64,000 bases of DNA from Candidatus Poribacteria bacterium (lineage in GTDB: Bacteria; Poribacteria; WGA-4E; WGA-3G). The notes beneath the pieces are model-generated. The model did not search any database. It worked only from the letters and a program-made list of their open reading frames with translations, and had not been told where the DNA came from. Position numbers and translations under genes: made by a program. The stretch's first letter is position 1, and every line of letters begins with the position of its first letter. Positions 1 through 64,000 of the stretch are shown one piece after another. The stretch is from NCBI GenBank assembly GCA_022820835.1, contig JAJEET010000063.1:1-64000 (forward strand), read 5' to 3'.

Positions 1-249
1 AAGTCTGATAACATGTCTTCTAAGCGGGAAAGAGGATTCATCAAAAACATCCTTTCAATAAATGTCAGGTTTATTATGAAAGGATACCCTCTTTTCTGCT
101 ATTTGTCTGTAAAAAAGTTAAAATTGTCCAAACTATAGTAACTATAAGGTTTCCGCATCCTTTTTTCCGTTGTCAAAACAGGATTGGAGACTTATAAGTC
201 CTTTACCTCAAAAATTGAAACAGAAGTTTCTAATAACAATAGATGGAGC

Positions 250-1719
250 ATGTGTCCTCGGGCACATGAACGAAAAATGGAGAAGTTTGAGAAACCTACT
301 GGAACGAACGACTTTCTACCGGCTCAGATGGTTCAACGAAATTTCGTCGAGAATGTCGTTCGTGAAACCTTTGAAACTTACGGATACGCACAGGTGCAGA
401 CACCTCTCTTTGAATCCTTCGCACTTTTATCGGCGCAATCCGGTGAAGAAATCCGGCATAAGATGTTCACTTTCGTCGGTTCAGATCGCGTGGACTACGC
501 CTTGAGACCCGAACTGACAGCTCCCGTCTGCCGACTCATCGCAAACGGAGAACTAAAACACCTTCCTTATCCCTATAAACTCTACTACATCGGACAGTGT
601 GTACGGCAGGAACCGATTACCGACGGAGCCAAAGTAAAACGGGAATTCCGACAAGCAGGTATTGAACTCGTCGGACCGGCTTCCACTTACGCAGATGCTG
701 AAATCATCGCGATCCCCACCCGAATCCTCGAAAAACTCGGCATCTCACAGACAAAATTGAGAATCGGCAATACCCGGATTTTCCGAGAGATTTTCAAACA
801 GGTCGCACTCGATACCAAAGACCACGGCGAAATTATATGGGATATCGATTATCTTGCTCGTCTTCGCACCGAAAGCCACCTATGGGATACCGAAACGCTC
901 CGAGACGCACTCAATATGTTACGCAGATCACAAGGATCAGACTACCAAGGTGCCCACAAAATTGATACCTCCGATATCGAGGAATTAACCGAACGGACGG
1001 CAGCTACTTATGCAGAGAAACTACCAGGAATCGCTGAGGAGACTTATAAAGCACGCTGGCACCGCTACTTCGGCATCTCCCAAGAAATGGCGCAATGCTG
1101 TATAGATGTCTCAAAGATTTATGGCGATAAGGACACCGTCATGGCAGCATGGGAAACGCGTCTCGGTAATACCGCACAGGCAGCGCGCCAAGAACTGCTT
1201 TCACTCTGTGAATGCTTGGAAAATTACGATATTACCGACTTTGAAATCAACCTCGGCATTACACGCGGGTTCGATTTCTATACCGGCACGGTTTTTCAGA
1301 TCGAATCGACAGCGAAACGTCTACCGCTCTGTGGCGGTGGCAGATACGATGGACTCATTGACGCCTTCGGAGGACCGCCGACACCGGGCGCAGGGTTCGC
1401 ATTCCAATTCGACGCGCTTGTAGATGCATACGTTGACACCGGAAAAGCAACCGGCAACGGCAAAAAAGACTATTTCATCGCAGTGGATACATCTGAACGG
1501 GTTTCGGAGGCATACCGACTCGCTGAGAACCTACGGCGAAACGGAAAAAACGTGGAAGTCGATCTGATGGAACGCGATCTACAGGAACAGCAGGAATACG
1601 CGAATCGAGCACACTACGATTATCTGCTCCGCTTAACCGCAGACGAACCGAAACCGATATGCCGAATTCAACTGAAAACTGGCAACGCTGAGTCCGTCAC
1701 GCTTGACGATCTCCTCTAA
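250..1719 (+). CDS. hisZ: ATP phosphoribosyltransferase regulatory subunit HisZ (class II HisRS-like paralog)
   Basis: ORF of the 184..1719 frame; start probably ATG 250 or 277. HisRS-like signatures RGFDFYTGTVF and GGGRYDGL; motif-3 region is GAGFAFQFDAL, lacking the catalytic ER of HisRS. Directly upstream of hisG. Confidence 0.8.
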   Translation: MCPRAHERKMEKFEKPTGTNDFLPAQMVQRNFVENVVRETFETYGYAQVQTPLFESFALLSAQSGEEIRHKMFTFVGSDRVDYALRPELTAPVCRLIANGELKHLPYPYKLYYIGQCVRQEPITDGAKVKREFRQAGIELVGPASTYADAEIIAIPTRILEKLGISQTKLRIGNTRIFREIFKQVALDTKDHGEIIWDIDYLARLRTESHLWDTETLRDALNMLRRSQGSDYQGAHKIDTSDIEELTERTAATYAEKLPGIAEETYKARWHRYFGISQEMAQCCIDVSKIYGDKDTVMAAWETRLGNTAQAARQELLSLCECLENYDITDFEINLGITRGFDFYTGTVFQIESTAKRLPLCGGGRYDGLIDAFGGPPTPGAGFAFQFDALVDAYVDTGKATGNGKKDYFIAVDTSERVSEAYRLAENLRRNGKNVEVDLMERDLQEQQEYANRAHYDYLLRLTADEPKPICRIQLKTGNAESVTLDDLL

Positions 1720-1764
1720 AAGAAAATTGGGGCTACAAACGCTATAGAAGAAGGAGCATTTACG

Positions 1765-2544
1765 ATGCAAACGGAATCACAACGGACACTGAACCTACTT
1801 TTACCGAAAGGGAGTCTCCAAGGAGAGACCCTTGAACTGTTTCAGCGCGCAGGTTACGAACTCAACGGGTACACCGAAACTGATAGATCTTATCGCGCGA
1901 CCTTCCGGGATGATAACGAAGTTCAGATCAAAATTTCACGTCCACAAGAGATACCGGTCTATGTCGGCATGGATGACTTCTACGATTTAGGGATTACCGG
2001 GCAAGACTGGGTTGAAGAGACAGATTCAGAGGTTGAGGAGATCCTGCCTCTGGAATATGGACACATTGATATCATCCTTGCTGTTCGCGAAGAACGAGAA
2101 GATATCAATACATTTGAAGATTTGATGACCCATGCTGAGGGAGACATCCTTATTTCTACCGAATACTTGAATCTCGCCGAGAAATATATCCTCGAAAAAA
2201 CGGAAAATAAAATCGCACCAGCTATTCTAACACCGTGGAAACGTCTCAATACCCGTGGTAGTTACCAATCGCCGGTTACGCTCATGCTCTCTTTCGGGGC
2301 GACTGAAGGGAAACCGCCAGAAGAAGCCGACGCTATCATCGACAATTCGACATCTTCACGGCGGACAATCAAGGCGAACGCTCTCAAAGAGATTGAACTC
2401 TTACGCCAATCTGAATCTACGCTTATTGCCAACCCGAAAGCACTCAAAGACCCGTGGAAATCGCAAAAGATTGAAGAATTCAAAGAGACATTACAGAAAG
2501 GTCTGAGAAGACGGCGGAGCCAATCACTTCCCGGACACATATAA
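1765..2544 (+). CDS. hisG: ATP phosphoribosyltransferase (short-form-like HisG)
   Basis: LLLPKGSLQGETLELFQRAGY, DLGITGQDWVEE and DAIIDNSTSSRRTIKAN are HisG-like; ends before the usual C-terminal regulatory domain; adjacent to the HisZ-like gene. Confidence 0.88.
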   Translation: MQTESQRTLNLLLPKGSLQGETLELFQRAGYELNGYTETDRSYRATFRDDNEVQIKISRPQEIPVYVGMDDFYDLGITGQDWVEETDSEVEEILPLEYGHIDIILAVREEREDINTFEDLMTHAEGDILISTEYLNLAEKYILEKTENKIAPAILTPWKRLNTRGSYQSPVTLMLSFGATEGKPPEEADAIIDNSTSSRRTIKANALKEIELLRQSESTLIANPKALKDPWKSQKIEEFKETLQKGLRRRRSQSLPGHI

Positions 2545-2561
2545 TCGAAGGAGTAAAACCC

Positions 2562-3899
2562 ATGGCAGCCCCATTCATTAAACCGCGCGTCCCGCGCGGG
2601 ATGCGAGACATCTTACCAGAACAGATGATTCCGAGGCAGTATGTCATAGATGTTATCCGTGAGGTGTTCGAGGAGTTCGGGTTTGAACCCTTACAAACGC
2701 CTGCTCTCGAACTATCAGAAGTACTCACAGGTAAATACGGACCAGATGCAGAGAAACTCATCTATCAGGCAGGACACGTCGGCGGTAAAGAAGACATCTC
2801 CCTCCGATACGACCTTTCGGTACCGCTCTGTCGGGTTATTGCGATGTACCCGCAACTGCCGAAACCGTTTAAGCGATACCAAATTGATCCAGTCTGGCGA
2901 GCCGAGCGTCCACAGAAAGGACGCTATCGCCAATTCTACCAGTGCGACGCAGATACTGTCGGTAGCGAAAGCATGCTCGCAGACGCTGAAAACGTCAATC
3001 TCATTTATCAGGCACTAACGCGCCTCGGTTTCACGCAGTTCGAGGTTAACATCAATGACCGGAAACTCATCACCGGTATCGGGCAATTCGCTGGCGTACC
3101 GGCCGAACAACTCGGTGGACTTTATCGCTCTATTGATAAACTCGATAAAATCGGGTTAGATGGTGTCAGAGCGGAGTTAGCAGAGAACCAGATTCCCGAA
3201 CCTGTTATTGAGAAACTCCTGACACTCCTTGAAGTCAAAGGTGATGCCGAGACCATACTGAACGCGCTCAGGGAGCAACTCGGCGGATTTGAAACCGCAC
3301 GAGAGGGGATCTCGGAATTGGAGGAACTGATTGGTTACCTCACAACACTCGATGTCCCAGAAGAATTCTACAAGATAAACGTTGCGATGGTGCGCGGTTT
3401 AGAATACTACACCGGTCCAATCTACGAAACCGTTGTTGAAGAACCGAAAATCGGGAGCATCACCGGCGGCGGGAGATACGATGAACTCATCGGAAGTTTC
3501 AGCAAACAGGGACATCCGGCAACCGGAACCAGTTTCGGTATTGAGCGGATTATCGACGTGATGGAGGAATTTGATATGTTTCCCTCCACAGTCGGAAAAA
3601 CGGTGACAGAGGTATTGGTCACTGTCTTTGATGCCGATCTCGCTCCGGAATCACTGAAAGTCGCGACGTTGCTGCGCCAAAGCGGTATCCGTACAGAGGT
3701 CTATTCGCGTCCGACCCGCATCGGGACGCAGATGAAGTATGCCGACACTAAAGGCATTCCGTACGCCGTCATCCTCGGTTCCGATGAAGTCGAAGCAGGA
3801 ACAGTCGTAGTCCGAAACCTCGCGAACAGAGAACAGCATACCGTTCCAAGAGAAAACATTGTCGCACAAATTAAAGAATTGGTGGCATCTGTTACCTGA
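2562..3899 (+). CDS. hisS: Histidine--tRNA ligase
   Basis: LRYDLSVPLCR, WRAERPQKGRYRQFYQCDAD, RGLEYYTGPIYE, GGGRYDELIG and GTSFGIERI, i.e. class II HisRS motifs 2 and 3 intact. Confidence 0.93.
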   Translation: MAAPFIKPRVPRGMRDILPEQMIPRQYVIDVIREVFEEFGFEPLQTPALELSEVLTGKYGPDAEKLIYQAGHVGGKEDISLRYDLSVPLCRVIAMYPQLPKPFKRYQIDPVWRAERPQKGRYRQFYQCDADTVGSESMLADAENVNLIYQALTRLGFTQFEVNINDRKLITGIGQFAGVPAEQLGGLYRSIDKLDKIGLDGVRAELAENQIPEPVIEKLLTLLEVKGDAETILNALREQLGGFETAREGISELEELIGYLTTLDVPEEFYKINVAMVRGLEYYTGPIYETVVEEPKIGSITGGGRYDELIGSFSKQGHPATGTSFGIERIIDVMEEFDMFPSTVGKTVTEVLVTVFDADLAPESLKVATLLRQSGIRTEVYSRPTRIGTQMKYADTKGIPYAVILGSDEVEAGTVVVRNLANREQHTVPRENIVAQIKELVASVT

Positions 3900-4359
3900 T
3901 AAAAGTCGTCGTTTGTCCACTATAGGCATCTTTGATACGTTGTGCGTGGTTCAAGAGCATATCCAATTCCTGTATCTCTTGATAGGAAAAATATCCGTAT
4001 TCGGTTGTTTCGCAACTCAGCCGAAGTTCGCCACCCACAACTTCTGCTTCAAAGCATAGAGCCACCAACTGGATTTCGTTTCCGTCTTGATAGACGATTA
4101 ACTCGTGTGGGGTTGTGTAAATGCCGATTAAGCGTTTGATGGTAACTCGTAAACCGGTTTCTTCGTCAACTTCTCGGATACACGCCTCACTTGCACTCTC
4201 ACCCGGCTCCATCCCTCCGCTTGGTAGACACCATTGGTTGTTATCTTCGCGTCTGGTTAATAGAACCTTTTCACGATGCGGATCGAAAATAACAGCCGAA
4301 CAACCAACGCGGATTGTGCCATTTTGTCCAACGCGATGTCCTGTAATAATTTTAGCCAT
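3892..4359 (-). CDS. NUDIX hydrolase
   Basis: Nudix box GGMEPGESASEACIREVDEETGL. Confidence 0.9.
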   Translation of the reverse strand: MAKIITGHRVGQNGTIRVGCSAVIFDPHREKVLLTRREDNNQWCLPSGGMEPGESASEACIREVDEETGLRVTIKRLIGIYTTPHELIVYQDGNEIQLVALCFEAEVVGGELRLSCETTEYGYFSYQEIQELDMLLNHAQRIKDAYSGQTTTFIR

Positions 4360-4392
4360 TCCATTCTTCCGTTTGTTGTTGAAATCGTGTGT

Positions 4393-5796
4393 TCATTCAG
4401 TAACAGACTCAAACAGATCATCTGTTTCAATGAGCGACACGCCTTCTTTCACAGATCTTTGTTGGAGTGCCTCCGTAAAACCGTTAGCAGAAAACAGGAC
4501 ATATCTCGGATTTTGCTTCCACTTATCATGAACTTTCGCAGCGTTCTCAATGAGACGGTTTAGGATATTCTCTCCAACGGGCGAATTCCACCATTTGCAC
4601 TCTCCGAACCAATGACTTCCATCGACGTTTTCTGTTAATATATCAATTTCAAGATCAGATCCCCAATGTGTCCCAACCTGTATTGGAGCAACCCTTAGTC
4701 TCTCTTCCCAATAACGTTCGACGTATTGGCGACAAATGTCTTCAAAGATGTCTCCCATATACTGTGATAAATGCGGTGCTATCATGCGTTGACATACCAA
4801 ATCAGCGTTTCCGGATTCGATGAGACTCCGGTTCGGTAGCACAAACCGAAACCAGAACTTGACATAGTTATCCGCAATTTTGTAAAGTCCTTTTCTACTT
4901 TTTTGCGGGGCGCGCTCAGTTACCGGTGTTTCACGCTTGATTAATCCTAATTCTCGGAGCACGCTCAAATATTTATTTGCATTCGTCGGGTTAAGTCCAA
5001 CCCGTTGAGAAATCTCATTGAGTCGCGTCGCACCCCCGGCAATCGCGTGCAACAGACTGGCGTACGTTCTCGGTTCCCTGAGTTCAGAGCGTAAGAGGAA
5101 GTTGACTTCATCGAACAGGTAGCTCTGCGGTGTGAGCAGTTTGTCTTTGATCTGTTGTTCAAGTGTCGTTTGTGGCGTATTTAATTGATTGAGATATGCC
5201 GGAATACCACCCGTGATGCCGTAGAGGATTAACTTCTCTTTTGCCGATTGTTCTGGAAAGAAGGAACCGCTATCGCGATACGACAACGGCATCAACCGGA
5301 GTTGCCCAGTACGCCTTCCATATAGAGGCGATCGTTCCGCCAACACCTCCTGCTCCATGAAACTCACCTGTGATCCGCACAGAATCAAGAAAAGGTTGCT
5401 GTTTTTCCCATGTAGGTCCCAAAAGCGTTGGATCACCGACGGGAGTTCGGCACTGTCTTCACAGAGGTATTGGAACTCATCAAGCACCAAAATAAGCCGT
5501 TCTTCTCGCGCTTGTTGAGCAAAATAGATGAACGCGGACTCCCAATCATCAAAAACAAGGCTTTGCAACAACGGATCATTGATAACGTGTCGTGAGGTTT
5601 CGGTCAGCTGCCGAAGTTGGTCTGGCGTTTTTAATTGACTGGCGAGAAAGTAGATACTCCTTTTATTTTTACAAAACTGCGTGAGGAGTTCGGTTTTCCC
5701 AACCCGTCGCCTACCATATAAGACGAAAAATTCAGCGACACCTGATTGGAACATCTGCTCTAAAGCTGCTAATTCTTGATGCCGATCAATAAACAT
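4393..5796 (-). CDS. AAA-type ATPase with DUF234-like / PD-(D/E)XK-like C-terminus
   Basis: Walker A GRRRVGKTE, Walker B LILVLDEFQYL, wHTH-like middle, C-terminal LEIDILTENVDGSHWFGECKWW (D...ExK pattern). Confidence 0.85.
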   Translation of the reverse strand: MFIDRHQELAALEQMFQSGVAEFFVLYGRRRVGKTELLTQFCKNKRSIYFLASQLKTPDQLRQLTETSRHVINDPLLQSLVFDDWESAFIYFAQQAREERLILVLDEFQYLCEDSAELPSVIQRFWDLHGKNSNLFLILCGSQVSFMEQEVLAERSPLYGRRTGQLRLMPLSYRDSGSFFPEQSAKEKLILYGITGGIPAYLNQLNTPQTTLEQQIKDKLLTPQSYLFDEVNFLLRSELREPRTYASLLHAIAGGATRLNEISQRVGLNPTNANKYLSVLRELGLIKRETPVTERAPQKSRKGLYKIADNYVKFWFRFVLPNRSLIESGNADLVCQRMIAPHLSQYMGDIFEDICRQYVERYWEERLRVAPIQVGTHWGSDLEIDILTENVDGSHWFGECKWWNSPVGENILNRLIENAAKVHDKWKQNPRYVLFSANGFTEALQQRSVKEGVSLIETDDLFESVTE

Positions 5797-5832
5797 GAAT
5801 TTTCCTCCAAACGCATCTCAAAATATTATACG

Positions 5833-5862
5833 CTAAAGTATTATAAACTAAAGTATAATTAA
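5833..5862. repeat. Two adjacent 15-bp near-direct repeats (CTAAAGTATTATAAA / CTAAAGTATAATTAA)
   Basis: Read directly; located 37-66 bp upstream of the start of the minus-strand ATPase gene. Confidence 0.6.
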
Positions 5863-5891
5863 GGTCAAGTGAAGTACAAATAGATTTGACC

Positions 5892-5920
5892 TTGCAAGTG
5901 CGCGTTTAAAATGCTACAAT
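5892..5920 (+). promoter_or_regulatory. Candidate sigma70 promoter of uppP (TTGCAA-N17-TACAAT)
   Basis: -10 hexamer ends 6 bp before the ATG at 5927. Confidence 0.5.
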
Positions 5921-5926
5921 TAAGGT

Positions 5927-6766
5927 ATGACATTTCTTGAAGCAATTCTGCTCGGAATTTTACAAGGTCTTACCGAATTCCTACCTATCAGCAGCTCAGG
6001 ACACCTCGTCTTAGCACAGACGTTCCTCGGACTCAAGGAGCCACTCATCTTTTTTGATGTGATGCTCCACGTCGGGACGTTAGCCGCTGTGCTTGTAGTC
6101 TACCGGGGTGCAATATGGAAACTAACAACAGGTGGATTATCTACCCTCACGGACACCCAATTCTGGCGACAACCAGCATCAGGGTTCAACACATCGACGG
6201 AACTCAGGTTTATATGGCTAATACTGATCGGATCGATTCCGACTGGTGTTATCGCGGTACTGTTCAAGACGGAATTGGAGTCTTTTTTCCATGAAGTACG
6301 CCTTGTAAGTATCATGTTAATTCTCACAGGGATTATTCTTCAACTGCCTCGCCTCCGTAAACAGGAAGTAGATAACGCCGATACACCGACCGGAAAACTG
6401 AGAGCATGGCACGCACCGCTCATCGGGATCGCGCAGGGAGGTGCTATAACGCCCGGTATCTCCCGTTCAGGCACGACAATCTCGCTGGCACTGTTCTTAC
6501 GGATTCCCGCAAAAACGGCAGCAGAATATTCTTTCCTGCTCTCAATTCCCGCTATCCTCGGTGCCGTTGCGCTGAAGATGCGAGACATCGAAGAAACCAC
6601 TATACCGTTTTACATCGTCGGTGCCGGGATGCTCGCCGCATTCATCGTCGGTTACATCGCACTGCGGTTCCTATTAGTTGTGCTAAACCGTGGCAAATTC
6701 TCGCTGTTTTCCTACTATTGTATTGCCTTAGGAATGGTCTCATTTTTGATTGCCTTAATCCAATAA
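5927..6766 (+). CDS. uppP: Undecaprenyl-diphosphatase UppP/BacA
   Basis: ILQGLTEFLPISSSGHLVL, GGAITPGISRSGTTIS and multiple TM segments. Confidence 0.94.
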   Translation: MTFLEAILLGILQGLTEFLPISSSGHLVLAQTFLGLKEPLIFFDVMLHVGTLAAVLVVYRGAIWKLTTGGLSTLTDTQFWRQPASGFNTSTELRFIWLILIGSIPTGVIAVLFKTELESFFHEVRLVSIMLILTGIILQLPRLRKQEVDNADTPTGKLRAWHAPLIGIAQGGAITPGISRSGTTISLALFLRIPAKTAAEYSFLLSIPAILGAVALKMRDIEETTIPFYIVGAGMLAAFIVGYIALRFLLVVLNRGKFSLFSYYCIALGMVSFLIALIQ

Positions 6767-7431
6767 GTCGAGACGCACCCTAGGACCTTTTGATTGTAGT
6801 GTCGGACCTCTGGTGCTAAACCGATATTGTTGAGGAGGGCGCAAATCTCCTTGTCGCTCTGAAGCGTGTTCCGGATCCACTTTTTCCCAATGTACTTATA
6901 AATCAGAGTGGCGAGATACATCTGCAACGGTTTCAGCCTAAGACGTTTGAGATAGCGGAGTGGAAACCCGAAACCGTGTCCGGAGATAGCTAGCGTACCC
7001 CCCGGTTTCAGAACACGCGCAAGTTCCAGTAAGGCAACACTATCATCAGGGACGTGTGGCATAACAAGGAAACAGGTGACGAGATCAAAAATTTCGTCTG
7101 CAAACGGCAAAGTCGGTAGCGAAGCACGGAGGAAGGTAGGCGTTACGGTGAGGTCTTCTATCGAATTTTCGATGTGAGAACGTCCAAACACCAAGAATAC
7201 CTCGTCTACATCCACCCCGATGAGGTGTTCCGGCGCATCAGCAGCGAGTTCAACAAGGAGGTTCCCCGGGCCGCATCCGACATCTAACACCTTTTTATCA
7301 GTGGCTTTAATGTTCAGGACATCAAGTTGTTGTCGCGTTGTGCCGCGTTTTAATTCGTGATAAGCGTTCTGAATATAGGCAGAATGCCATTTGGTCAATC
7401 TGTTTTTCATTAAAAGTGAGTCTGATCTCAT
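6715..7431 (-). CDS. Class I SAM-dependent methyltransferase
   Basis: VLDVGCGPGNLLVEL motif I, LARVLKPGGTLAISGHG; ATGA overlap with the upstream glycosyltransferase gene. Confidence 0.88.
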   Translation of the reverse strand: MRSDSLLMKNRLTKWHSAYIQNAYHELKRGTTRQQLDVLNIKATDKKVLDVGCGPGNLLVELAADAPEHLIGVDVDEVFLVFGRSHIENSIEDLTVTPTFLRASLPTLPFADEIFDLVTCFLVMPHVPDDSVALLELARVLKPGGTLAISGHGFGFPLRYLKRLRLKPLQMYLATLIYKYIGKKWIRNTLQSDKEICALLNNIGLAPEVRHYNQKVLGCVSTYWIKAIKNETIPKAIQ

Positions 7432-8525
7432 GTAACCAATTGCTGGTAAATATCTTCCAGTCTTTGCATAGATTCCGTGCTGTCGAATTTCTTCTGAATC
7501 GTTGTGCGTGCATTCCGACCCAAGGTTGTGGCGAAATCGGAATTCGTCAATACCCGATGCAGTGCCGATGCCAACGCCTCAGAATCCTTTGGCCGTACTC
7601 GTAAACCGTTCTTCTCGTCTTCGATCAGATCGATAATGCCTCCTACATCCGATGCGACGCACGGCATCCCGACTGCCATCGCCTCAATCAACGCATTCGG
7701 CGAACTCTCATGGAGCGACGGCAACACAAAGACATCCGCTGTCAGAAGCACAGAAAAAACATCCTCACAAAAACCGGGGAACGCTACCTGTGTCGAAAGT
7801 CCGTATTCCACCACGAGCGATCGGAGTTCCGCCTCAAGTTCACCCTCACCCAGAAACGTACATCGCCACGCAATATTTTGCTGCTTCAATAGGTTTAGGG
7901 CCGTTATCAGGTACCGATGTCCCTTCTCAGGGGCAAAACGTCCGACAGAGACGATTAACTTCTCCGCAGCATCAGGGCTATGCAGCGGCTGCCACACCTG
8001 CGACGGTAGTTCCAATAGGTTGGGGATACTATAGATTTTTTTGCCAGGGTATCGCTGACAGAGATAGCGTTGAATCGGTGCCGCGTTTGTCAGCAGGATG
8101 TCGGCGGTATTATAGATAAGTTTTTCGGTCAGCCAGAGCCGAAACTTGCCGTATCGCGCGTGGTAATCGCCGCGCTGTGAGGCAACAAACGGGACCCCTT
8201 GCCAAAAGCCTAACTTTCGGGAGAGTCCACAGAGGAAATTGGAATACCACAACCAACTATGCACCATGTCGGGTTTGGTCGCCTTGACGATACCAGCGAT
8301 AGCGAACGCTTTTTCCAATAGATGCCGGCGTTTATCTTCAGTTGTCAGTGTAATTATCTCTCGAACACAAGGTATTGACGCTAGTTCTGTGGCGCGCTCA
8401 CCTTCGGCACGACTCAGCACGATGAACGCCTCATACCGATCCGGTGGCAACTGTGCTAACGTTTTAAGCAGCTGCGATTCGGCACCGTCTTTTGTCATGG
8501 AATCGATGACGTAAAGAATCCGCAT
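7428..8525 (-). CDS. Glycosyltransferase family 4 (GT-B)
   Basis: SVGRFAPEKGHRYLITAL, PSLHESSPNALIEAMAVGMPCVASDVGGI. Confidence 0.9.
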   Translation of the reverse strand: MRILYVIDSMTKDGAESQLLKTLAQLPPDRYEAFIVLSRAEGERATELASIPCVREIITLTTEDKRRHLLEKAFAIAGIVKATKPDMVHSWLWYSNFLCGLSRKLGFWQGVPFVASQRGDYHARYGKFRLWLTEKLIYNTADILLTNAAPIQRYLCQRYPGKKIYSIPNLLELPSQVWQPLHSPDAAEKLIVSVGRFAPEKGHRYLITALNLLKQQNIAWRCTFLGEGELEAELRSLVVEYGLSTQVAFPGFCEDVFSVLLTADVFVLPSLHESSPNALIEAMAVGMPCVASDVGGIIDLIEDEKNGLRVRPKDSEALASALHRVLTNSDFATTLGRNARTTIQKKFDSTESMQRLEDIYQQLVT

Positions 8526-8616
8526 TATTAGTTGTCAGCCGTCAGTTAAGAGGTTTCTGATAGAGTTAAGATTCTTTGTCAGCCGTTATCGCTTCTGAAC
8601 TGTGAAGAGTTATCAT

Positions 8617-8744
8617 TATAGTAAAATCCAAAAATATGTTTACACTTGTAGCATAGGAAACCGTTAGCCTGTGCCTCCGTGAGACACACATTCACAAGTT
8701 CACATAACGAGGCAAGTGTATAAGTAATTACGGGATCTACTATA
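8617..8744 (+). repeat. MITE-like element, family B copy 1 (TATAGTAAAATCC...GGATCTACTATA)
   Basis: Imperfect terminal inverted repeats with TATAGT ends; terminal ~30 bp shared with 43507..43669. Confidence 0.65.
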
Positions 8745-8773
8745 AAAACCAAACTGACAACTGATTACCTTAA

Positions 8774-8819
8774 CCATCAACTCGTCTATAGATACTTTTG
8801 TTAAGGCACGAGTTGATGG
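8774..8819. repeat. Inverted repeat CCATCAACTCGT...ACGAGTTGATGG
   Basis: Perfect 12-bp arms separated by 22 bp, just downstream of the end of the GT39-like gene. Confidence 0.7.
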
Positions 8820-8840
8820 CTAAAACTGATGACTCCTCTG

Positions 8841-10358
8841 CTACCAATACGTGTAAAGCAAGACTTCCCCGATGATGAGTTGTGCAACGAGGACACCGAT
8901 GACCCAATAGAAATCAGAGATCGGACGCGCCGTGAGGTGTTTCGCAACCGGGATCACGAAAAACGGCACCATGAAAATCCAGATACGCTCTACCTCCATT
9001 GTAAATAGGGTCGAGAACGTGAAAAAGAGGAGCGTAATCAGGAAACCGATAACGAAAGTGTCTGCATTCTTGTGACGGAATATCCAAGGGACCCGTGATT
9101 CACCAGTTTTTTCTTCAGATATGCGCGTGTGTTGTCGCCATTCCCTTATTGTTACGACAAGCTGCCGAAGCCAGACGGTGGTTATCGGGAACCCTACGCC
9201 GATGAGGAAGGCAAAAAGATTAGCAAAACTCAGGTGGAAATAGCGTCCGACGCTTTCATAACCCGTTCCCATACCCATTTCGTCCTTTTTGATCGCTGCC
9301 CAGAGTGCCTCAATCGGACGGAAACCTGTCAGGACAAAGAGCACCAGATAAAATCCGATAAACCCGGAACCCGCGAACAGCAGAACCTTGAGATACTGCA
9401 CGAACCGCTGTCGCTCCAATAAGGCGATAACACACAAAAACACACCGACAACTACCGTCGAATACGTCATGAACATTCCAAGCGCAAGCGAGAGGCCTGT
9501 CAATAAACTGTACAGACGGAATTCATGCCACTTCTGATCCGGGATAGTCTCGCGTTCTCTCGCAACATAAAAGAGGTAGACGCTCAGAATCGGAAAAACA
9601 CTAAAGGGGCCGTCCATTGACGTGCCAGTGAACATTACAAAGTTGGGAGTGATAAGGAAAAGAAGCAGCGCATAACGCGCCACCTTTTGACCGTAGAGCA
9701 TCTCCGCAAGCCGATAAATCGGTATTACCGTTAGTGCCGTAAAGAAAATTGAAATTAATGAAGCAGATATGAGATTGTAACCGAAGATCCCGCTCACATG
9801 CCATAAGAAAAGCACACCGCCTGGCGGATGCGTACGCGTGTGTCCTGAAAGGGTATCAAATACTTCCGGTTTACTATAATCCCTGAGAAATCTGCGGATC
9901 CCGAGTTCGTCAACCCGCGGCACATCGCCGTAATACTCCAGCGAAGTCCGCGTATACGGTTCCAGAAGCGTTAAAATTCGCTCCTTCTCGCCTGCCGCCC
10001 CAATTTCCCGGTACCCATCAATTTGGGCAACGCTGATGTTAATCGCGATGAAACAGACAATCGCTACACCGATTAAACGGCTGTCAGACACATCCGAAAG
10101 CAGGTATCTGTGGCAGAGGTACAGAAAACCAGCACACACAATCAAGGCAGGCAATATCCATAAACCCAAGTCAAAACTCGGTTGGGCGTACAGCGGCACA
10201 ACATGGTTGTTATATCCGACCGCCCCCAAGTCGAGCCCTGTCTCGCGCATGATATATTTCAAAAATATATGGTAAACACAGAAAAACAGCGCAATCAACC
10301 CGATTTGAACAGGAATCAAGCGAATGGCTCTGTGAGTGTACTGCCGGAAGTCGTTCAT
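8841..10358 (-). CDS. Multi-TM glycosyltransferase family 39 / ArnT-like membrane protein
   Basis: About 10 hydrophobic segments; HTRTHPPGGVLFLWHVSG loop typical of GT-C enzymes. Confidence 0.7.
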   Translation of the reverse strand: MNDFRQYTHRAIRLIPVQIGLIALFFCVYHIFLKYIMRETGLDLGAVGYNNHVVPLYAQPSFDLGLWILPALIVCAGFLYLCHRYLLSDVSDSRLIGVAIVCFIAINISVAQIDGYREIGAAGEKERILTLLEPYTRTSLEYYGDVPRVDELGIRRFLRDYSKPEVFDTLSGHTRTHPPGGVLFLWHVSGIFGYNLISASLISIFFTALTVIPIYRLAEMLYGQKVARYALLLFLITPNFVMFTGTSMDGPFSVFPILSVYLFYVARERETIPDQKWHEFRLYSLLTGLSLALGMFMTYSTVVVGVFLCVIALLERQRFVQYLKVLLFAGSGFIGFYLVLFVLTGFRPIEALWAAIKKDEMGMGTGYESVGRYFHLSFANLFAFLIGVGFPITTVWLRQLVVTIREWRQHTRISEEKTGESRVPWIFRHKNADTFVIGFLITLLFFTFSTLFTMEVERIWIFMVPFFVIPVAKHLTARPISDFYWVIGVLVAQLIIGEVLLYTYW

Positions 10359-10428
10359 CTATAATCCTATGGCTTCATCCAGTTTGAATTTTAGGATCGG
10401 TTACTATAGTAAAACCAATAACAGAATG

Positions 10429-11553
10429 CTACGAAGCGTTATCGGTTTGAGATGATTGTAACTGCTGTGCTGCTGTTAATAGGGCATTCGCCAAAAACTC
10501 TGGATTGACCTCGTCTTTCCCACGAAAGGTCCGTACGCGTTCACCTTTAACCTTTAGGACTGCGAGTTCTTTACCACCCAAGTGGATACCAACTTCAGCG
10601 TTGCGCGTCTCACCCGGTCCGTTGACTTCACAACCCATCACTGCCACTTCCATGTTGATGCCGTGTTTCTCCAGAAGTTCCTCGGCAACAGCAACGATGT
10701 TCTCATAATCTGCATCGGGGTCACCACGACCACAGAACGGACAAGAAACGACATTCAACATATTCTCTGCCAGACCGAGCGCGCGTAGGAGCTCTTTCGC
10801 AGTCAAGACCTCCTCAACCGGATCGCCGGTGATTGAGATACGGAGGGTATCACCGATGCCCTCCAGCAAAAGTGTCCCGATGCCGAGCGTTGATTTGACA
10901 TGTGCACGCCGAGGTGTTCCGGCTTCCGTCACACCGAGATGTAACGGATACGGTACCTTCGATGAGAGCTGACGGTTCGCTGCGATCATCCGCAGCGGAT
11001 CGCTCGACTTAACAGAGATAGCGATGTCCCTGAAATCATGCACTTCACAAATATTGACGTGCCGCATCGCACTCTCTACCAACGCCTCTGCTGTCGGTGA
11101 TGGGTATTTCTCCAACAGATCCTTTTCAAGCGAACCCTCGTTGACACCGATACGAATCGGGATATTCGCCGCTTTCGCGGCAGACAGTACCTCTTCAATC
11201 CGTTTCTCACTCCCGATGTTTCCAGGGTTGATGCGAACCTTCGCAACGCCCGCGTCCACCGCGGCGAGTGCATAGCGATAGTTGAAATGGATGTCCGACA
11301 CGATCGGGACGGAGGCACGTTGAACAATCGCACGGAGTGCCCTCGCGTCCGGTTCCTCTGGCACAGCCACGCGGACAATCTGGGCACCCGCCTCGGCACA
11401 CCGTTCTATTTGTGCCAGTGTGGCATCGATGTCGTGCGTCAGCGTCGTCGTCATCGTTTGGATAGAGATCGGACTGCCACCGCCGATCGGCACGTCACCA
11501 ACCATAATTTTCCGTGTAAGACGTTTGTTATTGAGTTGTATAAGTTCTTTCAT
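10429..11553 (-). CDS. ispG: 4-hydroxy-3-methylbut-2-enyl diphosphate synthase (IspG/GcpE)
   Basis: SIQTMTTTLTHD, VRINPGNIGSE, SCPFCGR, VAVMGCEVNGPGE. Start taken as ATG 11553; the track gives an in-frame alternative start at 11565. Confidence 0.95.
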   Translation of the reverse strand: MKELIQLNNKRLTRKIMVGDVPIGGGSPISIQTMTTTLTHDIDATLAQIERCAEAGAQIVRVAVPEEPDARALRAIVQRASVPIVSDIHFNYRYALAAVDAGVAKVRINPGNIGSEKRIEEVLSAAKAANIPIRIGVNEGSLEKDLLEKYPSPTAEALVESAMRHVNICEVHDFRDIAISVKSSDPLRMIAANRQLSSKVPYPLHLGVTEAGTPRRAHVKSTLGIGTLLLEGIGDTLRISITGDPVEEVLTAKELLRALGLAENMLNVVSCPFCGRGDPDADYENIVAVAEELLEKHGINMEVAVMGCEVNGPGETRNAEVGIHLGGKELAVLKVKGERVRTFRGKDEVNPEFLANALLTAAQQLQSSQTDNAS

Positions 11554-11569
11554 GTGTTTTTTCAAAGCC

Positions 11570-11610
11570 CATTTTCGTAGGCGTTAGGTCCCCTAACCCC
11601 TACGAAAATG
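11570..11610. repeat. 41-bp hairpin-forming palindrome
   Basis: CATTTTCGTAGG-c-GTTAGG-tcc-CCTAAC-c-CCTACGAAAATG; two perfect stems of 12 and 6 bp with one C/C mismatch. Confidence 0.85.
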
Positions 11611-11697
11611 TCCATTTATGTCTATAATTTGTTATATATCAAACTCACGTTATAGTTATCGGTTATCGGTTAAGCGATGAATTGCTACATGAGACTC

Positions 11698-12801
11698 TTA
11701 ACTGTGTACTGACAACTGCGTACTGACAACTTTTAATGCCTCAATGAATCTCTCGTTTTCCTGTTGTGTGCCGATTGTTACGCGGACCGCGTTCGGGTAG
11801 CCGTACCCTGCCATCGGACGCACGATGACCCCCTGTTTCAGAAGGGTATCCGTGATCTCCGCTCCCGATGGTTCCACGTGCAACATGATAAAATTGCCTT
11901 CCGTTTCAATATAACGCAACCCCATATCGTCAAACGCTTTATAGAGAAACGCCTTTCCGTCCGCGTTGCTTCTCTGGCTTTCCTTAACGTAAGCCGTATC
12001 TTTCAGTGCTGCGCGTGCCGCCGCCTGTCCGACCAAACTACAATTGAACGGTTGACGTACCCGATTCAATATTTCAACCAAAACAGGGGAGGCAATACCG
12101 TAGCCGATACGCAGCCCCGCTAATCCATAAATTTTAGAAAAGGTACGCGTGATGACGAAGTTTCGACCCTCCAGAACATAAGGCAGCGTCTGCGGATAAT
12201 CTGCACGTGCCACATATTCATAGTAGGCTTCGTCGAAAACGACAAGCACATTCTCCGGTACCTGTGCCATAAACGCCGCCGTTTCCTCCGCTGTGACCAT
12301 TGTGCCGGTCGGATTATTTGGGTTCGCGACGAAGATAACCTTCGTTTTATCGGTAACTGCCGCTGCAATAGCAGTGAGATCGTGCGTATCATTCACCATC
12401 GGGACGACAACCGCCGTCGCACCGCACAGTTTCGTTACAAGACTATAGACAACAAACGCTCCCGCTGCATAGATGACTTCATCACCCGGCGCGATGTATG
12501 CCTCAGCGACTAACTGCAACACATCGTTGGAACCGTTCCCTAAAATCAGATGATCAGGAGAAATCCCGATATGTGCTGCGAGCTCCCTTTTAAGATAATA
12601 GGCATTCCCGTCAGGATAGAGGTGCACCTTTGCTGCACTCTCAGCAATCGCCTGCACTGCCAACGGCGACGGACCCAATGGGTTCTCGTTGGATGCCAGT
12701 TTGATAATATCAGTGATGCCCAACTCACGTTGGACCTCTTCAATCGGTTTACCGCCCTGATACGGTTGAATCGCTTCAACACCCGGTTTCGGTTTTAGCA
12801 T
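11698..12801 (-). CDS. hisC: Histidinol-phosphate aminotransferase
   Basis: KLASNENPLGPSPLA, NPNNPTGT, RTFSKIYGLAGLRIGYG, PLP aminotransferase class I/II. Confidence 0.93.
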   Translation of the reverse strand: MLKPKPGVEAIQPYQGGKPIEEVQRELGITDIIKLASNENPLGPSPLAVQAIAESAAKVHLYPDGNAYYLKRELAAHIGISPDHLILGNGSNDVLQLVAEAYIAPGDEVIYAAGAFVVYSLVTKLCGATAVVVPMVNDTHDLTAIAAAVTDKTKVIFVANPNNPTGTMVTAEETAAFMAQVPENVLVVFDEAYYEYVARADYPQTLPYVLEGRNFVITRTFSKIYGLAGLRIGYGIASPVLVEILNRVRQPFNCSLVGQAAARAALKDTAYVKESQRSNADGKAFLYKAFDDMGLRYIETEGNFIMLHVEPSGAEITDTLLKQGVIVRPMAGYGYPNAVRVTIGTQQENERFIEALKVVSTQLSVHS

Positions 12802-12969
12802 AGCGTTTTTTGTATCTCAATTCTTCTATATCTGTTCTTTCAAGCGCGTCTCCGGACACACCTAAATACAATTTTATTATACCATACCTCTCCTTTTTTG
12901 AAAAAGGAAATTTTATGTCCACAGAGATTTTCAACTATCGGTTGTTAATTTAGGACTTACGCAGCCTAC

Positions 12970-13002
12970 ACTGCAGACGGGGTTTAAAATCCTGCCTGCA
13001 GT
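12970..13002. repeat. Imperfect palindrome ACTGCAGACGGGGTTTAAAATCCTGCCTGCAGT
   Basis: Perfect 7-bp outer arms (ACTGCAG/CTGCAGT) with further imperfect inner pairing, in the divergent hisC/sigma intergenic region. Confidence 0.6.
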
Positions 13003-13091
13003 ACGTCATGCGTCCGTTATCATGGAAAAATGCAATTGTTGGATTTTTTTTTAAAGTGGTATTATCCAACAAATTGCTGTATACTAAGGGT

Positions 13092-13119
13092 GGAAACTTG
13101 GATAATAGATCGAATCTTA
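13092..13119 (+). promoter_or_regulatory. Candidate ECF-type promoter (GGAAACTT-N15-TCTTA)
   Basis: Resembles the RpoE-type GGAACTT-N16-TCTRA consensus; 95 bp upstream of the ECF sigma-WD40 ORF. Confidence 0.3.
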
Positions 13120-13213
13120 ACCCTCCTTATCCTAACAAACGCTCATTTTTGCAGAATTATGCAACCGTTTCACCCCTAAGTAGCGTCACTATAGGGCAAA
13201 TCGGAGGTGAACC

Positions 13214-16120
13214 ATGAAAAACACGGATATAGCATTAATTCATCGCACGCTCAACGGTGACGATAACGCCTTCGCTGAACTTGTCAAAAAATATCAGAAA
13301 CAGGTTCACGCGCTCGTATGGCGGAAGATTGGAGATTTCCACACCGCTGAGGAAATCACGCAGGATGTATTCTTGAAAGCCTATCAGAGACTGGCAAAGC
13401 TGAAGAAACCGCAAAGTTTTGCGAGTTGGCTGTATGTGATTGCCGCGAATGACTGTAGCACATGGCTTCGCAAAAAGCGTTTGAAAACGCAACCACTTGA
13501 GGCCACAAGCGGCGTGCACCTCGAAAAGGCGACCTACTCTGGATACGTCATTGCGGAAAATGAACGGACATCAGCAGAAGCACAGCGCGATGCTGTTCAA
13601 AAGTTGCTTGCGAAACTGCAAGAGAGTGAGAGAACTGTCATCACGCTCTTCTATTTCGCGGAAATGACCTGCAAAGAGATCAGTGAGTTTTTAGGGGTCT
13701 CCGCGAATACGATTAAGAGTCGTTTGAGTCGTGCACGACACCGCTTAAAGAAGGAGGAACCGATGATTCGAGAGGCGTTAGACCATTTCCAGATCACACC
13801 ACATCTCACAGAGAATATTATGCGTGAGATCGCGCGTATCAAACCGATTGCACCGTCCGGCAATAAACCGTTCATACCGTGGGCAATCGCCGCTTCGACA
13901 ATGATGGCGGTATTGATATTACTTGGTATCGGCAGCTATCAATACGCAATTCGATTTCAGCAACCTTATAGTTTCGATGCTTCATCAGAAATGACAGTTG
14001 ACATTCTTGAGACACCCCTTGTGCTGAACCTTGTGTCAAAACCTGATGCTCGGACACAAATTGAAACTGCGAACGCGGGTAAGGACAAAAATTCTGAACA
14101 GCGATCCAACGAGGCACAAACCCCGGCGGACGAAGCACAAGCGGAGGCATTCATGAAACATTATTCAAAGTGGGAGCTGCCGAGAGCAGCGAAAATGCGT
14201 TTGGGAAAGGGTGGCATTAATGATATGCAGTTTTCACCCGATGGCTCGCAACTCGCTGTCGGTAACGATATGGGTACTTGGCTTTATGACATGAAAACGG
14301 GTAAAGAAATTGCGTTATTCCCAGGGATATGTGAATCTCTTGCGTTTTCACCCGATGGACGCTTTCTTGCAAAGGGCGGGTTTGGTAAGTTGTGGGGCGA
14401 GGAACCCCACTTATGGGAAATAGCGACGCGTAGGAAAGTCCCATTCACCGACGCACCCCGGCCCGCCACAGCGTTACGTTTCTCTGAAGATGGAAAAACG
14501 CTTATCAGTGTGGACAGCTGGGGTGCCACAATTAGTCGATTAGATATTGAAACAGGCGAGAAGGATGTGACAACTCTTGAAGGACAACCTGACTCCTTGG
14601 GACATATTATCGAAGTCTATACGTTTACGCACGATAGCGTTGCAGGCGGAAAAGTAGACGGTAAAATCCGTTTGTGGGACACAACAACGGGTAAAAAATT
14701 AACCACTCTTAACGGACATGCTGTGGAGGATCAGGATCCGTTGCTCGACACACACGTTCTGACTTTGGCTTTTTCGCCTGACGGTACGCAACTTGCCAGT
14801 GGGAGTACGGATACAACGGTACGATTATGGGATACTGTCATCGACAGGGACGAACCGGTTATTCTACGAAAACACACAGGTTGGGTAAACGCGTTAGCAT
14901 TCTCACCAGATGGAAAGATGCTCGCCAGTGGCAGTACTGATAAGACGGTGCAGCTATGGAATACCGCCACTGGAGAACATCTCGCAACGCTTACCGGACA
15001 TCTCAGTGGTATTGCTGCGCTAACGTTTTCACCGGACGGTAGCACGCTTGCAAGTGGGAGTACAGACGGCACGATCCGATTCTGGGATACCGAAACTGGA
15101 GATGAACTGTCAAACCGTATCACTGGACACACACAGTGGGTAAAAGCAGGAACTTTCCTGAAAGATAGTTCCACGTTTGTCAGCGTCGCGTTTAACGGCA
15201 CAATTACCTTTTGGGCTCTGGAGACATCAGAAAAAAACGCCCTCCAGATGGCAGGAGATCGGGATTTGTTACGCTATTTAGCATTTTCGCTGGATGGCAC
15301 AAAACTTGCCAGCGTCGACACAAAAGGCGATATATTCTTTGCGGCAGGTTTCGGGCACTCTATTTCTACACCACCAAGGTCAGACGCGGTAATTCGTATA
15401 ACGGATGTCAAAACCGGACGTGAGCTGACAAAGACGTATGGTGCTGGTCAAAATTTGGCTTTTTCACCTGATAAAAAAAAGGTTGCCTTCGACCATGGAG
15501 TTAGCATTCGCTTATGGGATACGGAAACTGGTAAAACGTTAGAGATTTTCCTTGTAGATCTAACCAATGAAACTGATGTATCATCGGATAATATAATTGC
15601 TGCTTTAACGTTCTCACCGGATGGGAAAAAACTTGCCAGTGGAACCTGGGGAGGAGATCTTCAGATATGGAATTCGGAAACCGGAGAGGCGTTAAACACC
15701 TTCCTTAGAGCAGAGCCTCAGAAAGGTCATCACGGTCGGGATACTATTAGGACTTTGGCGTTCTCTCCGGATGGGGCAATGCTTGCCGTGGGAAGTGACA
15801 CACATATACGCATTCGGTTGTTAGAGGGTGAAAGACAGATCGGCTTTAAGAACGTACGCGGTCAAACCGAGGTATTGGTGTTTTCACCGGATGCCACCGT
15901 ACTTGCCATTGGGCGTAGAAATGGCGGAATTGAATTATGGGATATTACTACCGGGGATCAACTTACCACACTTGAGGGGCACACGGGACCGGTGGAAACA
16001 TTGATCTTTTCTCCCGATGGCAGAACGTTGGTCAGCACGGGGCAAGATGGTACAATTCTGGTCTGGGATTGGGATGAAGCACTCAAAAACACATCAAATG
16101 ATAAAAATATGTTAGAATAA
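13214..16120 (+). CDS. ECF-type RNA polymerase sigma factor fused to one TM helix and a C-terminal WD40-repeat domain
   Basis: Region 2: FAELVKKYQKQVHALVWRKIGDFHTAEEITQDVFLKAYQRL. Region 4: SERTVITLFYFAEMTCKEISEFLGVSANTIKSRLSRARHRL. TM PWAIAASTMMAVLILLGIGSYQYAI, then many FSPDG...LASGSxDxTVxLWD repeats. Confidence 0.93.
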   Translation: MKNTDIALIHRTLNGDDNAFAELVKKYQKQVHALVWRKIGDFHTAEEITQDVFLKAYQRLAKLKKPQSFASWLYVIAANDCSTWLRKKRLKTQPLEATSGVHLEKATYSGYVIAENERTSAEAQRDAVQKLLAKLQESERTVITLFYFAEMTCKEISEFLGVSANTIKSRLSRARHRLKKEEPMIREALDHFQITPHLTENIMREIARIKPIAPSGNKPFIPWAIAASTMMAVLILLGIGSYQYAIRFQQPYSFDASSEMTVDILETPLVLNLVSKPDARTQIETANAGKDKNSEQRSNEAQTPADEAQAEAFMKHYSKWELPRAAKMRLGKGGINDMQFSPDGSQLAVGNDMGTWLYDMKTGKEIALFPGICESLAFSPDGRFLAKGGFGKLWGEEPHLWEIATRRKVPFTDAPRPATALRFSEDGKTLISVDSWGATISRLDIETGEKDVTTLEGQPDSLGHIIEVYTFTHDSVAGGKVDGKIRLWDTTTGKKLTTLNGHAVEDQDPLLDTHVLTLAFSPDGTQLASGSTDTTVRLWDTVIDRDEPVILRKHTGWVNALAFSPDGKMLASGSTDKTVQLWNTATGEHLATLTGHLSGIAALTFSPDGSTLASGSTDGTIRFWDTETGDELSNRITGHTQWVKAGTFLKDSSTFVSVAFNGTITFWALETSEKNALQMAGDRDLLRYLAFSLDGTKLASVDTKGDIFFAAGFGHSISTPPRSDAVIRITDVKTGRELTKTYGAGQNLAFSPDKKKVAFDHGVSIRLWDTETGKTLEIFLVDLTNETDVSSDNIIAALTFSPDGKKLASGTWGGDLQIWNSETGEALNTFLRAEPQKGHHGRDTIRTLAFSPDGAMLAVGSDTHIRIRLLEGERQIGFKNVRGQTEVLVFSPDATVLAIGRRNGGIELWDITTGDQLTTLEGHTGPVETLIFSPDGRTLVSTGQDGTILVWDWDEALKNTSNDKNMLE

Positions 16121-16185
16121 TTCAAAACCGATGAAAGTTTTAGGTTCTTCTCTCCACATTTCTATTTGTTCAAGGAGTATTTTGC

Positions 16186-19143
16186 ATGTTGGGACGTGAA
16201 AAGCAGATCACTATCGTATGTGTCTTATATCTTATAACCTGTCTACTACCATTTGCTGGTGCCCAAACCGACGAAATTGTTGACACCTATCCGCAGTGGG
16301 AATTGCCGAAAGCAGCGAAAATGCGTCTGGGCAAAGGTGCTATTAACGCTATCCAATTTTCACCCGATGGCACCCAAATCGCCGTCGGAACCCAAATCGG
16401 TCTGTGGCTGTACGATGTTAAAACAGGCAACGAAATATCTTTATTCGCGGGGATATGTGAATCCATCGCTTTTTCACCGGACGGTCGTTTCCTTGTCAAT
16501 AGTGGTGGCGATTATTTCTCCAACCTCGGTGGGAGTCGCTGGGAAAACGGGGTAGAAGTATGGGAGATAGCCACCGGTGAGAAAATAGAATTCCGAGATA
16601 TGCCATCCGCTGCCGCAGTGATGCAGTTCTCTCAAGATGGCAAGACACTGATCAGCCTTGATAAATCCAGGGACACAATTAATCGATTAGATATTGAAAC
16701 CGGTAAGCGGACTGTGAGCCAATTAGGAAAGCGTCCCGGTTATGTCCATCTTGAAACCTATGCCCTCACGGAAGATAAAATCGCCATCGGAAATAGAAAC
16801 GGAAACATCGCGTTATGGGATACGAGGAGAAATAAAAAATTATCCACGCTCAGAGAACATGCAGAAAGGATCCGGTTACCGGATCGAGCGATGGCGGACA
16901 ACAGCGTTTTAGCCTTAGCATTTTCACCCGACAGTACCCAACTCGCCAGTGCAAATAGGGGTTCAGTAGAACTATGGGATATGACCAGTGATAACGAACC
17001 GATCACCCTTCAAAAAAGTACCGGTTGGCCAGACCATTATGTATTAGTGTTCTCACCCGATGGGAAAATGCTTGCCAGCGGAAATGAATATGGTACAGTG
17101 CAATTGTGGGATACCGCTACCGGTGAATCGCTCACCACCTTTACAAATCATTTTAGTCTTATTGACGCGTTAGCGTTTTCACCCGATAGCACCACGCTTG
17201 CCAGCGGGAGCACAGATGGCACTATTCAGTTTTGGAATATCAAGACGCGGAATCCGCTACAGAAACGTATCACTGGACATCTATCCTGGCTGAGAGGCGT
17301 AACTTTCTACAAAGACAGTTCTACAATTGCGAGCGTCGCGTATAACGGGATAATTACCCTTTGGGATCTGAAGAAATCCCAAAAAACCACGCTCCAGACC
17401 CAAATGACGCTTGAGAGCACAAGGTATCCGAATTGGTTCCCAGATTTAGCATTTTCGCCAGACGGAACAAAACTCGTCTTCTATGGGAGGGACACGAATT
17501 CATCTGAACCGTGGTTGAGTTATGTGCTGCGGTTGACGGATGTCGGCACCGGACGTGAATTGGAAACTTCACCTCAAAGGGCTTCAGAGCTGACGTTTTC
17601 ACCGGACGGAAAAACCGTAGCTGGGAGGCACTCAGGGGCAGTTCGCTTATGGAACACAGAAACAGGCAAAATTTTTGATATTCCGCTCTCAGATCCGAAC
17701 GATGACCCTGATGGACGGAACCGCCCTTTTATCCGAACCTTGGAATTCTCACCAGATGGTAAAAGACTTGCTGGTGGAACCATGGGCGGAGACGTTCAGA
17801 TGTGGGATACCGAAACCGGGACCACGCTCACTTCCTTCTTTGGGGAAGAACCGCCAACAGACAATCGTCATCGGGATCCCATTATGAATTTGGTATTCTC
17901 CTCGGACGGTTCCTTGCTTGCTGTCGGAAGTATGAAAACGTTACGTTTATTGGGAAATCTGAAACAGATCGGACTTAGAGAAATTTCTTATGGCCCCGAA
18001 GTCTGGGGCGATACATTACTGTTTTCACCAGATGATACCGTCCTTGTTATCGGACTTATACAGAGCTGCGGTATCGAGTTATGGGACCTGGGCACCGGAA
18101 ACAAACTCACAACGCTTAATGGACACACAAATGGTGTGGATGCGTTAGCATTTTCACCCGATGGAAAAACGCTCGTGAGTGCAGGCGGAGAGGGAACAGT
18201 ACTCCTATGGGATTGGGACGAAGTCCTCACGACCGCGCGAAATCCTGAAGCTGGTGAAGTACCCCAAAACACAGAAGCGCGTTCGGAAACAGTGTTGAAA
18301 TTTGTTGAACGCACGGCAGAAAACGAGGCAAACGCACGTTATATCTCAACAGTAGAACACACCTATATCGAAAACAGGTGGAAAAATGCATTCGCGCAAT
18401 TCAAAAGCGACTTGGAGACAACAACGTTTGGAAGCTCTCAACGTCAACTGATCGCACAGATTGCTGAAATGGGCAAAAGTGCCAACGACAAAAAGCGTTA
18501 TATTGATATGTTAAACAAGTTGATGGATGCCATACCTAACAAACTGAGTGTGCAATTAAACATTCATCTCTTGCTGGCGGCGTTCTATCGCGACAACGAT
18601 ATGCTTGAGAAGGCCGAAACGCATATTCAAAAAACTGGCTTCATCATTGAGAACGCCTGGCAGGTACTCACACCATTTGACAATACGCATGGCATCGGTT
18701 ATAAGACGGCATATATTCCTGAAGATGCAACACAGATTGACACAACAGAAACATACAACGGTTTAGATGAACAGGTCCGTTGGAAAAAAAGCGAAGACAA
18801 TACGCTCAACGGCTATATCAGTCTCGGAGACAACGTTGACTGGGGTGTCGGCTACGCATTCGCAACCGTTACTTCACCCGATGCACGCGAAGTCCTACTC
18901 AAATTCGATAGCGACGACCAAGGGAAAGTATGGCTTAATGGGGAACAAGTATTTACACACACGAAATCCTTCTCCGCAGAAATTGATAAATACACGATTC
19001 CAACAACGCTCAAGCCCGGTAAAAACAGCATTCTCGTCAAAGTATGTGAGGAAGAAGGCGGCTGGGGATTCTATTTCCGAATTACCGACACAAATGGCAG
19101 ACCTTTTGAAGACCTGAAAATTAACGACCCCATAGAAAATTAA
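16186..19143 (+). CDS. Secreted WD40-repeat protein with C-terminal galactose-binding-like module
   Basis: Signal peptide ITIVCVLYLITCLLPFAGAQ; WD40 region closely similar to 13214..16120 (YPQWELPKAAKMRLGKGAIN); C-terminal FDSDDQGKVWLNGEQVF...GGWGFYFRITD. Confidence 0.9.
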   Translation: MLGREKQITIVCVLYLITCLLPFAGAQTDEIVDTYPQWELPKAAKMRLGKGAINAIQFSPDGTQIAVGTQIGLWLYDVKTGNEISLFAGICESIAFSPDGRFLVNSGGDYFSNLGGSRWENGVEVWEIATGEKIEFRDMPSAAAVMQFSQDGKTLISLDKSRDTINRLDIETGKRTVSQLGKRPGYVHLETYALTEDKIAIGNRNGNIALWDTRRNKKLSTLREHAERIRLPDRAMADNSVLALAFSPDSTQLASANRGSVELWDMTSDNEPITLQKSTGWPDHYVLVFSPDGKMLASGNEYGTVQLWDTATGESLTTFTNHFSLIDALAFSPDSTTLASGSTDGTIQFWNIKTRNPLQKRITGHLSWLRGVTFYKDSSTIASVAYNGIITLWDLKKSQKTTLQTQMTLESTRYPNWFPDLAFSPDGTKLVFYGRDTNSSEPWLSYVLRLTDVGTGRELETSPQRASELTFSPDGKTVAGRHSGAVRLWNTETGKIFDIPLSDPNDDPDGRNRPFIRTLEFSPDGKRLAGGTMGGDVQMWDTETGTTLTSFFGEEPPTDNRHRDPIMNLVFSSDGSLLAVGSMKTLRLLGNLKQIGLREISYGPEVWGDTLLFSPDDTVLVIGLIQSCGIELWDLGTGNKLTTLNGHTNGVDALAFSPDGKTLVSAGGEGTVLLWDWDEVLTTARNPEAGEVPQNTEARSETVLKFVERTAENEANARYISTVEHTYIENRWKNAFAQFKSDLETTTFGSSQRQLIAQIAEMGKSANDKKRYIDMLNKLMDAIPNKLSVQLNIHLLLAAFYRDNDMLEKAETHIQKTGFIIENAWQVLTPFDNTHGIGYKTAYIPEDATQIDTTETYNGLDEQVRWKKSEDNTLNGYISLGDNVDWGVGYAFATVTSPDAREVLLKFDSDDQGKVWLNGEQVFTHTKSFSAEIDKYTIPTTLKPGKNSILVKVCEEEGGWGFYFRITDTNGRPFEDLKINDPIEN

Positions 19144-19312
19144 CAAAAATACCCCATCAGCATGATAGCCTGACAACTGAAAATACCAATAATTTCCTTG
19201 ATTTTTCGCTTTATATTATGTTACACTCAAAATGTGTTATGGTTTGTATCTACAATAGTTTGCTTAAGTTTATCGGGTAATGCCGCGCGTTTATTCTAAG
19301 GAGATCCCTTGT

Positions 19313-22300
19313 ATGCTTAAACGAGAAAAATTCCAAATTGTTGCGTCCCTTCTGTGTCTGATATTCTTCACCTTTTCTCTTTCACCACTGCTGCTTGCAC
19401 AAAACGAAACGAACGACGCAAAAATCATTGAACGCTATAGACTTATGCTGAGCCGTAAACCGAAAGAGGGGAGCACATTCGACCGGCTCTATCAGTTTTA
19501 TCTTGAAGGTGCCGGTTTAGACGCAATGGTTACGGATTATCAGGCGGAAGCAGAAGCGAATCCCAATAATCCAAACGTGCAGCTCATCTTGGGACACATC
19601 CACAAACGCCTCGGCAAAGACGCTGAGGCTGTCAAAGCATATCAGCGGGCGGTCGAACTGGCACCCAATAATTACTATTCTCACTTTGCCCTCGGACAGG
19701 CGTACGCAACTTTGCTTCAACATGAAAACGCCATCAGCGCGTTGAAACAGGCAGCAGCACTTGCAGAAGAGACGCAGGTTGCCGCGACTCCTGAAGACCT
19801 TACCGCTATCTACAAAGCACTCGGTAGAGCATACTTCCGACGAGACCGTGTTGATGACGCAATCTCAGCATGGGCAAAAATTGCCGAACTTGACCCGGAG
19901 AATATCTTTACACGCATTGAACTCGCTGACCTACTCCGAGAGCAGGAACTCTATGAACAAGCAATCGCACAACACGAGGCGATCATTGAATTCAAAGCGG
20001 ATGATCCGTATCGCGTGTGCCTGAGTCGGCGCGAAATCGGCAATATCCATGAGGCAAAAGGCGATTACGGAGCCGCTATTCAAAGCTACGATTCTGCACT
20101 GGCATTGACAGCACCCGGCAACTGGCTCCGCAAGGACCTCCAACACCGCGTTATCGGGATTTATGCTGCAGATGGAAACTGGGAAGGCTTAATCGAGTAC
20201 TATCAAAAGAAACTCGAAACCACACCGAACGAACCTGAACGCCTTGGATTACTCGCCACCGCTTACATTGAAAATCAGCAGCTAGCTGAAGGCATCGCAA
20301 CATATCAGAAGGCAGTAGGGCTTGCCCCGACCGATGCGAACCTACGTTTGAGCCTCATCGCAGCGTTTCGCAATGCCGAAAAATTTGAGGATGCTGCAGC
20401 AGCTTATGAATCTTTAAGTGAACAAGATCCTGACAATTTCGGCATCTACCGCGAACTCGGTGAATTGTATCTACATTTACAAGACGAGAGTAAAGCACGA
20501 GCAACGTATCAGCGGATGATTGACCGCGACTCGGAGAACGCGGGTACACACCTTATTCTCGCTGAAATCTACGCCAGCAACGAATGGATGGATGATGCCG
20601 CTGCGGCATATCAACAGGCGATTTCGCTTGCACCGAACAACCTTGATTATATTGAATACTTCGGTGAATTCTACTTCCGACAAGGCAATCGTGAGAAAGC
20701 ACTTCAGACATGGAACAAAATGGTCGCTGGCGACAAGGAAGTTGCTGAGAATTATGAACGGTTGGCGAAACTGCTTAATACAAAGAACTACCGCACCGAA
20801 GCAATCGCCACAAGTCGGAAGGCTGTCGAATTAATGCCTGATGTCTATCGTTATCGTGAAGCATTGGCAAAACTGCTTACGGAAAACGGGGACTACGATG
20901 CGGCACTAATCGAATATACAGAAGCCACAAAACTTGCACCAAACCCGTTTTTTGCTGAAGAGATGGATAACCAGCGGATTGAACTCTATCGACGACAGGG
21001 GACACTCATTGAAAAAATTGAAGCGTTAGAAACGGAACTTGAGAATTCCGAACTTCCCGCTACCGATAGTTTCGCGAAGCAGAAACGGCTTGCCAAGATG
21101 TATCTCAAACTCGGCAACATTACTTACGCCCTTGAAGTCCTTCTGAAGGCGAAAGCACAGCAACCCAATGATGTGGTTATCAACCGCTGGCTCGCCGAGG
21201 TTTACGTCAGGCAAGGCAGGCGCGATGATGCGAATGCTGTCTATGGACATCTCATTGAAATTGATAGCGCGAATGCCCGCGAATATTATGAAAACATCGC
21301 GCGTTCCTATCTGAAAGTGATGGACTTTAATGCAGCGACAGCAGCAGCGAAGCAAGCGATCGCACGCAGTCCACGCAATCCAGAAGGCCATCAGATGCTC
21401 GCGGAAATCGCGAAGCAGTCTGGAAACTATGAGAGTGCCATAGACAGCCTCAAACAGGCACTGCGTCTGCGCCCGGAAGCGATTGATATTCGCTCCGAAT
21501 TGGCGGCGACCTACAAACTCGCAGGTAAACCCCGACAGGCACTGGCACAGTACTGGCGATGCTGGGAGTTGAGCGGTACCGTCAGCGACAAACTCGTTTT
21601 CGTTAAACCGCTTTCCGAGGCGTACTATGATTTGGGACGGCGTGGAGAATTTGAGGAAAAGCTGAAGCAGCTCTCGAAATCTAACACATCCAACGTCGCT
21701 CCGGTTATCGCACTTACCGAACTCTATCGGATGGAGGGTGACCTACCAAGCGCACGTTTCCAACTCGCACGCGCATTGGACAAAGAACGAGAGAACCCTG
21801 ATTTGCTGACACAAATCGTCAATATCAGTATAGACCTTGGCAATACACAAGACGCAATCACTTATCAGCAACGACTTGTGAAAGCACACCCCGACCCGAT
21901 CCATTATCAACAACTCGGTAAATTATTATTTGATGTTGGACGTGAACAGGAAGCGGTTCAAGTCTGGACGAAACTACTTCACGCAAAGAACCAAACACTT
22001 GAAGCAGAAGTTAAACTCGCGACACTACTGATCCGAAACGGAATGCTCGATGAAGCGATTTCTGTCCTAGATCGCGCAGCTGAAAAGATAGCAGGCACAG
22101 ATGCTGCTGCTACACTCTACCAACTCGGGGCAGTATTGGTGGGAATGAACGAACCAGAACGCGCACAACCTTACTTCCAACGTATCTTGGAACTCCCACA
22201 ACCCCGTCAGTTAACACAGGATACCGCCGAAATTAATACCAACAAATTTGAAATATCTCGGAGTCGTGTCGGAGATATTCAGAGGAGACCAACGTTTGCA

Positions 22301-25300
22301 GCGAGGGGCATGCCGTGGATACCCAAGACCTTTGCGGACGCGCGAGCCGCAGCACTCGTTCAGCTGACGACGTACGCACAACAACACGGGAAACTGAGCG
22401 AACTCATCCGACAGTTTGAAGCAGATACCGAAGCAAATCCAACGGACATCAACGCACTTGAGACCTTAGTACAACTCTACACGCTCGTCCAACACCACGA
22501 CAAGGCAGATCAAGTGATTGAACGGTTGATTGACGCTTCACCCAACGATCCAACCTATCAGCCGTTGCTGCTAGAGCGTACACTTCAAGAAAACCTTAGT
22601 TATGAAACGCTAAAAAAATCCCTTGACGATATGCACGGTTTGAGCCATGAGGCGCGACTCCGGTATATCGCGGAATACGCCGCACAACTTTATCGTCAAA
22701 GGAAACGCGGCGATGCCAGAAAACTTATGAACGAACTTGAAGATGTCCAAGTCACAGACCTCGACACCGGAATTGTGTTGGTCAATACGCTTGTACTTAT
22801 GAATAAAACCGACGCAGCGGAGAAAATTATCGCACAACTCGCGAAACCTACACCCAAGCAGCTCTCACAATACATCCAATCCTACAGAAGACTCACGACG
22901 GACTACATCCGTGACGGACACATTGACAGAGCTGTCGCCCTGCTCTGGACTTTCTGTGAGCGGACGAAACCGGATGCTGCACATCCGCGGCGCGTCGCAA
23001 CACTTGCACAAGCATCTCAGTCCTACTACAGTGGACACACACCCCTTCAGTCAAGTTATCCATCCCCGACGGTGTACTACAATCAAACACGTTTGGAACA
23101 TCTACAGTGGGGCTTCCGGGAACTCTGGATACGAAATCAACAGGAAACATTATACGCCAAGCTGCAGACTGAGTTAGATACTGCGAAAGATAGAGACCGC
23201 ATCTATCCGAGTTTGGCACTCAGTTACTGCTATTGGTGGGACGAGAAACGTACGGAGGCACAAACAACCCTTTCTGAACTGCAAGCAGAATTTCCTGACG
23301 ATCTCACACTCAAACTCATCACCACCTTTGTTTCTATTCAGACGGGGAACCATAAATCAGCATTAACAATGCTCAAATCGCTCGCTGAAACCGATCCGAG
23401 GAACCGTCGTCAGTATAACGAACTCACGCTCGAACTTGCTTTACACACAGGCGACACCGTCACGGTACGTGAACTGGTCACAAAACTTCTGAATTCACCC
23501 ACAACAGCCCTGGAACTCTATCATTTTTCGCAAAAACTTCAAGAGGCTGGACTCACACAATACGCTGTTGCCACCGCGAAAAGAGCGATACCACTGGCAA
23601 TGGGACAGCAGACACCAAACTTCCTCATGGAATTAAGTGGACATTTGGAAAGACTCGGGCGCGGACAGGACGCAGCACAACTCGCTGAACGCGCCCTGCA
23701 GGCTGCGAATCGACCGGACCGCTACGGACGGACATTATACTCCTGGAATTTACAGCGAGCCACACACCTCACGAGCCGCTCAAAAAACCTACGCTCGCGT
23801 GAATCCGAGTTAGTTAAAGCGACTGAAAATAATCCGAATTCATTTCAAGCATACCTCAAACTCGCGACATTCTATGAGAGTGCCAATCAAATTGAAAAGG
23901 CATCAGAGGCTTTTAAGGCAGCACTCAACTTGCGCCCTAATGACAGCATGACCCGCTTACGATACGTCCAAATGCTCCAGAGAAGTGGAAAAGTAGGAGA
24001 AGCCGTACCCCATTACACCATACTTCTCAAAGATAACTCAAGTTCACTCGGATACGGCTATCGAGAGGCAATAGATGCCTTCTTCCAAACGGATAAGGCT
24101 GACGAACTCATTGCCCTCGCGAAGGACTTGATTCTGCCTGTTGGACAATATGCCGGTAACGATTTTACGCACAAAGTCGCACAGCGGTGTTTGAGTGATA
24201 ACAGACCCGAAGCAGCCATCGAAATATTTGAAAAGATTATTCAGGTACATCCAGATTGGGACTACGTCTATAGAGAATTAGCAGACGCTTATGTTGCAAC
24301 AGGCCACCATGAAAAGGCGATTCGGTTCTTACAAGAGAGTCAAGACGCTGATAAAATAGGGCTTTCCAATACAGAATTTACCCTAAAACTCGCTGGATTC
24401 CATGAGGCATCCGGCGGACCTGAAGCTGCAATTCAGTTCCTCCGTGAAAAATTGGAAGGCAGCGACATATCTGATTCAAAAGCACCGTTTGTCCTGAAAC
24501 TCGCCGAGCTCTGTAAGGCATCCGACACACTATCAGACTTAATTACGGAATATGAGGCAAAACTTGCTGAAGAACCCGAAGATGCAACCCTCCTCTATCT
24601 CATTGCCAGCATGAAGCTCGAAGCAGATGACAGTGAAGGCGCGGACGCGCACGTAGATCAGTTGTTGGATAATGCGCTCACGTCAACATCTACCCAATGG
24701 TTATACAGACTCGCTGAGAGATACGAAAACTTAGGGAATCATGATTTTCAACTTCGAATACTTGAAGCCGCCGTTGAAAAACTTAAAAGCGTGAATTCAT
24801 GGTCACTTTCAGAAGCTTACCAGAAACTCGGAACGGCGTATGCAAAAATAAATGAGAAACAGAAGGCACAAGACGCTTTTCGGAAGATGGGCACGATCCA
24901 ACTGATGCAGAAACGCCGAAGAACCTTCTATGATATAAGGGACCTCGCTACGACATACATGCAACACAAGATGTGGGACGATGCTGAAGCACTCTTTACC
25001 GGGATCATCAACGATGTTTCAACAAGATCCTATGATCGTGAACAAGCACAAGAACGGTTGATGCAGATTGAAAAGCAGCGCAGTCGTCTTGAAACGACAA
25101 CCCAGCTAACTGAAAAAACACAGGGGCTGAATGTCGGTGTTCAGCGCGCGTTCGCAAAAGAATATATAGATCGTGGTGAAATCAGGCAAGCGATGGAAAT
25201 TTACGAGCAGATCGTGAAAGCGGTACCTGAGGACCTCGAATCCCGCGCCCAACTCGCAAGCCTTTATTCACAACAAAATCTACACGATAGCGCAATTGGG

Positions 25301-28300
25301 ATGTGGGAAACTTTACTTGAAACGGACCCAGAGAACGAGAAGTATCAGGATGGACTCATCAATGGTTATCAAGCCTCTGGTAGGTTCGAGGATGCTCTCA
25401 AACTTGCCCAACAGTTCATCGACACAAATCCAGAGGTCGGTGTTCACCACGCACGTATCGCAAAACTCTATAAGGACGAAGACCGTATTGATGAGGCGAT
25501 TGCTGCATACCAAAAAGCGACTGAACTGATGCCCGGAAACGCTGAAATTTATAAAGAACTCGCAAACCTCTACCTCAGCAAAGACAACCTGACTGCTGCT
25601 GAGAAAGCCTTCAAAGAAGCCATCCGATACACCAGCCGAGATTGGGACCGGGAGGATCTTGAACGGCAGCTCGTTGGTATCTATGAGCGTCAAGGGACAT
25701 TAGAAGAGATGCTACAGAAAGCAGAAGCCGAAGGCACACTCACACCTGAGATGCAAGAAGAACGGGCCAAACGCTATCGAGAGTCAGGCGAATTGGAAAA
25801 GGCTGCGAGTGCCTATAAGAAGGCTATTGACATGACGACCCAAGGGTACGACCGGGAAGGTCGCATCGCCACGTTGGTTGCTGTATACGCTCAACTTGAC
25901 AAGGTGGATTCGGCATTAGAACTCTATGAAGCGGAATTGCTTCGAGCTTCCAGTTCAAATGTCCAATCAACGTCCTTCGGTTCAGGTATCAGCGTTAACT
26001 TCGTCGGTGATAGAATACGCGAGGCCTTAATCAGGGCTTATAGAGAACAGGGAAAACTTGAGACATTACAAACTGTCTTTGAAGACAGGCGCGAGAAAGA
26101 ACCGGAAAATCCGGTTGTCCTTCAAGTGGTCGCCGATATTTACCGGAGTGCAAACAATCATGAGAAAGCAGCTGAAGCCTATCAAGTCCATTCTCAATCT
26201 GGGGCTGGTCGAAAAAATATCCGTAGTGCTTACTATGCTGTTGCTGCATTGCATCAAAATCAGCAGCCCGAATTAGCGAAAGACCAGCTCAAACGTGCCG
26301 AAACGATGCTCTCATCAAGCAATTACAACCGAGATGAGTCGTTTCTCGGAGCACTCGCTACCATCTGTTGGAAGGCTAAGATGTACGCGCCAGCTATTAA
26401 ACTTGTTAATAACGCAGTCACTGAAGCACAGAGTTCCGGTAACACTTGGGAACTGGAGTACATGTACGAAATTCTTGGGGAATGCTGCCTCAATGCAAAA
26501 CGGTACGAAGAGGCATACAACGCGTATCAACAACTGGCAAATATCGCCAGATCCGAGTACAGACGACAAAACGCGGAAACGAAAATGCACCAAGCCTCTA
26601 AAGATGGTAACCTCTATGAAAAATGGATTCCGCAACGGCTCAAACAGGTTCAGGAAACCCCAGACGACCTTGATGCTCGCCTTGCCCTCGCCGAAGCTTA
26701 TGAATTCAGCAACAAAGTTGACGAGGCAATCGTTGAATACCAGAAGTTGAGCGAACACCAACCCGATAACTCACAATGGTACAAGAAACTCGGCGACCTT
26801 TACCAGAAAAAATCCGTCCAACGCTATGAAACCGGAGAGGTGACCGAAGGTACTGCACTCATACTTGACGGCAATTCAAGTTTCGTGGAAATTGAGAACA
26901 CCGATGTTTTGAACAACATCACGCAACAGGCGACGATCTCCCTCTGGATTAAACCGACCGATTTTCCGAACAGATACGCGCCTATTATCTTCAAAGGCGA
27001 CGAACGAAGATCGAACTTTAGCCATCGAAGTTACATCCTCTACATGCGGGAGGACGGTAAAATCCAACTCGCCTCAGCACCCAATGGTCAAGGACAGAAA
27101 TCATTTTACACGCAACCTAACACGATTCAACTCAACAAATGGTATCACATCGCTGGGGTCATCAATGCAAAAAGAAATACCATGCAGCTGTTCATTAACG
27201 GTGCTGAAGTTGGGAAAACAGATTTCAAAGGTAGAGAAAGTTTTTATCAAAGCCGAAAACCCCTCCGGATTGGCTGGACGTATGAAGGAGCGAGACCGAC
27301 CCAATCGCCCTTCGTCGGATTTATTGATGAGGTGCGTATCTGGAGCGTCGCTCGGACAGAAGCCGAGATTCGTGCCGATATGAATACCGAGTTGACAGGA
27401 AACGAACCCGGTTTGGCTGCTTATTGGAAATTTGATGAAGCAACAGACGGGATTGTCACTGATATGTCGCCGAATCAGAATGACGGTAGATTAATTGGGA
27501 ATGCAAAACTGGCACCTTACACCCGCCCTATCTTTGAAAATTCAAGACCTGAGCAATTGACACAAGCCACAGCGGCGTATGAATCAGCACTTCAACTTGA
27601 ACCGAATTCTTATGAACTGTACCATCTGTTGGCGCAAACTCACACACAAGCCGATCACCCCTTAAACGCGGAAGACGTGTATCGGCGCGCCTTGGAGACT
27701 TCCCTCACACAGAGCGAGTACGAGGCTGCCGCTAAAGCTATCTTAAACCTATATCCCGACGATGGACACCCAGAGAAACATATCGCTCTCCTTGAGGAAC
27801 TGAAACCCAAAATGGCGAACAGTGCTTTTCTGTACGAACACTTAGGGGATGCCCACAAAAAATCAGGCGATACCGAAAAAGCCGAAGCCGCCTACAACCG
27901 ATGGCTCAAGATCCGAAAGAAAGAGGTAAGTCAACGAAACTACCATTGGTACTATCACCAATTTGCTGAGGAACTGCTTAACAAAGGACTCTATCCTGAG
28001 ACTGCATTGGAATTCACCAAACGTGCTACACTCGAGGATACAAACTCAAGTTACATCTTAACACTCGGACAGGCATATCTCGCTAATGAACGGTATGAAG
28101 AAGCATTTCAAACATTAAGCGGTACAGACACCGAAATGTTAGGGTATGTTGAACGTGGAATGTTCGCACAAATCGCTCAAATCGGTAAAAATGCTGAGAA
28201 TAAAGAAGGCTACATCAATATGATGCATAGATTAATTAACGCTATGCCTCACAAACCTACCGCTCAGTTAAATGCACAACTCGTGTTAGCGGAATTCTGT

Positions 28301-28858
28301 CAGGAAAATGATATGCCTGAGAAGGCAAAAACAAATATTCAAAAAACAGGCTTCATTACCAAGGATGCTTGGGTAGTCTTAGGTCCATTTGATAACAGTG
28401 ATGGAATCGGTTACGATACGCCTTACATCCAAGAAAATAGCACACCGCCTGACCTGACAGCAAAACATGATGGCGTAAATGAACAGGTGAGTTGGAAAAA
28501 GTTCACTGATGCAGCTTTAGATGGTTATATCCATCTCGGGGAGCAGAACGTTGATTGGCATGTCTCTTATGCTTTTGCAACCATCGTTTCACCTGATGAA
28601 CGGAAAGCACAAATCCGCTTTGATAGCGATGACCAAGGAAAAGTCTGGCTTAATGGCGAACAGATATTCACTCACACCAAAACTTTTGCTGCGGAAATTG
28701 ATAAATTTATTATTCCTGTGACGCTCAAACCGGGGAAAAACAATATTCTCGTTAAGGTCTGTAATGAACAAGGTGGATGGGGATTCTACCTGCGGATTAC
28801 CGACACCGACGGAAAACCATTTGACGATCTGATAATTAACGAGCCGGAAGAGAATTAA
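19313..28858 (+). CDS. Giant secreted TPR-repeat protein with inserted LamG/ConA-like domain and C-terminal galactose-binding-like module (copy 1)
   Basis: RBS AAGGAGA before ATG 19313; signal peptide; dozens of TPR units; LamG-like GTALILDGNSSFVEIEN...GFIDEVRIWSVARTEAEI; C-terminal shared module. Confidence 0.9.
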   Translation: MLKREKFQIVASLLCLIFFTFSLSPLLLAQNETNDAKIIERYRLMLSRKPKEGSTFDRLYQFYLEGAGLDAMVTDYQAEAEANPNNPNVQLILGHIHKRLGKDAEAVKAYQRAVELAPNNYYSHFALGQAYATLLQHENAISALKQAAALAEETQVAATPEDLTAIYKALGRAYFRRDRVDDAISAWAKIAELDPENIFTRIELADLLREQELYEQAIAQHEAIIEFKADDPYRVCLSRREIGNIHEAKGDYGAAIQSYDSALALTAPGNWLRKDLQHRVIGIYAADGNWEGLIEYYQKKLETTPNEPERLGLLATAYIENQQLAEGIATYQKAVGLAPTDANLRLSLIAAFRNAEKFEDAAAAYESLSEQDPDNFGIYRELGELYLHLQDESKARATYQRMIDRDSENAGTHLILAEIYASNEWMDDAAAAYQQAISLAPNNLDYIEYFGEFYFRQGNREKALQTWNKMVAGDKEVAENYERLAKLLNTKNYRTEAIATSRKAVELMPDVYRYREALAKLLTENGDYDAALIEYTEATKLAPNPFFAEEMDNQRIELYRRQGTLIEKIEALETELENSELPATDSFAKQKRLAKMYLKLGNITYALEVLLKAKAQQPNDVVINRWLAEVYVRQGRRDDANAVYGHLIEIDSANAREYYENIARSYLKVMDFNAATAAAKQAIARSPRNPEGHQMLAEIAKQSGNYESAIDSLKQALRLRPEAIDIRSELAATYKLAGKPRQALAQYWRCWELSGTVSDKLVFVKPLSEAYYDLGRRGEFEEKLKQLSKSNTSNVAPVIALTELYRMEGDLPSARFQLARALDKERENPDLLTQIVNISIDLGNTQDAITYQQRLVKAHPDPIHYQQLGKLLFDVGREQEAVQVWTKLLHAKNQTLEAEVKLATLLIRNGMLDEAISVLDRAAEKIAGTDAAATLYQLGAVLVGMNEPERAQPYFQRILELPQPRQLTQDTAEINTNKFEISRSRVGDIQRRPTFAARGMPWIPKTFADARAAALVQLTTYAQQHGKLSELIRQFEADTEANPTDINALETLVQLYTLVQHHDKADQVIERLIDASPNDPTYQPLLLERTLQENLSYETLKKSLDDMHGLSHEARLRYIAEYAAQLYRQRKRGDARKLMNELEDVQVTDLDTGIVLVNTLVLMNKTDAAEKIIAQLAKPTPKQLSQYIQSYRRLTTDYIRDGHIDRAVALLWTFCERTKPDAAHPRRVATLAQASQSYYSGHTPLQSSYPSPTVYYNQTRLEHLQWGFRELWIRNQQETLYAKLQTELDTAKDRDRIYPSLALSYCYWWDEKRTEAQTTLSELQAEFPDDLTLKLITTFVSIQTGNHKSALTMLKSLAETDPRNRRQYNELTLELALHTGDTVTVRELVTKLLNSPTTALELYHFSQKLQEAGLTQYAVATAKRAIPLAMGQQTPNFLMELSGHLERLGRGQDAAQLAERALQAANRPDRYGRTLYSWNLQRATHLTSRSKNLRSRESELVKATENNPNSFQAYLKLATFYESANQIEKASEAFKAALNLRPNDSMTRLRYVQMLQRSGKVGEAVPHYTILLKDNSSSLGYGYREAIDAFFQTDKADELIALAKDLILPVGQYAGNDFTHKVAQRCLSDNRPEAAIEIFEKIIQVHPDWDYVYRELADAYVATGHHEKAIRFLQESQDADKIGLSNTEFTLKLAGFHEASGGPEAAIQFLREKLEGSDISDSKAPFVLKLAELCKASDTLSDLITEYEAKLAEEPEDATLLYLIASMKLEADDSEGADAHVDQLLDNALTSTSTQWLYRLAERYENLGNHDFQLRILEAAVEKLKSVNSWSLSEAYQKLGTAYAKINEKQKAQDAFRKMGTIQLMQKRRRTFYDIRDLATTYMQHKMWDDAEALFTGIINDVSTRSYDREQAQERLMQIEKQRSRLETTTQLTEKTQGLNVGVQRAFAKEYIDRGEIRQAMEIYEQIVKAVPEDLESRAQLASLYSQQNLHDSAIGMWETLLETDPENEKYQDGLINGYQASGRFEDALKLAQQFIDTNPEVGVHHARIAKLYKDEDRIDEAIAAYQKATELMPGNAEIYKELANLYLSKDNLTAAEKAFKEAIRYTSRDWDREDLERQLVGIYERQGTLEEMLQKAEAEGTLTPEMQEERAKRYRESGELEKAASAYKKAIDMTTQGYDREGRIATLVAVYAQLDKVDSALELYEAELLRASSSNVQSTSFGSGISVNFVGDRIREALIRAYREQGKLETLQTVFEDRREKEPENPVVLQVVADIYRSANNHEKAAEAYQVHSQSGAGRKNIRSAYYAVAALHQNQQPELAKDQLKRAETMLSSSNYNRDESFLGALATICWKAKMYAPAIKLVNNAVTEAQSSGNTWELEYMYEILGECCLNAKRYEEAYNAYQQLANIARSEYRRQNAETKMHQASKDGNLYEKWIPQRLKQVQETPDDLDARLALAEAYEFSNKVDEAIVEYQKLSEHQPDNSQWYKKLGDLYQKKSVQRYETGEVTEGTALILDGNSSFVEIENTDVLNNITQQATISLWIKPTDFPNRYAPIIFKGDERRSNFSHRSYILYMREDGKIQLASAPNGQGQKSFYTQPNTIQLNKWYHIAGVINAKRNTMQLFINGAEVGKTDFKGRESFYQSRKPLRIGWTYEGARPTQSPFVGFIDEVRIWSVARTEAEIRADMNTELTGNEPGLAAYWKFDEATDGIVTDMSPNQNDGRLIGNAKLAPYTRPIFENSRPEQLTQATAAYESALQLEPNSYELYHLLAQTHTQADHPLNAEDVYRRALETSLTQSEYEAAAKAILNLYPDDGHPEKHIALLEELKPKMANSAFLYEHLGDAHKKSGDTEKAEAAYNRWLKIRKKEVSQRNYHWYYHQFAEELLNKGLYPETALEFTKRATLEDTNSSYILTLGQAYLANERYEEAFQTLSGTDTEMLGYVERGMFAQIAQIGKNAENKEGYINMMHRLINAMPHKPTAQLNAQLVLAEFCQENDMPEKAKTNIQKTGFITKDAWVVLGPFDNSDGIGYDTPYIQENSTPPDLTAKHDGVNEQVSWKKFTDAALDGYIHLGEQNVDWHVSYAFATIVSPDERKAQIRFDSDDQGKVWLNGEQIFTHTKTFAAEIDKFIIPVTLKPGKNNILVKVCNEQGGWGFYLRITDTDGKPFDDLIINEPEEN
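26830..27543 (+). other. LamG/concanavalin-like domain inserted in TPR array (sub-feature of copy 1)
   Basis: TPR text is continuous on both sides with copy 3 (KKLGDLYQK...PEQLxQAxAAYESALQ), which lacks the insert. Boundaries approximate. Confidence 0.8.
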
Positions 28859-28917
28859 CAACGAACAATCAGCAGGCACATTCACTGTCTATTGCCTAAG
28901 CTTAAGGAGATATGTTC

Positions 28918-31900
28918 ATGTTCGGACGCAAAAACTACAGGATCCCTCTCTTTGTTCTGTCCTTTATAGTTTGTGCCTTGTGTATTCCATCCATCACCTT
29001 CACGCAAGAGGTAACAGACGATACTAAAATTATCGAACGCTATAAGCAGATGCTCAATCGCAAGCCGAAAGAGGGGAGAACGTTTGACCGGCTCTACCAG
29101 TTTTACCTTGAAGGTAACGGTTTAGATGCGATGGTAGCAGACTATCAAGCAGAAGCAGCAACGAAACCTGACGCGCCGAACATCCAAATTATCTTAGGGC
29201 ATATCTACAAACGCCTTGGAAAAGATACCGAAGCTATTGACGCGTATCAACGCGCGATAACACTCTCTCCGAACGATTACTACTCGCATTTCGCCCTCGG
29301 GCATCAACATACAACCTTACGCCAATATGAACAAGCAATCAACGCTTTGACGAAAGCAGCAGCGTTGTCAGAACAGACGGCATCAGCGACTCCTGATGAT
29401 CGGACTTTGATCTATAAAACGCTTGGTCGTGCCTATTTCCACCAGGACCGAGTGGACGACGCAATCGCGACATGGAAAAAAATTGCTGAATCGGATACGC
29501 AGAACATTTTTGCCCGAATTGAACTTGCTGACCTCTTTCACGAGCAAGAACTCTATCCACAAGCCATCGCACAGCATGAGGCTATCACCGAGATAAAAAA
29601 AGATGACCCGTATCGTGTCTGTTTGAGTTTGCGAGAAATAGGCAAGATTCACGAAGACATGGGAGACTATGAGGCAGCGCGAACGCGTTACGATACTGCA
29701 CTGGCATTAACGGCTCCGGGGAATTGGTTACGAAAAGACCTTCAACACCGTATCATCGGAATCTATGCCGCCGATGCTAATTGGAAAGGCTTAATCGATT
29801 ACTATCAAGGCAAACTTCAGGTAACTCCGAATGATCCCGAACTCATCGGTTTGCTGGCTTCAGCTTATATTGAGAATCAGCAGCTTGACGAAGGCATCGC
29901 AGCGTATCGAAACGGATTGGAACTGGCTCCGACGGATGCCGATTTACGCTTAAACCTGATTGCTGCGCTCCGTAGTGCGGAGCAATTGGAGGACGCTGCA
30001 GCAGAATACGAAGTGCTCAGCGAACAACAGCCGGACGATTTTGGGATATACCGTGAACTCGGAAAGTTATACTTGCAGCTCAAGAATGAAGATAAAGCAA
30101 AGGCATCCTATCAACGGATGACCAACCGCGATCCAGAGAATGCAAGCACATATCTCATTCTCGCCGAAATTTACACTGGACATGAATGGATAGAGGATGC
30201 CGTCGCTTCATATCAAAAGGCGATCTCACTAGCGCCGATCAACCTCGATTACATTGAGTATTTCGGCGAATTCTACTTCCGTCAAGGCAATCGTGAAAAG
30301 GCACTTGAGACATGGAATCTGATGGTCGCTCCCGACAAAGCTGTTGCTGAGAATTATGATCGGTTGGCACGACTACTCAACAAAAGGAATTTTCACACCG
30401 AAGCAATTGCCGCCAGTCGGAAGGCTGTTGAATTGATGCCTGGTGTCTATCGCTATCGTGAAGCCTTAGCCAAGCGGCTCATGGAAAACAAAGACTACGC
30501 CGCAGCACTAATCGAATACACGGAAGCCGAAAAACTCGCACCGAACCCGTTTTTCGCTGAGGAGATGGATAACCAGCGGATTGAAATCTACCGGCGCCAA
30601 GGCACGCTCGGAGATCACATTGAGGCGATGGAGGTGGAACTTAATAAGCCAGGACTCTCGGATGCTGACATCTTCGCGAAGCATAAAAGACTCGCGAAGA
30701 TGTATTTGAAGTCGAAAAATATCACTTACGCGCTTGCAGTGCTTTTGAAAGCGAGATCACTCCGCCCTGACGACGTGCCCGTTAATCGATGGCTCGCAGA
30801 GCTCTACGTTAAGCAAGGCAGGCGCGATGATGCGAAGGCTACCTACATTCATTTAACGGACATTGATAGCGCGAATGCACGGGAATACTACACGGGCATA
30901 GCGCGCATCCATCTAAACACTATGAATTTAGATGCCGCTAAAACCGCTGCAAAGCAGATTGTCGCACACAGTCCGCGCAATCCTGATGGACATCAGATGT
31001 TCGCAGAAATCGCCAAGCACGCAGAGGATTATGACACCGCGATCGTTAGTCTTAAGCAGGCGATTCGCCTCCGGCCCGAAGCAATCGGTATTCGTTCCGA
31101 ATTGGCAAATATTTACAAAATTTCGGGGAAACCCCGACAAGCACTCGCCCAGTACTGGCGGTGTTGGGAATTGAGCAACAGTGTGAGTGATAAACTCGCC
31201 TTCGTTAAACCCCTTTCTGAAGTATATTATGACTTAGGGCAACGCAATGCGTTTGAGGAAAAATTGAAGCAGCTGTCGAAAACTAATGCGTCCAGTATAG
31301 TGCCTGTCTTGGCATTAGCAGAGATCTATCGAATGGAAGGTGACTTACCCAATGCGCGCTTCCAATTGGTGCAAGCATTAGACCGGGAGCGCGAAAATCC
31401 TGAGTTGCTGGCACAACTTGTAAAAATCAGCCTCGACCTCGGTGATAACCAAGGCGCACTCGCCTACCAACAGAGACTCGTCAAGGCACAGCCAGACCCC
31501 CGCCATCAGCAAAAACTTGGCGAGTTGTTATTCGATGCCGGACGTGAGCAGGAGGCAATTCAGGCGTGGACAAAACTGCTACACACAAAAAATCAGACAC
31601 TTGAAACAGAACTCGAATTCTTAACCCTGCTCATCCGCCACGAATTACTTGATGAAGCACTTTTTACGATCGAACGCGCAGCCGAGAACGCGCAGGATGC
31701 AAAAGCTATCTATCAGCTTGGAGCAGTGTTGGTTGAAATGAACGAAGTAGAACGCGCACAACCCTACTTCCAGCGAATCTTGGAAATGCCGATTCCCGCC
31801 AGAAATGTGACGAAGAACATAACGATAGATCCAAATCAGACAACATCAGGAACCCCCAGACTTAATACGAACGAATTCCATCTCGCGCGAAGTCTTGTCC

Positions 31901-34692
31901 CTCAGATTCTAAGGTCACCATTTAGTAGAAGAAGTGGACCGCGATGGACACCCGCAAATTTTGAAGAGGCACAAGCCGGGGCACTCGTCCAATTGACAGC
32001 AATCGCGGAAAAGAAAGGGAACCTGAGCAGATTCATTAGCCAATTTGAGGCGAAGGTTAACGCGAATCCACAGGATACCCAGACGCTTGAACTGTTAGCA
32101 CAACTCTACACACTGACCGATAACACCGATAAAACAAGAGAAATTACCGAGCAGCTGCTTGACACTTCGCCGAATGATCCAGCATATCAAGCCGTCCGGT
32201 TACACCAGACTATGCAGCACAACCTTAATTATAAAACATTCAAAAAACATCTCGATGAAGCGACCGGGCTGCCGCCTGAAGCACGGCACCAGTATATCAT
32301 ACAATACACTGAGAAACTTTATCGTCGTGGAGAAAACGCAGATGCCGAAAAATTGTTGGACGAACTCGAAGGTGACCAAGTACTTAATCTCAGCACCGGC
32401 GTTATGTTGGTTGATGTCCTTGTCTTAATGGGCAAGATGGACGAAGCAGAGAAAATTATCACCCAATTTCCGATCCCGATTGCTTCAGCAGCACCTGCGA
32501 CCCCCCAGCAACAGCGACAATACGTTACGGTCTATCAAACTCTAGCGGACGCTTACCTTCGTCAGGGGAAAATTGAGAAAGCGACTACGTTCTTCTGGAA
32601 CTTTTTGGAACACACTAAGCCGAACACCGCAAACCCGCGACGCGTCGCAAAACTTGAATATGCTGCGCCTTCCTACATAGGCTATACCTCAATTCAGTTA
32701 ACCTATCCCTCGCCGACGATATACTACAATCAAGATCGGTTGCAGTATCTGCAGCAGGTTTTTAATCAATTTTTGTTGAAAAATCAACAAAAATCACTGT
32801 ACGCCAAATTGCAGGCTGAGTTTAATTCGACAGAAGGCAGAGAGCGTATCTACCCGGGGTTAGCATTGAGCTACTGTTATTGGTGGGATGGCCAGCGGGA
32901 TAAGGCACAAAAGACACTCTCCGCGTTGCAAGAGGAATTCTCGGATGATCTTACACTTAAAATTAACACTTTCTTTGCCTCAATCCAAACTGGGCAACAC
33001 GAAACAGCACTGGCACTGCTTGAAGAACTCATTGAAGTAGAACCGAGGAACCGTCGTCAATATTATGACCTGATGCTACAAGTTGCTATGCGCACAGGTG
33101 ACAGGAGCAGCGTGCGTGAATTGGTAACAAAACTGCTGAACTCACCGAGCAAAGTTCGAGAGTTTCATCAGTTTTCCGAAAAACTCCATGATGCCGGTTT
33201 TAAACAGCACGCTGTTGCTGTTGCCAAGAAAACGGTAGACCTTGCGATGGGTGAGCGCGACCCGAATTTTCTCATGGACTTGAGCCAACATTTAGAACGA
33301 CTTGGACAAGTACAGGATGCTGAATCCATCGCGGAACGCGCGTTGCGTTTCGCTAACCAACGCGACCGGTCCGGACAGACGCTCTATTCTTGGAATTTTC
33401 GGAGCGCAACGCGGTTAGTGGGACGCTCCACAAACGCACCCGACCGCGAGCGAAAACTTGTGGCAGCTGTACAAAAGAATCCAGAAGCACACCATGCCCA
33501 TCTCAAGTTGGCAATTTTCTACGAAAGCACCGATCAACCCGAAAAAGCATCGGAGGCATTTAAGGCTCTACTTGCTCTAAGACCTAAGGACAGCATGACC
33601 CGATACCGCTACGCCCAGATGTTACAGAGGACCGGACAGGAAAAAGATGCTGTTGACCAGTATATGGTGCTTCTCAAGGACAATCCAAATGTCCTTGGCT
33701 ACGACTATTTCGAGGTAATAGGTACTTTCATCCAAACGGAAAGAATTGATGAACTCGTTTCACTCACCAAAGAGATGATGGTTCCATCTGTGGGACAAAA
33801 TTTCGGGCGACAATTCGCGCGTAGTGTAGCACAGATGTGTGTCCGAGGGGGCAGCCCTAAAGCGGCAGTCGAAATCTATGAGAAATTTGTTGAAGTTTAT
33901 CCAAACCAGACCGGCACGTATCAAAACCTTGCATCCGCTTATATCGCCGCTGGAGAACGTGAGAACGCAATCCAACTTTTGCGCGGAAGGTTGGCAACTG
34001 GAAACATCGCGTCTCAAGTAGAGACTGTCCTAAAGCTCGTTGAACTCTACAAGGCTTCCGATGAATTAGAAAACTTGACAGCGGAATACACAGCAAAACT
34101 TGCTGAGAAGCCAGCAGATCCGGCACTGCTCTATCTCGTCGCTTCAATGAAGGTCGCAGCAAATAACCTCGAAGAAGCGAAACCGCTGATTAATCAACTC
34201 CTTAAAGTCCTACCTACTGCACGGAAACTATCCTGGCTGAACAGACTCGCGTTAGAATACCGGATCGCAGGGGACCGGGACTGGGAACTCCGTCTACTTG
34301 AAGCCGCTGTTGAGGATGTTTATCCGAAGACTTCCAGCATACTTTTGGAGACTTATCGGAGACTTGCTATGGCATACGTCCACAAAGGCGAAAAAGAGAA
34401 GGGACAGAACACCCTTCGCAAGATGGGGGCTCTCCGCCTTTCGCAACGCAGCGTACGCTATCTCGAGCTCGAGAAAGAGGAAATTGCAAAGATATATGTT
34501 CAACACGACATGTTAGAAGATGCCGAACTCTTGCTTAGCGATCTTCTTAACGATTTTTCAGTACAACCGTGGACTCGGAGGCAAGCAGAGCAACAACTAA
34601 AGAAGATTAAACGACGACGTACCTTTTTGGAGTTGAAGAGGCGAGTGACTTCAAAAATGAAAACTACGCCCCGCAAGTCAACTGTCGAATAG
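28918..34692 (+). CDS. Giant secreted TPR-repeat protein (copy 2, lacks the C-terminal third)
   Basis: Same N-terminus as copies 1 and 3 (KIIERYKQMLNRKPKEG..FDRLYQFYLEGNGLDAMVADYQAEA). Start 28918 chosen by alignment with the GTG at 34720. Confidence 0.9.
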   Translation: MFGRKNYRIPLFVLSFIVCALCIPSITFTQEVTDDTKIIERYKQMLNRKPKEGRTFDRLYQFYLEGNGLDAMVADYQAEAATKPDAPNIQIILGHIYKRLGKDTEAIDAYQRAITLSPNDYYSHFALGHQHTTLRQYEQAINALTKAAALSEQTASATPDDRTLIYKTLGRAYFHQDRVDDAIATWKKIAESDTQNIFARIELADLFHEQELYPQAIAQHEAITEIKKDDPYRVCLSLREIGKIHEDMGDYEAARTRYDTALALTAPGNWLRKDLQHRIIGIYAADANWKGLIDYYQGKLQVTPNDPELIGLLASAYIENQQLDEGIAAYRNGLELAPTDADLRLNLIAALRSAEQLEDAAAEYEVLSEQQPDDFGIYRELGKLYLQLKNEDKAKASYQRMTNRDPENASTYLILAEIYTGHEWIEDAVASYQKAISLAPINLDYIEYFGEFYFRQGNREKALETWNLMVAPDKAVAENYDRLARLLNKRNFHTEAIAASRKAVELMPGVYRYREALAKRLMENKDYAAALIEYTEAEKLAPNPFFAEEMDNQRIEIYRRQGTLGDHIEAMEVELNKPGLSDADIFAKHKRLAKMYLKSKNITYALAVLLKARSLRPDDVPVNRWLAELYVKQGRRDDAKATYIHLTDIDSANAREYYTGIARIHLNTMNLDAAKTAAKQIVAHSPRNPDGHQMFAEIAKHAEDYDTAIVSLKQAIRLRPEAIGIRSELANIYKISGKPRQALAQYWRCWELSNSVSDKLAFVKPLSEVYYDLGQRNAFEEKLKQLSKTNASSIVPVLALAEIYRMEGDLPNARFQLVQALDRERENPELLAQLVKISLDLGDNQGALAYQQRLVKAQPDPRHQQKLGELLFDAGREQEAIQAWTKLLHTKNQTLETELEFLTLLIRHELLDEALFTIERAAENAQDAKAIYQLGAVLVEMNEVERAQPYFQRILEMPIPARNVTKNITIDPNQTTSGTPRLNTNEFHLARSLVPQILRSPFSRRSGPRWTPANFEEAQAGALVQLTAIAEKKGNLSRFISQFEAKVNANPQDTQTLELLAQLYTLTDNTDKTREITEQLLDTSPNDPAYQAVRLHQTMQHNLNYKTFKKHLDEATGLPPEARHQYIIQYTEKLYRRGENADAEKLLDELEGDQVLNLSTGVMLVDVLVLMGKMDEAEKIITQFPIPIASAAPATPQQQRQYVTVYQTLADAYLRQGKIEKATTFFWNFLEHTKPNTANPRRVAKLEYAAPSYIGYTSIQLTYPSPTIYYNQDRLQYLQQVFNQFLLKNQQKSLYAKLQAEFNSTEGRERIYPGLALSYCYWWDGQRDKAQKTLSALQEEFSDDLTLKINTFFASIQTGQHETALALLEELIEVEPRNRRQYYDLMLQVAMRTGDRSSVRELVTKLLNSPSKVREFHQFSEKLHDAGFKQHAVAVAKKTVDLAMGERDPNFLMDLSQHLERLGQVQDAESIAERALRFANQRDRSGQTLYSWNFRSATRLVGRSTNAPDRERKLVAAVQKNPEAHHAHLKLAIFYESTDQPEKASEAFKALLALRPKDSMTRYRYAQMLQRTGQEKDAVDQYMVLLKDNPNVLGYDYFEVIGTFIQTERIDELVSLTKEMMVPSVGQNFGRQFARSVAQMCVRGGSPKAAVEIYEKFVEVYPNQTGTYQNLASAYIAAGERENAIQLLRGRLATGNIASQVETVLKLVELYKASDELENLTAEYTAKLAEKPADPALLYLVASMKVAANNLEEAKPLINQLLKVLPTARKLSWLNRLALEYRIAGDRDWELRLLEAAVEDVYPKTSSILLETYRRLAMAYVHKGEKEKGQNTLRKMGALRLSQRSVRYLELEKEEIAKIYVQHDMLEDAELLLSDLLNDFSVQPWTRRQAEQQLKKIKRRRTFLELKRRVTSKMKTTPRKSTVE

Positions 34693-34719
34693 CGCGAATC
34701 AAACAAAGGAGATATTTTC

Positions 34720-37700
34720 GTGTTCAGACGAGAGAAATGCGTAATTAGTGTGTGCATAGTGTACTTTATAGCCTACATCTTGTGTTTCACATCCATTACC
34801 CTTGCACAAGATGAGACAGACGACGCGAAAATTATCGAACGCTATAAGCAGATGCTCAATCGCAAGCCGAAAGAGGGAAGTACGTTTGACCGGCTCTACC
34901 AGTTTTACCTCGAAGGTAACGGTTTAGATGCTATGGTAGCGGATTACCAGGCAGAAGCGGCAGCCACGCCTGATGCTCCAAATCTCCAACTTATCTTGGG
35001 ACACATCTATAAACGCCTTGGAAAAGATGCTGACGCTGTTAAAGCCTATCAACGCGCCGTCGAACTTGCACCCAATAATTATTACTCATACTTTGCCCTC
35101 GGACAAGCGTATGCCATATTGCTTCAACATGAAAACGCCATTAGTGCATTGAACCGAGCAGCAAAAATCGCTGAGGAGACGCAAACCGCGACTCCCGAAG
35201 ACCTTACCGCCACTTACAAAGCACTCGGCAGCGCATATTTCCAGCGAGACCGTGTTGATGAAGCTATCACAGCGTGGACAAAAATCGCCGAACTTGACCC
35301 GGAGAATATCTTTACACGCATTGAACTCGCTGACCTACTCCGAGAGCAGGAACTCTATGAACAAGCAATCGCACAACACGAAGCAATTATTCAGTTCAAA
35401 GCCGAGGATCCGTATCGCGTGTGTCTGAGTCGACGCGAAATTGGCAATATTCACGAGGCGAAAGGCGACTACGGGACTGCTATCAAGAGCTATGACTCAG
35501 CACTTACATTAACAGCACCCGGCAACTGGCTCCGTAAAGACCTCCAACACCGTATCATTGGAATTTACGCTGCAGATGGGAACTGGGAAGGCTTAATCGA
35601 ATACTATCAAAAGAAACTTCAAAAGACACCAAACGAACCTGAAATCCTTGGGTTACTCGCCGCAGCCTATATTGAGAATCAACAACTTGACGAAAGCATC
35701 ACGACATACCAGAAGGCAGTGGAACTCGCACCGACCGATGCGAACCTGCGCTTGAACCTCATCTCAGCATTTCGGAATGCCGAAAAATTTGAAGACGCTG
35801 CAGCAGCTTATGAATCTTTAAGTGAGCAGGACCCTGACGATTTTGGGATCTATCGCGAACTCGGTGAATTGTATCTGCATCTACAAGACGAAGACAAAGC
35901 ACGAGCAACGTATCAGCGGATGATTGACCGCGACCCAGAGAATGCGGGAACCCATCTTATCCTCGCCGAAATCTACGCCAGTAATGAATGGATGGAAGAT
36001 GCCGAGGCAGCCTACCAATCAGCACTTTCGCTTGCTCCCAATAATCTTGATTACATTGAGTATTTTGGCGAATTCTACTTCCGCCAGGGGGATCGTGAAA
36101 AAGCGATTGAGACATGGAATCTGATGGTCGCTGGCGATAAGGCCGTCGCTGAGAATTACGATCGGTTGGCACAACTACTTGACACAAAGAACTACCGTGC
36201 CGAAGCGATTGCCGCAAGTCGGAAGGCGACTGAATTGATGCCGGATGTCTATCGGTATCGCGAAGCCTTAGCGAAACGGCTCATGAAAAACAAGGATTAC
36301 GACGCAGCACTAACCGAATATACGGAAGCCGCAAAGGTTGCACCAAACGCATTTTTCGCTGAGGAGATGGATAACCAACGAATTGAACTCTATCGGCGGC
36401 AGGGCACTCTCGTAGAGAAGATCGAAGCAGTCGAGGCAGAACTGGAAACGTCGGGACTCCCTGCTACCGATATCTTCGCGCAGCAGAAACGGCTTGCAAA
36501 AATGTACCTCAAGTTGGGGAACATCACCTACGCCCTCGAAGTCCTCTTGAAAGCAAAAGCACATCAACCCGATGATGTGGTTATCAACCGCTGGCTCGCA
36601 GAGGTTTATACCAAGCAGAACAGGCGTGATGATGCGAACGCTGTTTATAGACACCTCATCACAATTGATAGCGCAAATACACGAGAATACTATACAAACA
36701 TCGCGCGCGCGCATCTAAACGTCATGGATTTCGATGCAGCAACAGAAACATCAAAGCAGGTCATCGCGCACAGTCCACGGAACCCCGAAGGGCATCAAAT
36801 GCTCGCGGAAATCGCGAAGCAGGCTGGAAACTATGAGAGTGCTATAGACAGCCTCAAACAGGCACTTCGACTGCGTCCAGAGGCGATTGATATTCGCTCC
36901 GAATTAGCGGCAACCTACAAACTTGCAGGGAAACCTCGGCAGGCACTCGCGCAGTACTGGCGGTGTTGGGAATTAAGCGGTACCGTTAACGACAAACTCG
37001 GTTTTGTCAAACCGCTTTCTGAGGTGTATTATGACTTGGGACGGCGCGGCGAGTTTGAGGAAAAACTCAAACAACTGTCGAAATCCAATACATCCAGCGT
37101 CGGACCTGTTATCGCACTCGCTGAACTCTACCGCATGGAGGGGGACCTACCGAGTGCACGTTTCCAACTTGCCCGCGCATTAGACAGAGAACGCGAAAAC
37201 TCGGATTTGTTGATACAACTCGTTAGTATCAGCGTTGACCTCGGTGATAACCAAGACGCACTCACCTACCAACAACGCCTCGTCAAAGTGCAACCCGATC
37301 CGAGCCATCAGCGACGGCTCGGTGAGCTGCTGTTTGATGCTGGACGCGAACAAGAGGCGATACAAGCCTGGACGAAACTGCTACACGCGAAAAATCAGAC
37401 GCTTGAAGCTGAGGTTAAACTTGCGATGCTTCTGATTCGGCACGGACTGCTTGACGAGGCACTCTTCGTTCTTGATCGCGCAGCTAAAAAGATCACAGGA
37501 AACCCAGATGCCCACCTCGCACGCTATCAACTTGGCGGGGTGCTGGTGCGTATGAACGAATTCGACCGCGCTCGCACACATTTCCAGCGAATCTTGGATA
37601 TGCCGAAACCCCCTGAAAATGTAACTAAGCATCCGAATGCAGGGAATAGAAATACTTCATCAGGTACCCCCGGTATTAACACTAACAAATTTGACCTCGC

Positions 37701-40700
37701 GCGTAGTCTTCTCTACCGAATTCAGGACCAATCGTATTACAGTAGAAACGTACAGGGATGGATACCGAACAACTTTGACGAAGCACAAGCGGGCGCACTC
37801 GTCCATTTAGTGACAATTGCGCAGCAACACGGGGAACTTAATGCGTTCATTCAGCAGTATGAAACGGCACTTGAAGAAAATCCGAAGGACATCAAACCCC
37901 TTGAAATCTTGGCACAAATCTATACCTTGACCGAGCATCCCGAGAAAACAGCGGCTGTGCTTGAGCGATTGATTGCTGTGTCTCCAAACGATACGGTCTA
38001 TCAAGCTATACGTTTCAAAGCGGCAATTCAGAGAGACCTTGCTTCTGAAACGATAAAAAAATATCTTAGCAACATCACAGGACTGACAGGAGAAGCCCGT
38101 CTTTGGTACACGCTACAATACATCCAAAAACGCTATCGTGATGGGGACAAGACGGAAGCTGAAAAACTGATGCGTGAATTTGAAAATACAAAAGTGATGG
38201 AGCTTAACACTGTTGAAGCACTCGTTGAGACACTCGTCCTGATGGAGAAAACGGATGCTGCAGCGCAAATCATCGCTGATCTGTCTATTCCAACACAATC
38301 ACAGCAGTCGCAGTATCGAGACCTTTATAGAATAGTTACCGATGCGTACATGCGTCAGGAACACATTGACAAAGCGATTGATCTCTTCTGGACTTACTGT
38401 GAGCGAACCCAACCGCAAATCACAAACACTCGGCGTGGTGTCTCCCATCCATTACGTTTCGCTTCTTCAAGCAGTTCATCTATTCAGGCAATTTTTCCTA
38501 CGTCTACAACCTATTATAGCGGGAGCAGATTAGGGTATCTAAGATCCTTTTCTCGACGGTTGTGGTTGAAAAATCAACAGGAAGCACTATATTCTAAGTT
38601 ACAGGCTACGGTTGATGCTGTCGAAGGTAGAGACCGAATCTTCGCGGGATTAGCATTGAGTTACTGCTACTGGTGGAACGGCGATCGCGAAAAAGCGCGA
38701 GAAACACTCGTATCGTTGCAGGCGCAATTCCCCCGGGACCTTGCCCTCAAACTCAGTACTGTGTTTAGCTCTATTCAAACCGGACATTATGCAGGAACAC
38801 TTAAACTGCTTGATGAACTTTCTGTAAGTGACCCGAGAAATCGCCGTCAATACTATGACCTAACGCTCCAATTGGCATTGCAGTCAGGGAATACTGTCGC
38901 TGTTCGGGACTTGATAGTAAAACTTCTGAATTCACCGAGCGGTGCGCGTGAACTCTATACGTTTTCGCAGCAGCTGCAAACTGCCGGTTATACACAGCAC
39001 GCGGCGACTATCATGAATAAAGCGATGCACTTGGCGATGGCGGTACGGGATCCGAATTTCCTGATGGAACTAAGTCGTCACTTAGAGGATCTCGGTAGAG
39101 GTCAGGATTCTGTGCTAATTGCTGAACGCGCGCTACGATTTGCCAACCAACGCGACCGATACGGTAGAACAATGTCGTCACGGAATCTACAGCAGGCGAC
39201 TCACCTCACGAGCCACTCGAAATCCAGAAAGGATCAGGAAACGCAATTAATTGATGCGGTCGAAAAGAATCCCACCTCATACAGAGCGTTTATGAATTTG
39301 GCGGCTTTCTATGAAGGAACAAATAAATTTGACAAAGCATCAACGGCATACCAACGTTTACTTACCATTAGACCTACAGACAGTGGGACACGCAAACGTT
39401 TCGCCGATATGTTGTATGCCAATGGAAAATATGAAGCGGCTATTCCGCAATACACAAAACTTCTCAAGGACAACCCGACTATACTTGGCTATGCGACTTC
39501 TGATGTTATAGAAACTTTCTTTAAAGCCAAGAAAGTTGACGAACTCATCACACTTTCAAAAGAGATGATTACGCCATCTATTGGACGTGACCTCAATAAC
39601 GAATTAGCACGAGACGTGGCGCGAGAACTGATGGATAAAAACAATCCCAAAGCTGCTATTTCAATTTATGAGAAACTCATCGAAGCGCAGCCGAGTCGTA
39701 CTGGCTATTATCGCAGCTTAGCATCTGCTTATGCGGCTACAGGTGAACATGAGAAAGCGATCCAGATATTAAGGAACACACTAAAAACTGAAGAGTCGTC
39801 TTCGCAAGAAGCGACCATAGGAATGTTGACCCGTTTCTACAAATTATACGGCGGACTGGACGCATTCATCAAGGAATCTGAAGCAAAACTATCAGAAAAA
39901 CCGACGGATAACAACCTACGCTATCTCCTTGCCGCCATGAAGATTGCAGCCAACGATTTAGAAGGCGCAGATAGACTCGCTTTCCAACTGCTTAATGAAG
40001 ACGCATTTAAGACAAGACATAATACAAGACAACTCCACAATTTGGCAGATGCATACCGTCTTGCGGGCGTGCGAGAACGTGAATTTCAAATACTTGAGAG
40101 AATAGTACAAGTTCAAAATCAACAAAGTTATGTTGATTGGGTTCCCTATCATAGACTCGGAATGATCTATGCACTTAAAGGTGAAATAGGGAAAGCACAG
40201 GACGCGTATCGAAAAATGGGGAGACTCAGGCTTCGATATAGGAACGACTTCGTTGAATTAATGAATGTTGGTGCCACATATTTGCACAACCAAATGTGGG
40301 ACGAGGCTGAACCACTTCTCACCGAAATCGCCAACGATCTATCAGTGAGGTCCTACTTCCGCAGAGAGGCAGAAGAACGGTTAGTGGCGATTAAGAAGCG
40401 GCGTGACAATATTTCCAATACGACTCAACTCAAAGAAAAAATAAAAACGATGGACATCAAGACGTTACGGACATTGGCAAAAGATTTCGTCCGGCGTGGA
40501 GATAGACAACAAGCTGTCCTCATTTACACACACCTCGAAAAAGTGATGCCCGAAGACTTCGAGTCTCGCGCGCAACTTGCAACGCTTTACGCGATACAAA
40601 ATCAACAGGATAACGCTGTCGCGACTTGGGAAGCACTCCTTGCAGAGGATCCGGGGAATACGAGGTTTCAAGATGGACTTGTTCGGACTTATCAAAGTGC

Positions 40701-43419
40701 TGGTAAAATTGACAAAGCATTGGAACTCTCGCAGCAATACATTAAAACGGATGCTAATAATAGTGTTAATTACGTACGCCTCGCAAAACTCTATGCGGAT
40801 GATGACCGGATTGATGAAGCGATCGCTGCCTATCAAAAATCAATTGAACTGGCTCCTGGTAACGTGAAACATCATCTCGAATTGGCTGCGCTGTATATCC
40901 GTAAAGATGATAAAGTTTCTGCGGAGACGGCTTTCCAAGAAGCAAAACGTTACACTGTTCAAGAATGGGAACGCCATGATATTGAACAAGAAATTATGAA
41001 ACTTTCTGAAGCGCAGGAAAGTTTTGAAGGAGGGATGCAGAAGGCGGAAGCGGAAGGTACGCTTACGTTTGAAATGCAGAAAGAACACGCGGAAACTTTT
41101 CGGGATGACGGCAAACATGAAGAGGCAAGCATCGCTTATGAAAAAGCACTTGAGATGACTACAGATAGCTACCAACGCCGAAGAATCTATGAAAATTTGC
41201 TTGATATTTACCCCAAACTCGATAAGCACGACGCTGCCCTCGAAATGCATGACGAGCTTGCATTTATTCCGTATATAGGCAATGCTGCTGAGTTGGCACA
41301 CAATAGATTGATGAACGCATACAAAAGGGAAAATAAACTCGATGTCCTGAAATCGATCTATAAGACGAAACTTGAGAACGATTCCCATAATATTAATTAT
41401 CTCGAAATGCTCGCTGAGATTTACAAGCGCACAAACACCCACGGTAAGGCTGCTGAAGCGTATCAAGTCATCAGCAAACTACAACCCGATAATGCCCTGA
41501 GTTACTACAACGCCGCTGCAGCATATAATAGAAATGGACAATCCGAATTAGCGAAAGAGATGTTAAACCGCGGTGAAAGTGTCCTTTCTGTCAGCCCTCA
41601 AAAGCGAAGTGGTTCTCTCCTTGAAACGCTTGGTGAAATCTGTTACGATGGGAAAATGTACGACTTAGCAATTAAATTCGCTGATTCTGCAATCGCTGAA
41701 AGTACAGGTACCAGAGTATACGGCATAGCTTCACCTGTAGAAGCTGAATATGAACTTCTTGCGAAAAGTTTACTTGCCGCGAAACGGTATGAAGAAGCCG
41801 TCCATGCCTACCAGCAAGTGGAAAACATGGCAAGATATCCAGGGGAGGGAGACGAAGCCAGAAAAGCGATAGAAAGTGCATTAAGATTGGGGAACCTGTA
41901 TGAAAAGCAGATACCTAAACTGTTGGAGAAGGTAGAGGAAAATCGTGATGACCCAGAGGCACGTTTGACCCTTGCCGAAACCTACGAAAAAGCCGACAAG
42001 ATTGAAGAAGCAATCGGGCAATACGAAAAGATGAGTCAACTCCAACCTGATAATTGGCAGTGGTACAAGAAACTTGGTGATCTCTATCAGAAACAATCCC
42101 AACGTCATCAGACACCTGAGCAATTGGCACAAGCGGCAGCAGCGTATGAATCAGCACTTCAGTTTGAACCGAATTCTTATGAATTGTATCGTTCACTGGC
42201 AGAAACCTATACGAAAGATGGCCGTTCATCAGAGGCAGAGGCTGTGTATCGCCGGGCATTGGACGCGCCCCTTACGCAGAACCAACAAGATGACGCTATT
42301 AAAACCATCTGGGCATTTTATGCCAACAAGGCACATGAAAACAAAGGCATTGCTATCCTTGAAGAACTCAGGCAAAAAATGGAAAATAGCACAGTCCTGC
42401 ATGAACTGTTAGGAGATGTGTATAAAAAAGTTGGAGATACTGAGAAAGCCGAAAACGCATACACACAGTGGATTGCGATCCGACAGCGGCAGCTAAACCA
42501 GCGCGGTTCGGCAGGAAGTTATCAGGATTTTGCAGAAAAACTCCTCCAAAAAGAGATTTCACCCGAAACAGCCATAAAATTTGCCAAACGCGCAGTTCAA
42601 ATTAGCAATAATTCGGATGACATCTTAACCTTAGGATATGCCTACCTCGTCAATGGACAGTATGACATAGCAGTTGAACAGTTCAAAAAAGGACTGTTGA
42701 CCCTGACATCCCGGACTTTTCAACGTAAATTCTTCTCATGGATTTCCGAATACGGCAAAAAAACTGAAGATAAGGAGGGTTACGTTGATATGTTAAACGA
42801 ACTGGTAAACACTGTATCCGATAACGTGGTCATCCAGCTTAATCTCAGTCTCACGTTGGCGGAATTCTGTTTCAATAATAACATGCCGGAGAAGGCAAAA
42901 GCATATATTCAAAAAACGGGTTTCATCGCTGAAAACGCCTGGTGGACGCTCGGTCCTTTTGATAACACCGATGGCAGCGGGTACAATACGACTTATATCC
43001 CCGAAGACACAACGCAGATCGACACAGCCACAAAATACGAAGGTATAGATGGACAGGTCCGTTGGCAAAAAAGTGACGACAGGACACTGGACGGTTATAT
43101 CGGTCTCGGGAGGGATATTGACTGGGGGGTCGCTTATGCATTCGCAACCGTTGTTTCACCCGATGAGAGAAAAGTTCAACTCCGATTTGATAGCGACGAC
43201 CAAGGGAAAGTCTGGCTTAATGGTGAAGAGGTGTTTGCCAATACCGGATCCCATAGTGCCACAATTGACCGTTATACGATTCCTGTGACACTCAAGTCCG
43301 GCGAAAACAGCATCCTCGTCAAGGTTTGTGAAGAGGAAGAAGGTTGGGGGTTCTATCTGCGGATCACAGACACAGACGGAAAACCGTTTAATGATTTAAA
43401 AATCGGTGGTTCGGATTGA
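34720..43419 (+). CDS. Giant secreted TPR-repeat protein with C-terminal galactose-binding-like module (copy 3)
   Basis: RBS AAAGGAGA then GTG start; signal peptide; TPR units; C-terminal FDSDDQGKVWLNGEEVF...GWGFYLRITDTDGKPF. Confidence 0.9.
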   Translation: MFRREKCVISVCIVYFIAYILCFTSITLAQDETDDAKIIERYKQMLNRKPKEGSTFDRLYQFYLEGNGLDAMVADYQAEAAATPDAPNLQLILGHIYKRLGKDADAVKAYQRAVELAPNNYYSYFALGQAYAILLQHENAISALNRAAKIAEETQTATPEDLTATYKALGSAYFQRDRVDEAITAWTKIAELDPENIFTRIELADLLREQELYEQAIAQHEAIIQFKAEDPYRVCLSRREIGNIHEAKGDYGTAIKSYDSALTLTAPGNWLRKDLQHRIIGIYAADGNWEGLIEYYQKKLQKTPNEPEILGLLAAAYIENQQLDESITTYQKAVELAPTDANLRLNLISAFRNAEKFEDAAAAYESLSEQDPDDFGIYRELGELYLHLQDEDKARATYQRMIDRDPENAGTHLILAEIYASNEWMEDAEAAYQSALSLAPNNLDYIEYFGEFYFRQGDREKAIETWNLMVAGDKAVAENYDRLAQLLDTKNYRAEAIAASRKATELMPDVYRYREALAKRLMKNKDYDAALTEYTEAAKVAPNAFFAEEMDNQRIELYRRQGTLVEKIEAVEAELETSGLPATDIFAQQKRLAKMYLKLGNITYALEVLLKAKAHQPDDVVINRWLAEVYTKQNRRDDANAVYRHLITIDSANTREYYTNIARAHLNVMDFDAATETSKQVIAHSPRNPEGHQMLAEIAKQAGNYESAIDSLKQALRLRPEAIDIRSELAATYKLAGKPRQALAQYWRCWELSGTVNDKLGFVKPLSEVYYDLGRRGEFEEKLKQLSKSNTSSVGPVIALAELYRMEGDLPSARFQLARALDRERENSDLLIQLVSISVDLGDNQDALTYQQRLVKVQPDPSHQRRLGELLFDAGREQEAIQAWTKLLHAKNQTLEAEVKLAMLLIRHGLLDEALFVLDRAAKKITGNPDAHLARYQLGGVLVRMNEFDRARTHFQRILDMPKPPENVTKHPNAGNRNTSSGTPGINTNKFDLARSLLYRIQDQSYYSRNVQGWIPNNFDEAQAGALVHLVTIAQQHGELNAFIQQYETALEENPKDIKPLEILAQIYTLTEHPEKTAAVLERLIAVSPNDTVYQAIRFKAAIQRDLASETIKKYLSNITGLTGEARLWYTLQYIQKRYRDGDKTEAEKLMREFENTKVMELNTVEALVETLVLMEKTDAAAQIIADLSIPTQSQQSQYRDLYRIVTDAYMRQEHIDKAIDLFWTYCERTQPQITNTRRGVSHPLRFASSSSSSIQAIFPTSTTYYSGSRLGYLRSFSRRLWLKNQQEALYSKLQATVDAVEGRDRIFAGLALSYCYWWNGDREKARETLVSLQAQFPRDLALKLSTVFSSIQTGHYAGTLKLLDELSVSDPRNRRQYYDLTLQLALQSGNTVAVRDLIVKLLNSPSGARELYTFSQQLQTAGYTQHAATIMNKAMHLAMAVRDPNFLMELSRHLEDLGRGQDSVLIAERALRFANQRDRYGRTMSSRNLQQATHLTSHSKSRKDQETQLIDAVEKNPTSYRAFMNLAAFYEGTNKFDKASTAYQRLLTIRPTDSGTRKRFADMLYANGKYEAAIPQYTKLLKDNPTILGYATSDVIETFFKAKKVDELITLSKEMITPSIGRDLNNELARDVARELMDKNNPKAAISIYEKLIEAQPSRTGYYRSLASAYAATGEHEKAIQILRNTLKTEESSSQEATIGMLTRFYKLYGGLDAFIKESEAKLSEKPTDNNLRYLLAAMKIAANDLEGADRLAFQLLNEDAFKTRHNTRQLHNLADAYRLAGVREREFQILERIVQVQNQQSYVDWVPYHRLGMIYALKGEIGKAQDAYRKMGRLRLRYRNDFVELMNVGATYLHNQMWDEAEPLLTEIANDLSVRSYFRREAEERLVAIKKRRDNISNTTQLKEKIKTMDIKTLRTLAKDFVRRGDRQQAVLIYTHLEKVMPEDFESRAQLATLYAIQNQQDNAVATWEALLAEDPGNTRFQDGLVRTYQSAGKIDKALELSQQYIKTDANNSVNYVRLAKLYADDDRIDEAIAAYQKSIELAPGNVKHHLELAALYIRKDDKVSAETAFQEAKRYTVQEWERHDIEQEIMKLSEAQESFEGGMQKAEAEGTLTFEMQKEHAETFRDDGKHEEASIAYEKALEMTTDSYQRRRIYENLLDIYPKLDKHDAALEMHDELAFIPYIGNAAELAHNRLMNAYKRENKLDVLKSIYKTKLENDSHNINYLEMLAEIYKRTNTHGKAAEAYQVISKLQPDNALSYYNAAAAYNRNGQSELAKEMLNRGESVLSVSPQKRSGSLLETLGEICYDGKMYDLAIKFADSAIAESTGTRVYGIASPVEAEYELLAKSLLAAKRYEEAVHAYQQVENMARYPGEGDEARKAIESALRLGNLYEKQIPKLLEKVEENRDDPEARLTLAETYEKADKIEEAIGQYEKMSQLQPDNWQWYKKLGDLYQKQSQRHQTPEQLAQAAAAYESALQFEPNSYELYRSLAETYTKDGRSSEAEAVYRRALDAPLTQNQQDDAIKTIWAFYANKAHENKGIAILEELRQKMENSTVLHELLGDVYKKVGDTEKAENAYTQWIAIRQRQLNQRGSAGSYQDFAEKLLQKEISPETAIKFAKRAVQISNNSDDILTLGYAYLVNGQYDIAVEQFKKGLLTLTSRTFQRKFFSWISEYGKKTEDKEGYVDMLNELVNTVSDNVVIQLNLSLTLAEFCFNNNMPEKAKAYIQKTGFIAENAWWTLGPFDNTDGSGYNTTYIPEDTTQIDTATKYEGIDGQVRWQKSDDRTLDGYIGLGRDIDWGVAYAFATVVSPDERKVQLRFDSDDQGKVWLNGEEVFANTGSHSATIDRYTIPVTLKSGENSILVKVCEEEEGWGFYLRITDTDGKPFNDLKIGGSD

Positions 43420-43506
43420 AATATTCGACAGCACAGCAAAATAATGCACCCTTTTTCACCGTAATATGCGTCACTATAAGTAACGCCATAAATTTATAAT
43501 AAAGTT

Positions 43507-43669
43507 TATAGTAAATTCCAAAAATAAATACACACTTTCAACCCCTCGGTAGGTGCGGTTTTGCGGCGTACTCGCCTGCCCCCCTGATAAGGGGGGATAA
43601 AGGGGGGTTGCGACCTGCATTCCAACCGCACCGATGCTAAGTGTATAAGTAATTACAGGATCTACTATA
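43507..43669 (+). repeat. MITE-like element, family B copy 2 (TATAGTAAATTCC...GGATCTACTATA)
   Basis: About 31-bp imperfect TIRs with TATAGT ends; internal GGTGCGGTT/AACCGCACC palindrome and CCCCCC/GGGGGG runs. Confidence 0.7.
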
Positions 43670-43700
43670 AAATAAATTGAACTCTGTACCCAGGGGGATT

Positions 43701-43954
43701 TATAGTAAAGTTTAGAATTAAAGAAACATTTCAAGTCCTAAACAGACCGTAATACGAGCCCTGAGTCGCCGCAAACGCAAATCGGAAAATATAACGTAGA
43801 TTTTTGCGTACAAAAAAAATTAAAGTGTCCTTAAGACAAAAATCACAGCAGCCGAACGCGTCTTTCTATCGCGCGCCGAAGCCGTTACCAAGAAGATAGG
43901 AGACCGTTAGTTTCCTTGGCACAGGATGTCTCATTAATTATGGGATCCACTATA
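43701..43954 (+). repeat. MITE-like element, family A copy 1
   Basis: TATAGTAAAGTTTAGAATTAAAG...CTCATTAATTATGGGATCCACTATA; near-identical to 50755..50997. Confidence 0.8.
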
Positions 43955-44000
43955 GTTTTACATTTTCACTCATTCGATATATCTATATTCTCCACTGTAG

Positions 44001-44017
44001 GAGCGAGCTGTGCTCGC
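44001..44017. repeat. REP-like hairpin in GTAGGAGCGAGCTGTGCTCGCGAT
   Basis: GCGAGC-tgt-GCTCGC stem in noncoding DNA. Confidence 0.45.
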
Positions 44018-44105
44018 GATATTGTGTCCGGACGTTAACACCTATCAACCGAAATCAAGATTGGAACCGAAAACTAAATCGCCCTGGCTCTGTACCAGCA
44101 ATGTT

Positions 44106-44134
44106 TTGACATATAGAAAAATTTATGCTATAAT
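44106..44134 (+). promoter_or_regulatory. Consensus sigma70 promoter TTGACA-N17-TATAAT
   Basis: Exact -35 and -10 hexamers with 17-bp spacing, 65 bp upstream of ATG 44200. Confidence 0.8.
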
Positions 44135-44199
44135 TGATAGTAAACACTTTGGAACCATTTAAATCGCAATTCGGGTACTTTACAAAAGGAGCTCATTTC

Positions 44200-45675
44200 A
44201 TGGCAGAAAAATTGATTCTTGAAAAGATTCGGCGCGTCCGCCACCGTCTAAGCATCCAACGGTATTTTCAGACGCTCGCGACCTTCCTGTTTTACGGGTT
44301 TTTGGTGTGTGTCCCGTTGGTGATCGTTGACAGCGTCACATCATTTAATATCCAGCCACTCGTTTTTCTTTGGGTAGCGTTCGGCATCGCAGCGGCTGCT
44401 TTGGTAGTTCGCCTCCTGCGGCCCGTAAGTCTCCAAGAAGCGGCAAAAACGATTGACACAGACGCGTCGCTGAAGGATCGGGTCATTAGTGGGTTAGAAC
44501 AGATTCAACACCGAACCGGTGAAACCTTGACGGCTCTTCAACTTCAGGACACGACTAAAAAGTTACAGGCTGTTCCGGTGAATCAGGTCGCTCGCTATAG
44601 GGTACCGCGCGAGACGAAGTTTATCGCGCTCGTTACTATATTTCTCGTTGCCTTTTCGTTCGTTGAGTTTTTCGCACCACCAGCGACTTCAACGGAAATC
44701 GACTTCTCGCCGCAGATCGCAGCCGAGGCTGACACGCTCTTGAAAGAGATTGAAGAGGCAAAAAAGGAAGCCGCGCAAGACGAAGATACGGAACTTGAAG
44801 AACTCTTAAAAGAGATTGAGAAAAGGGCACTTGAACTCAAGAAACCCCAGATTGACCCCAAGGAAGCACTCGCACGTATGACGGAATTGAGCGCGATGCT
44901 AAAAACGAAAGTTAATCCGCTCGAGATGGCGCAACAGGAAGCACTCCTCAGCGGATTGGGGCAACAGTTTATCGGGAACCCATATTTAGGGGAATTTGGG
45001 CAGCAGCTGAAACGGGGTGATTATCAACAGGCAGCGTCAAAACTCGACAAAGTGACCAAAGAGTTACCCGAATTCGATAAGGAGAAACGCCAAAATCTTT
45101 CTGATGAACTGAAACGGGGTGGTAAGAGTCTGCAAGGCACCGACCTTGATGGACTCGGCACTGAGTTATCTGGAGCAGGTGAAGGCTTGGCAAACGACGA
45201 TCTTGAAGGGGCGCAGACACGGCTCCGCGCATCAAGCAAAAAGATGCGGAATATCGCACTGCTCAAGAAACGCGACCTGCAGCTTGCGAAATTGCTCTCC
45301 GAATGTGAAGCATGCAAGGCAGGCATCGCTGGCGCGTGCCAAGTCGGTAAGGACGGATTAAGCTACGCACTGAGTCAGACCCCGAGTACCAGCATAGGAA
45401 AAGCAACTTCTGCAGGGCAGCTCGGTCAGCAGTCAATATCGCTTGATTCTACACTCAACCTTCAGCAGATTACTGGTGTTCAAGGAGAAGGCAGTTCTAC
45501 CGTGCAAACCTCTAAAACATCTGCCGAAGGTCAGCAATCTGCTGTCAGTTACAAAGATGCGTACACGAAATATCAGAAACTCTCCGAAGATGCCCTCACC
45601 GAAGAGCAGATTCCGTTGGGATACAAGTTTTACGTGAAACGCTACTTCGAATCGATTAAACCGAGTGATGAATAG
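44200..45675 (+). CDS. Membrane protein with two TM helices and long coiled-coil region, first gene of the MoxR/VWA locus
   Basis: RBS AAAGGAG before ATG 44200; two N-terminal hydrophobic helices then Glu/Lys-rich helical region; co-directional with moxR. Confidence 0.7.
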   Translation: MAEKLILEKIRRVRHRLSIQRYFQTLATFLFYGFLVCVPLVIVDSVTSFNIQPLVFLWVAFGIAAAALVVRLLRPVSLQEAAKTIDTDASLKDRVISGLEQIQHRTGETLTALQLQDTTKKLQAVPVNQVARYRVPRETKFIALVTIFLVAFSFVEFFAPPATSTEIDFSPQIAAEADTLLKEIEEAKKEAAQDEDTELEELLKEIEKRALELKKPQIDPKEALARMTELSAMLKTKVNPLEMAQQEALLSGLGQQFIGNPYLGEFGQQLKRGDYQQAASKLDKVTKELPEFDKEKRQNLSDELKRGGKSLQGTDLDGLGTELSGAGEGLANDDLEGAQTRLRASSKKMRNIALLKKRDLQLAKLLSECEACKAGIAGACQVGKDGLSYALSQTPSTSIGKATSAGQLGQQSISLDSTLNLQQITGVQGEGSSTVQTSKTSAEGQQSAVSYKDAYTKYQKLSEDALTEEQIPLGYKFYVKRYFESIKPSDE

Positions 45676-45682
45676 AACGCTT

Positions 45683-45709
45683 GTAGGGGCTGGGTTACCC
45701 AGCCCCTAC
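45683..45709. repeat. Perfect 27-bp hairpin GTAGGGGCTGGG-tta-CCCAGCCCCTAC
   Basis: 12-bp perfect arms with 3-nt loop, between the membrane-protein stop and the moxR start. Confidence 0.9.
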
Positions 45710-45729
45710 TATAAACGGCAGGGAGAAAC

Positions 45730-46713
45730 ATGTCCGAACACGCCGAACAAAAATACGAAGAATTTCGCGAAACGTTCCTTAAAATACAAGAAGAAGTATC
45801 CAAACAAATCGTCGGGCAAAAAGAAATTATTGAAGGCGTTCTGATCTGTCTCATGACTGGTGGACATGCACTATTAGAAGGTGTCCCCGGTTTAGGCAAA
45901 ACGCTGCTCATCCGAACCTTACATGAAGTATTAGACCTCAAATTTTCCCGAATCCAATTCACACCGGATTTGATGCCAGCAGATATCATCGGCACCACCG
46001 TTGTTGCTGAGGATGATGCCGGACGGAAATTCTTCGAGTTTCAACAAGGGCCCGTATTTGCCAACCTTATTCTCGCTGACGAAATCAACCGTGCGACCCC
46101 CAAAACACAGTCCGCCTTGTTAGAGGCGATGCAGGAAAAATCCGTAACCGTCGCAGGACAACAGCGCGAACTGGAGCTGCCTTTCTTTGTCATGGCGACG
46201 CAAAATCCGCTGGAGATGGAGGGTACATATCCGTTACCGGAAGCACAACTTGACCGTTTCTTTTTTAAACTCAAGGTCCAATACCCCAGTCTTGACGAAC
46301 TGGACCTCGTTATGGAACGCACAACGCGCAGTGAAATGCCATCCGTTGATAAAGTCTGCGATGGTGCACAGATTAACGCGCTGGAACAGATCGTCCGTGA
46401 TATCCTTATTGCTGAAGACGTGCGTCGGTACGCATTGCGAATAGTACTCGGCACACACCCTGAGGCGGAGGACGCACCGGAACTGACGAAAAAATATGTC
46501 CGCTACGGCTCCAGTCCGCGTGGCGCACAAGCGTTGATTCTTGGGGCGAAGGTTCGCGCAATCCTTGATGGCAGATATAACGTCGCACGTGAAGATATTC
46601 AAGCCGTAGCACTGCCGAGTCTGCGACACCGACTTATCCTGAGTTTTGAGGGTGAGGCTGAAGGCATTGACCCAGACGACATCATCCAGCACTTACTGCA
46701 AGAGATTGAATGA
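45730..46713 (+). CDS. MoxR family AAA+ ATPase
   Basis: GHALLEGVPGLGKT Walker A, ANLILADEINRATPKTQSALLEAMQE, ATQNPLEMEGTYPLPEAQLDRF. Confidence 0.95.
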   Translation: MSEHAEQKYEEFRETFLKIQEEVSKQIVGQKEIIEGVLICLMTGGHALLEGVPGLGKTLLIRTLHEVLDLKFSRIQFTPDLMPADIIGTTVVAEDDAGRKFFEFQQGPVFANLILADEINRATPKTQSALLEAMQEKSVTVAGQQRELELPFFVMATQNPLEMEGTYPLPEAQLDRFFFKLKVQYPSLDELDLVMERTTRSEMPSVDKVCDGAQINALEQIVRDILIAEDVRRYALRIVLGTHPEAEDAPELTKKYVRYGSSPRGAQALILGAKVRAILDGRYNVAREDIQAVALPSLRHRLILSFEGEAEGIDPDDIIQHLLQEIE

Positions 46714-47603
46714 TGAATGATACACAGTCCGCCTTCGACAGCGAATTCCTCAAAAAACTCGAATACCTCTACATCGTCTCCAAAAAAATATTTGCAGGAC
46801 GTATCAAGGCAGAACGGCGTAGTACACGGCGCGGTGTGAGTGTCGAATTCGCTGATTACCGCAATTATACCGCAGGCGACGATTTTCGCTATATCGACTG
46901 GAACGCCTTCGCACGCTTGGATGAACTCCTGCTAAAACTATATGAAGAGCGGGAGGACTTACATATCTACTTCCTTGTTGATGCCAGCCAGTCAATGACC
47001 TACGGCGGTGAACTGCCAAAACTGATTTACGCGAAGCGGGTTGCCGCCGCACTCGCCTATATCGGTTTGTCTAACCTTGACCGAATTAGTATCACCACCT
47101 TCAACAATACAGGTGTAAACCGACTCCCGACAGAACGCGGTAAAGGTAAAATCTTTACCATACTTGATTTTCTCGATCAGGTTAATGGTAGTGGTGAAAC
47201 GGACTTGGAAAATGCGTTCCACAACTTTGTTCATACAACCAAACGCCGCGGTCTTGTCGTCCTAATTTCCGATCTCTTTGATCCAAGCGGATTTGCCAAT
47301 GGACTGAATGTGTTGAAGTTTCAAAAGCATGAACTCTTTGTGATTCATATCATCGACCAGAAAGAGGTAGCACCTGACCTGCTTGGAGACTACCATCTTG
47401 TTGATGTTGAGACGAGTCAGCTGCGTCAGGTCACTATCAACGAGAACCATCTCAAGCGGTATCAGGCACTGTTCCAAAAATATTGTGACGACATGGATTT
47501 GTACTGCACGCAACGAGAAATCAGTCTCGTACGGACGACAACAGAATCACCTTTTGAGGAGCTCATCCTACGTATCTTCAGGATGGGCGGTTTTGTCTCT
47601 TAA
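46710..47603 (+). CDS. DUF58 domain-containing protein
   Basis: RSTRRGVSVEFADYRNYTAGDDFRYIDWNAFARLDELLLKLYEEREDL; VDASQSM; ATGA overlap with moxR. Confidence 0.93.
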   Translation: MMNDTQSAFDSEFLKKLEYLYIVSKKIFAGRIKAERRSTRRGVSVEFADYRNYTAGDDFRYIDWNAFARLDELLLKLYEEREDLHIYFLVDASQSMTYGGELPKLIYAKRVAAALAYIGLSNLDRISITTFNNTGVNRLPTERGKGKIFTILDFLDQVNGSGETDLENAFHNFVHTTKRRGLVVLISDLFDPSGFANGLNVLKFQKHELFVIHIIDQKEVAPDLLGDYHLVDVETSQLRQVTINENHLKRYQALFQKYCDDMDLYCTQREISLVRTTTESPFEELILRIFRMGGFVS

Positions 47604-47636
47604 TAGTTTTCAGTACGATTTTTTCTGCGAAAAAAT

Positions 47637-49685
47637 ATGAATTTCTTGTCCCCTACCTCACTTTTCCTATTCGGGTTAGCGATCCCGATTGTTGCGCTGT
47701 ACATCCTTAGACTACGGCGGCGGCGTGAACCGGTCTCTACATTGATGTTCTGGGAGGAACTTTTTAGGGAACGACAGACGACCTCTCTGTTCCAGAGACT
47801 GAAGCATCTCCTATCGCTCTTGCTGCAACTCCTATTTCTTGCTCTCTTAGTGCTTGCTGTCGCGCATCCGCAATTTGCTTTCATAACGAAGTCTGCGCGG
47901 CAACTCGTTTTGATCATTGATCAATCGGCAAGCATGAACGTTGTTGAAGAAGATAACGATGGACGCACGCGGTTAGAGGTCGCTAAAGAGCGCGCCCTCC
48001 GAACCGTAGACGGACTCCGTTTTATGGACGAAATGACCGTGATTAGTTCCCATACGCGCCCTATAATTCACATCCCGTTCACCAATCATCAGAAATCACT
48101 ACGAGCAGCGATCAATGATATCCTAACCACAGACATCAGCACAAACCTCGAACCCGCTTATGATTTAGCACACGCGATTGCCCAAACTAAGCCTAACCCT
48201 GAAATCGTTATCCTCAGCGATTTTCATTCCGTTTCAGAAGATCTGCTCGCTAAACTTAAGAGCGAAACCGAAGAGGACACAGATACTGAAAAACCGGAGC
48301 AAGGGATTAAACATCACCTCATACAAATAGGGAAAGCCAACGATAATGTCGGTATTACGCAATTTCGTGTCCGCAAGAGTCTTGTTAACGCTTTCGATTA
48401 TCAAACACTGCTGCGTGTCGTCAACGCTTCAGAAGAAGATAAGAAGTTCAACGTTGAACTCTATTTCAACGAGAACCTATTTGATGTTCGTCCTTATACA
48501 CTTGCACCCGGTGAAAGTAAATCTGAGATTTTCAGTAACTTTGCATTTGAGGGTGGAAAGCTCAAAGCAGTTCTTGATATCCAAGATGCACTCGCTACGG
48601 ATAATACGGCTTATGCCACACTCCCGAAACGTGACCTCATCCCTGTTCTACTCGTGACATCAGGAAACCCATTTCTCCAGAAAGCACTCGCCGTAGATGA
48701 ACAGATAAAACTCACTGTTCTCACACCAACAGAATATGAAACCGACATCCTCCCCGAAAGTGCTACTTCACAAGAAAAAAGCGATTATCAAGTCGTTATC
48801 TTTGACGGGTACAGTCCATCTACTCTCGGTGATGGGAATTATATGTTTATCTATCCGCCTGCTGTTGATTCCTCAGAAACTTCTAATCCTGAGTTGAAAT
48901 GGAATATCGGCGCAGCGTTAGAAACACCGATTATTACCGATTGGGAACGAACGCATCCTATCTTGCAGCACGTTCACTTGGCAAACGTTCAAATCGGCAC
49001 GGCGTACCAAGTCACACCACCACCAACTGCACAGGTAATTGCCCGTTCATTTGAATCCCCCGTGTTGTTCATTGACGTTACACCGAACCGGAAAATTGTT
49101 TTTGCTGCGATCAATATCTTGGAATCTGACTTACCGTTACGCATTGCATTTCCGGTAATTATAGCGAACACGATTCAGTGGTTCCAACAACGTTCTGAAA
49201 TTCTGGAATACCATCTACATACGGGAGAAGTCCTAAAACAGCGCATTGATTCGATAGACGCGACCTATCAACCCGAATTAAAGCCAGAGACGGGTTCACA
49301 GCATCTTGTAAAAATCACAGGACCTGAGGATAAAACGTGGGAAATGCCTATTGAACGAGACGAACTGCTATTTGATCAGACGCAACGCGCCGGTTTTTAC
49401 GAATTGGAAATCTCAGAAGCAGTTGACACCACAGTCGAAGAAGCATTGTCAGATACATCCAGTTCTACAGAGGAGAGTGGTGGAACCGTATGGTCAATTA
49501 ACCTTGCTGATGCAACAGAATCGCACATCGGTGCTGATCCAGCAGTTGAAGACCTTCTTGAGGAATCAGTGACACCGAGTGGTGCTGCGCTCTTACGTTA
49601 CCCGCCGTGGGTCTACTTGGTATTCTTCGCCGTTGGGTTGAGTGTCATCGAATGGTTCCTATATCAACGCAGAAGAATCGATTAA
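47637..49685 (+). CDS. BatA-like / VWA domain-containing membrane protein
   Basis: N-terminal FLFGLAIPIVALYILRLRRRREPVSTLMFW, MIDAS DQSASM, C-terminal TM helix. Confidence 0.88.
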   Translation: MNFLSPTSLFLFGLAIPIVALYILRLRRRREPVSTLMFWEELFRERQTTSLFQRLKHLLSLLLQLLFLALLVLAVAHPQFAFITKSARQLVLIIDQSASMNVVEEDNDGRTRLEVAKERALRTVDGLRFMDEMTVISSHTRPIIHIPFTNHQKSLRAAINDILTTDISTNLEPAYDLAHAIAQTKPNPEIVILSDFHSVSEDLLAKLKSETEEDTDTEKPEQGIKHHLIQIGKANDNVGITQFRVRKSLVNAFDYQTLLRVVNASEEDKKFNVELYFNENLFDVRPYTLAPGESKSEIFSNFAFEGGKLKAVLDIQDALATDNTAYATLPKRDLIPVLLVTSGNPFLQKALAVDEQIKLTVLTPTEYETDILPESATSQEKSDYQVVIFDGYSPSTLGDGNYMFIYPPAVDSSETSNPELKWNIGAALETPIITDWERTHPILQHVHLANVQIGTAYQVTPPPTAQVIARSFESPVLFIDVTPNRKIVFAAINILESDLPLRIAFPVIIANTIQWFQQRSEILEYHLHTGEVLKQRIDSIDATYQPELKPETGSQHLVKITGPEDKTWEMPIERDELLFDQTQRAGFYELEISEAVDTTVEEALSDTSSSTEESGGTVWSINLADATESHIGADPAVEDLLEESVTPSGAALLRYPPWVYLVFFAVGLSVIEWFLYQRRRID

Positions 49686-49788
49686 AGGAAGAGTAGGTGC
49701 GCTCGCGTGATGTATTTGCAACCGTTTCCAAAGCAAGCAATGGCGTTTTCAGGCAAGCGAAGCACATGTTGAATATCAACTCCTTTCC

Positions 49789-49805
49789 TCACTCCGTAGG
49801 AGTGA
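49789..49805. repeat. Short perfect hairpin TCACTCC-gta-GGAGTGA
   Basis: 7-bp stem, 3-nt loop, in noncoding DNA just upstream of 49827. Confidence 0.55.
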
Positions 49806-49826
49806 TATGTCTATAGAAGAAGAATT

Positions 49827-50753
49827 ATGCTAAATTCAACGGATGCAGGTCAATCGAACAATAGCAATACCCAACCCCTCCAACCCATGCGGACGGGCGA
49901 GATTCTTGATACCACGTTCAGTTTCTATCGGAACCATTTTTTCTTGTTCCTTGGGATCGCTGCCGTCCATTTCTTTGGAAGTCTCGTGAAATATTCGTTA
50001 GAGGGATTCTTTTCAAACTCAGGTCTACCACGCATTATACCAAACCTTGTTAACATACCTTTTGCACTTGTAAGCACGGGAGCAGTCATCATCGCGACGG
50101 CTACAATTTATCTGGATGGAAATATAACGAGTAGGAATGCGTTGCAGCAAACCCTCCGTCGGTTTTGGCATCTATTAGTGTGTCATCTTATATGGGTATT
50201 AGTTGCGACGATGCCGTTTACAAGCCTGTTCTTTCTTGTACCTACTATGTCAATTGGAACATCTTTGGAATCAATCCTATTCATTCCGTTATGCCTCGCG
50301 CCATTCTCGATCTATTTTGCTGTGCGTTGGAGTTTTGTCGCTGAAACGCTTTTGCTTGAAAAAACTAACGTGCAAAATGCCTTCAAGCGGAGCAGTGAAC
50401 TGGTTCGCAGCAGATGGTGGCGAGTCTGCGGGATACTTGTCTTGATTCTCCTGTTGAGTGCCGCTATTCACTATATATTTGAAATTTCGCTTGGAATTAT
50501 CTTTGTTTTAGCAAAATCTGCAGGCGGAACGGATCTCAAAACCGTCATCCAGTGGTCAGTTATGGAGACGGAACTCGATAGCGGGAGCTTACTCTTTTAT
50601 GCAATTATGACCAGTACAGACTTAATTCTTAAGACCTTTATTTTTCCCATTTGGGTCATCGGTGTTGTACTTCTATACTTTGATCAACGGATACGAAAAG
50701 AGGGGTTTGATATTGAAATACAGACGAACACTGCTACGACTACGTCAACCTAA
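49827..50753 (+). CDS. Multi-TM membrane protein (glycerophosphodiesterase-membrane-domain-like)
   Basis: Several hydrophobic helices; LQPMRTGEILDTTFSFYRNHFFLFLGIAAV and NAFKRSSELVRSRWWRVCGILVLI patterns. Confidence 0.6.
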   Translation: MLNSTDAGQSNNSNTQPLQPMRTGEILDTTFSFYRNHFFLFLGIAAVHFFGSLVKYSLEGFFSNSGLPRIIPNLVNIPFALVSTGAVIIATATIYLDGNITSRNALQQTLRRFWHLLVCHLIWVLVATMPFTSLFFLVPTMSIGTSLESILFIPLCLAPFSIYFAVRWSFVAETLLLEKTNVQNAFKRSSELVRSRWWRVCGILVLILLLSAAIHYIFEISLGIIFVLAKSAGGTDLKTVIQWSVMETELDSGSLLFYAIMTSTDLILKTFIFPIWVIGVVLLYFDQRIRKEGFDIEIQTNTATTTST

Positions 50754-50754
50754 C

Positions 50755-50997
50755 TATAGTAAAGTTTAGAATTAAAGAAACATTTCAAGTCCTAAAACAG
50801 AAACCGATAGACCCTAACCCATCGCAGAAAAAAATATAACGCAGATTTTTGCGTACAAAAAAAATTAAAGTACCTTTAAGACAAAAATCACAGCAGCCGA
50901 ACGCGTCTTTCTAGCGCGCCGAAGCCGTTACCGAGAAGATAGGAAACCGTTGGTTTCTTGGACACAGAATGTCTCATTAATTATGGGATCCACTATA
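50755..50997 (+). repeat. MITE-like element, family A copy 2
   Basis: Direct-orientation near-identical copy of 43701..43954 with the same TATAGT/ACTATA termini. Confidence 0.8.
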
Positions 50998-51020
50998 AAT
51001 TAGCAGTTTCTGCAAACCGT

Positions 51021-51050
51021 TTGACATGCAGTCGTCCGGTGTGATACTAT
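51021..51050 (+). promoter_or_regulatory. Candidate sigma70 promoter TTGACA-N18-TACTAT with extended -10 TGn
   Basis: Upstream of the VWA ORF at 51087. Confidence 0.6.
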
Positions 51051-51086
51051 AAATCATGATGTTCATAGCACTATGGAAACAAAATT

Positions 51087-53663
51087 ATGGAAATTACACG
51101 ACCCTTTTTACTGTTCTTGTTGTTACTACTACCGCTGCTTTACTACGGTTTCCGTCGTAGTCTCGTAGATCTATCGCGAACGCAACGCGTGATTAGCCTA
51201 ATTACGCGAATTATCATTGTCCTGCTGCTAATTTTCAGTGTCGCGGATGTCCAGTATCTCAAAACCGATGACAAATTAGCGGTCATGTTTCTCGCAGACA
51301 TCTCAGATAGCATTTCAGACGATGGATTGACGAAGACAACGGATTATCTCAACGAGGCACTGAAAGGACAAGGTGGGAACCAGCAAGCCGGTCTCATCGC
51401 ATTCACGGATAAGGCAAAAATAATTCAAGCGTTATCGAGAACTGAAGATAAACCTGATGCCGAATTAGAACTCGCTGAAATCAAGAAAACGTGGCTGGAT
51501 GCAGATGAGGAGGCAGGAGATACGACAAACATCGCAGAAGCCATTGAAACGGCATGGGGGTTTTTCCCAGCGAATGCCAACAAACGTATCGTCTTAATCA
51601 CAGATGGCATCGAAACACAAGGCGAAGCAATCCACACAGCACTTCGCGGAAAAGACTTCGGTATACAGATTGACACCGTGCCAATACACCCGAGCGATGA
51701 ACCGGAAGTTATGGTTCAGAAACTCGATATGCCAGCGCAAGTCAAACAAGGGGCACCCTTCAATGTAGAAGTACTCGTCTACAGCAACCATGAAGATATC
51801 GCAGAAATCCGTCTCTTCAAAAACAAGTTCGAGGTGGCTAAACAGGAAGCACGCCTTGAAGCCGGTGAGAATCGGGTGATATTTACCCAGACCGCTATGG
51901 AGAGTGGAACGCTTACCTACGATGCAATCTGCCGAACAACAGAAGACACACGCTACGATAACAACCGTGCACTTGGTATCGTTTCCGTTACAGGCAAACC
52001 CAAGGTCCTCCTGATTGATGAAAACGAGTCGCAGGCACGTTATCTCACAAGAGTCCTTGAAGATGCTAAGATTCGCGTGGATGTCCGTAATGGACTTGGC
52101 GTACCGAATGAACTTGCCGACTTACAAAATTATGAACTCATCATTTTCAGCGATGTTCCAGCGAATCGTCTGACTGAGAAACAGATGGATCTCGTCCGTA
52201 CTTATGTCCAAGACCTCGGCGGCGGCTTTATGATGCTCGGCGGTGAAAATAGCTTCGGACTTGGCGGTTATTACAAAACGCCAATCGAGGCAATTTTACC
52301 CGTCCGTACCGATACCGAAAAGAAGAAAGAGACACCATCTCTGGCGATTGTTCTGGTTATTGACAAATCTGGGAGTATGGGTGGGATCAAGATTGAGTTA
52401 GCGAAAGAGGCGGCGCGGGCATCGGTTGACCTCCTCGGACAGCGCGATCAAATCGGTGTCATCGCATTTGATGGGTCACCGTTCTGGATTTCGGAGATGC
52501 ACAATGCCTCGGATAAACAGTACATCTCGGATCAGATCGGCTCAATCGTTGCTGGCGGCGGTACAAGCCTCTATCCCGCACTTGAACAGGCTTACTTTGC
52601 GCTAACAGAGACAAGTGCTAAACTCAAGCACGTCATCGTTCTCAGTGACGGGCACTCTACACCCGGAGACTGGTACGGCATCGCGAATGCCATGTATAGT
52701 GAGAATATCACAATCTCAACAGTCGGTATCGGCAGCGGTGCCGATATGAACATGCTCGGTAACCTTGCCAATTGGGGAGGCGGTCGCGAATACTTCACCC
52801 AAGACCCGTATAACATCCCACAGATTTTCGCGAAGGAGACCGTCACAGCATCGAAATCCGCTATTATTGATGAACCTTTTATTCCGCAACAGATCAGGCC
52901 TACCCAAGTCTTGAGTGGAATCGACTTGGAACTCGCGCCGTTCCTACTCGGTTATGTTGCCACGCAACCGCGCCCTACAGCCGAAACCTTCCTCGTTTCC
53001 GACAGAGGGGATCCGCTGCTCGCGAGTTGGCAATATGGATTAGGGAAAGCTGTTGCTTTCACATCTGATGCCAAAGCGCGATGGGCTTCAGATTGGTTGG
53101 AGTGGCCAGGATACGGTAAATTCTGGACCCAACTCGTTCGCGACACGATGCGGAAAACAACGCTTAGCAACTTTCAGACAGAAGTCACGAAGGATAAAGG
53201 CACTGCCCACCTCGCCATTGATGCCCTTGGAGAGACTGGGAATTTTCTCAACGATTTGGAGAGCGACATCTCTCTCATCGGCCCCAACCTCAAGAAGCAA
53301 CAACTCGCTGTTAAACAGAGTGCGCCGGGACATTACGAACTCGATTTTCCGACAAAAGACGTTGGACCCTATTTCGTTAATATCGTGCAAAAACAGGCGG
53401 GTGAAATTGTCAATACCCAAGTGACAGGAACCGTTGTCTCCTATCCTGAAGAATACGTTGTTCACAATGCTGATGAATCGCTGCTGAGTCAACTCTCGGC
53501 AACATCAGGCGGGAAATTCGACGTTTCAGTCGAAGACGCGTTCAGAGACCCTGAAGACCCGGTTATGCTTCGGATTCACCTCTGGAGACCATTTCTCATC
53601 GCAGCACTTTGTCTGTTGCTCATAGATATTGCGTTGCGTCGAATTGATCTTATACGCCGTTAG
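51087..53663 (+). CDS. Membrane protein with two VWA domains around a glutamine-amidotransferase-like domain
   Basis: First MIDAS-like DISDS, GATase-like VLLIDENESQARYLTRVL...GGGFMMLGGENSFG, second VWA VLVIDKSGSMGG, C-terminal TM. Confidence 0.88.
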   Translation: MEITRPFLLFLLLLLPLLYYGFRRSLVDLSRTQRVISLITRIIIVLLLIFSVADVQYLKTDDKLAVMFLADISDSISDDGLTKTTDYLNEALKGQGGNQQAGLIAFTDKAKIIQALSRTEDKPDAELELAEIKKTWLDADEEAGDTTNIAEAIETAWGFFPANANKRIVLITDGIETQGEAIHTALRGKDFGIQIDTVPIHPSDEPEVMVQKLDMPAQVKQGAPFNVEVLVYSNHEDIAEIRLFKNKFEVAKQEARLEAGENRVIFTQTAMESGTLTYDAICRTTEDTRYDNNRALGIVSVTGKPKVLLIDENESQARYLTRVLEDAKIRVDVRNGLGVPNELADLQNYELIIFSDVPANRLTEKQMDLVRTYVQDLGGGFMMLGGENSFGLGGYYKTPIEAILPVRTDTEKKKETPSLAIVLVIDKSGSMGGIKIELAKEAARASVDLLGQRDQIGVIAFDGSPFWISEMHNASDKQYISDQIGSIVAGGGTSLYPALEQAYFALTETSAKLKHVIVLSDGHSTPGDWYGIANAMYSENITISTVGIGSGADMNMLGNLANWGGGREYFTQDPYNIPQIFAKETVTASKSAIIDEPFIPQQIRPTQVLSGIDLELAPFLLGYVATQPRPTAETFLVSDRGDPLLASWQYGLGKAVAFTSDAKARWASDWLEWPGYGKFWTQLVRDTMRKTTLSNFQTEVTKDKGTAHLAIDALGETGNFLNDLESDISLIGPNLKKQQLAVKQSAPGHYELDFPTKDVGPYFVNIVQKQAGEIVNTQVTGTVVSYPEEYVVHNADESLLSQLSATSGGKFDVSVEDAFRDPEDPVMLRIHLWRPFLIAALCLLLIDIALRRIDLIRR

Positions 53664-53674
53664 GGGGATATAGA

Positions 53675-55042
53675 ATGATGGAAAGATGTAGATGGCACAT
53701 GTATATCATAACCGTTGTTGGTTGGTTTTGGTTGTGTTCGCTAACATTTGCCGCAACGATTCATGTCCCCGAAAATCAGCCGACAATTCAATCCGGTATT
53801 GATGCCGCAGAAAACGGGGACACGGTTCTGGTAAACGACGGCATTTATACGGGTGAAGGAAACGTCAATATCAGTTTCGGCGGAAAACAGATTACTGTTA
53901 AGTCACGCAACGGTGCTGAAGCAACGATTATTGATTGCCAAGAGACACCGAATACGCGAGGTTTCGCTTTTGAAAGTAAAGAAACCCATGCATCGGTCCT
54001 GAATGGGTTTACGATCAAAAACGGCGTGCATGATCTTGGTGGTGGTATCTACTGCCATACCGCCTCGCCGACGATTCAAAACTGTATCATTACACAAAAT
54101 CAAGGGACCGTGACCCGCTTTCGCGGTCAAAGTGCTGGTGGTATCTACGGAACAGATACTAACGTGCACATAACAGACTGTACAGTAACACAAAATCAAG
54201 GCTGCGGTGTGGTTTTTGAGGGAGAACGTGTATGGACCTTCAATACACTACGATCAACAATTCTCGCCAATTGCACCATTTCAGAGAATACCAATAGCGG
54301 GGTTATTTGCCAAGATCTTGCCCCTGTAACAATAAAAGACTGTACAGTACTCCAAAATGGTGAACGCGGCATTGTATCTACCTTTTTCACACGCGGCGTT
54401 TCCGTTACCAATTGCCGTATTGAGCAGAACGCAGGCGGTGGTATAGAATGCAGCGAAGAATCCTTTGCGAGAATTGAGGACTGTATTATCAAAAGAAACA
54501 GAGCCGTACACGGTGGTGGGATTTACTGCAGCCCAACATCCGAAATCGAAGTTTCAGGGTGCATCATCGCAGAAAACATAGCAACAGAGACCGGCGGTGG
54601 GATTGACGTTATTTCGACCCGAGGATCGGCAACCATCACGCATTGTACCATTACACAGAACACGGCACACGAGAAAGGCGGCGGTATTGCGACTTTCATT
54701 GAATTCAGTCAATTTACCCTCACCAATTCAATCGTTTGGGATAACCACACACATGGAGACTATGCGGAAGTCTCGCCAGGAGGTAGACGTGTAATCATTA
54801 AGTCGTGTGATATCCGAGGCGGGTTTGCAGGAATGGGGCGTGAGCCAGATGACGAGTGGTTCATCTATGAAAACAACATTGACACGAACCCACGTTTCAT
54901 CAATGCTGATGCCGGTGACTACCGCCTGAAACCGGATAGTCCGGCAGCATTGATGGGAGCACATCCACCATTTGGTGGTGTCGCTGCGGTAACGCACAAG
55001 CAAAAGCAGTTGGTAACATGGGCAGAACTCAAGATTAATTAG
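53675..55042 (+). CDS. Secreted right-handed parallel beta-helix protein
   Basis: Signal peptide; IHVPENQPTIQSGIDAAENGDTVLV and repeated ITxCTITxN / GGGI coils. Confidence 0.88.
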   Translation: MMERCRWHMYIITVVGWFWLCSLTFAATIHVPENQPTIQSGIDAAENGDTVLVNDGIYTGEGNVNISFGGKQITVKSRNGAEATIIDCQETPNTRGFAFESKETHASVLNGFTIKNGVHDLGGGIYCHTASPTIQNCIITQNQGTVTRFRGQSAGGIYGTDTNVHITDCTVTQNQGCGVVFEGERVWTFNTLRSTILANCTISENTNSGVICQDLAPVTIKDCTVLQNGERGIVSTFFTRGVSVTNCRIEQNAGGGIECSEESFARIEDCIIKRNRAVHGGGIYCSPTSEIEVSGCIIAENIATETGGGIDVISTRGSATITHCTITQNTAHEKGGGIATFIEFSQFTLTNSIVWDNHTHGDYAEVSPGGRRVIIKSCDIRGGFAGMGREPDDEWFIYENNIDTNPRFINADAGDYRLKPDSPAALMGAHPPFGGVAAVTHKQKQLVTWAELKIN

Positions 55043-55072
55043 CGCAATTGGGTAGGAGGCATAAAATACACA

Positions 55073-55897
55073 ATGGCATTTCAATTTCAGGATTCTATGG
55101 TAAACGAATACCTCTCACAAGGTTACCTGATTTTTCAAGGGATTGTTCCGCCGTCGTTGCTCACCGATTTGCGTCGTGAAGCAGAGAAGGCACGCGACCT
55201 CGCACATAAGCTCAACGGACCGCAGACGCAACGCATTCAACCGCTCTCGAATTACGGTGATGAATTAGACTTGAAGCCTTTTTACGACTACACAGAACTA
55301 CCCGAACTTAGAGACGCTATCGAAAAATTGCTTGGACCTGACTATACACACGGACATGTTGACATCATGGGACTCCTCGTTGAACCGCTTGAGTATCCGT
55401 GGCATATCGGTTGGCATCGAGACGGCGTTGTTGAGGTCCCACTGGAAGCACGGGATGAGATCATCAACGCGAAGTTAGCAGAAGTTTGGCACGATTTGCG
55501 ACACTTCAATCAGGTCAACTGTGCGATTTATGCGGATTCTTGTACGTGGTTCGTGCCGGGTAGCCATCTGCGTCAGTGGGACCTGCCGGGTGAAGAGCAA
55601 TCCACAAAGGATCCAAAACTCCGAAAACCTGCTGAAGGGCAGTCTAATACTGAGGCTGAACGATACTGCTTAGAACATTGTAGACAGTTCCCTGGGGCAG
55701 TTCAAGTGCATCTGGGACCCGGCGACTTCATGGTTTACCGAAACCTTGCGTGGCATACCGGGAACTACATCACCTACCAACCGCGTGCAACCATCCACGA
55801 TGTCGTCCGGTACGAAGGCAAGAAAGACTGGACGGACTGGCAACAGACGAAACTGGATGCTGTTAAACGCATGAAGGAAAAGCAGTCCGAAGCATAG
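55073..55897 (+). CDS. Phytanoyl-CoA dioxygenase family protein
   Basis: FQFQDSMVNEYLSQGYLIFQGIVPPSLL; HIGWHRDG (HxD) and distal GDFMVYRNLAWHTGNY. Confidence 0.88.
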   Translation: MAFQFQDSMVNEYLSQGYLIFQGIVPPSLLTDLRREAEKARDLAHKLNGPQTQRIQPLSNYGDELDLKPFYDYTELPELRDAIEKLLGPDYTHGHVDIMGLLVEPLEYPWHIGWHRDGVVEVPLEARDEIINAKLAEVWHDLRHFNQVNCAIYADSCTWFVPGSHLRQWDLPGEEQSTKDPKLRKPAEGQSNTEAERYCLEHCRQFPGAVQVHLGPGDFMVYRNLAWHTGNYITYQPRATIHDVVRYEGKKDWTDWQQTKLDAVKRMKEKQSEA

Positions 55898-55931
55898 CGT
55901 TAATCCAATTGTCTGAAATCAACAGACCTGA

Positions 55932-56003
55932 AGCCGTGATGCCAATATTTTTCTGAATTTAATCCGGTAATACGGATTATACTTTCTCAGAAATATTACG
56001 GCT
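55932..56003. other. Nested inverted-repeat structure (potential terminator or 5' leader)
   Basis: Outer AGCCGT..AATATTT.CTGA / TCAG.AAATATT..CGGCT and inner TAATCCG/CGGATTA; ends 3 bp before AGGAGG. Confidence 0.5.
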
Positions 56004-56020
56004 ACAGGAGGAATAACAAA

Positions 56021-56836
56021 ATGCACACAAAACAGACACAGACAAATGGAATTCTAAAACACCCGTTCCCACAGCAGCGACCGGACGTGAAGATTGTCGA
56101 AAGCGATGATCGTATCACCGAAGTTGACTGTCCAGAGCTGCAATGGTGGTTCGCCGTTCCAGAGATGGGTGAACCGCATTTCCGAGCTGAGTACGATGCC
56201 AATACGCTGGAACTTGACGCAATCGTAGAAATTACGCCGACCGCCCCTGCGACAATTCGGGATATTGATTGTGTGGGACTCCGAGTTAGAGAATGGTTAG
56301 CACCGAGAGACTGGCCCGATGTAAATCCGCCGGTTATGATGTACGCAACACTTGACGATACCCATAGCAGATGGATTTCGGTCGTTAATATAGTGGACGG
56401 GCAACAAGTCTCCTACACAATCGGGGACGAGTGGTTTGAAGATCAGTGGGGCGGTCCCTTAAAACGACGGATTATAGACGATGGTCGGTACGAACTTCAA
56501 GCTGATGGTTCGTATAGAATCACCGACGGTCAAGGTTTCGGTGCTGGCACATACAACGTGACGATCGGTGAAAACACTTTTCGCTGTCTTCGTATTTTAG
56601 ACGTTGACATTTCCGAGTCTCACGGTGGCGAACTTGCTGAAATATACATCGAAAGCGGGGGGCGCACAGTCTTCTTCAGACGCTATGATGGTCGCTATTT
56701 GCGAGGACACGATTTAGTGGCTAAGTATCCGAACAACCGTCGCATTGTTATCAACGATATTGTTTATGTCCACAGCGACTGTAGCGGTTGGGCACATGAT
56801 CAGTTGACATCTGTATCCCTTCATCCGATTGATTAA
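56021..56836 (+). CDS. Hypothetical protein
   Basis: Long ORF with AGGAGG RBS upstream; no family recognised. Confidence 0.7.
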   Translation: MHTKQTQTNGILKHPFPQQRPDVKIVESDDRITEVDCPELQWWFAVPEMGEPHFRAEYDANTLELDAIVEITPTAPATIRDIDCVGLRVREWLAPRDWPDVNPPVMMYATLDDTHSRWISVVNIVDGQQVSYTIGDEWFEDQWGGPLKRRIIDDGRYELQADGSYRITDGQGFGAGTYNVTIGENTFRCLRILDVDISESHGGELAEIYIESGGRTVFFRRYDGRYLRGHDLVAKYPNNRRIVINDIVYVHSDCSGWAHDQLTSVSLHPID

Positions 56837-56859
56837 CTGCAGATTAGGAGGCTTACGGC

Positions 56860-58062
56860 TTACAACTTATCGACGGTGTACGCTTCTAACAGGTCTTCGC
56901 CCAAGTCTACACCGAAACCGGGGGCATCGTTGAGACTGAAAAATCCGTCACGAGTTTCGGGACGTAGGCGGCGATAGAGTTCGTTTTCGACACCGTCGCG
57001 GGAGGGACCGAAGGTCTCTGCCATACACGGCATCGGCAGACACGCTGTGAGATGTAATCCCCACGGTGTGCCTGCTTGATGCAACCACGTCGGAATACCG
57101 AGTTCAGCGGCTTCACGGGCAATCCGCAAACATTCCGTAAAACCACCTGCCCAACTGATATCCGGCTGAATCATATCTGCAGCCTTCCAACGCAACAACT
57201 CACGAAACCCGTATCGCGTGAACTCATGTTCACCAGAGACAATCCAAGCCTGTTGGACATCTCGAACGAGTTGTGCCATACCTGCGTAATCGTCAAGTGC
57301 GATGGGTTCCTCAATCCATTTGAGGTTCACATCAGCAGCTGCCTCAGCGAAACGGAGCGTGTAGTCCACATCCCAACGGAGGTAGATATCCGTCATCAGT
57401 TCCACCTCTGACCCGATAGCATCCCGCGCTGCATGTATCATCTCAACGTTTTCTGCGAACCCATCTTCTCCCTCGGCGAGTCCGTTGCGGAGCGGTAGCT
57501 TGCAGGCGGCGAACCCGTTTTCTGCGTAATAACCGACATCGGCACCCGTAGCATAAGCCGGAATTTTAAGACACGGTGTCTCTGTCACGAGACTGTAAAC
57601 GGGCGCGTCTACAATCTTTCCACACAGGTCAACAAGCGCGAGTTCTATACCGCTTAGGGCGTAAATCACCAAACCGCGCCGTCCGTAAATTGAGGTGATA
57701 TGATACAGATGCTCCCAAATCTCCTCAACATCAAGCGGATCGCGTCCGATAACAAAATGCTGGAGATGTTTCTCAATAATCATGGCACCAGCAAGTCCGC
57801 CGCCGCCGAGACCGTATCCTTTCAAACCCTTATCGGTCGTTATTTCTACGATTAACGCCCCTGCTTGCGTCGCGAAGGGACCGCGCCAGTCAACGTGTGC
57901 GGTTTGGGTAGCAGGCTTTTGCCACTGTCCTTTGGCAAATCCGAGATTCGGCATGGCGCGAGGGTTCAGGTTGACGTGCCACGTCCGAATGCCAGCGACG
58001 GTATGCCGCGTTTTTGCACGTTCCTTCCATGTAGCCGTGAGTTTGTTTTCATTGGCGTGCAT
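56860..58062 (-). CDS. Mandelate racemase/muconate lactonizing enzyme family dehydratase (L-rhamnonate dehydratase-like)
   Basis: LMTDIYLRWDVDYTLRFAEAAADVNLKWIEEPI, VSGEHEFTRYGF, DMIQPDISWAGGFTECLRIA. Confidence 0.8.
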   Translation of the reverse strand: MHANENKLTATWKERAKTRHTVAGIRTWHVNLNPRAMPNLGFAKGQWQKPATQTAHVDWRGPFATQAGALIVEITTDKGLKGYGLGGGGLAGAMIIEKHLQHFVIGRDPLDVEEIWEHLYHITSIYGRRGLVIYALSGIELALVDLCGKIVDAPVYSLVTETPCLKIPAYATGADVGYYAENGFAACKLPLRNGLAEGEDGFAENVEMIHAARDAIGSEVELMTDIYLRWDVDYTLRFAEAAADVNLKWIEEPIALDDYAGMAQLVRDVQQAWIVSGEHEFTRYGFRELLRWKAADMIQPDISWAGGFTECLRIAREAAELGIPTWLHQAGTPWGLHLTACLPMPCMAETFGPSRDGVENELYRRLRPETRDGFFSLNDAPGFGVDLGEDLLEAYTVDKL

Positions 58063-58122
58063 AATGTAATTCCTCTTAGATGCCCTTTAATTTGAGTGGT
58101 CAGGTTCGCAATTATCTATAGG

Positions 58123-60150
58123 TCACGATGGCAGCGCGAAATAACCTATTCCTGTGAAGAACCCGACAATCATCCATAATCCGACCATTACGTACTCGCC
58201 GAAGATCAAGCCGAAAGCAATGGGGCGAATCTTCCGATACGTTGCGGCACCACCAAATTTTAGTGCCATGTATTTAATGAACCACCCGACTAAAATAGAC
58301 GACCAGAGATGAAACGGTGGATACGTCGCGCCTAAGAGATAACCGATCGGATGCAACGACCACCAGACAAAGTTCTGCCGCATCCAGAGCATAAAACCTG
58401 TAAATCCAGCACCAGCGATCATACTGTAGACCTCAGCCCATTTCGTTTCGACAGGAAATTGGATGAGGTTGTTCATCCGCTGGAAATAGTTTCTCGGTGC
58501 GGCGACAAAGGACCAACTCTGCAAAAAGAGTGCACCCTTGCCGTATATCAGCGTCAATGAGGCGTAAACGGAGACCAGAATCGCAACAACGATTGCAATC
58601 CCCAAAATTGGTACAACGCGTCGTCGCGCGAGTCGGACTTCATCGGCTGCCTTGAAACTGTGCAGGAAGTTTGGCATCATGAACTCTCCCCAATCCCGGA
58701 GGAACGTGCGCTGGAAACTTAGAACCGCCAAACTCTTATGTCCGACAGCGTTGGAACCTAAGGTAATGTCAATATATTCTGAAGGAAAAAAGGGAGCCTG
58801 CACCAGCAGTAAACCGCCGTTAACAACCATCCAAGTCAGGACTACTGATGTGATAAAAATTGAGAGGAGCGTCACAATTGCGACCCATGTTGTTATGCCT
58901 GCGACAACCAAGAACACAGCTAAGGTAACAAACCCGAAGAGAAATCCGAGCAATGCAACACGATACGAGATAGGTTCGTTGGAATCATCTATTGGTTGCT
59001 TCGCTGTAGTCGTGGCGGTTGTCCGCACGTGTCCAAGTCCAAACGTTTTTCTGAAAACCGTTACAATATGTTCACGTCCAATCCAGAAAACCGCAGGTAC
59101 AAAGACGAGATAACCGCCCATCACCTGACGGCTGCAGCTAAGCCACGGACCGATGCCGAGTCCAATCGCATTCATGATGATATATTGAACTTTGAAAAAA
59201 ATGAAAAAGAACCAGAGACTGAACGATACCTCCAACGTCAGTAAGGTGGCGATGCCGATAACCGAGAAATAGATGACGAATCGCATCGCGGGCCACCATC
59301 CAAGCGTATGCCACGGTTTCTCGGTAAAAGCGCGGTGAATGTTATATATGAGTGGAATCTCTGGGACATTCGGAAAGTGGGCATGCAAGCCGTTGATAAG
59401 ATGCAACGCCACCGGCAGTGCCATTCCAGCCCAAAGGAGTTTGTTCTTGAAAAAAGCGTTGAGAAGTGTACCGGATGCCGGTTCTGCAGCGAGTTGGACC
59501 GGAATCTGAATTAAAGGAAAAGAGAAGCGTTCACGTTCCACCCACTGTTTTCGGAGGAGGGTCGTTAGGCAGATTGTTGTAAAATAGAAGACAAGGATGA
59601 AGAGTGTCCAGATGAGCAGCGGCTTGATCCAGACCAACCACGGCACACTTTCACCCGGAGCAATGCCTTCATAAAAGTCTGTTACTGCGCGAGTATCGGG
59701 GACAACGAGCCACTCTGGGATATGTGGATGTAAAATTTCTGCCCAATCATTTTCTGTTGTAGCAAAATAACGCACTGCGACGAGAGAGGGCAGCAGAAAT
59801 TGCAACAGCCCCATTGACGGAATGCCGACTGCCACGATTAGCATCATCCAGATGACAGTCAGTTCGAGTGCGGAGAAAGCAAAACGTCCACTCCGCATGA
59901 ATTTACGTAACGGGACATTGACGAGAAATACCAGAAATAGGAGTCCAAAAATTGAACCGACAGGTAAGTGGTTGCCTGCTATCTTGGTGTTTTGTAGAAA
60001 ATAGTTATTGTAGGGAGTGATTGCGCACATTGCAACCACTAAAAGCAACCCTACAAGAATAGCAGGAAATCGAATTTTAGCATTCGATCTGCCAGTTTCC
60101 CCAAAATTGTCCTTAAATGTATGAGCAGCCAATCGTTTATAGGTCTCCAA
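58123..60150 (-). CDS. Large multi-TM protein (DUF6785-like)
   Basis: More than 12 hydrophobic segments; ITPYNNYFLQNTKIAGNHLPVGSIFGLLFL and WVERERFSFPLIQIPVQL patterns. Family call from memory. Confidence 0.7.
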   Translation of the reverse strand: METYKRLAAHTFKDNFGETGRSNAKIRFPAILVGLLLVVAMCAITPYNNYFLQNTKIAGNHLPVGSIFGLLFLVFLVNVPLRKFMRSGRFAFSALELTVIWMMLIVAVGIPSMGLLQFLLPSLVAVRYFATTENDWAEILHPHIPEWLVVPDTRAVTDFYEGIAPGESVPWLVWIKPLLIWTLFILVFYFTTICLTTLLRKQWVERERFSFPLIQIPVQLAAEPASGTLLNAFFKNKLLWAGMALPVALHLINGLHAHFPNVPEIPLIYNIHRAFTEKPWHTLGWWPAMRFVIYFSVIGIATLLTLEVSFSLWFFFIFFKVQYIIMNAIGLGIGPWLSCSRQVMGGYLVFVPAVFWIGREHIVTVFRKTFGLGHVRTTATTTAKQPIDDSNEPISYRVALLGFLFGFVTLAVFLVVAGITTWVAIVTLLSIFITSVVLTWMVVNGGLLLVQAPFFPSEYIDITLGSNAVGHKSLAVLSFQRTFLRDWGEFMMPNFLHSFKAADEVRLARRRVVPILGIAIVVAILVSVYASLTLIYGKGALFLQSWSFVAAPRNYFQRMNNLIQFPVETKWAEVYSMIAGAGFTGFMLWMRQNFVWWSLHPIGYLLGATYPPFHLWSSILVGWFIKYMALKFGGAATYRKIRPIAFGLIFGEYVMVGLWMIVGFFTGIGYFALPS

Positions 60151-60181
60151 TTGTTAGCATCGGTTCAACAAACGTTCCTAT

Positions 60182-61642
60182 CTATTCCTCATCTCTCAGT
60201 GAAGGACGATAGAGACAGGTCTCCGCGTCAACGATACGTCCATCAGGCAGTGTATATTGATTCGGTGTCCCTCCACCCCATGGTGCCTTGAAATCTCGGC
60301 TGCGTACTTTATCCACTGCTTGTTGTTCGCTGACAGATTCCCATGAGAAACCATCCATGAGTTGCGCGTGAAGAGATGATTCTAATTCCTTATACGCTTC
60401 TTCGCCTGATAGGTTCTCAAACTCATCTGGGTCTGTCTCCAGATCGAAGAGGATGGATTCATCTTCAGGGAATGCGACGTATTTATAGCGAGGCGTTCGG
60501 AGCATACGCATCGGACCTGTCGTCTGTGGTGCCCAATATTCCGTGATTGCAGTGTCGCGCCAATCGTCTGTGTTGCCTGACATTAGATTTGTTAAATCTG
60601 CGCCATCCAAATCATCAGGAGTCGGGATGCCTGCCCGTGCACATAGGGTCGGGAAAAGATCGTTTAGCTCGACGGGTGCTGTTATCCTTGCCCCGTGTGA
60701 TTGCTGGATTTGCTTATCCCAGACGATCAAAGGTACACGTGCTGCCGCTTCGTAGTAACTCGATTTCCACCACTGTCCGTGTTCACCTGCCATCTCGCCG
60801 TGATCGGTTGTATAGACGATGATGGTGTTATCCAAAAAACCGTCGCGTTCCAGAAGCGCGAGCAAGTCTCCCACGGTCTCATCCAAGAATTCGCAACAGG
60901 CGTAGTAAGCTGCGCGTGCTTTTCTTGTCTCTTCAGGCGGGATATCCTGCGTGTTGAAATTATCTCGCAGCCCTTTCGCGAAGCGGTGCGTCTGCTCTAA
61001 GTGTCCTGGTGGGATATTCGGCATATCTACATTATCGGGCCAATATTTATCGAGGAGCCGTTTCGGTGCCGTGAGCGGAAAATGTGGACGACTGTAACTG
61101 GCAAGCAAGAACCACGGTTGATCTGACGGTTGCGATCTTAGGTATTCAAGGGTCTCCCCGTTAATAACGCGTTCTTGTAGAAGACTGCTTGGAATCTCTG
61201 TGACCCCCGCGAGCCGGGTTCGTCCCCGTACGCGAGATGGTGGATTTAGCGGGTCTGTTTGGTGTCCAGCATTGCCGCGTAAGTCACCGTACGGGCGGGA
61301 CTGGAATCCGTTGTGCTGTTCTTTACCGCCGAAGTGCATCTTACCGACAAGTGCGGTCGCGTAGCCGTGTTGTGCGAAATGTGCAGGCATCGTGAGATGT
61401 TCTGGGAAAAGAATTGATCCGTTATTCCACGCCGAACAGCGATGCGCGTGCTTACCTGTCAGCATACACATCCGAGATGGCGTACAGAGTGGGACTTGAC
61501 AATATGCACTCTCAAAATAGGTGCCGGAAGCAGCGAGACTGTCGAGATTTGGGGTCTGGACAATGGAATTACCTTCATACCCGATAGCATGCGGACTGTG
61601 TTCATCACTCATCAAAAATAGAATATTCGGTCTTTGCGCCAT
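60182..61642 (-). CDS. Sulfatase (type I, Cys-type)
   Basis: NILFLMSDEHSPHAIGYEGN; CTPSRMCMLTGKHAHR (CxPSR formylglycine signature); YTTDHGEMAGEHGQWWKSSYYEAAARVPLIV. Confidence 0.93.
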   Translation of the reverse strand: MAQRPNILFLMSDEHSPHAIGYEGNSIVQTPNLDSLAASGTYFESAYCQVPLCTPSRMCMLTGKHAHRCSAWNNGSILFPEHLTMPAHFAQHGYATALVGKMHFGGKEQHNGFQSRPYGDLRGNAGHQTDPLNPPSRVRGRTRLAGVTEIPSSLLQERVINGETLEYLRSQPSDQPWFLLASYSRPHFPLTAPKRLLDKYWPDNVDMPNIPPGHLEQTHRFAKGLRDNFNTQDIPPEETRKARAAYYACCEFLDETVGDLLALLERDGFLDNTIIVYTTDHGEMAGEHGQWWKSSYYEAAARVPLIVWDKQIQQSHGARITAPVELNDLFPTLCARAGIPTPDDLDGADLTNLMSGNTDDWRDTAITEYWAPQTTGPMRMLRTPRYKYVAFPEDESILFDLETDPDEFENLSGEEAYKELESSLHAQLMDGFSWESVSEQQAVDKVRSRDFKAPWGGGTPNQYTLPDGRIVDAETCLYRPSLRDEE

Positions 61643-61708
61643 GAATCAAAAATCTCCTTTAATTTTGCGTAGGGTGAGGAAGCCGTATCATTTCAAATTT
61701 GAACATTT

Positions 61709-61963
61709 TTAGCCGTGCGGTACAGCATAAGCGTGAAAATCTACATCAAAAGGCAGCATTATGTCTGAATCTTTTTGAGCGAAGTGCTGAGAAAAATCAA
61801 TGAGCGTGAAACCCACTAACTGTTTCGTCTCTGGATGGAAACGCAGGATAACATCTTCGGTGTATTCAACGTAGTCAGTATGCTCTGGCGTGCCCTTTGT
61901 TACATAGAGCACATCTGCTTCTCGGTCATAGACAATCTTGAGTCTGTCCTTATTGAGATCCAT
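61709..61963 (-). CDS. DUF2283-like small protein
   Basis: IVYDREADVLYVTKG...VILRFHPETKQLVGFTLIDFS. Confidence 0.75.
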   Translation of the reverse strand: MDLNKDRLKIVYDREADVLYVTKGTPEHTDYVEYTEDVILRFHPETKQLVGFTLIDFSQHFAQKDSDIMLPFDVDFHAYAVPHG

Positions 61964-62246
61964 GGAATCTCCTTTTTCTTATTGGGTATGCGGTAATAAT
62001 GAAATTGTTCCGAATCAGTTTAACAATAACAACAATACGGGTGTAATTGTGAGGTAAACTGCCAAAATCCTTATAATAAGTATATTTGTGGGGATCTATA
62101 GGAGACTGTTTTCTTCTGCCTGTCTGTACTGTTTCAAGAATCTCGTCACGGTGTTTTCTCAGTTCCCAATGATTTTCAAATATATGTTGCCATCTCTCAT
62201 CGGTTAATTCAATAAGATTACCCCACTTATCAGTAACCTGCCACAT
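61950..62246 (-). CDS. Small BECR/RelE-like (PBECR or DUF4258-like) putative nuclease
   Basis: LTDERWQHIFENHWELRKHRDEILETVQTG...KYTYYKDF...RIVVIVKLIRNNFIITAYPIRKRR; overlaps the next gene by 14 bp. Confidence 0.55.
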   Translation of the reverse strand: MWQVTDKWGNLIELTDERWQHIFENHWELRKHRDEILETVQTGRRKQSPIDPHKYTYYKDFGSLPHNYTRIVVIVKLIRNNFIITAYPIRKRRFHGSQ

Positions 62247-62300
62247 AAATATGCCTTTGTCGTTTGGTGTTACTTGCGTGTCCGCTTAGAAAGCACGTTT

Positions 62301-62444
62301 ATGGAAAATCCGACACTCAATGTAGTTTACACGATTTACCAACAATACGCAAGTGAAATACGGGGTAAATACGGAAAAATTGGACTTCTATTTCGCGAGG
62401 ATAGCAAGGTAGTAATGAAGTTATTTAAAATCCCGATACAATAG
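62301..62444 (+). CDS. Possible 47-aa small ORF (MENPTLNVVYTIYQQYASEIRGKYGKIGLLFREDSKVVMKLFKIPIQ)
   Basis: Translated by hand; below the ORF-track size cutoff; protein-like composition; no clear RBS. Confidence 0.25.
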   Translation: MENPTLNVVYTIYQQYASEIRGKYGKIGLLFREDSKVVMKLFKIPIQ

Positions 62445-62462
62445 CAAAATCGGATGGGTTTA

Positions 62463-64000
62463 TCAATGCGGCACTTTTGCCTTGCTTTTCGTGACACCGA
62501 GTATGAGTGCCGGCAACACAGTCTCAGAAATGTCAGCGGAATAGTCAAAGATCGTCCACCCTGAAGCTCCTAAGATACGGGATAGGTAAATCTGCTCGGC
62601 TACAGCATCGGGTGTTAGTAGCGAATTGGAGGCGGTTGCACCGATACCGGGATAAATGGGGACATTCTTAGGCATGAGCGCGATTTGGTTGGTTAGCAAT
62701 TCCGTAAAATAGCCGGGGTCTTCTGTATAATTCATCGGGCAGACAAAATCGACGTAACCAGATTTTGCCCAGGCGACCCAATCCTGCCCGATACTCTTGA
62801 TACATCCCGGATACCAGCCAAAGACAGCGGCAGAGATTTTGATTTCAGGATCAACTTCGCGCGAACGTTTGTGAATTAGGCGCACCAACCGTGTGATCTG
62901 TTGTACGCGCCACTCGGTATACTGCTCACCATAAGTACCGGTTTTCGGTAAGACCTCGGCGGGCCATTCGTTGATAGGCTTTCGTATTGTCCGCACAAAT
63001 CTCTCACGGCAGCCCTCACAGTAGCAGGCGTGGCTTCCCGGATAGCGGATATAATCGAGGTGGATACCGTCTACATCGTAATTTGTGACGATCTCAAGGA
63101 TACTATTTAATTCCAGAAGCACATTTTTCGGGTGTGACGGACAGAGCCAATTGAGTGCTTCTCCAGTTGCGGAGACTTGGGTACGTCCCGCCTCGCGTAT
63201 TTTTTCGACAAATGCTTTCGGCGCGCCTTCCAAATTCCACGTAATCTTCCAGACATGGACCTGCAAACCGTGTGCATGTGCTGCTTGAACGCACTGGGCA
63301 ATCTGGTCGCCGTATTCTGTGAAAGTCTTGCTCTGCGGTAAGATTTTGCTCGGATAGTGTGCGACACCTGCCCACGCCATGTTTGGGAGAATTATATTCA
63401 CGCCAGCGGCTGCTAACTCTTTCGCAGCGCGCGCCCAATCTCCCGGATATGCACCGAGCCCAGAGTGATTCCATACCGCGCGTCCTTCGGTTTCCACACT
63501 GGCGTGCGATAGGAAATAGGCTTTGGATAATTCAGCACGACTCGCACGGGCTGTCGTTATTGCGGAATTGTAATCCCCAGCATCAAATTCGGTGCGCGCT
63601 CGTTTCATCAAGTCTGATCCGGAATTTAACACTTGATTCGCTTCGCTGACATTGCTTCGTTGAACAAATTGCGCTAACTCCGTAAAATCTTTGGTGTGTC
63701 CAACGGTTGTCATCACTGTTATTGCCTGTTTAGCAAACGTTTGGCGAAATTCTGGAACGAGGTGTCCCAAGAGGGCAGCGAGCATCTGCGTCTTGCGTTG
63801 AACGTCATCAGAAAGGAAAACATGACTAAAGAAGACTCCCGCCTCCCCTACAAAAAGCGCAGGCAAGCCGGTTGATTCTCCGTTTTCACTATGCCAATAT
63901 CCGGCAACCTTGGTCTGTGGTATCGTAGGTTCTGCTACCGTAATGTTCCAGGAGGCCTGACTGATAAACGCTGGCATATCGAGGATCTCCGGTGCGTTCA
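62463..64000 (-). CDS. Family 10-like glycosyl hydrolase (GHL10/DUF187-like), 5' end outside the window
   Basis: AGVNIILPNMAWAGVAHYPSK, YDVDGIHLDYIRYPG, CPMNYTEDPGYF. The frame stays open upstream of the ATG at 63977 (NAPEILD-MPAF) to the window edge. Confidence 0.85.
   Translation of the reverse strand, partial: NAPEILDMPAFISQASWNITVAEPTIPQTKVAGYWHSENGESTGLPALFVGEAGVFFSHVFLSDDVQRKTQMLAALLGHLVPEFRQTFAKQAITVMTTVGHTKDFTELAQFVQRSNVSEANQVLNSGSDLMKRARTEFDAGDYNSAITTARASRAELSKAYFLSHASVETEGRAVWNHSGLGAYPGDWARAAKELAAAGVNIILPNMAWAGVAHYPSKILPQSKTFTEYGDQIAQCVQAAHAHGLQVHVWKITWNLEGAPKAFVEKIREAGRTQVSATGEALNWLCPSHPKNVLLELNSILEIVTNYDVDGIHLDYIRYPGSHACYCEGCRERFVRTIRKPINEWPAEVLPKTGTYGEQYTEWRVQQITRLVRLIHKRSREVDPEIKISAAVFGWYPGCIKSIGQDWVAWAKSGYVDFVCPMNYTEDPGYFTELLTNQIALMPKNVPIYPGIGATASNSLLTPDAVAEQIYLSRILGASGWTIFDYSADISETVLPALILGVTKSKAKVPH

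Follow-up and report, generated by a model that had tools for sequence, protein, structure and literature searches.

Predicted transmembrane ECF sigma factors of Poribacteria with putative sensor modules shared with neighbouring secreted proteins

The sigma-I/RsgI systems of cellulolytic clostridia consist of sets of paralogous sigma factors whose sensors carry modules of the kind found in exported proteins, and whose promoters are autoregulated and have overlapping specificities (PMC6056542); nine RsgI sensors are cut within the transmembrane (TM) segment by RseP (PMC12203970). In ECF48, ECF52, ECF53 and IutY (ECF243), sigma factor, TM segment and extracytoplasmic domain form a single protein, for which proteolytic activation has been shown or is presumed, and in ECF57 the ECF sigma factor has WD40-like repeats in a C-terminal extension, with a cysteine link between sigma2 and sigma4 as the proposed mode of activation (PMC8999054). 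An earlier note on the DNA analysed here knew of no described system of its composition; taken singly, one-piece sigma–TM proteins and WD40-extended ECF factors are already described kinds (PMC8999054). How ECF factors with C-terminal extensions work is an open question in the field (PMC8103513). Our literature search, which covered open-licence papers, found none joining Poribacteria with WD40 sigma factors or extracytoplasmic function. To our knowledge, single-polypeptide sigma–TM–sensor proteins have so far come to light just as scattered examples. Here we describe a poribacterial gene, g1, whose product we think rather likely to carry out transmembrane sigma signalling in one piece, working like clostridial sigma-I/RsgI.

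The window, by which we mean the whole 64,000-nucleotide stretch analysed, comes from Candidatus Poribacteria and contains five co-directional genes: g1 for an ECF sigma–TM–WD40 protein, g2 for a predicted secreted WD40 protein, and g3–g5 for predicted secreted TPR giants. Genes for BacA, a glycosyltransferase, GcpE and an aminotransferase form the upstream flank.

13214-16120, plus strand: g1 (ORF list), 968 aa, with ECF sigma domain (aa 1-195), predicted cytoplasmic linker, TM segment (aa 221-239), stalk (to ~aa 310) and WD40 ectodomain (aa 311-960)
13874..13930, plus strand: TM segment of g1, predicted by hydropathy
16186-19143, plus strand: g2, secreted WD40 protein, 985 aa, with signal peptide, propeller (aa 31-690) and predicted C-terminal jelly-roll module, CMOD (aa 808-985)
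19280-28858, plus strand: g3, giant secreted TPR protein as listed (3192 aa), likely start 19313 (3181 aa)
~26864-27379, plus strand: Laminin_G_3 domain of g3
~28316-28855, plus strand: CMOD of g3
28912-34692, plus strand: g4, giant secreted TPR protein without CMOD, likely start 28918, 1924 aa
34720-43419, plus strand: g5, giant secreted TPR protein, 2899 aa, GTG start
~42886-43404, plus strand: CMOD of g5

The ORF list confirmed five consecutive plus-strand genes with short gaps, which agreed with those first reported and measured 65, ~169, 59 and 27 bp when starts supported by a ribosome-binding site (RBS) were used; for g3, the RBS and the alignment of orthologs favoured 19313 over 19280. 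The N-terminal part of g1 was recognized as an ECF (group 4) sigma factor by profile (TIGR02937, aa 19-181, 103.7 bits against a cut-off of 42.9), hydropathy predicted its single TM segment, and Pfam WD40 matched a region of ~650 aa (E 4e-73) that probably folds as two 7-bladed propellers. Of the AlphaFold models that had been proposed as a check, that of the CMOD was good, but that of full-length g1, which contained ~14 blades of strands, had low confidence overall and was too poor to keep as a guide to topology or domain packing.

The module sharing on which the earlier note was built held up throughout and far exceeds chance. The propellers of g1 and g2 are 52% identical over ~650 aa, g3–g5 have a common signal peptide and TPR arrays that are ~60% identical, and the C-terminal modules of g2, g3 and g5 are 65–68% identical over ~177 aa. 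Foldseek searches with the AF2 model of the CMOD (pLDDT 89) returned flocculin, PA14 and GH2 sugar-binding domains at E-values of 3e-5 to 5e-4 but with TM-scores of 0.3–0.48; one match was a clostridial anti-sigma ectodomain (6qdi), and the Pfam match to Glyco_hydro_2_N fell below the cut-off. The predicted fold is in keeping with the suggestion of a sugar-binding-like module, and that the CMOD may bind sugar is, from the model, a reasonable guess. The CMOD also has relatives, single or in tandem, elsewhere among the exported proteins of Poribacteria, for instance on DUF1553-like and LRR proteins (L112-L101 series, L105, L113).

Absent from the earlier note was the large family to which g1 belongs. 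As the header we took residues 1–300 of g1, comprising sigma, linker, TM and stalk. The source genome has ~50 header paralogs, often in tandem, and Sigma70_r2 and r4 were detected in paralogs. In 35–37 of them hydropathy placed a TM segment at the same position, followed by a conserved juxtamembrane stretch, and the C-terminal cargos include WD40, BNR/sortilin-like and Kelch propellers, trypsin plus TPR, transglutaminase and M16 domains. The header is not always a receptor, because ~11 copies have no TM segment, and some of these carry propellers or LRRs, alongside such cargos as DnaN, an M61 peptidase and unidentified domains. Four complete Poribacteria chromosomes have 56, 31, 16 and 13 copies of the TM-containing header, and a header is present in 75 of the 85 Poribacteria genomes; copy numbers, which reach at least 28 per genome in the survey, drop off beyond the family, and all 59 loci found by an exact-peptide scan, which reached beyond the phylum, belonged to Poribacteria MAGs.

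Two arrangements within the header family are worth recording for their own sake. Ten header genes lie in tandem within 39 kb of contig C107 (L114, L115; G000:C107, 1-39089), with WD40 and BNR-type ectodomains mixed. A TM-less member (L138:5959-7695, minus strand; G000:C51) continues in frame into an entire DnaN sliding clamp (DNA polymerase III beta). At least 30 Poribacteria genomes encode such fusions in full length and similar size, 58–90% identical, beside separate DnaN genes, and the ECF motif described below lies upstream of the fusion gene. The arrangement recalls the clamp-coupled late transcription of phage T4.

We then compared the locus across genomes that were mostly MAGs (kinship labels are group codes). 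The recurrent synteny whose absence was to have counted against a functional array is present: flanks and gene order are kept in at least eight Poribacteria species, among them one with a 6.66-Mb single-contig closed-type chromosome (L011/G086). Across species the sigma domains of g1 are 82–100% identical and three flanking proteins 87–93% identical, while the ectodomains at the g1 locus fall into four classes that are 75–91% identical within and 49–58% identical between classes: A (the window and L009), B (G086, G059 and G053), C, which has the CMOD (G076, G052 and L018), and D (G075). In three species g1 itself ends in a CMOD and is 1243–1258 aa long. Class did not follow sigma similarity, as illustrated by G075 and L018, which are 96% identical in sigma and 56% in ectodomain, and G059, G075 and G053 come together in the tree of the flanks but not in that of the propellers (AU p 6e-11).

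Nucleotide comparison placed the junctions between classes. For class A versus C (the window and G076), the junction is where the TM segment begins, at aa 220/221, identity being 97% before it and 75% after; class D departs from class C at the same point (88 to 73%), third positions falling in both cases, and the B-versus-C junction lies in or after the stalk. At the TM breakpoint third-position identity drops from 90 to 55%, which points to replacement by recombination rather than to amino-acid selection alone. The class A propeller of the window clusters in the tree with one free WD40 gene from G075 (82% identical) and the class B propeller with a second, and the signal peptides of both free genes are intact. 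Because two classes thus correspond to free signal-peptide WD40 genes in another species, ectodomains move between tethered and secreted forms. Tethered and free propellers are interleaved in the tree, and AU tests on groups set by gene position, not taken from the tree, rejected both a clade of free propellers (p 1e-56) and a single clade of all g1-locus propellers (p 1e-52). Together, the classes, trees and breakpoints bear out the proposed exchange of modules between a membrane sigma factor and exported proteins.

That chimeric metagenome joins, in assembly or binning, created the fusions and classes seems to us extremely improbable: many headers in the window's own MAG do stop at contig edges and L009 does lack the TPR and MoxR block, but the same order with a class B ectodomain occurs in the single-contig chromosome and in independent assemblies, and every class but D was found in independent genomes. 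More room exists for a sponge-facing role of the propeller and TPR proteins in symbiosis, in which the classes would reflect diversifying selection by the host or by competitors and free propellers would compete with tethered ones as decoys or carriers. WD40 and TPR proteins abound in Poribacteria, which live as symbionts of sponges (PMC3909097), and both the discrete classes at one locus and the presence of the same propeller in free and tethered forms would suit such a role, which we nevertheless judge unlikely to be the explanation, given that some species have no free copies.

Two further features of the relatives deserve mention. In L009, whose g1 is the nearest relative of ours (15740-22652), g3–g5 and the MoxR operon are missing and g2 is followed by what in the window comes after the operon, an arrangement that may reflect a deletion or an assembly join. 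In G086, G052 and G053 (L153, L039, L167) a small duplicated gene (MPKKQIAASYKNFHV..., 160–325 aa) lies between g1 and g2 and has its own ECF-type site upstream.

Returning to one-piece sigma signalling by g1, we looked for promoters through which it might act. Ahead of the g1 orthologs a single block is conserved, TTATGCAACC-N16-GCGTCACTA, which precedes the RBS, and the same layout is found in front of many header paralogs. The window has two candidate promoters of this kind.

13160..13191, plus strand: candidate promoter P1, TGCAACC-N16-GCGTCACTA, 22 bp upstream of the g1 start
43445..43476, plus strand: candidate promoter P2, TGCACCC-N16-GCGTCACTA, between g5 and the MoxR operon

P1 has a PWM score of 27 and a footprint in 8 species; P2 matches the strict pattern and has a footprint in 5. 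The strict pattern had 12 matches in the 5.4-Mb genome, compared with 0 for a reversed control, and 23 compared with 1 in the largest complete chromosome. With a motif matrix built from genome-wide strict matches, a score of at least 14 was reached upstream of 24 out of 45 header genes, but upstream of just 6 out of 280 other ORFs and in 0.4% of shuffles, an enrichment that is partly circular because the pattern was first spotted by inspecting header genes. The interval between P2 and the MoxR operon (43500-44130 in the window) is 650 bp long with repeat-like stretches, and measures 114–219 bp in G076, G075 and G052.

Downstream of P2 lies the second feature that the earlier note did not include, a MoxR operon that belongs with the TPR genes.

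44134..45675, plus strand: membrane/coiled protein with no Pfam match, first gene of the MoxR operon, likely start 44200
45730-46713, plus strand: MoxR AAA ATPase (Pfam, synteny)
46710-47603, plus strand: DUF58 protein (Pfam, synteny)
47637-49685, plus strand: BatA/VWA protein (Pfam, synteny)
49827-50753, plus strand: membrane protein
51087-53663, plus strand: VWA/GATase-like protein (Pfam, synteny)

In Bat aerotolerance operons, periplasmic TPR proteins are encoded together with MoxR, DUF58 and BatA/VWA. The co-occurrence of MoxR, DUF58 and BatA/VWA in one operon marks this one as a Bat/MoxR-VWA operon (Bat proteins are treated in PMC3557215). A bpMoxR ternary conflict system (PMC7159879), raised by a weak match of MoxR to PF20030, was rejected since the gene content is that of a DUF58/BatA operon.

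The N terminus of the giant TPR proteins is present in 39 of the 85 Poribacteria genomes, including other families of the order. In six genomes (G088, G085, G033, G071, G017 and G051) a giant TPR gene stands directly ahead of the 44134, MoxR, DUF58 and BatA/VWA genes, and in G020 it is accompanied by part of the operon; no sigma header was found within the stretches read at these seven loci, in all of which the 44134 gene is co-conserved with the TPR giant and MoxR. The g5 protein is of the TPR type that accompanies the MoxR operon elsewhere without a sigma gene. Because the TPR–MoxR linkage exists without sigma, we regard the array as a composite of an older TPR–MoxR locus and a sigma-WD40/WD40-CMOD pair, and the same loci rule out the sigma factor and TPR scaffolds as one obligate system. 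The proposal that the sigma factor regulates the exported scaffolds is thereby divided: the conserved ECF-type promoter motifs favour it, whereas the idea of one dedicated system falls.

Alternatively, the neighbourhood could contain no dedicated circuit at all, g1 and g2 having landed beside an old TPR–MoxR–BatA locus and an RpoE-like sigma driving both halves of the composite; a general envelope-stress sigma would then use TGCA(A/C)C...GCGTCA, with tethered sigma genes as targets of its regulon and not its drivers. Besides the TPR–MoxR linkage without sigma across several genera, the wider distribution of the motif lends weight to this account. The genome also encodes an RpoE-like ECF factor, whose gene has the motif ahead of it in two species (L193:1660-2307; L196), and P1 and P2 may therefore respond to a different sigma. 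The motif also precedes a second MoxR–DUF58 operon, a gene for a periplasmic protein, STAS genes, an ABC transporter gene and a secreted WD40 gene (L192, L198, L193, L196, L194, L200, L195, L204), several of these loci being conserved between two species. Judged by these targets, the motif seems to mark a general class of ECF promoters for envelope genes. In four sigma-less loci (G088, G085, G071, G076b) sites lie 102–326 bp upstream of giant TPR genes, and because motif totals in such loci were not above the reversed control, this position is the only informative signal there. We nonetheless find the absence of a dedicated circuit doubtful, since the order of the g1 unit has been kept in at least eight species despite repeated replacement of the ectodomain, and about half of the header genes have the motif, with its usual spacing to the ATG, as autoregulated ECF genes would.

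One-piece signalling by g1, which we prefer, could proceed as follows. The ECF sigma domain would lie inside the cell, joined by the conserved linker to the single TM segment, and the stalk and exchangeable ectodomain would lie outside, a topology suggested by hydropathy and by exchange with signal-peptide proteins. The ectodomain would probably sense an extracytoplasmic ligand or partner, and a cut at the membrane would release the sigma domain, which could then drive the ECF-type promoter of its own operon (sigma, secreted WD40 and secreted TPR proteins) as well as those of related envelope operons, the giant TPR–MoxR–BatA operon among them. The genome encodes an M50 site-2-type protease, but this is uninformative because M50 genes are near universal, the search being positive in every control genome as well. 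Recombination at the same locus exchanges WD40 propellers, some of them carrying the PA14-like CMOD, between the sigma gene and secreted-WD40 genes; such swaps would therefore change sensor specificity while keeping the sigma output. From the swapped putative sensor at the g1 site it would seem that the cell is able to alter the inputs of its gene switches. We put forward only tentatively, as a possibility with the odds against it, the broader view that a repertoire of one-piece sigma receptors, exchanging ectodomains with neighbouring secreted proteins and sharing an ECF promoter output, provides combinatorial surface sensing in the sponge, with specificity that diversifies and an output that stays fixed.

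Poribacteria thus offer dozens of predicted one-piece sigma–TM–sensor proteins per genome, with natural swaps of the ectodomain on a near-constant sigma, and with these natural chimeras it becomes possible to test how the sigma is released, which ligands are bound and how far promoters cross-talk. They would also assign a definite regulatory function to part of the wealth of WD40 and TPR proteins for which sponge symbionts are known, and the promoter motif provides a handle for reading regulons in an uncultured phylum.

How does the locus compare with the known systems? As in sigma-I/RsgI, sigma paralogs are many and the sensor modules (WD40, CMOD) are common to exported proteins, and the CMOD model has a Foldseek match in the PA14-type ectodomain of the clostridial RsgI-like protein 6qdi. 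The poribacterial sigma factor, however, is of the ECF type and itself a predicted membrane protein in an operon without a separate anti-sigma gene, which led us to reject membership in sigma-I/RsgI, and its ectodomains are mostly beta-propellers, swapped with secreted proteins of the same locus. The giant TPR proteins differ from those of Bat operons in their length (1900–3200 aa) and in their CMOD and LamG domains. ECF57 shares the WD40 C-terminal extension with the WD40 subset of header paralogs, the others carrying other cargos, but among 48 header paralogs C81 is present in 44, C153 in 14 and both in just 12, so that the cysteine pair, although present in g1, does not characterize the family, in which the TM segment and an exported-type ectodomain are central. 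With IutY and ECF52 the family has in common a TM segment within the sigma polypeptide, predicted by hydropathy in 35–37 header paralogs. ECF48, ECF52, ECF53 and IutY have a zinc-finger anti-sigma or FecR-like part and occur in small numbers per genome, whereas the poribacterial headers number ~50 and carry large, exchangeable ectodomains.
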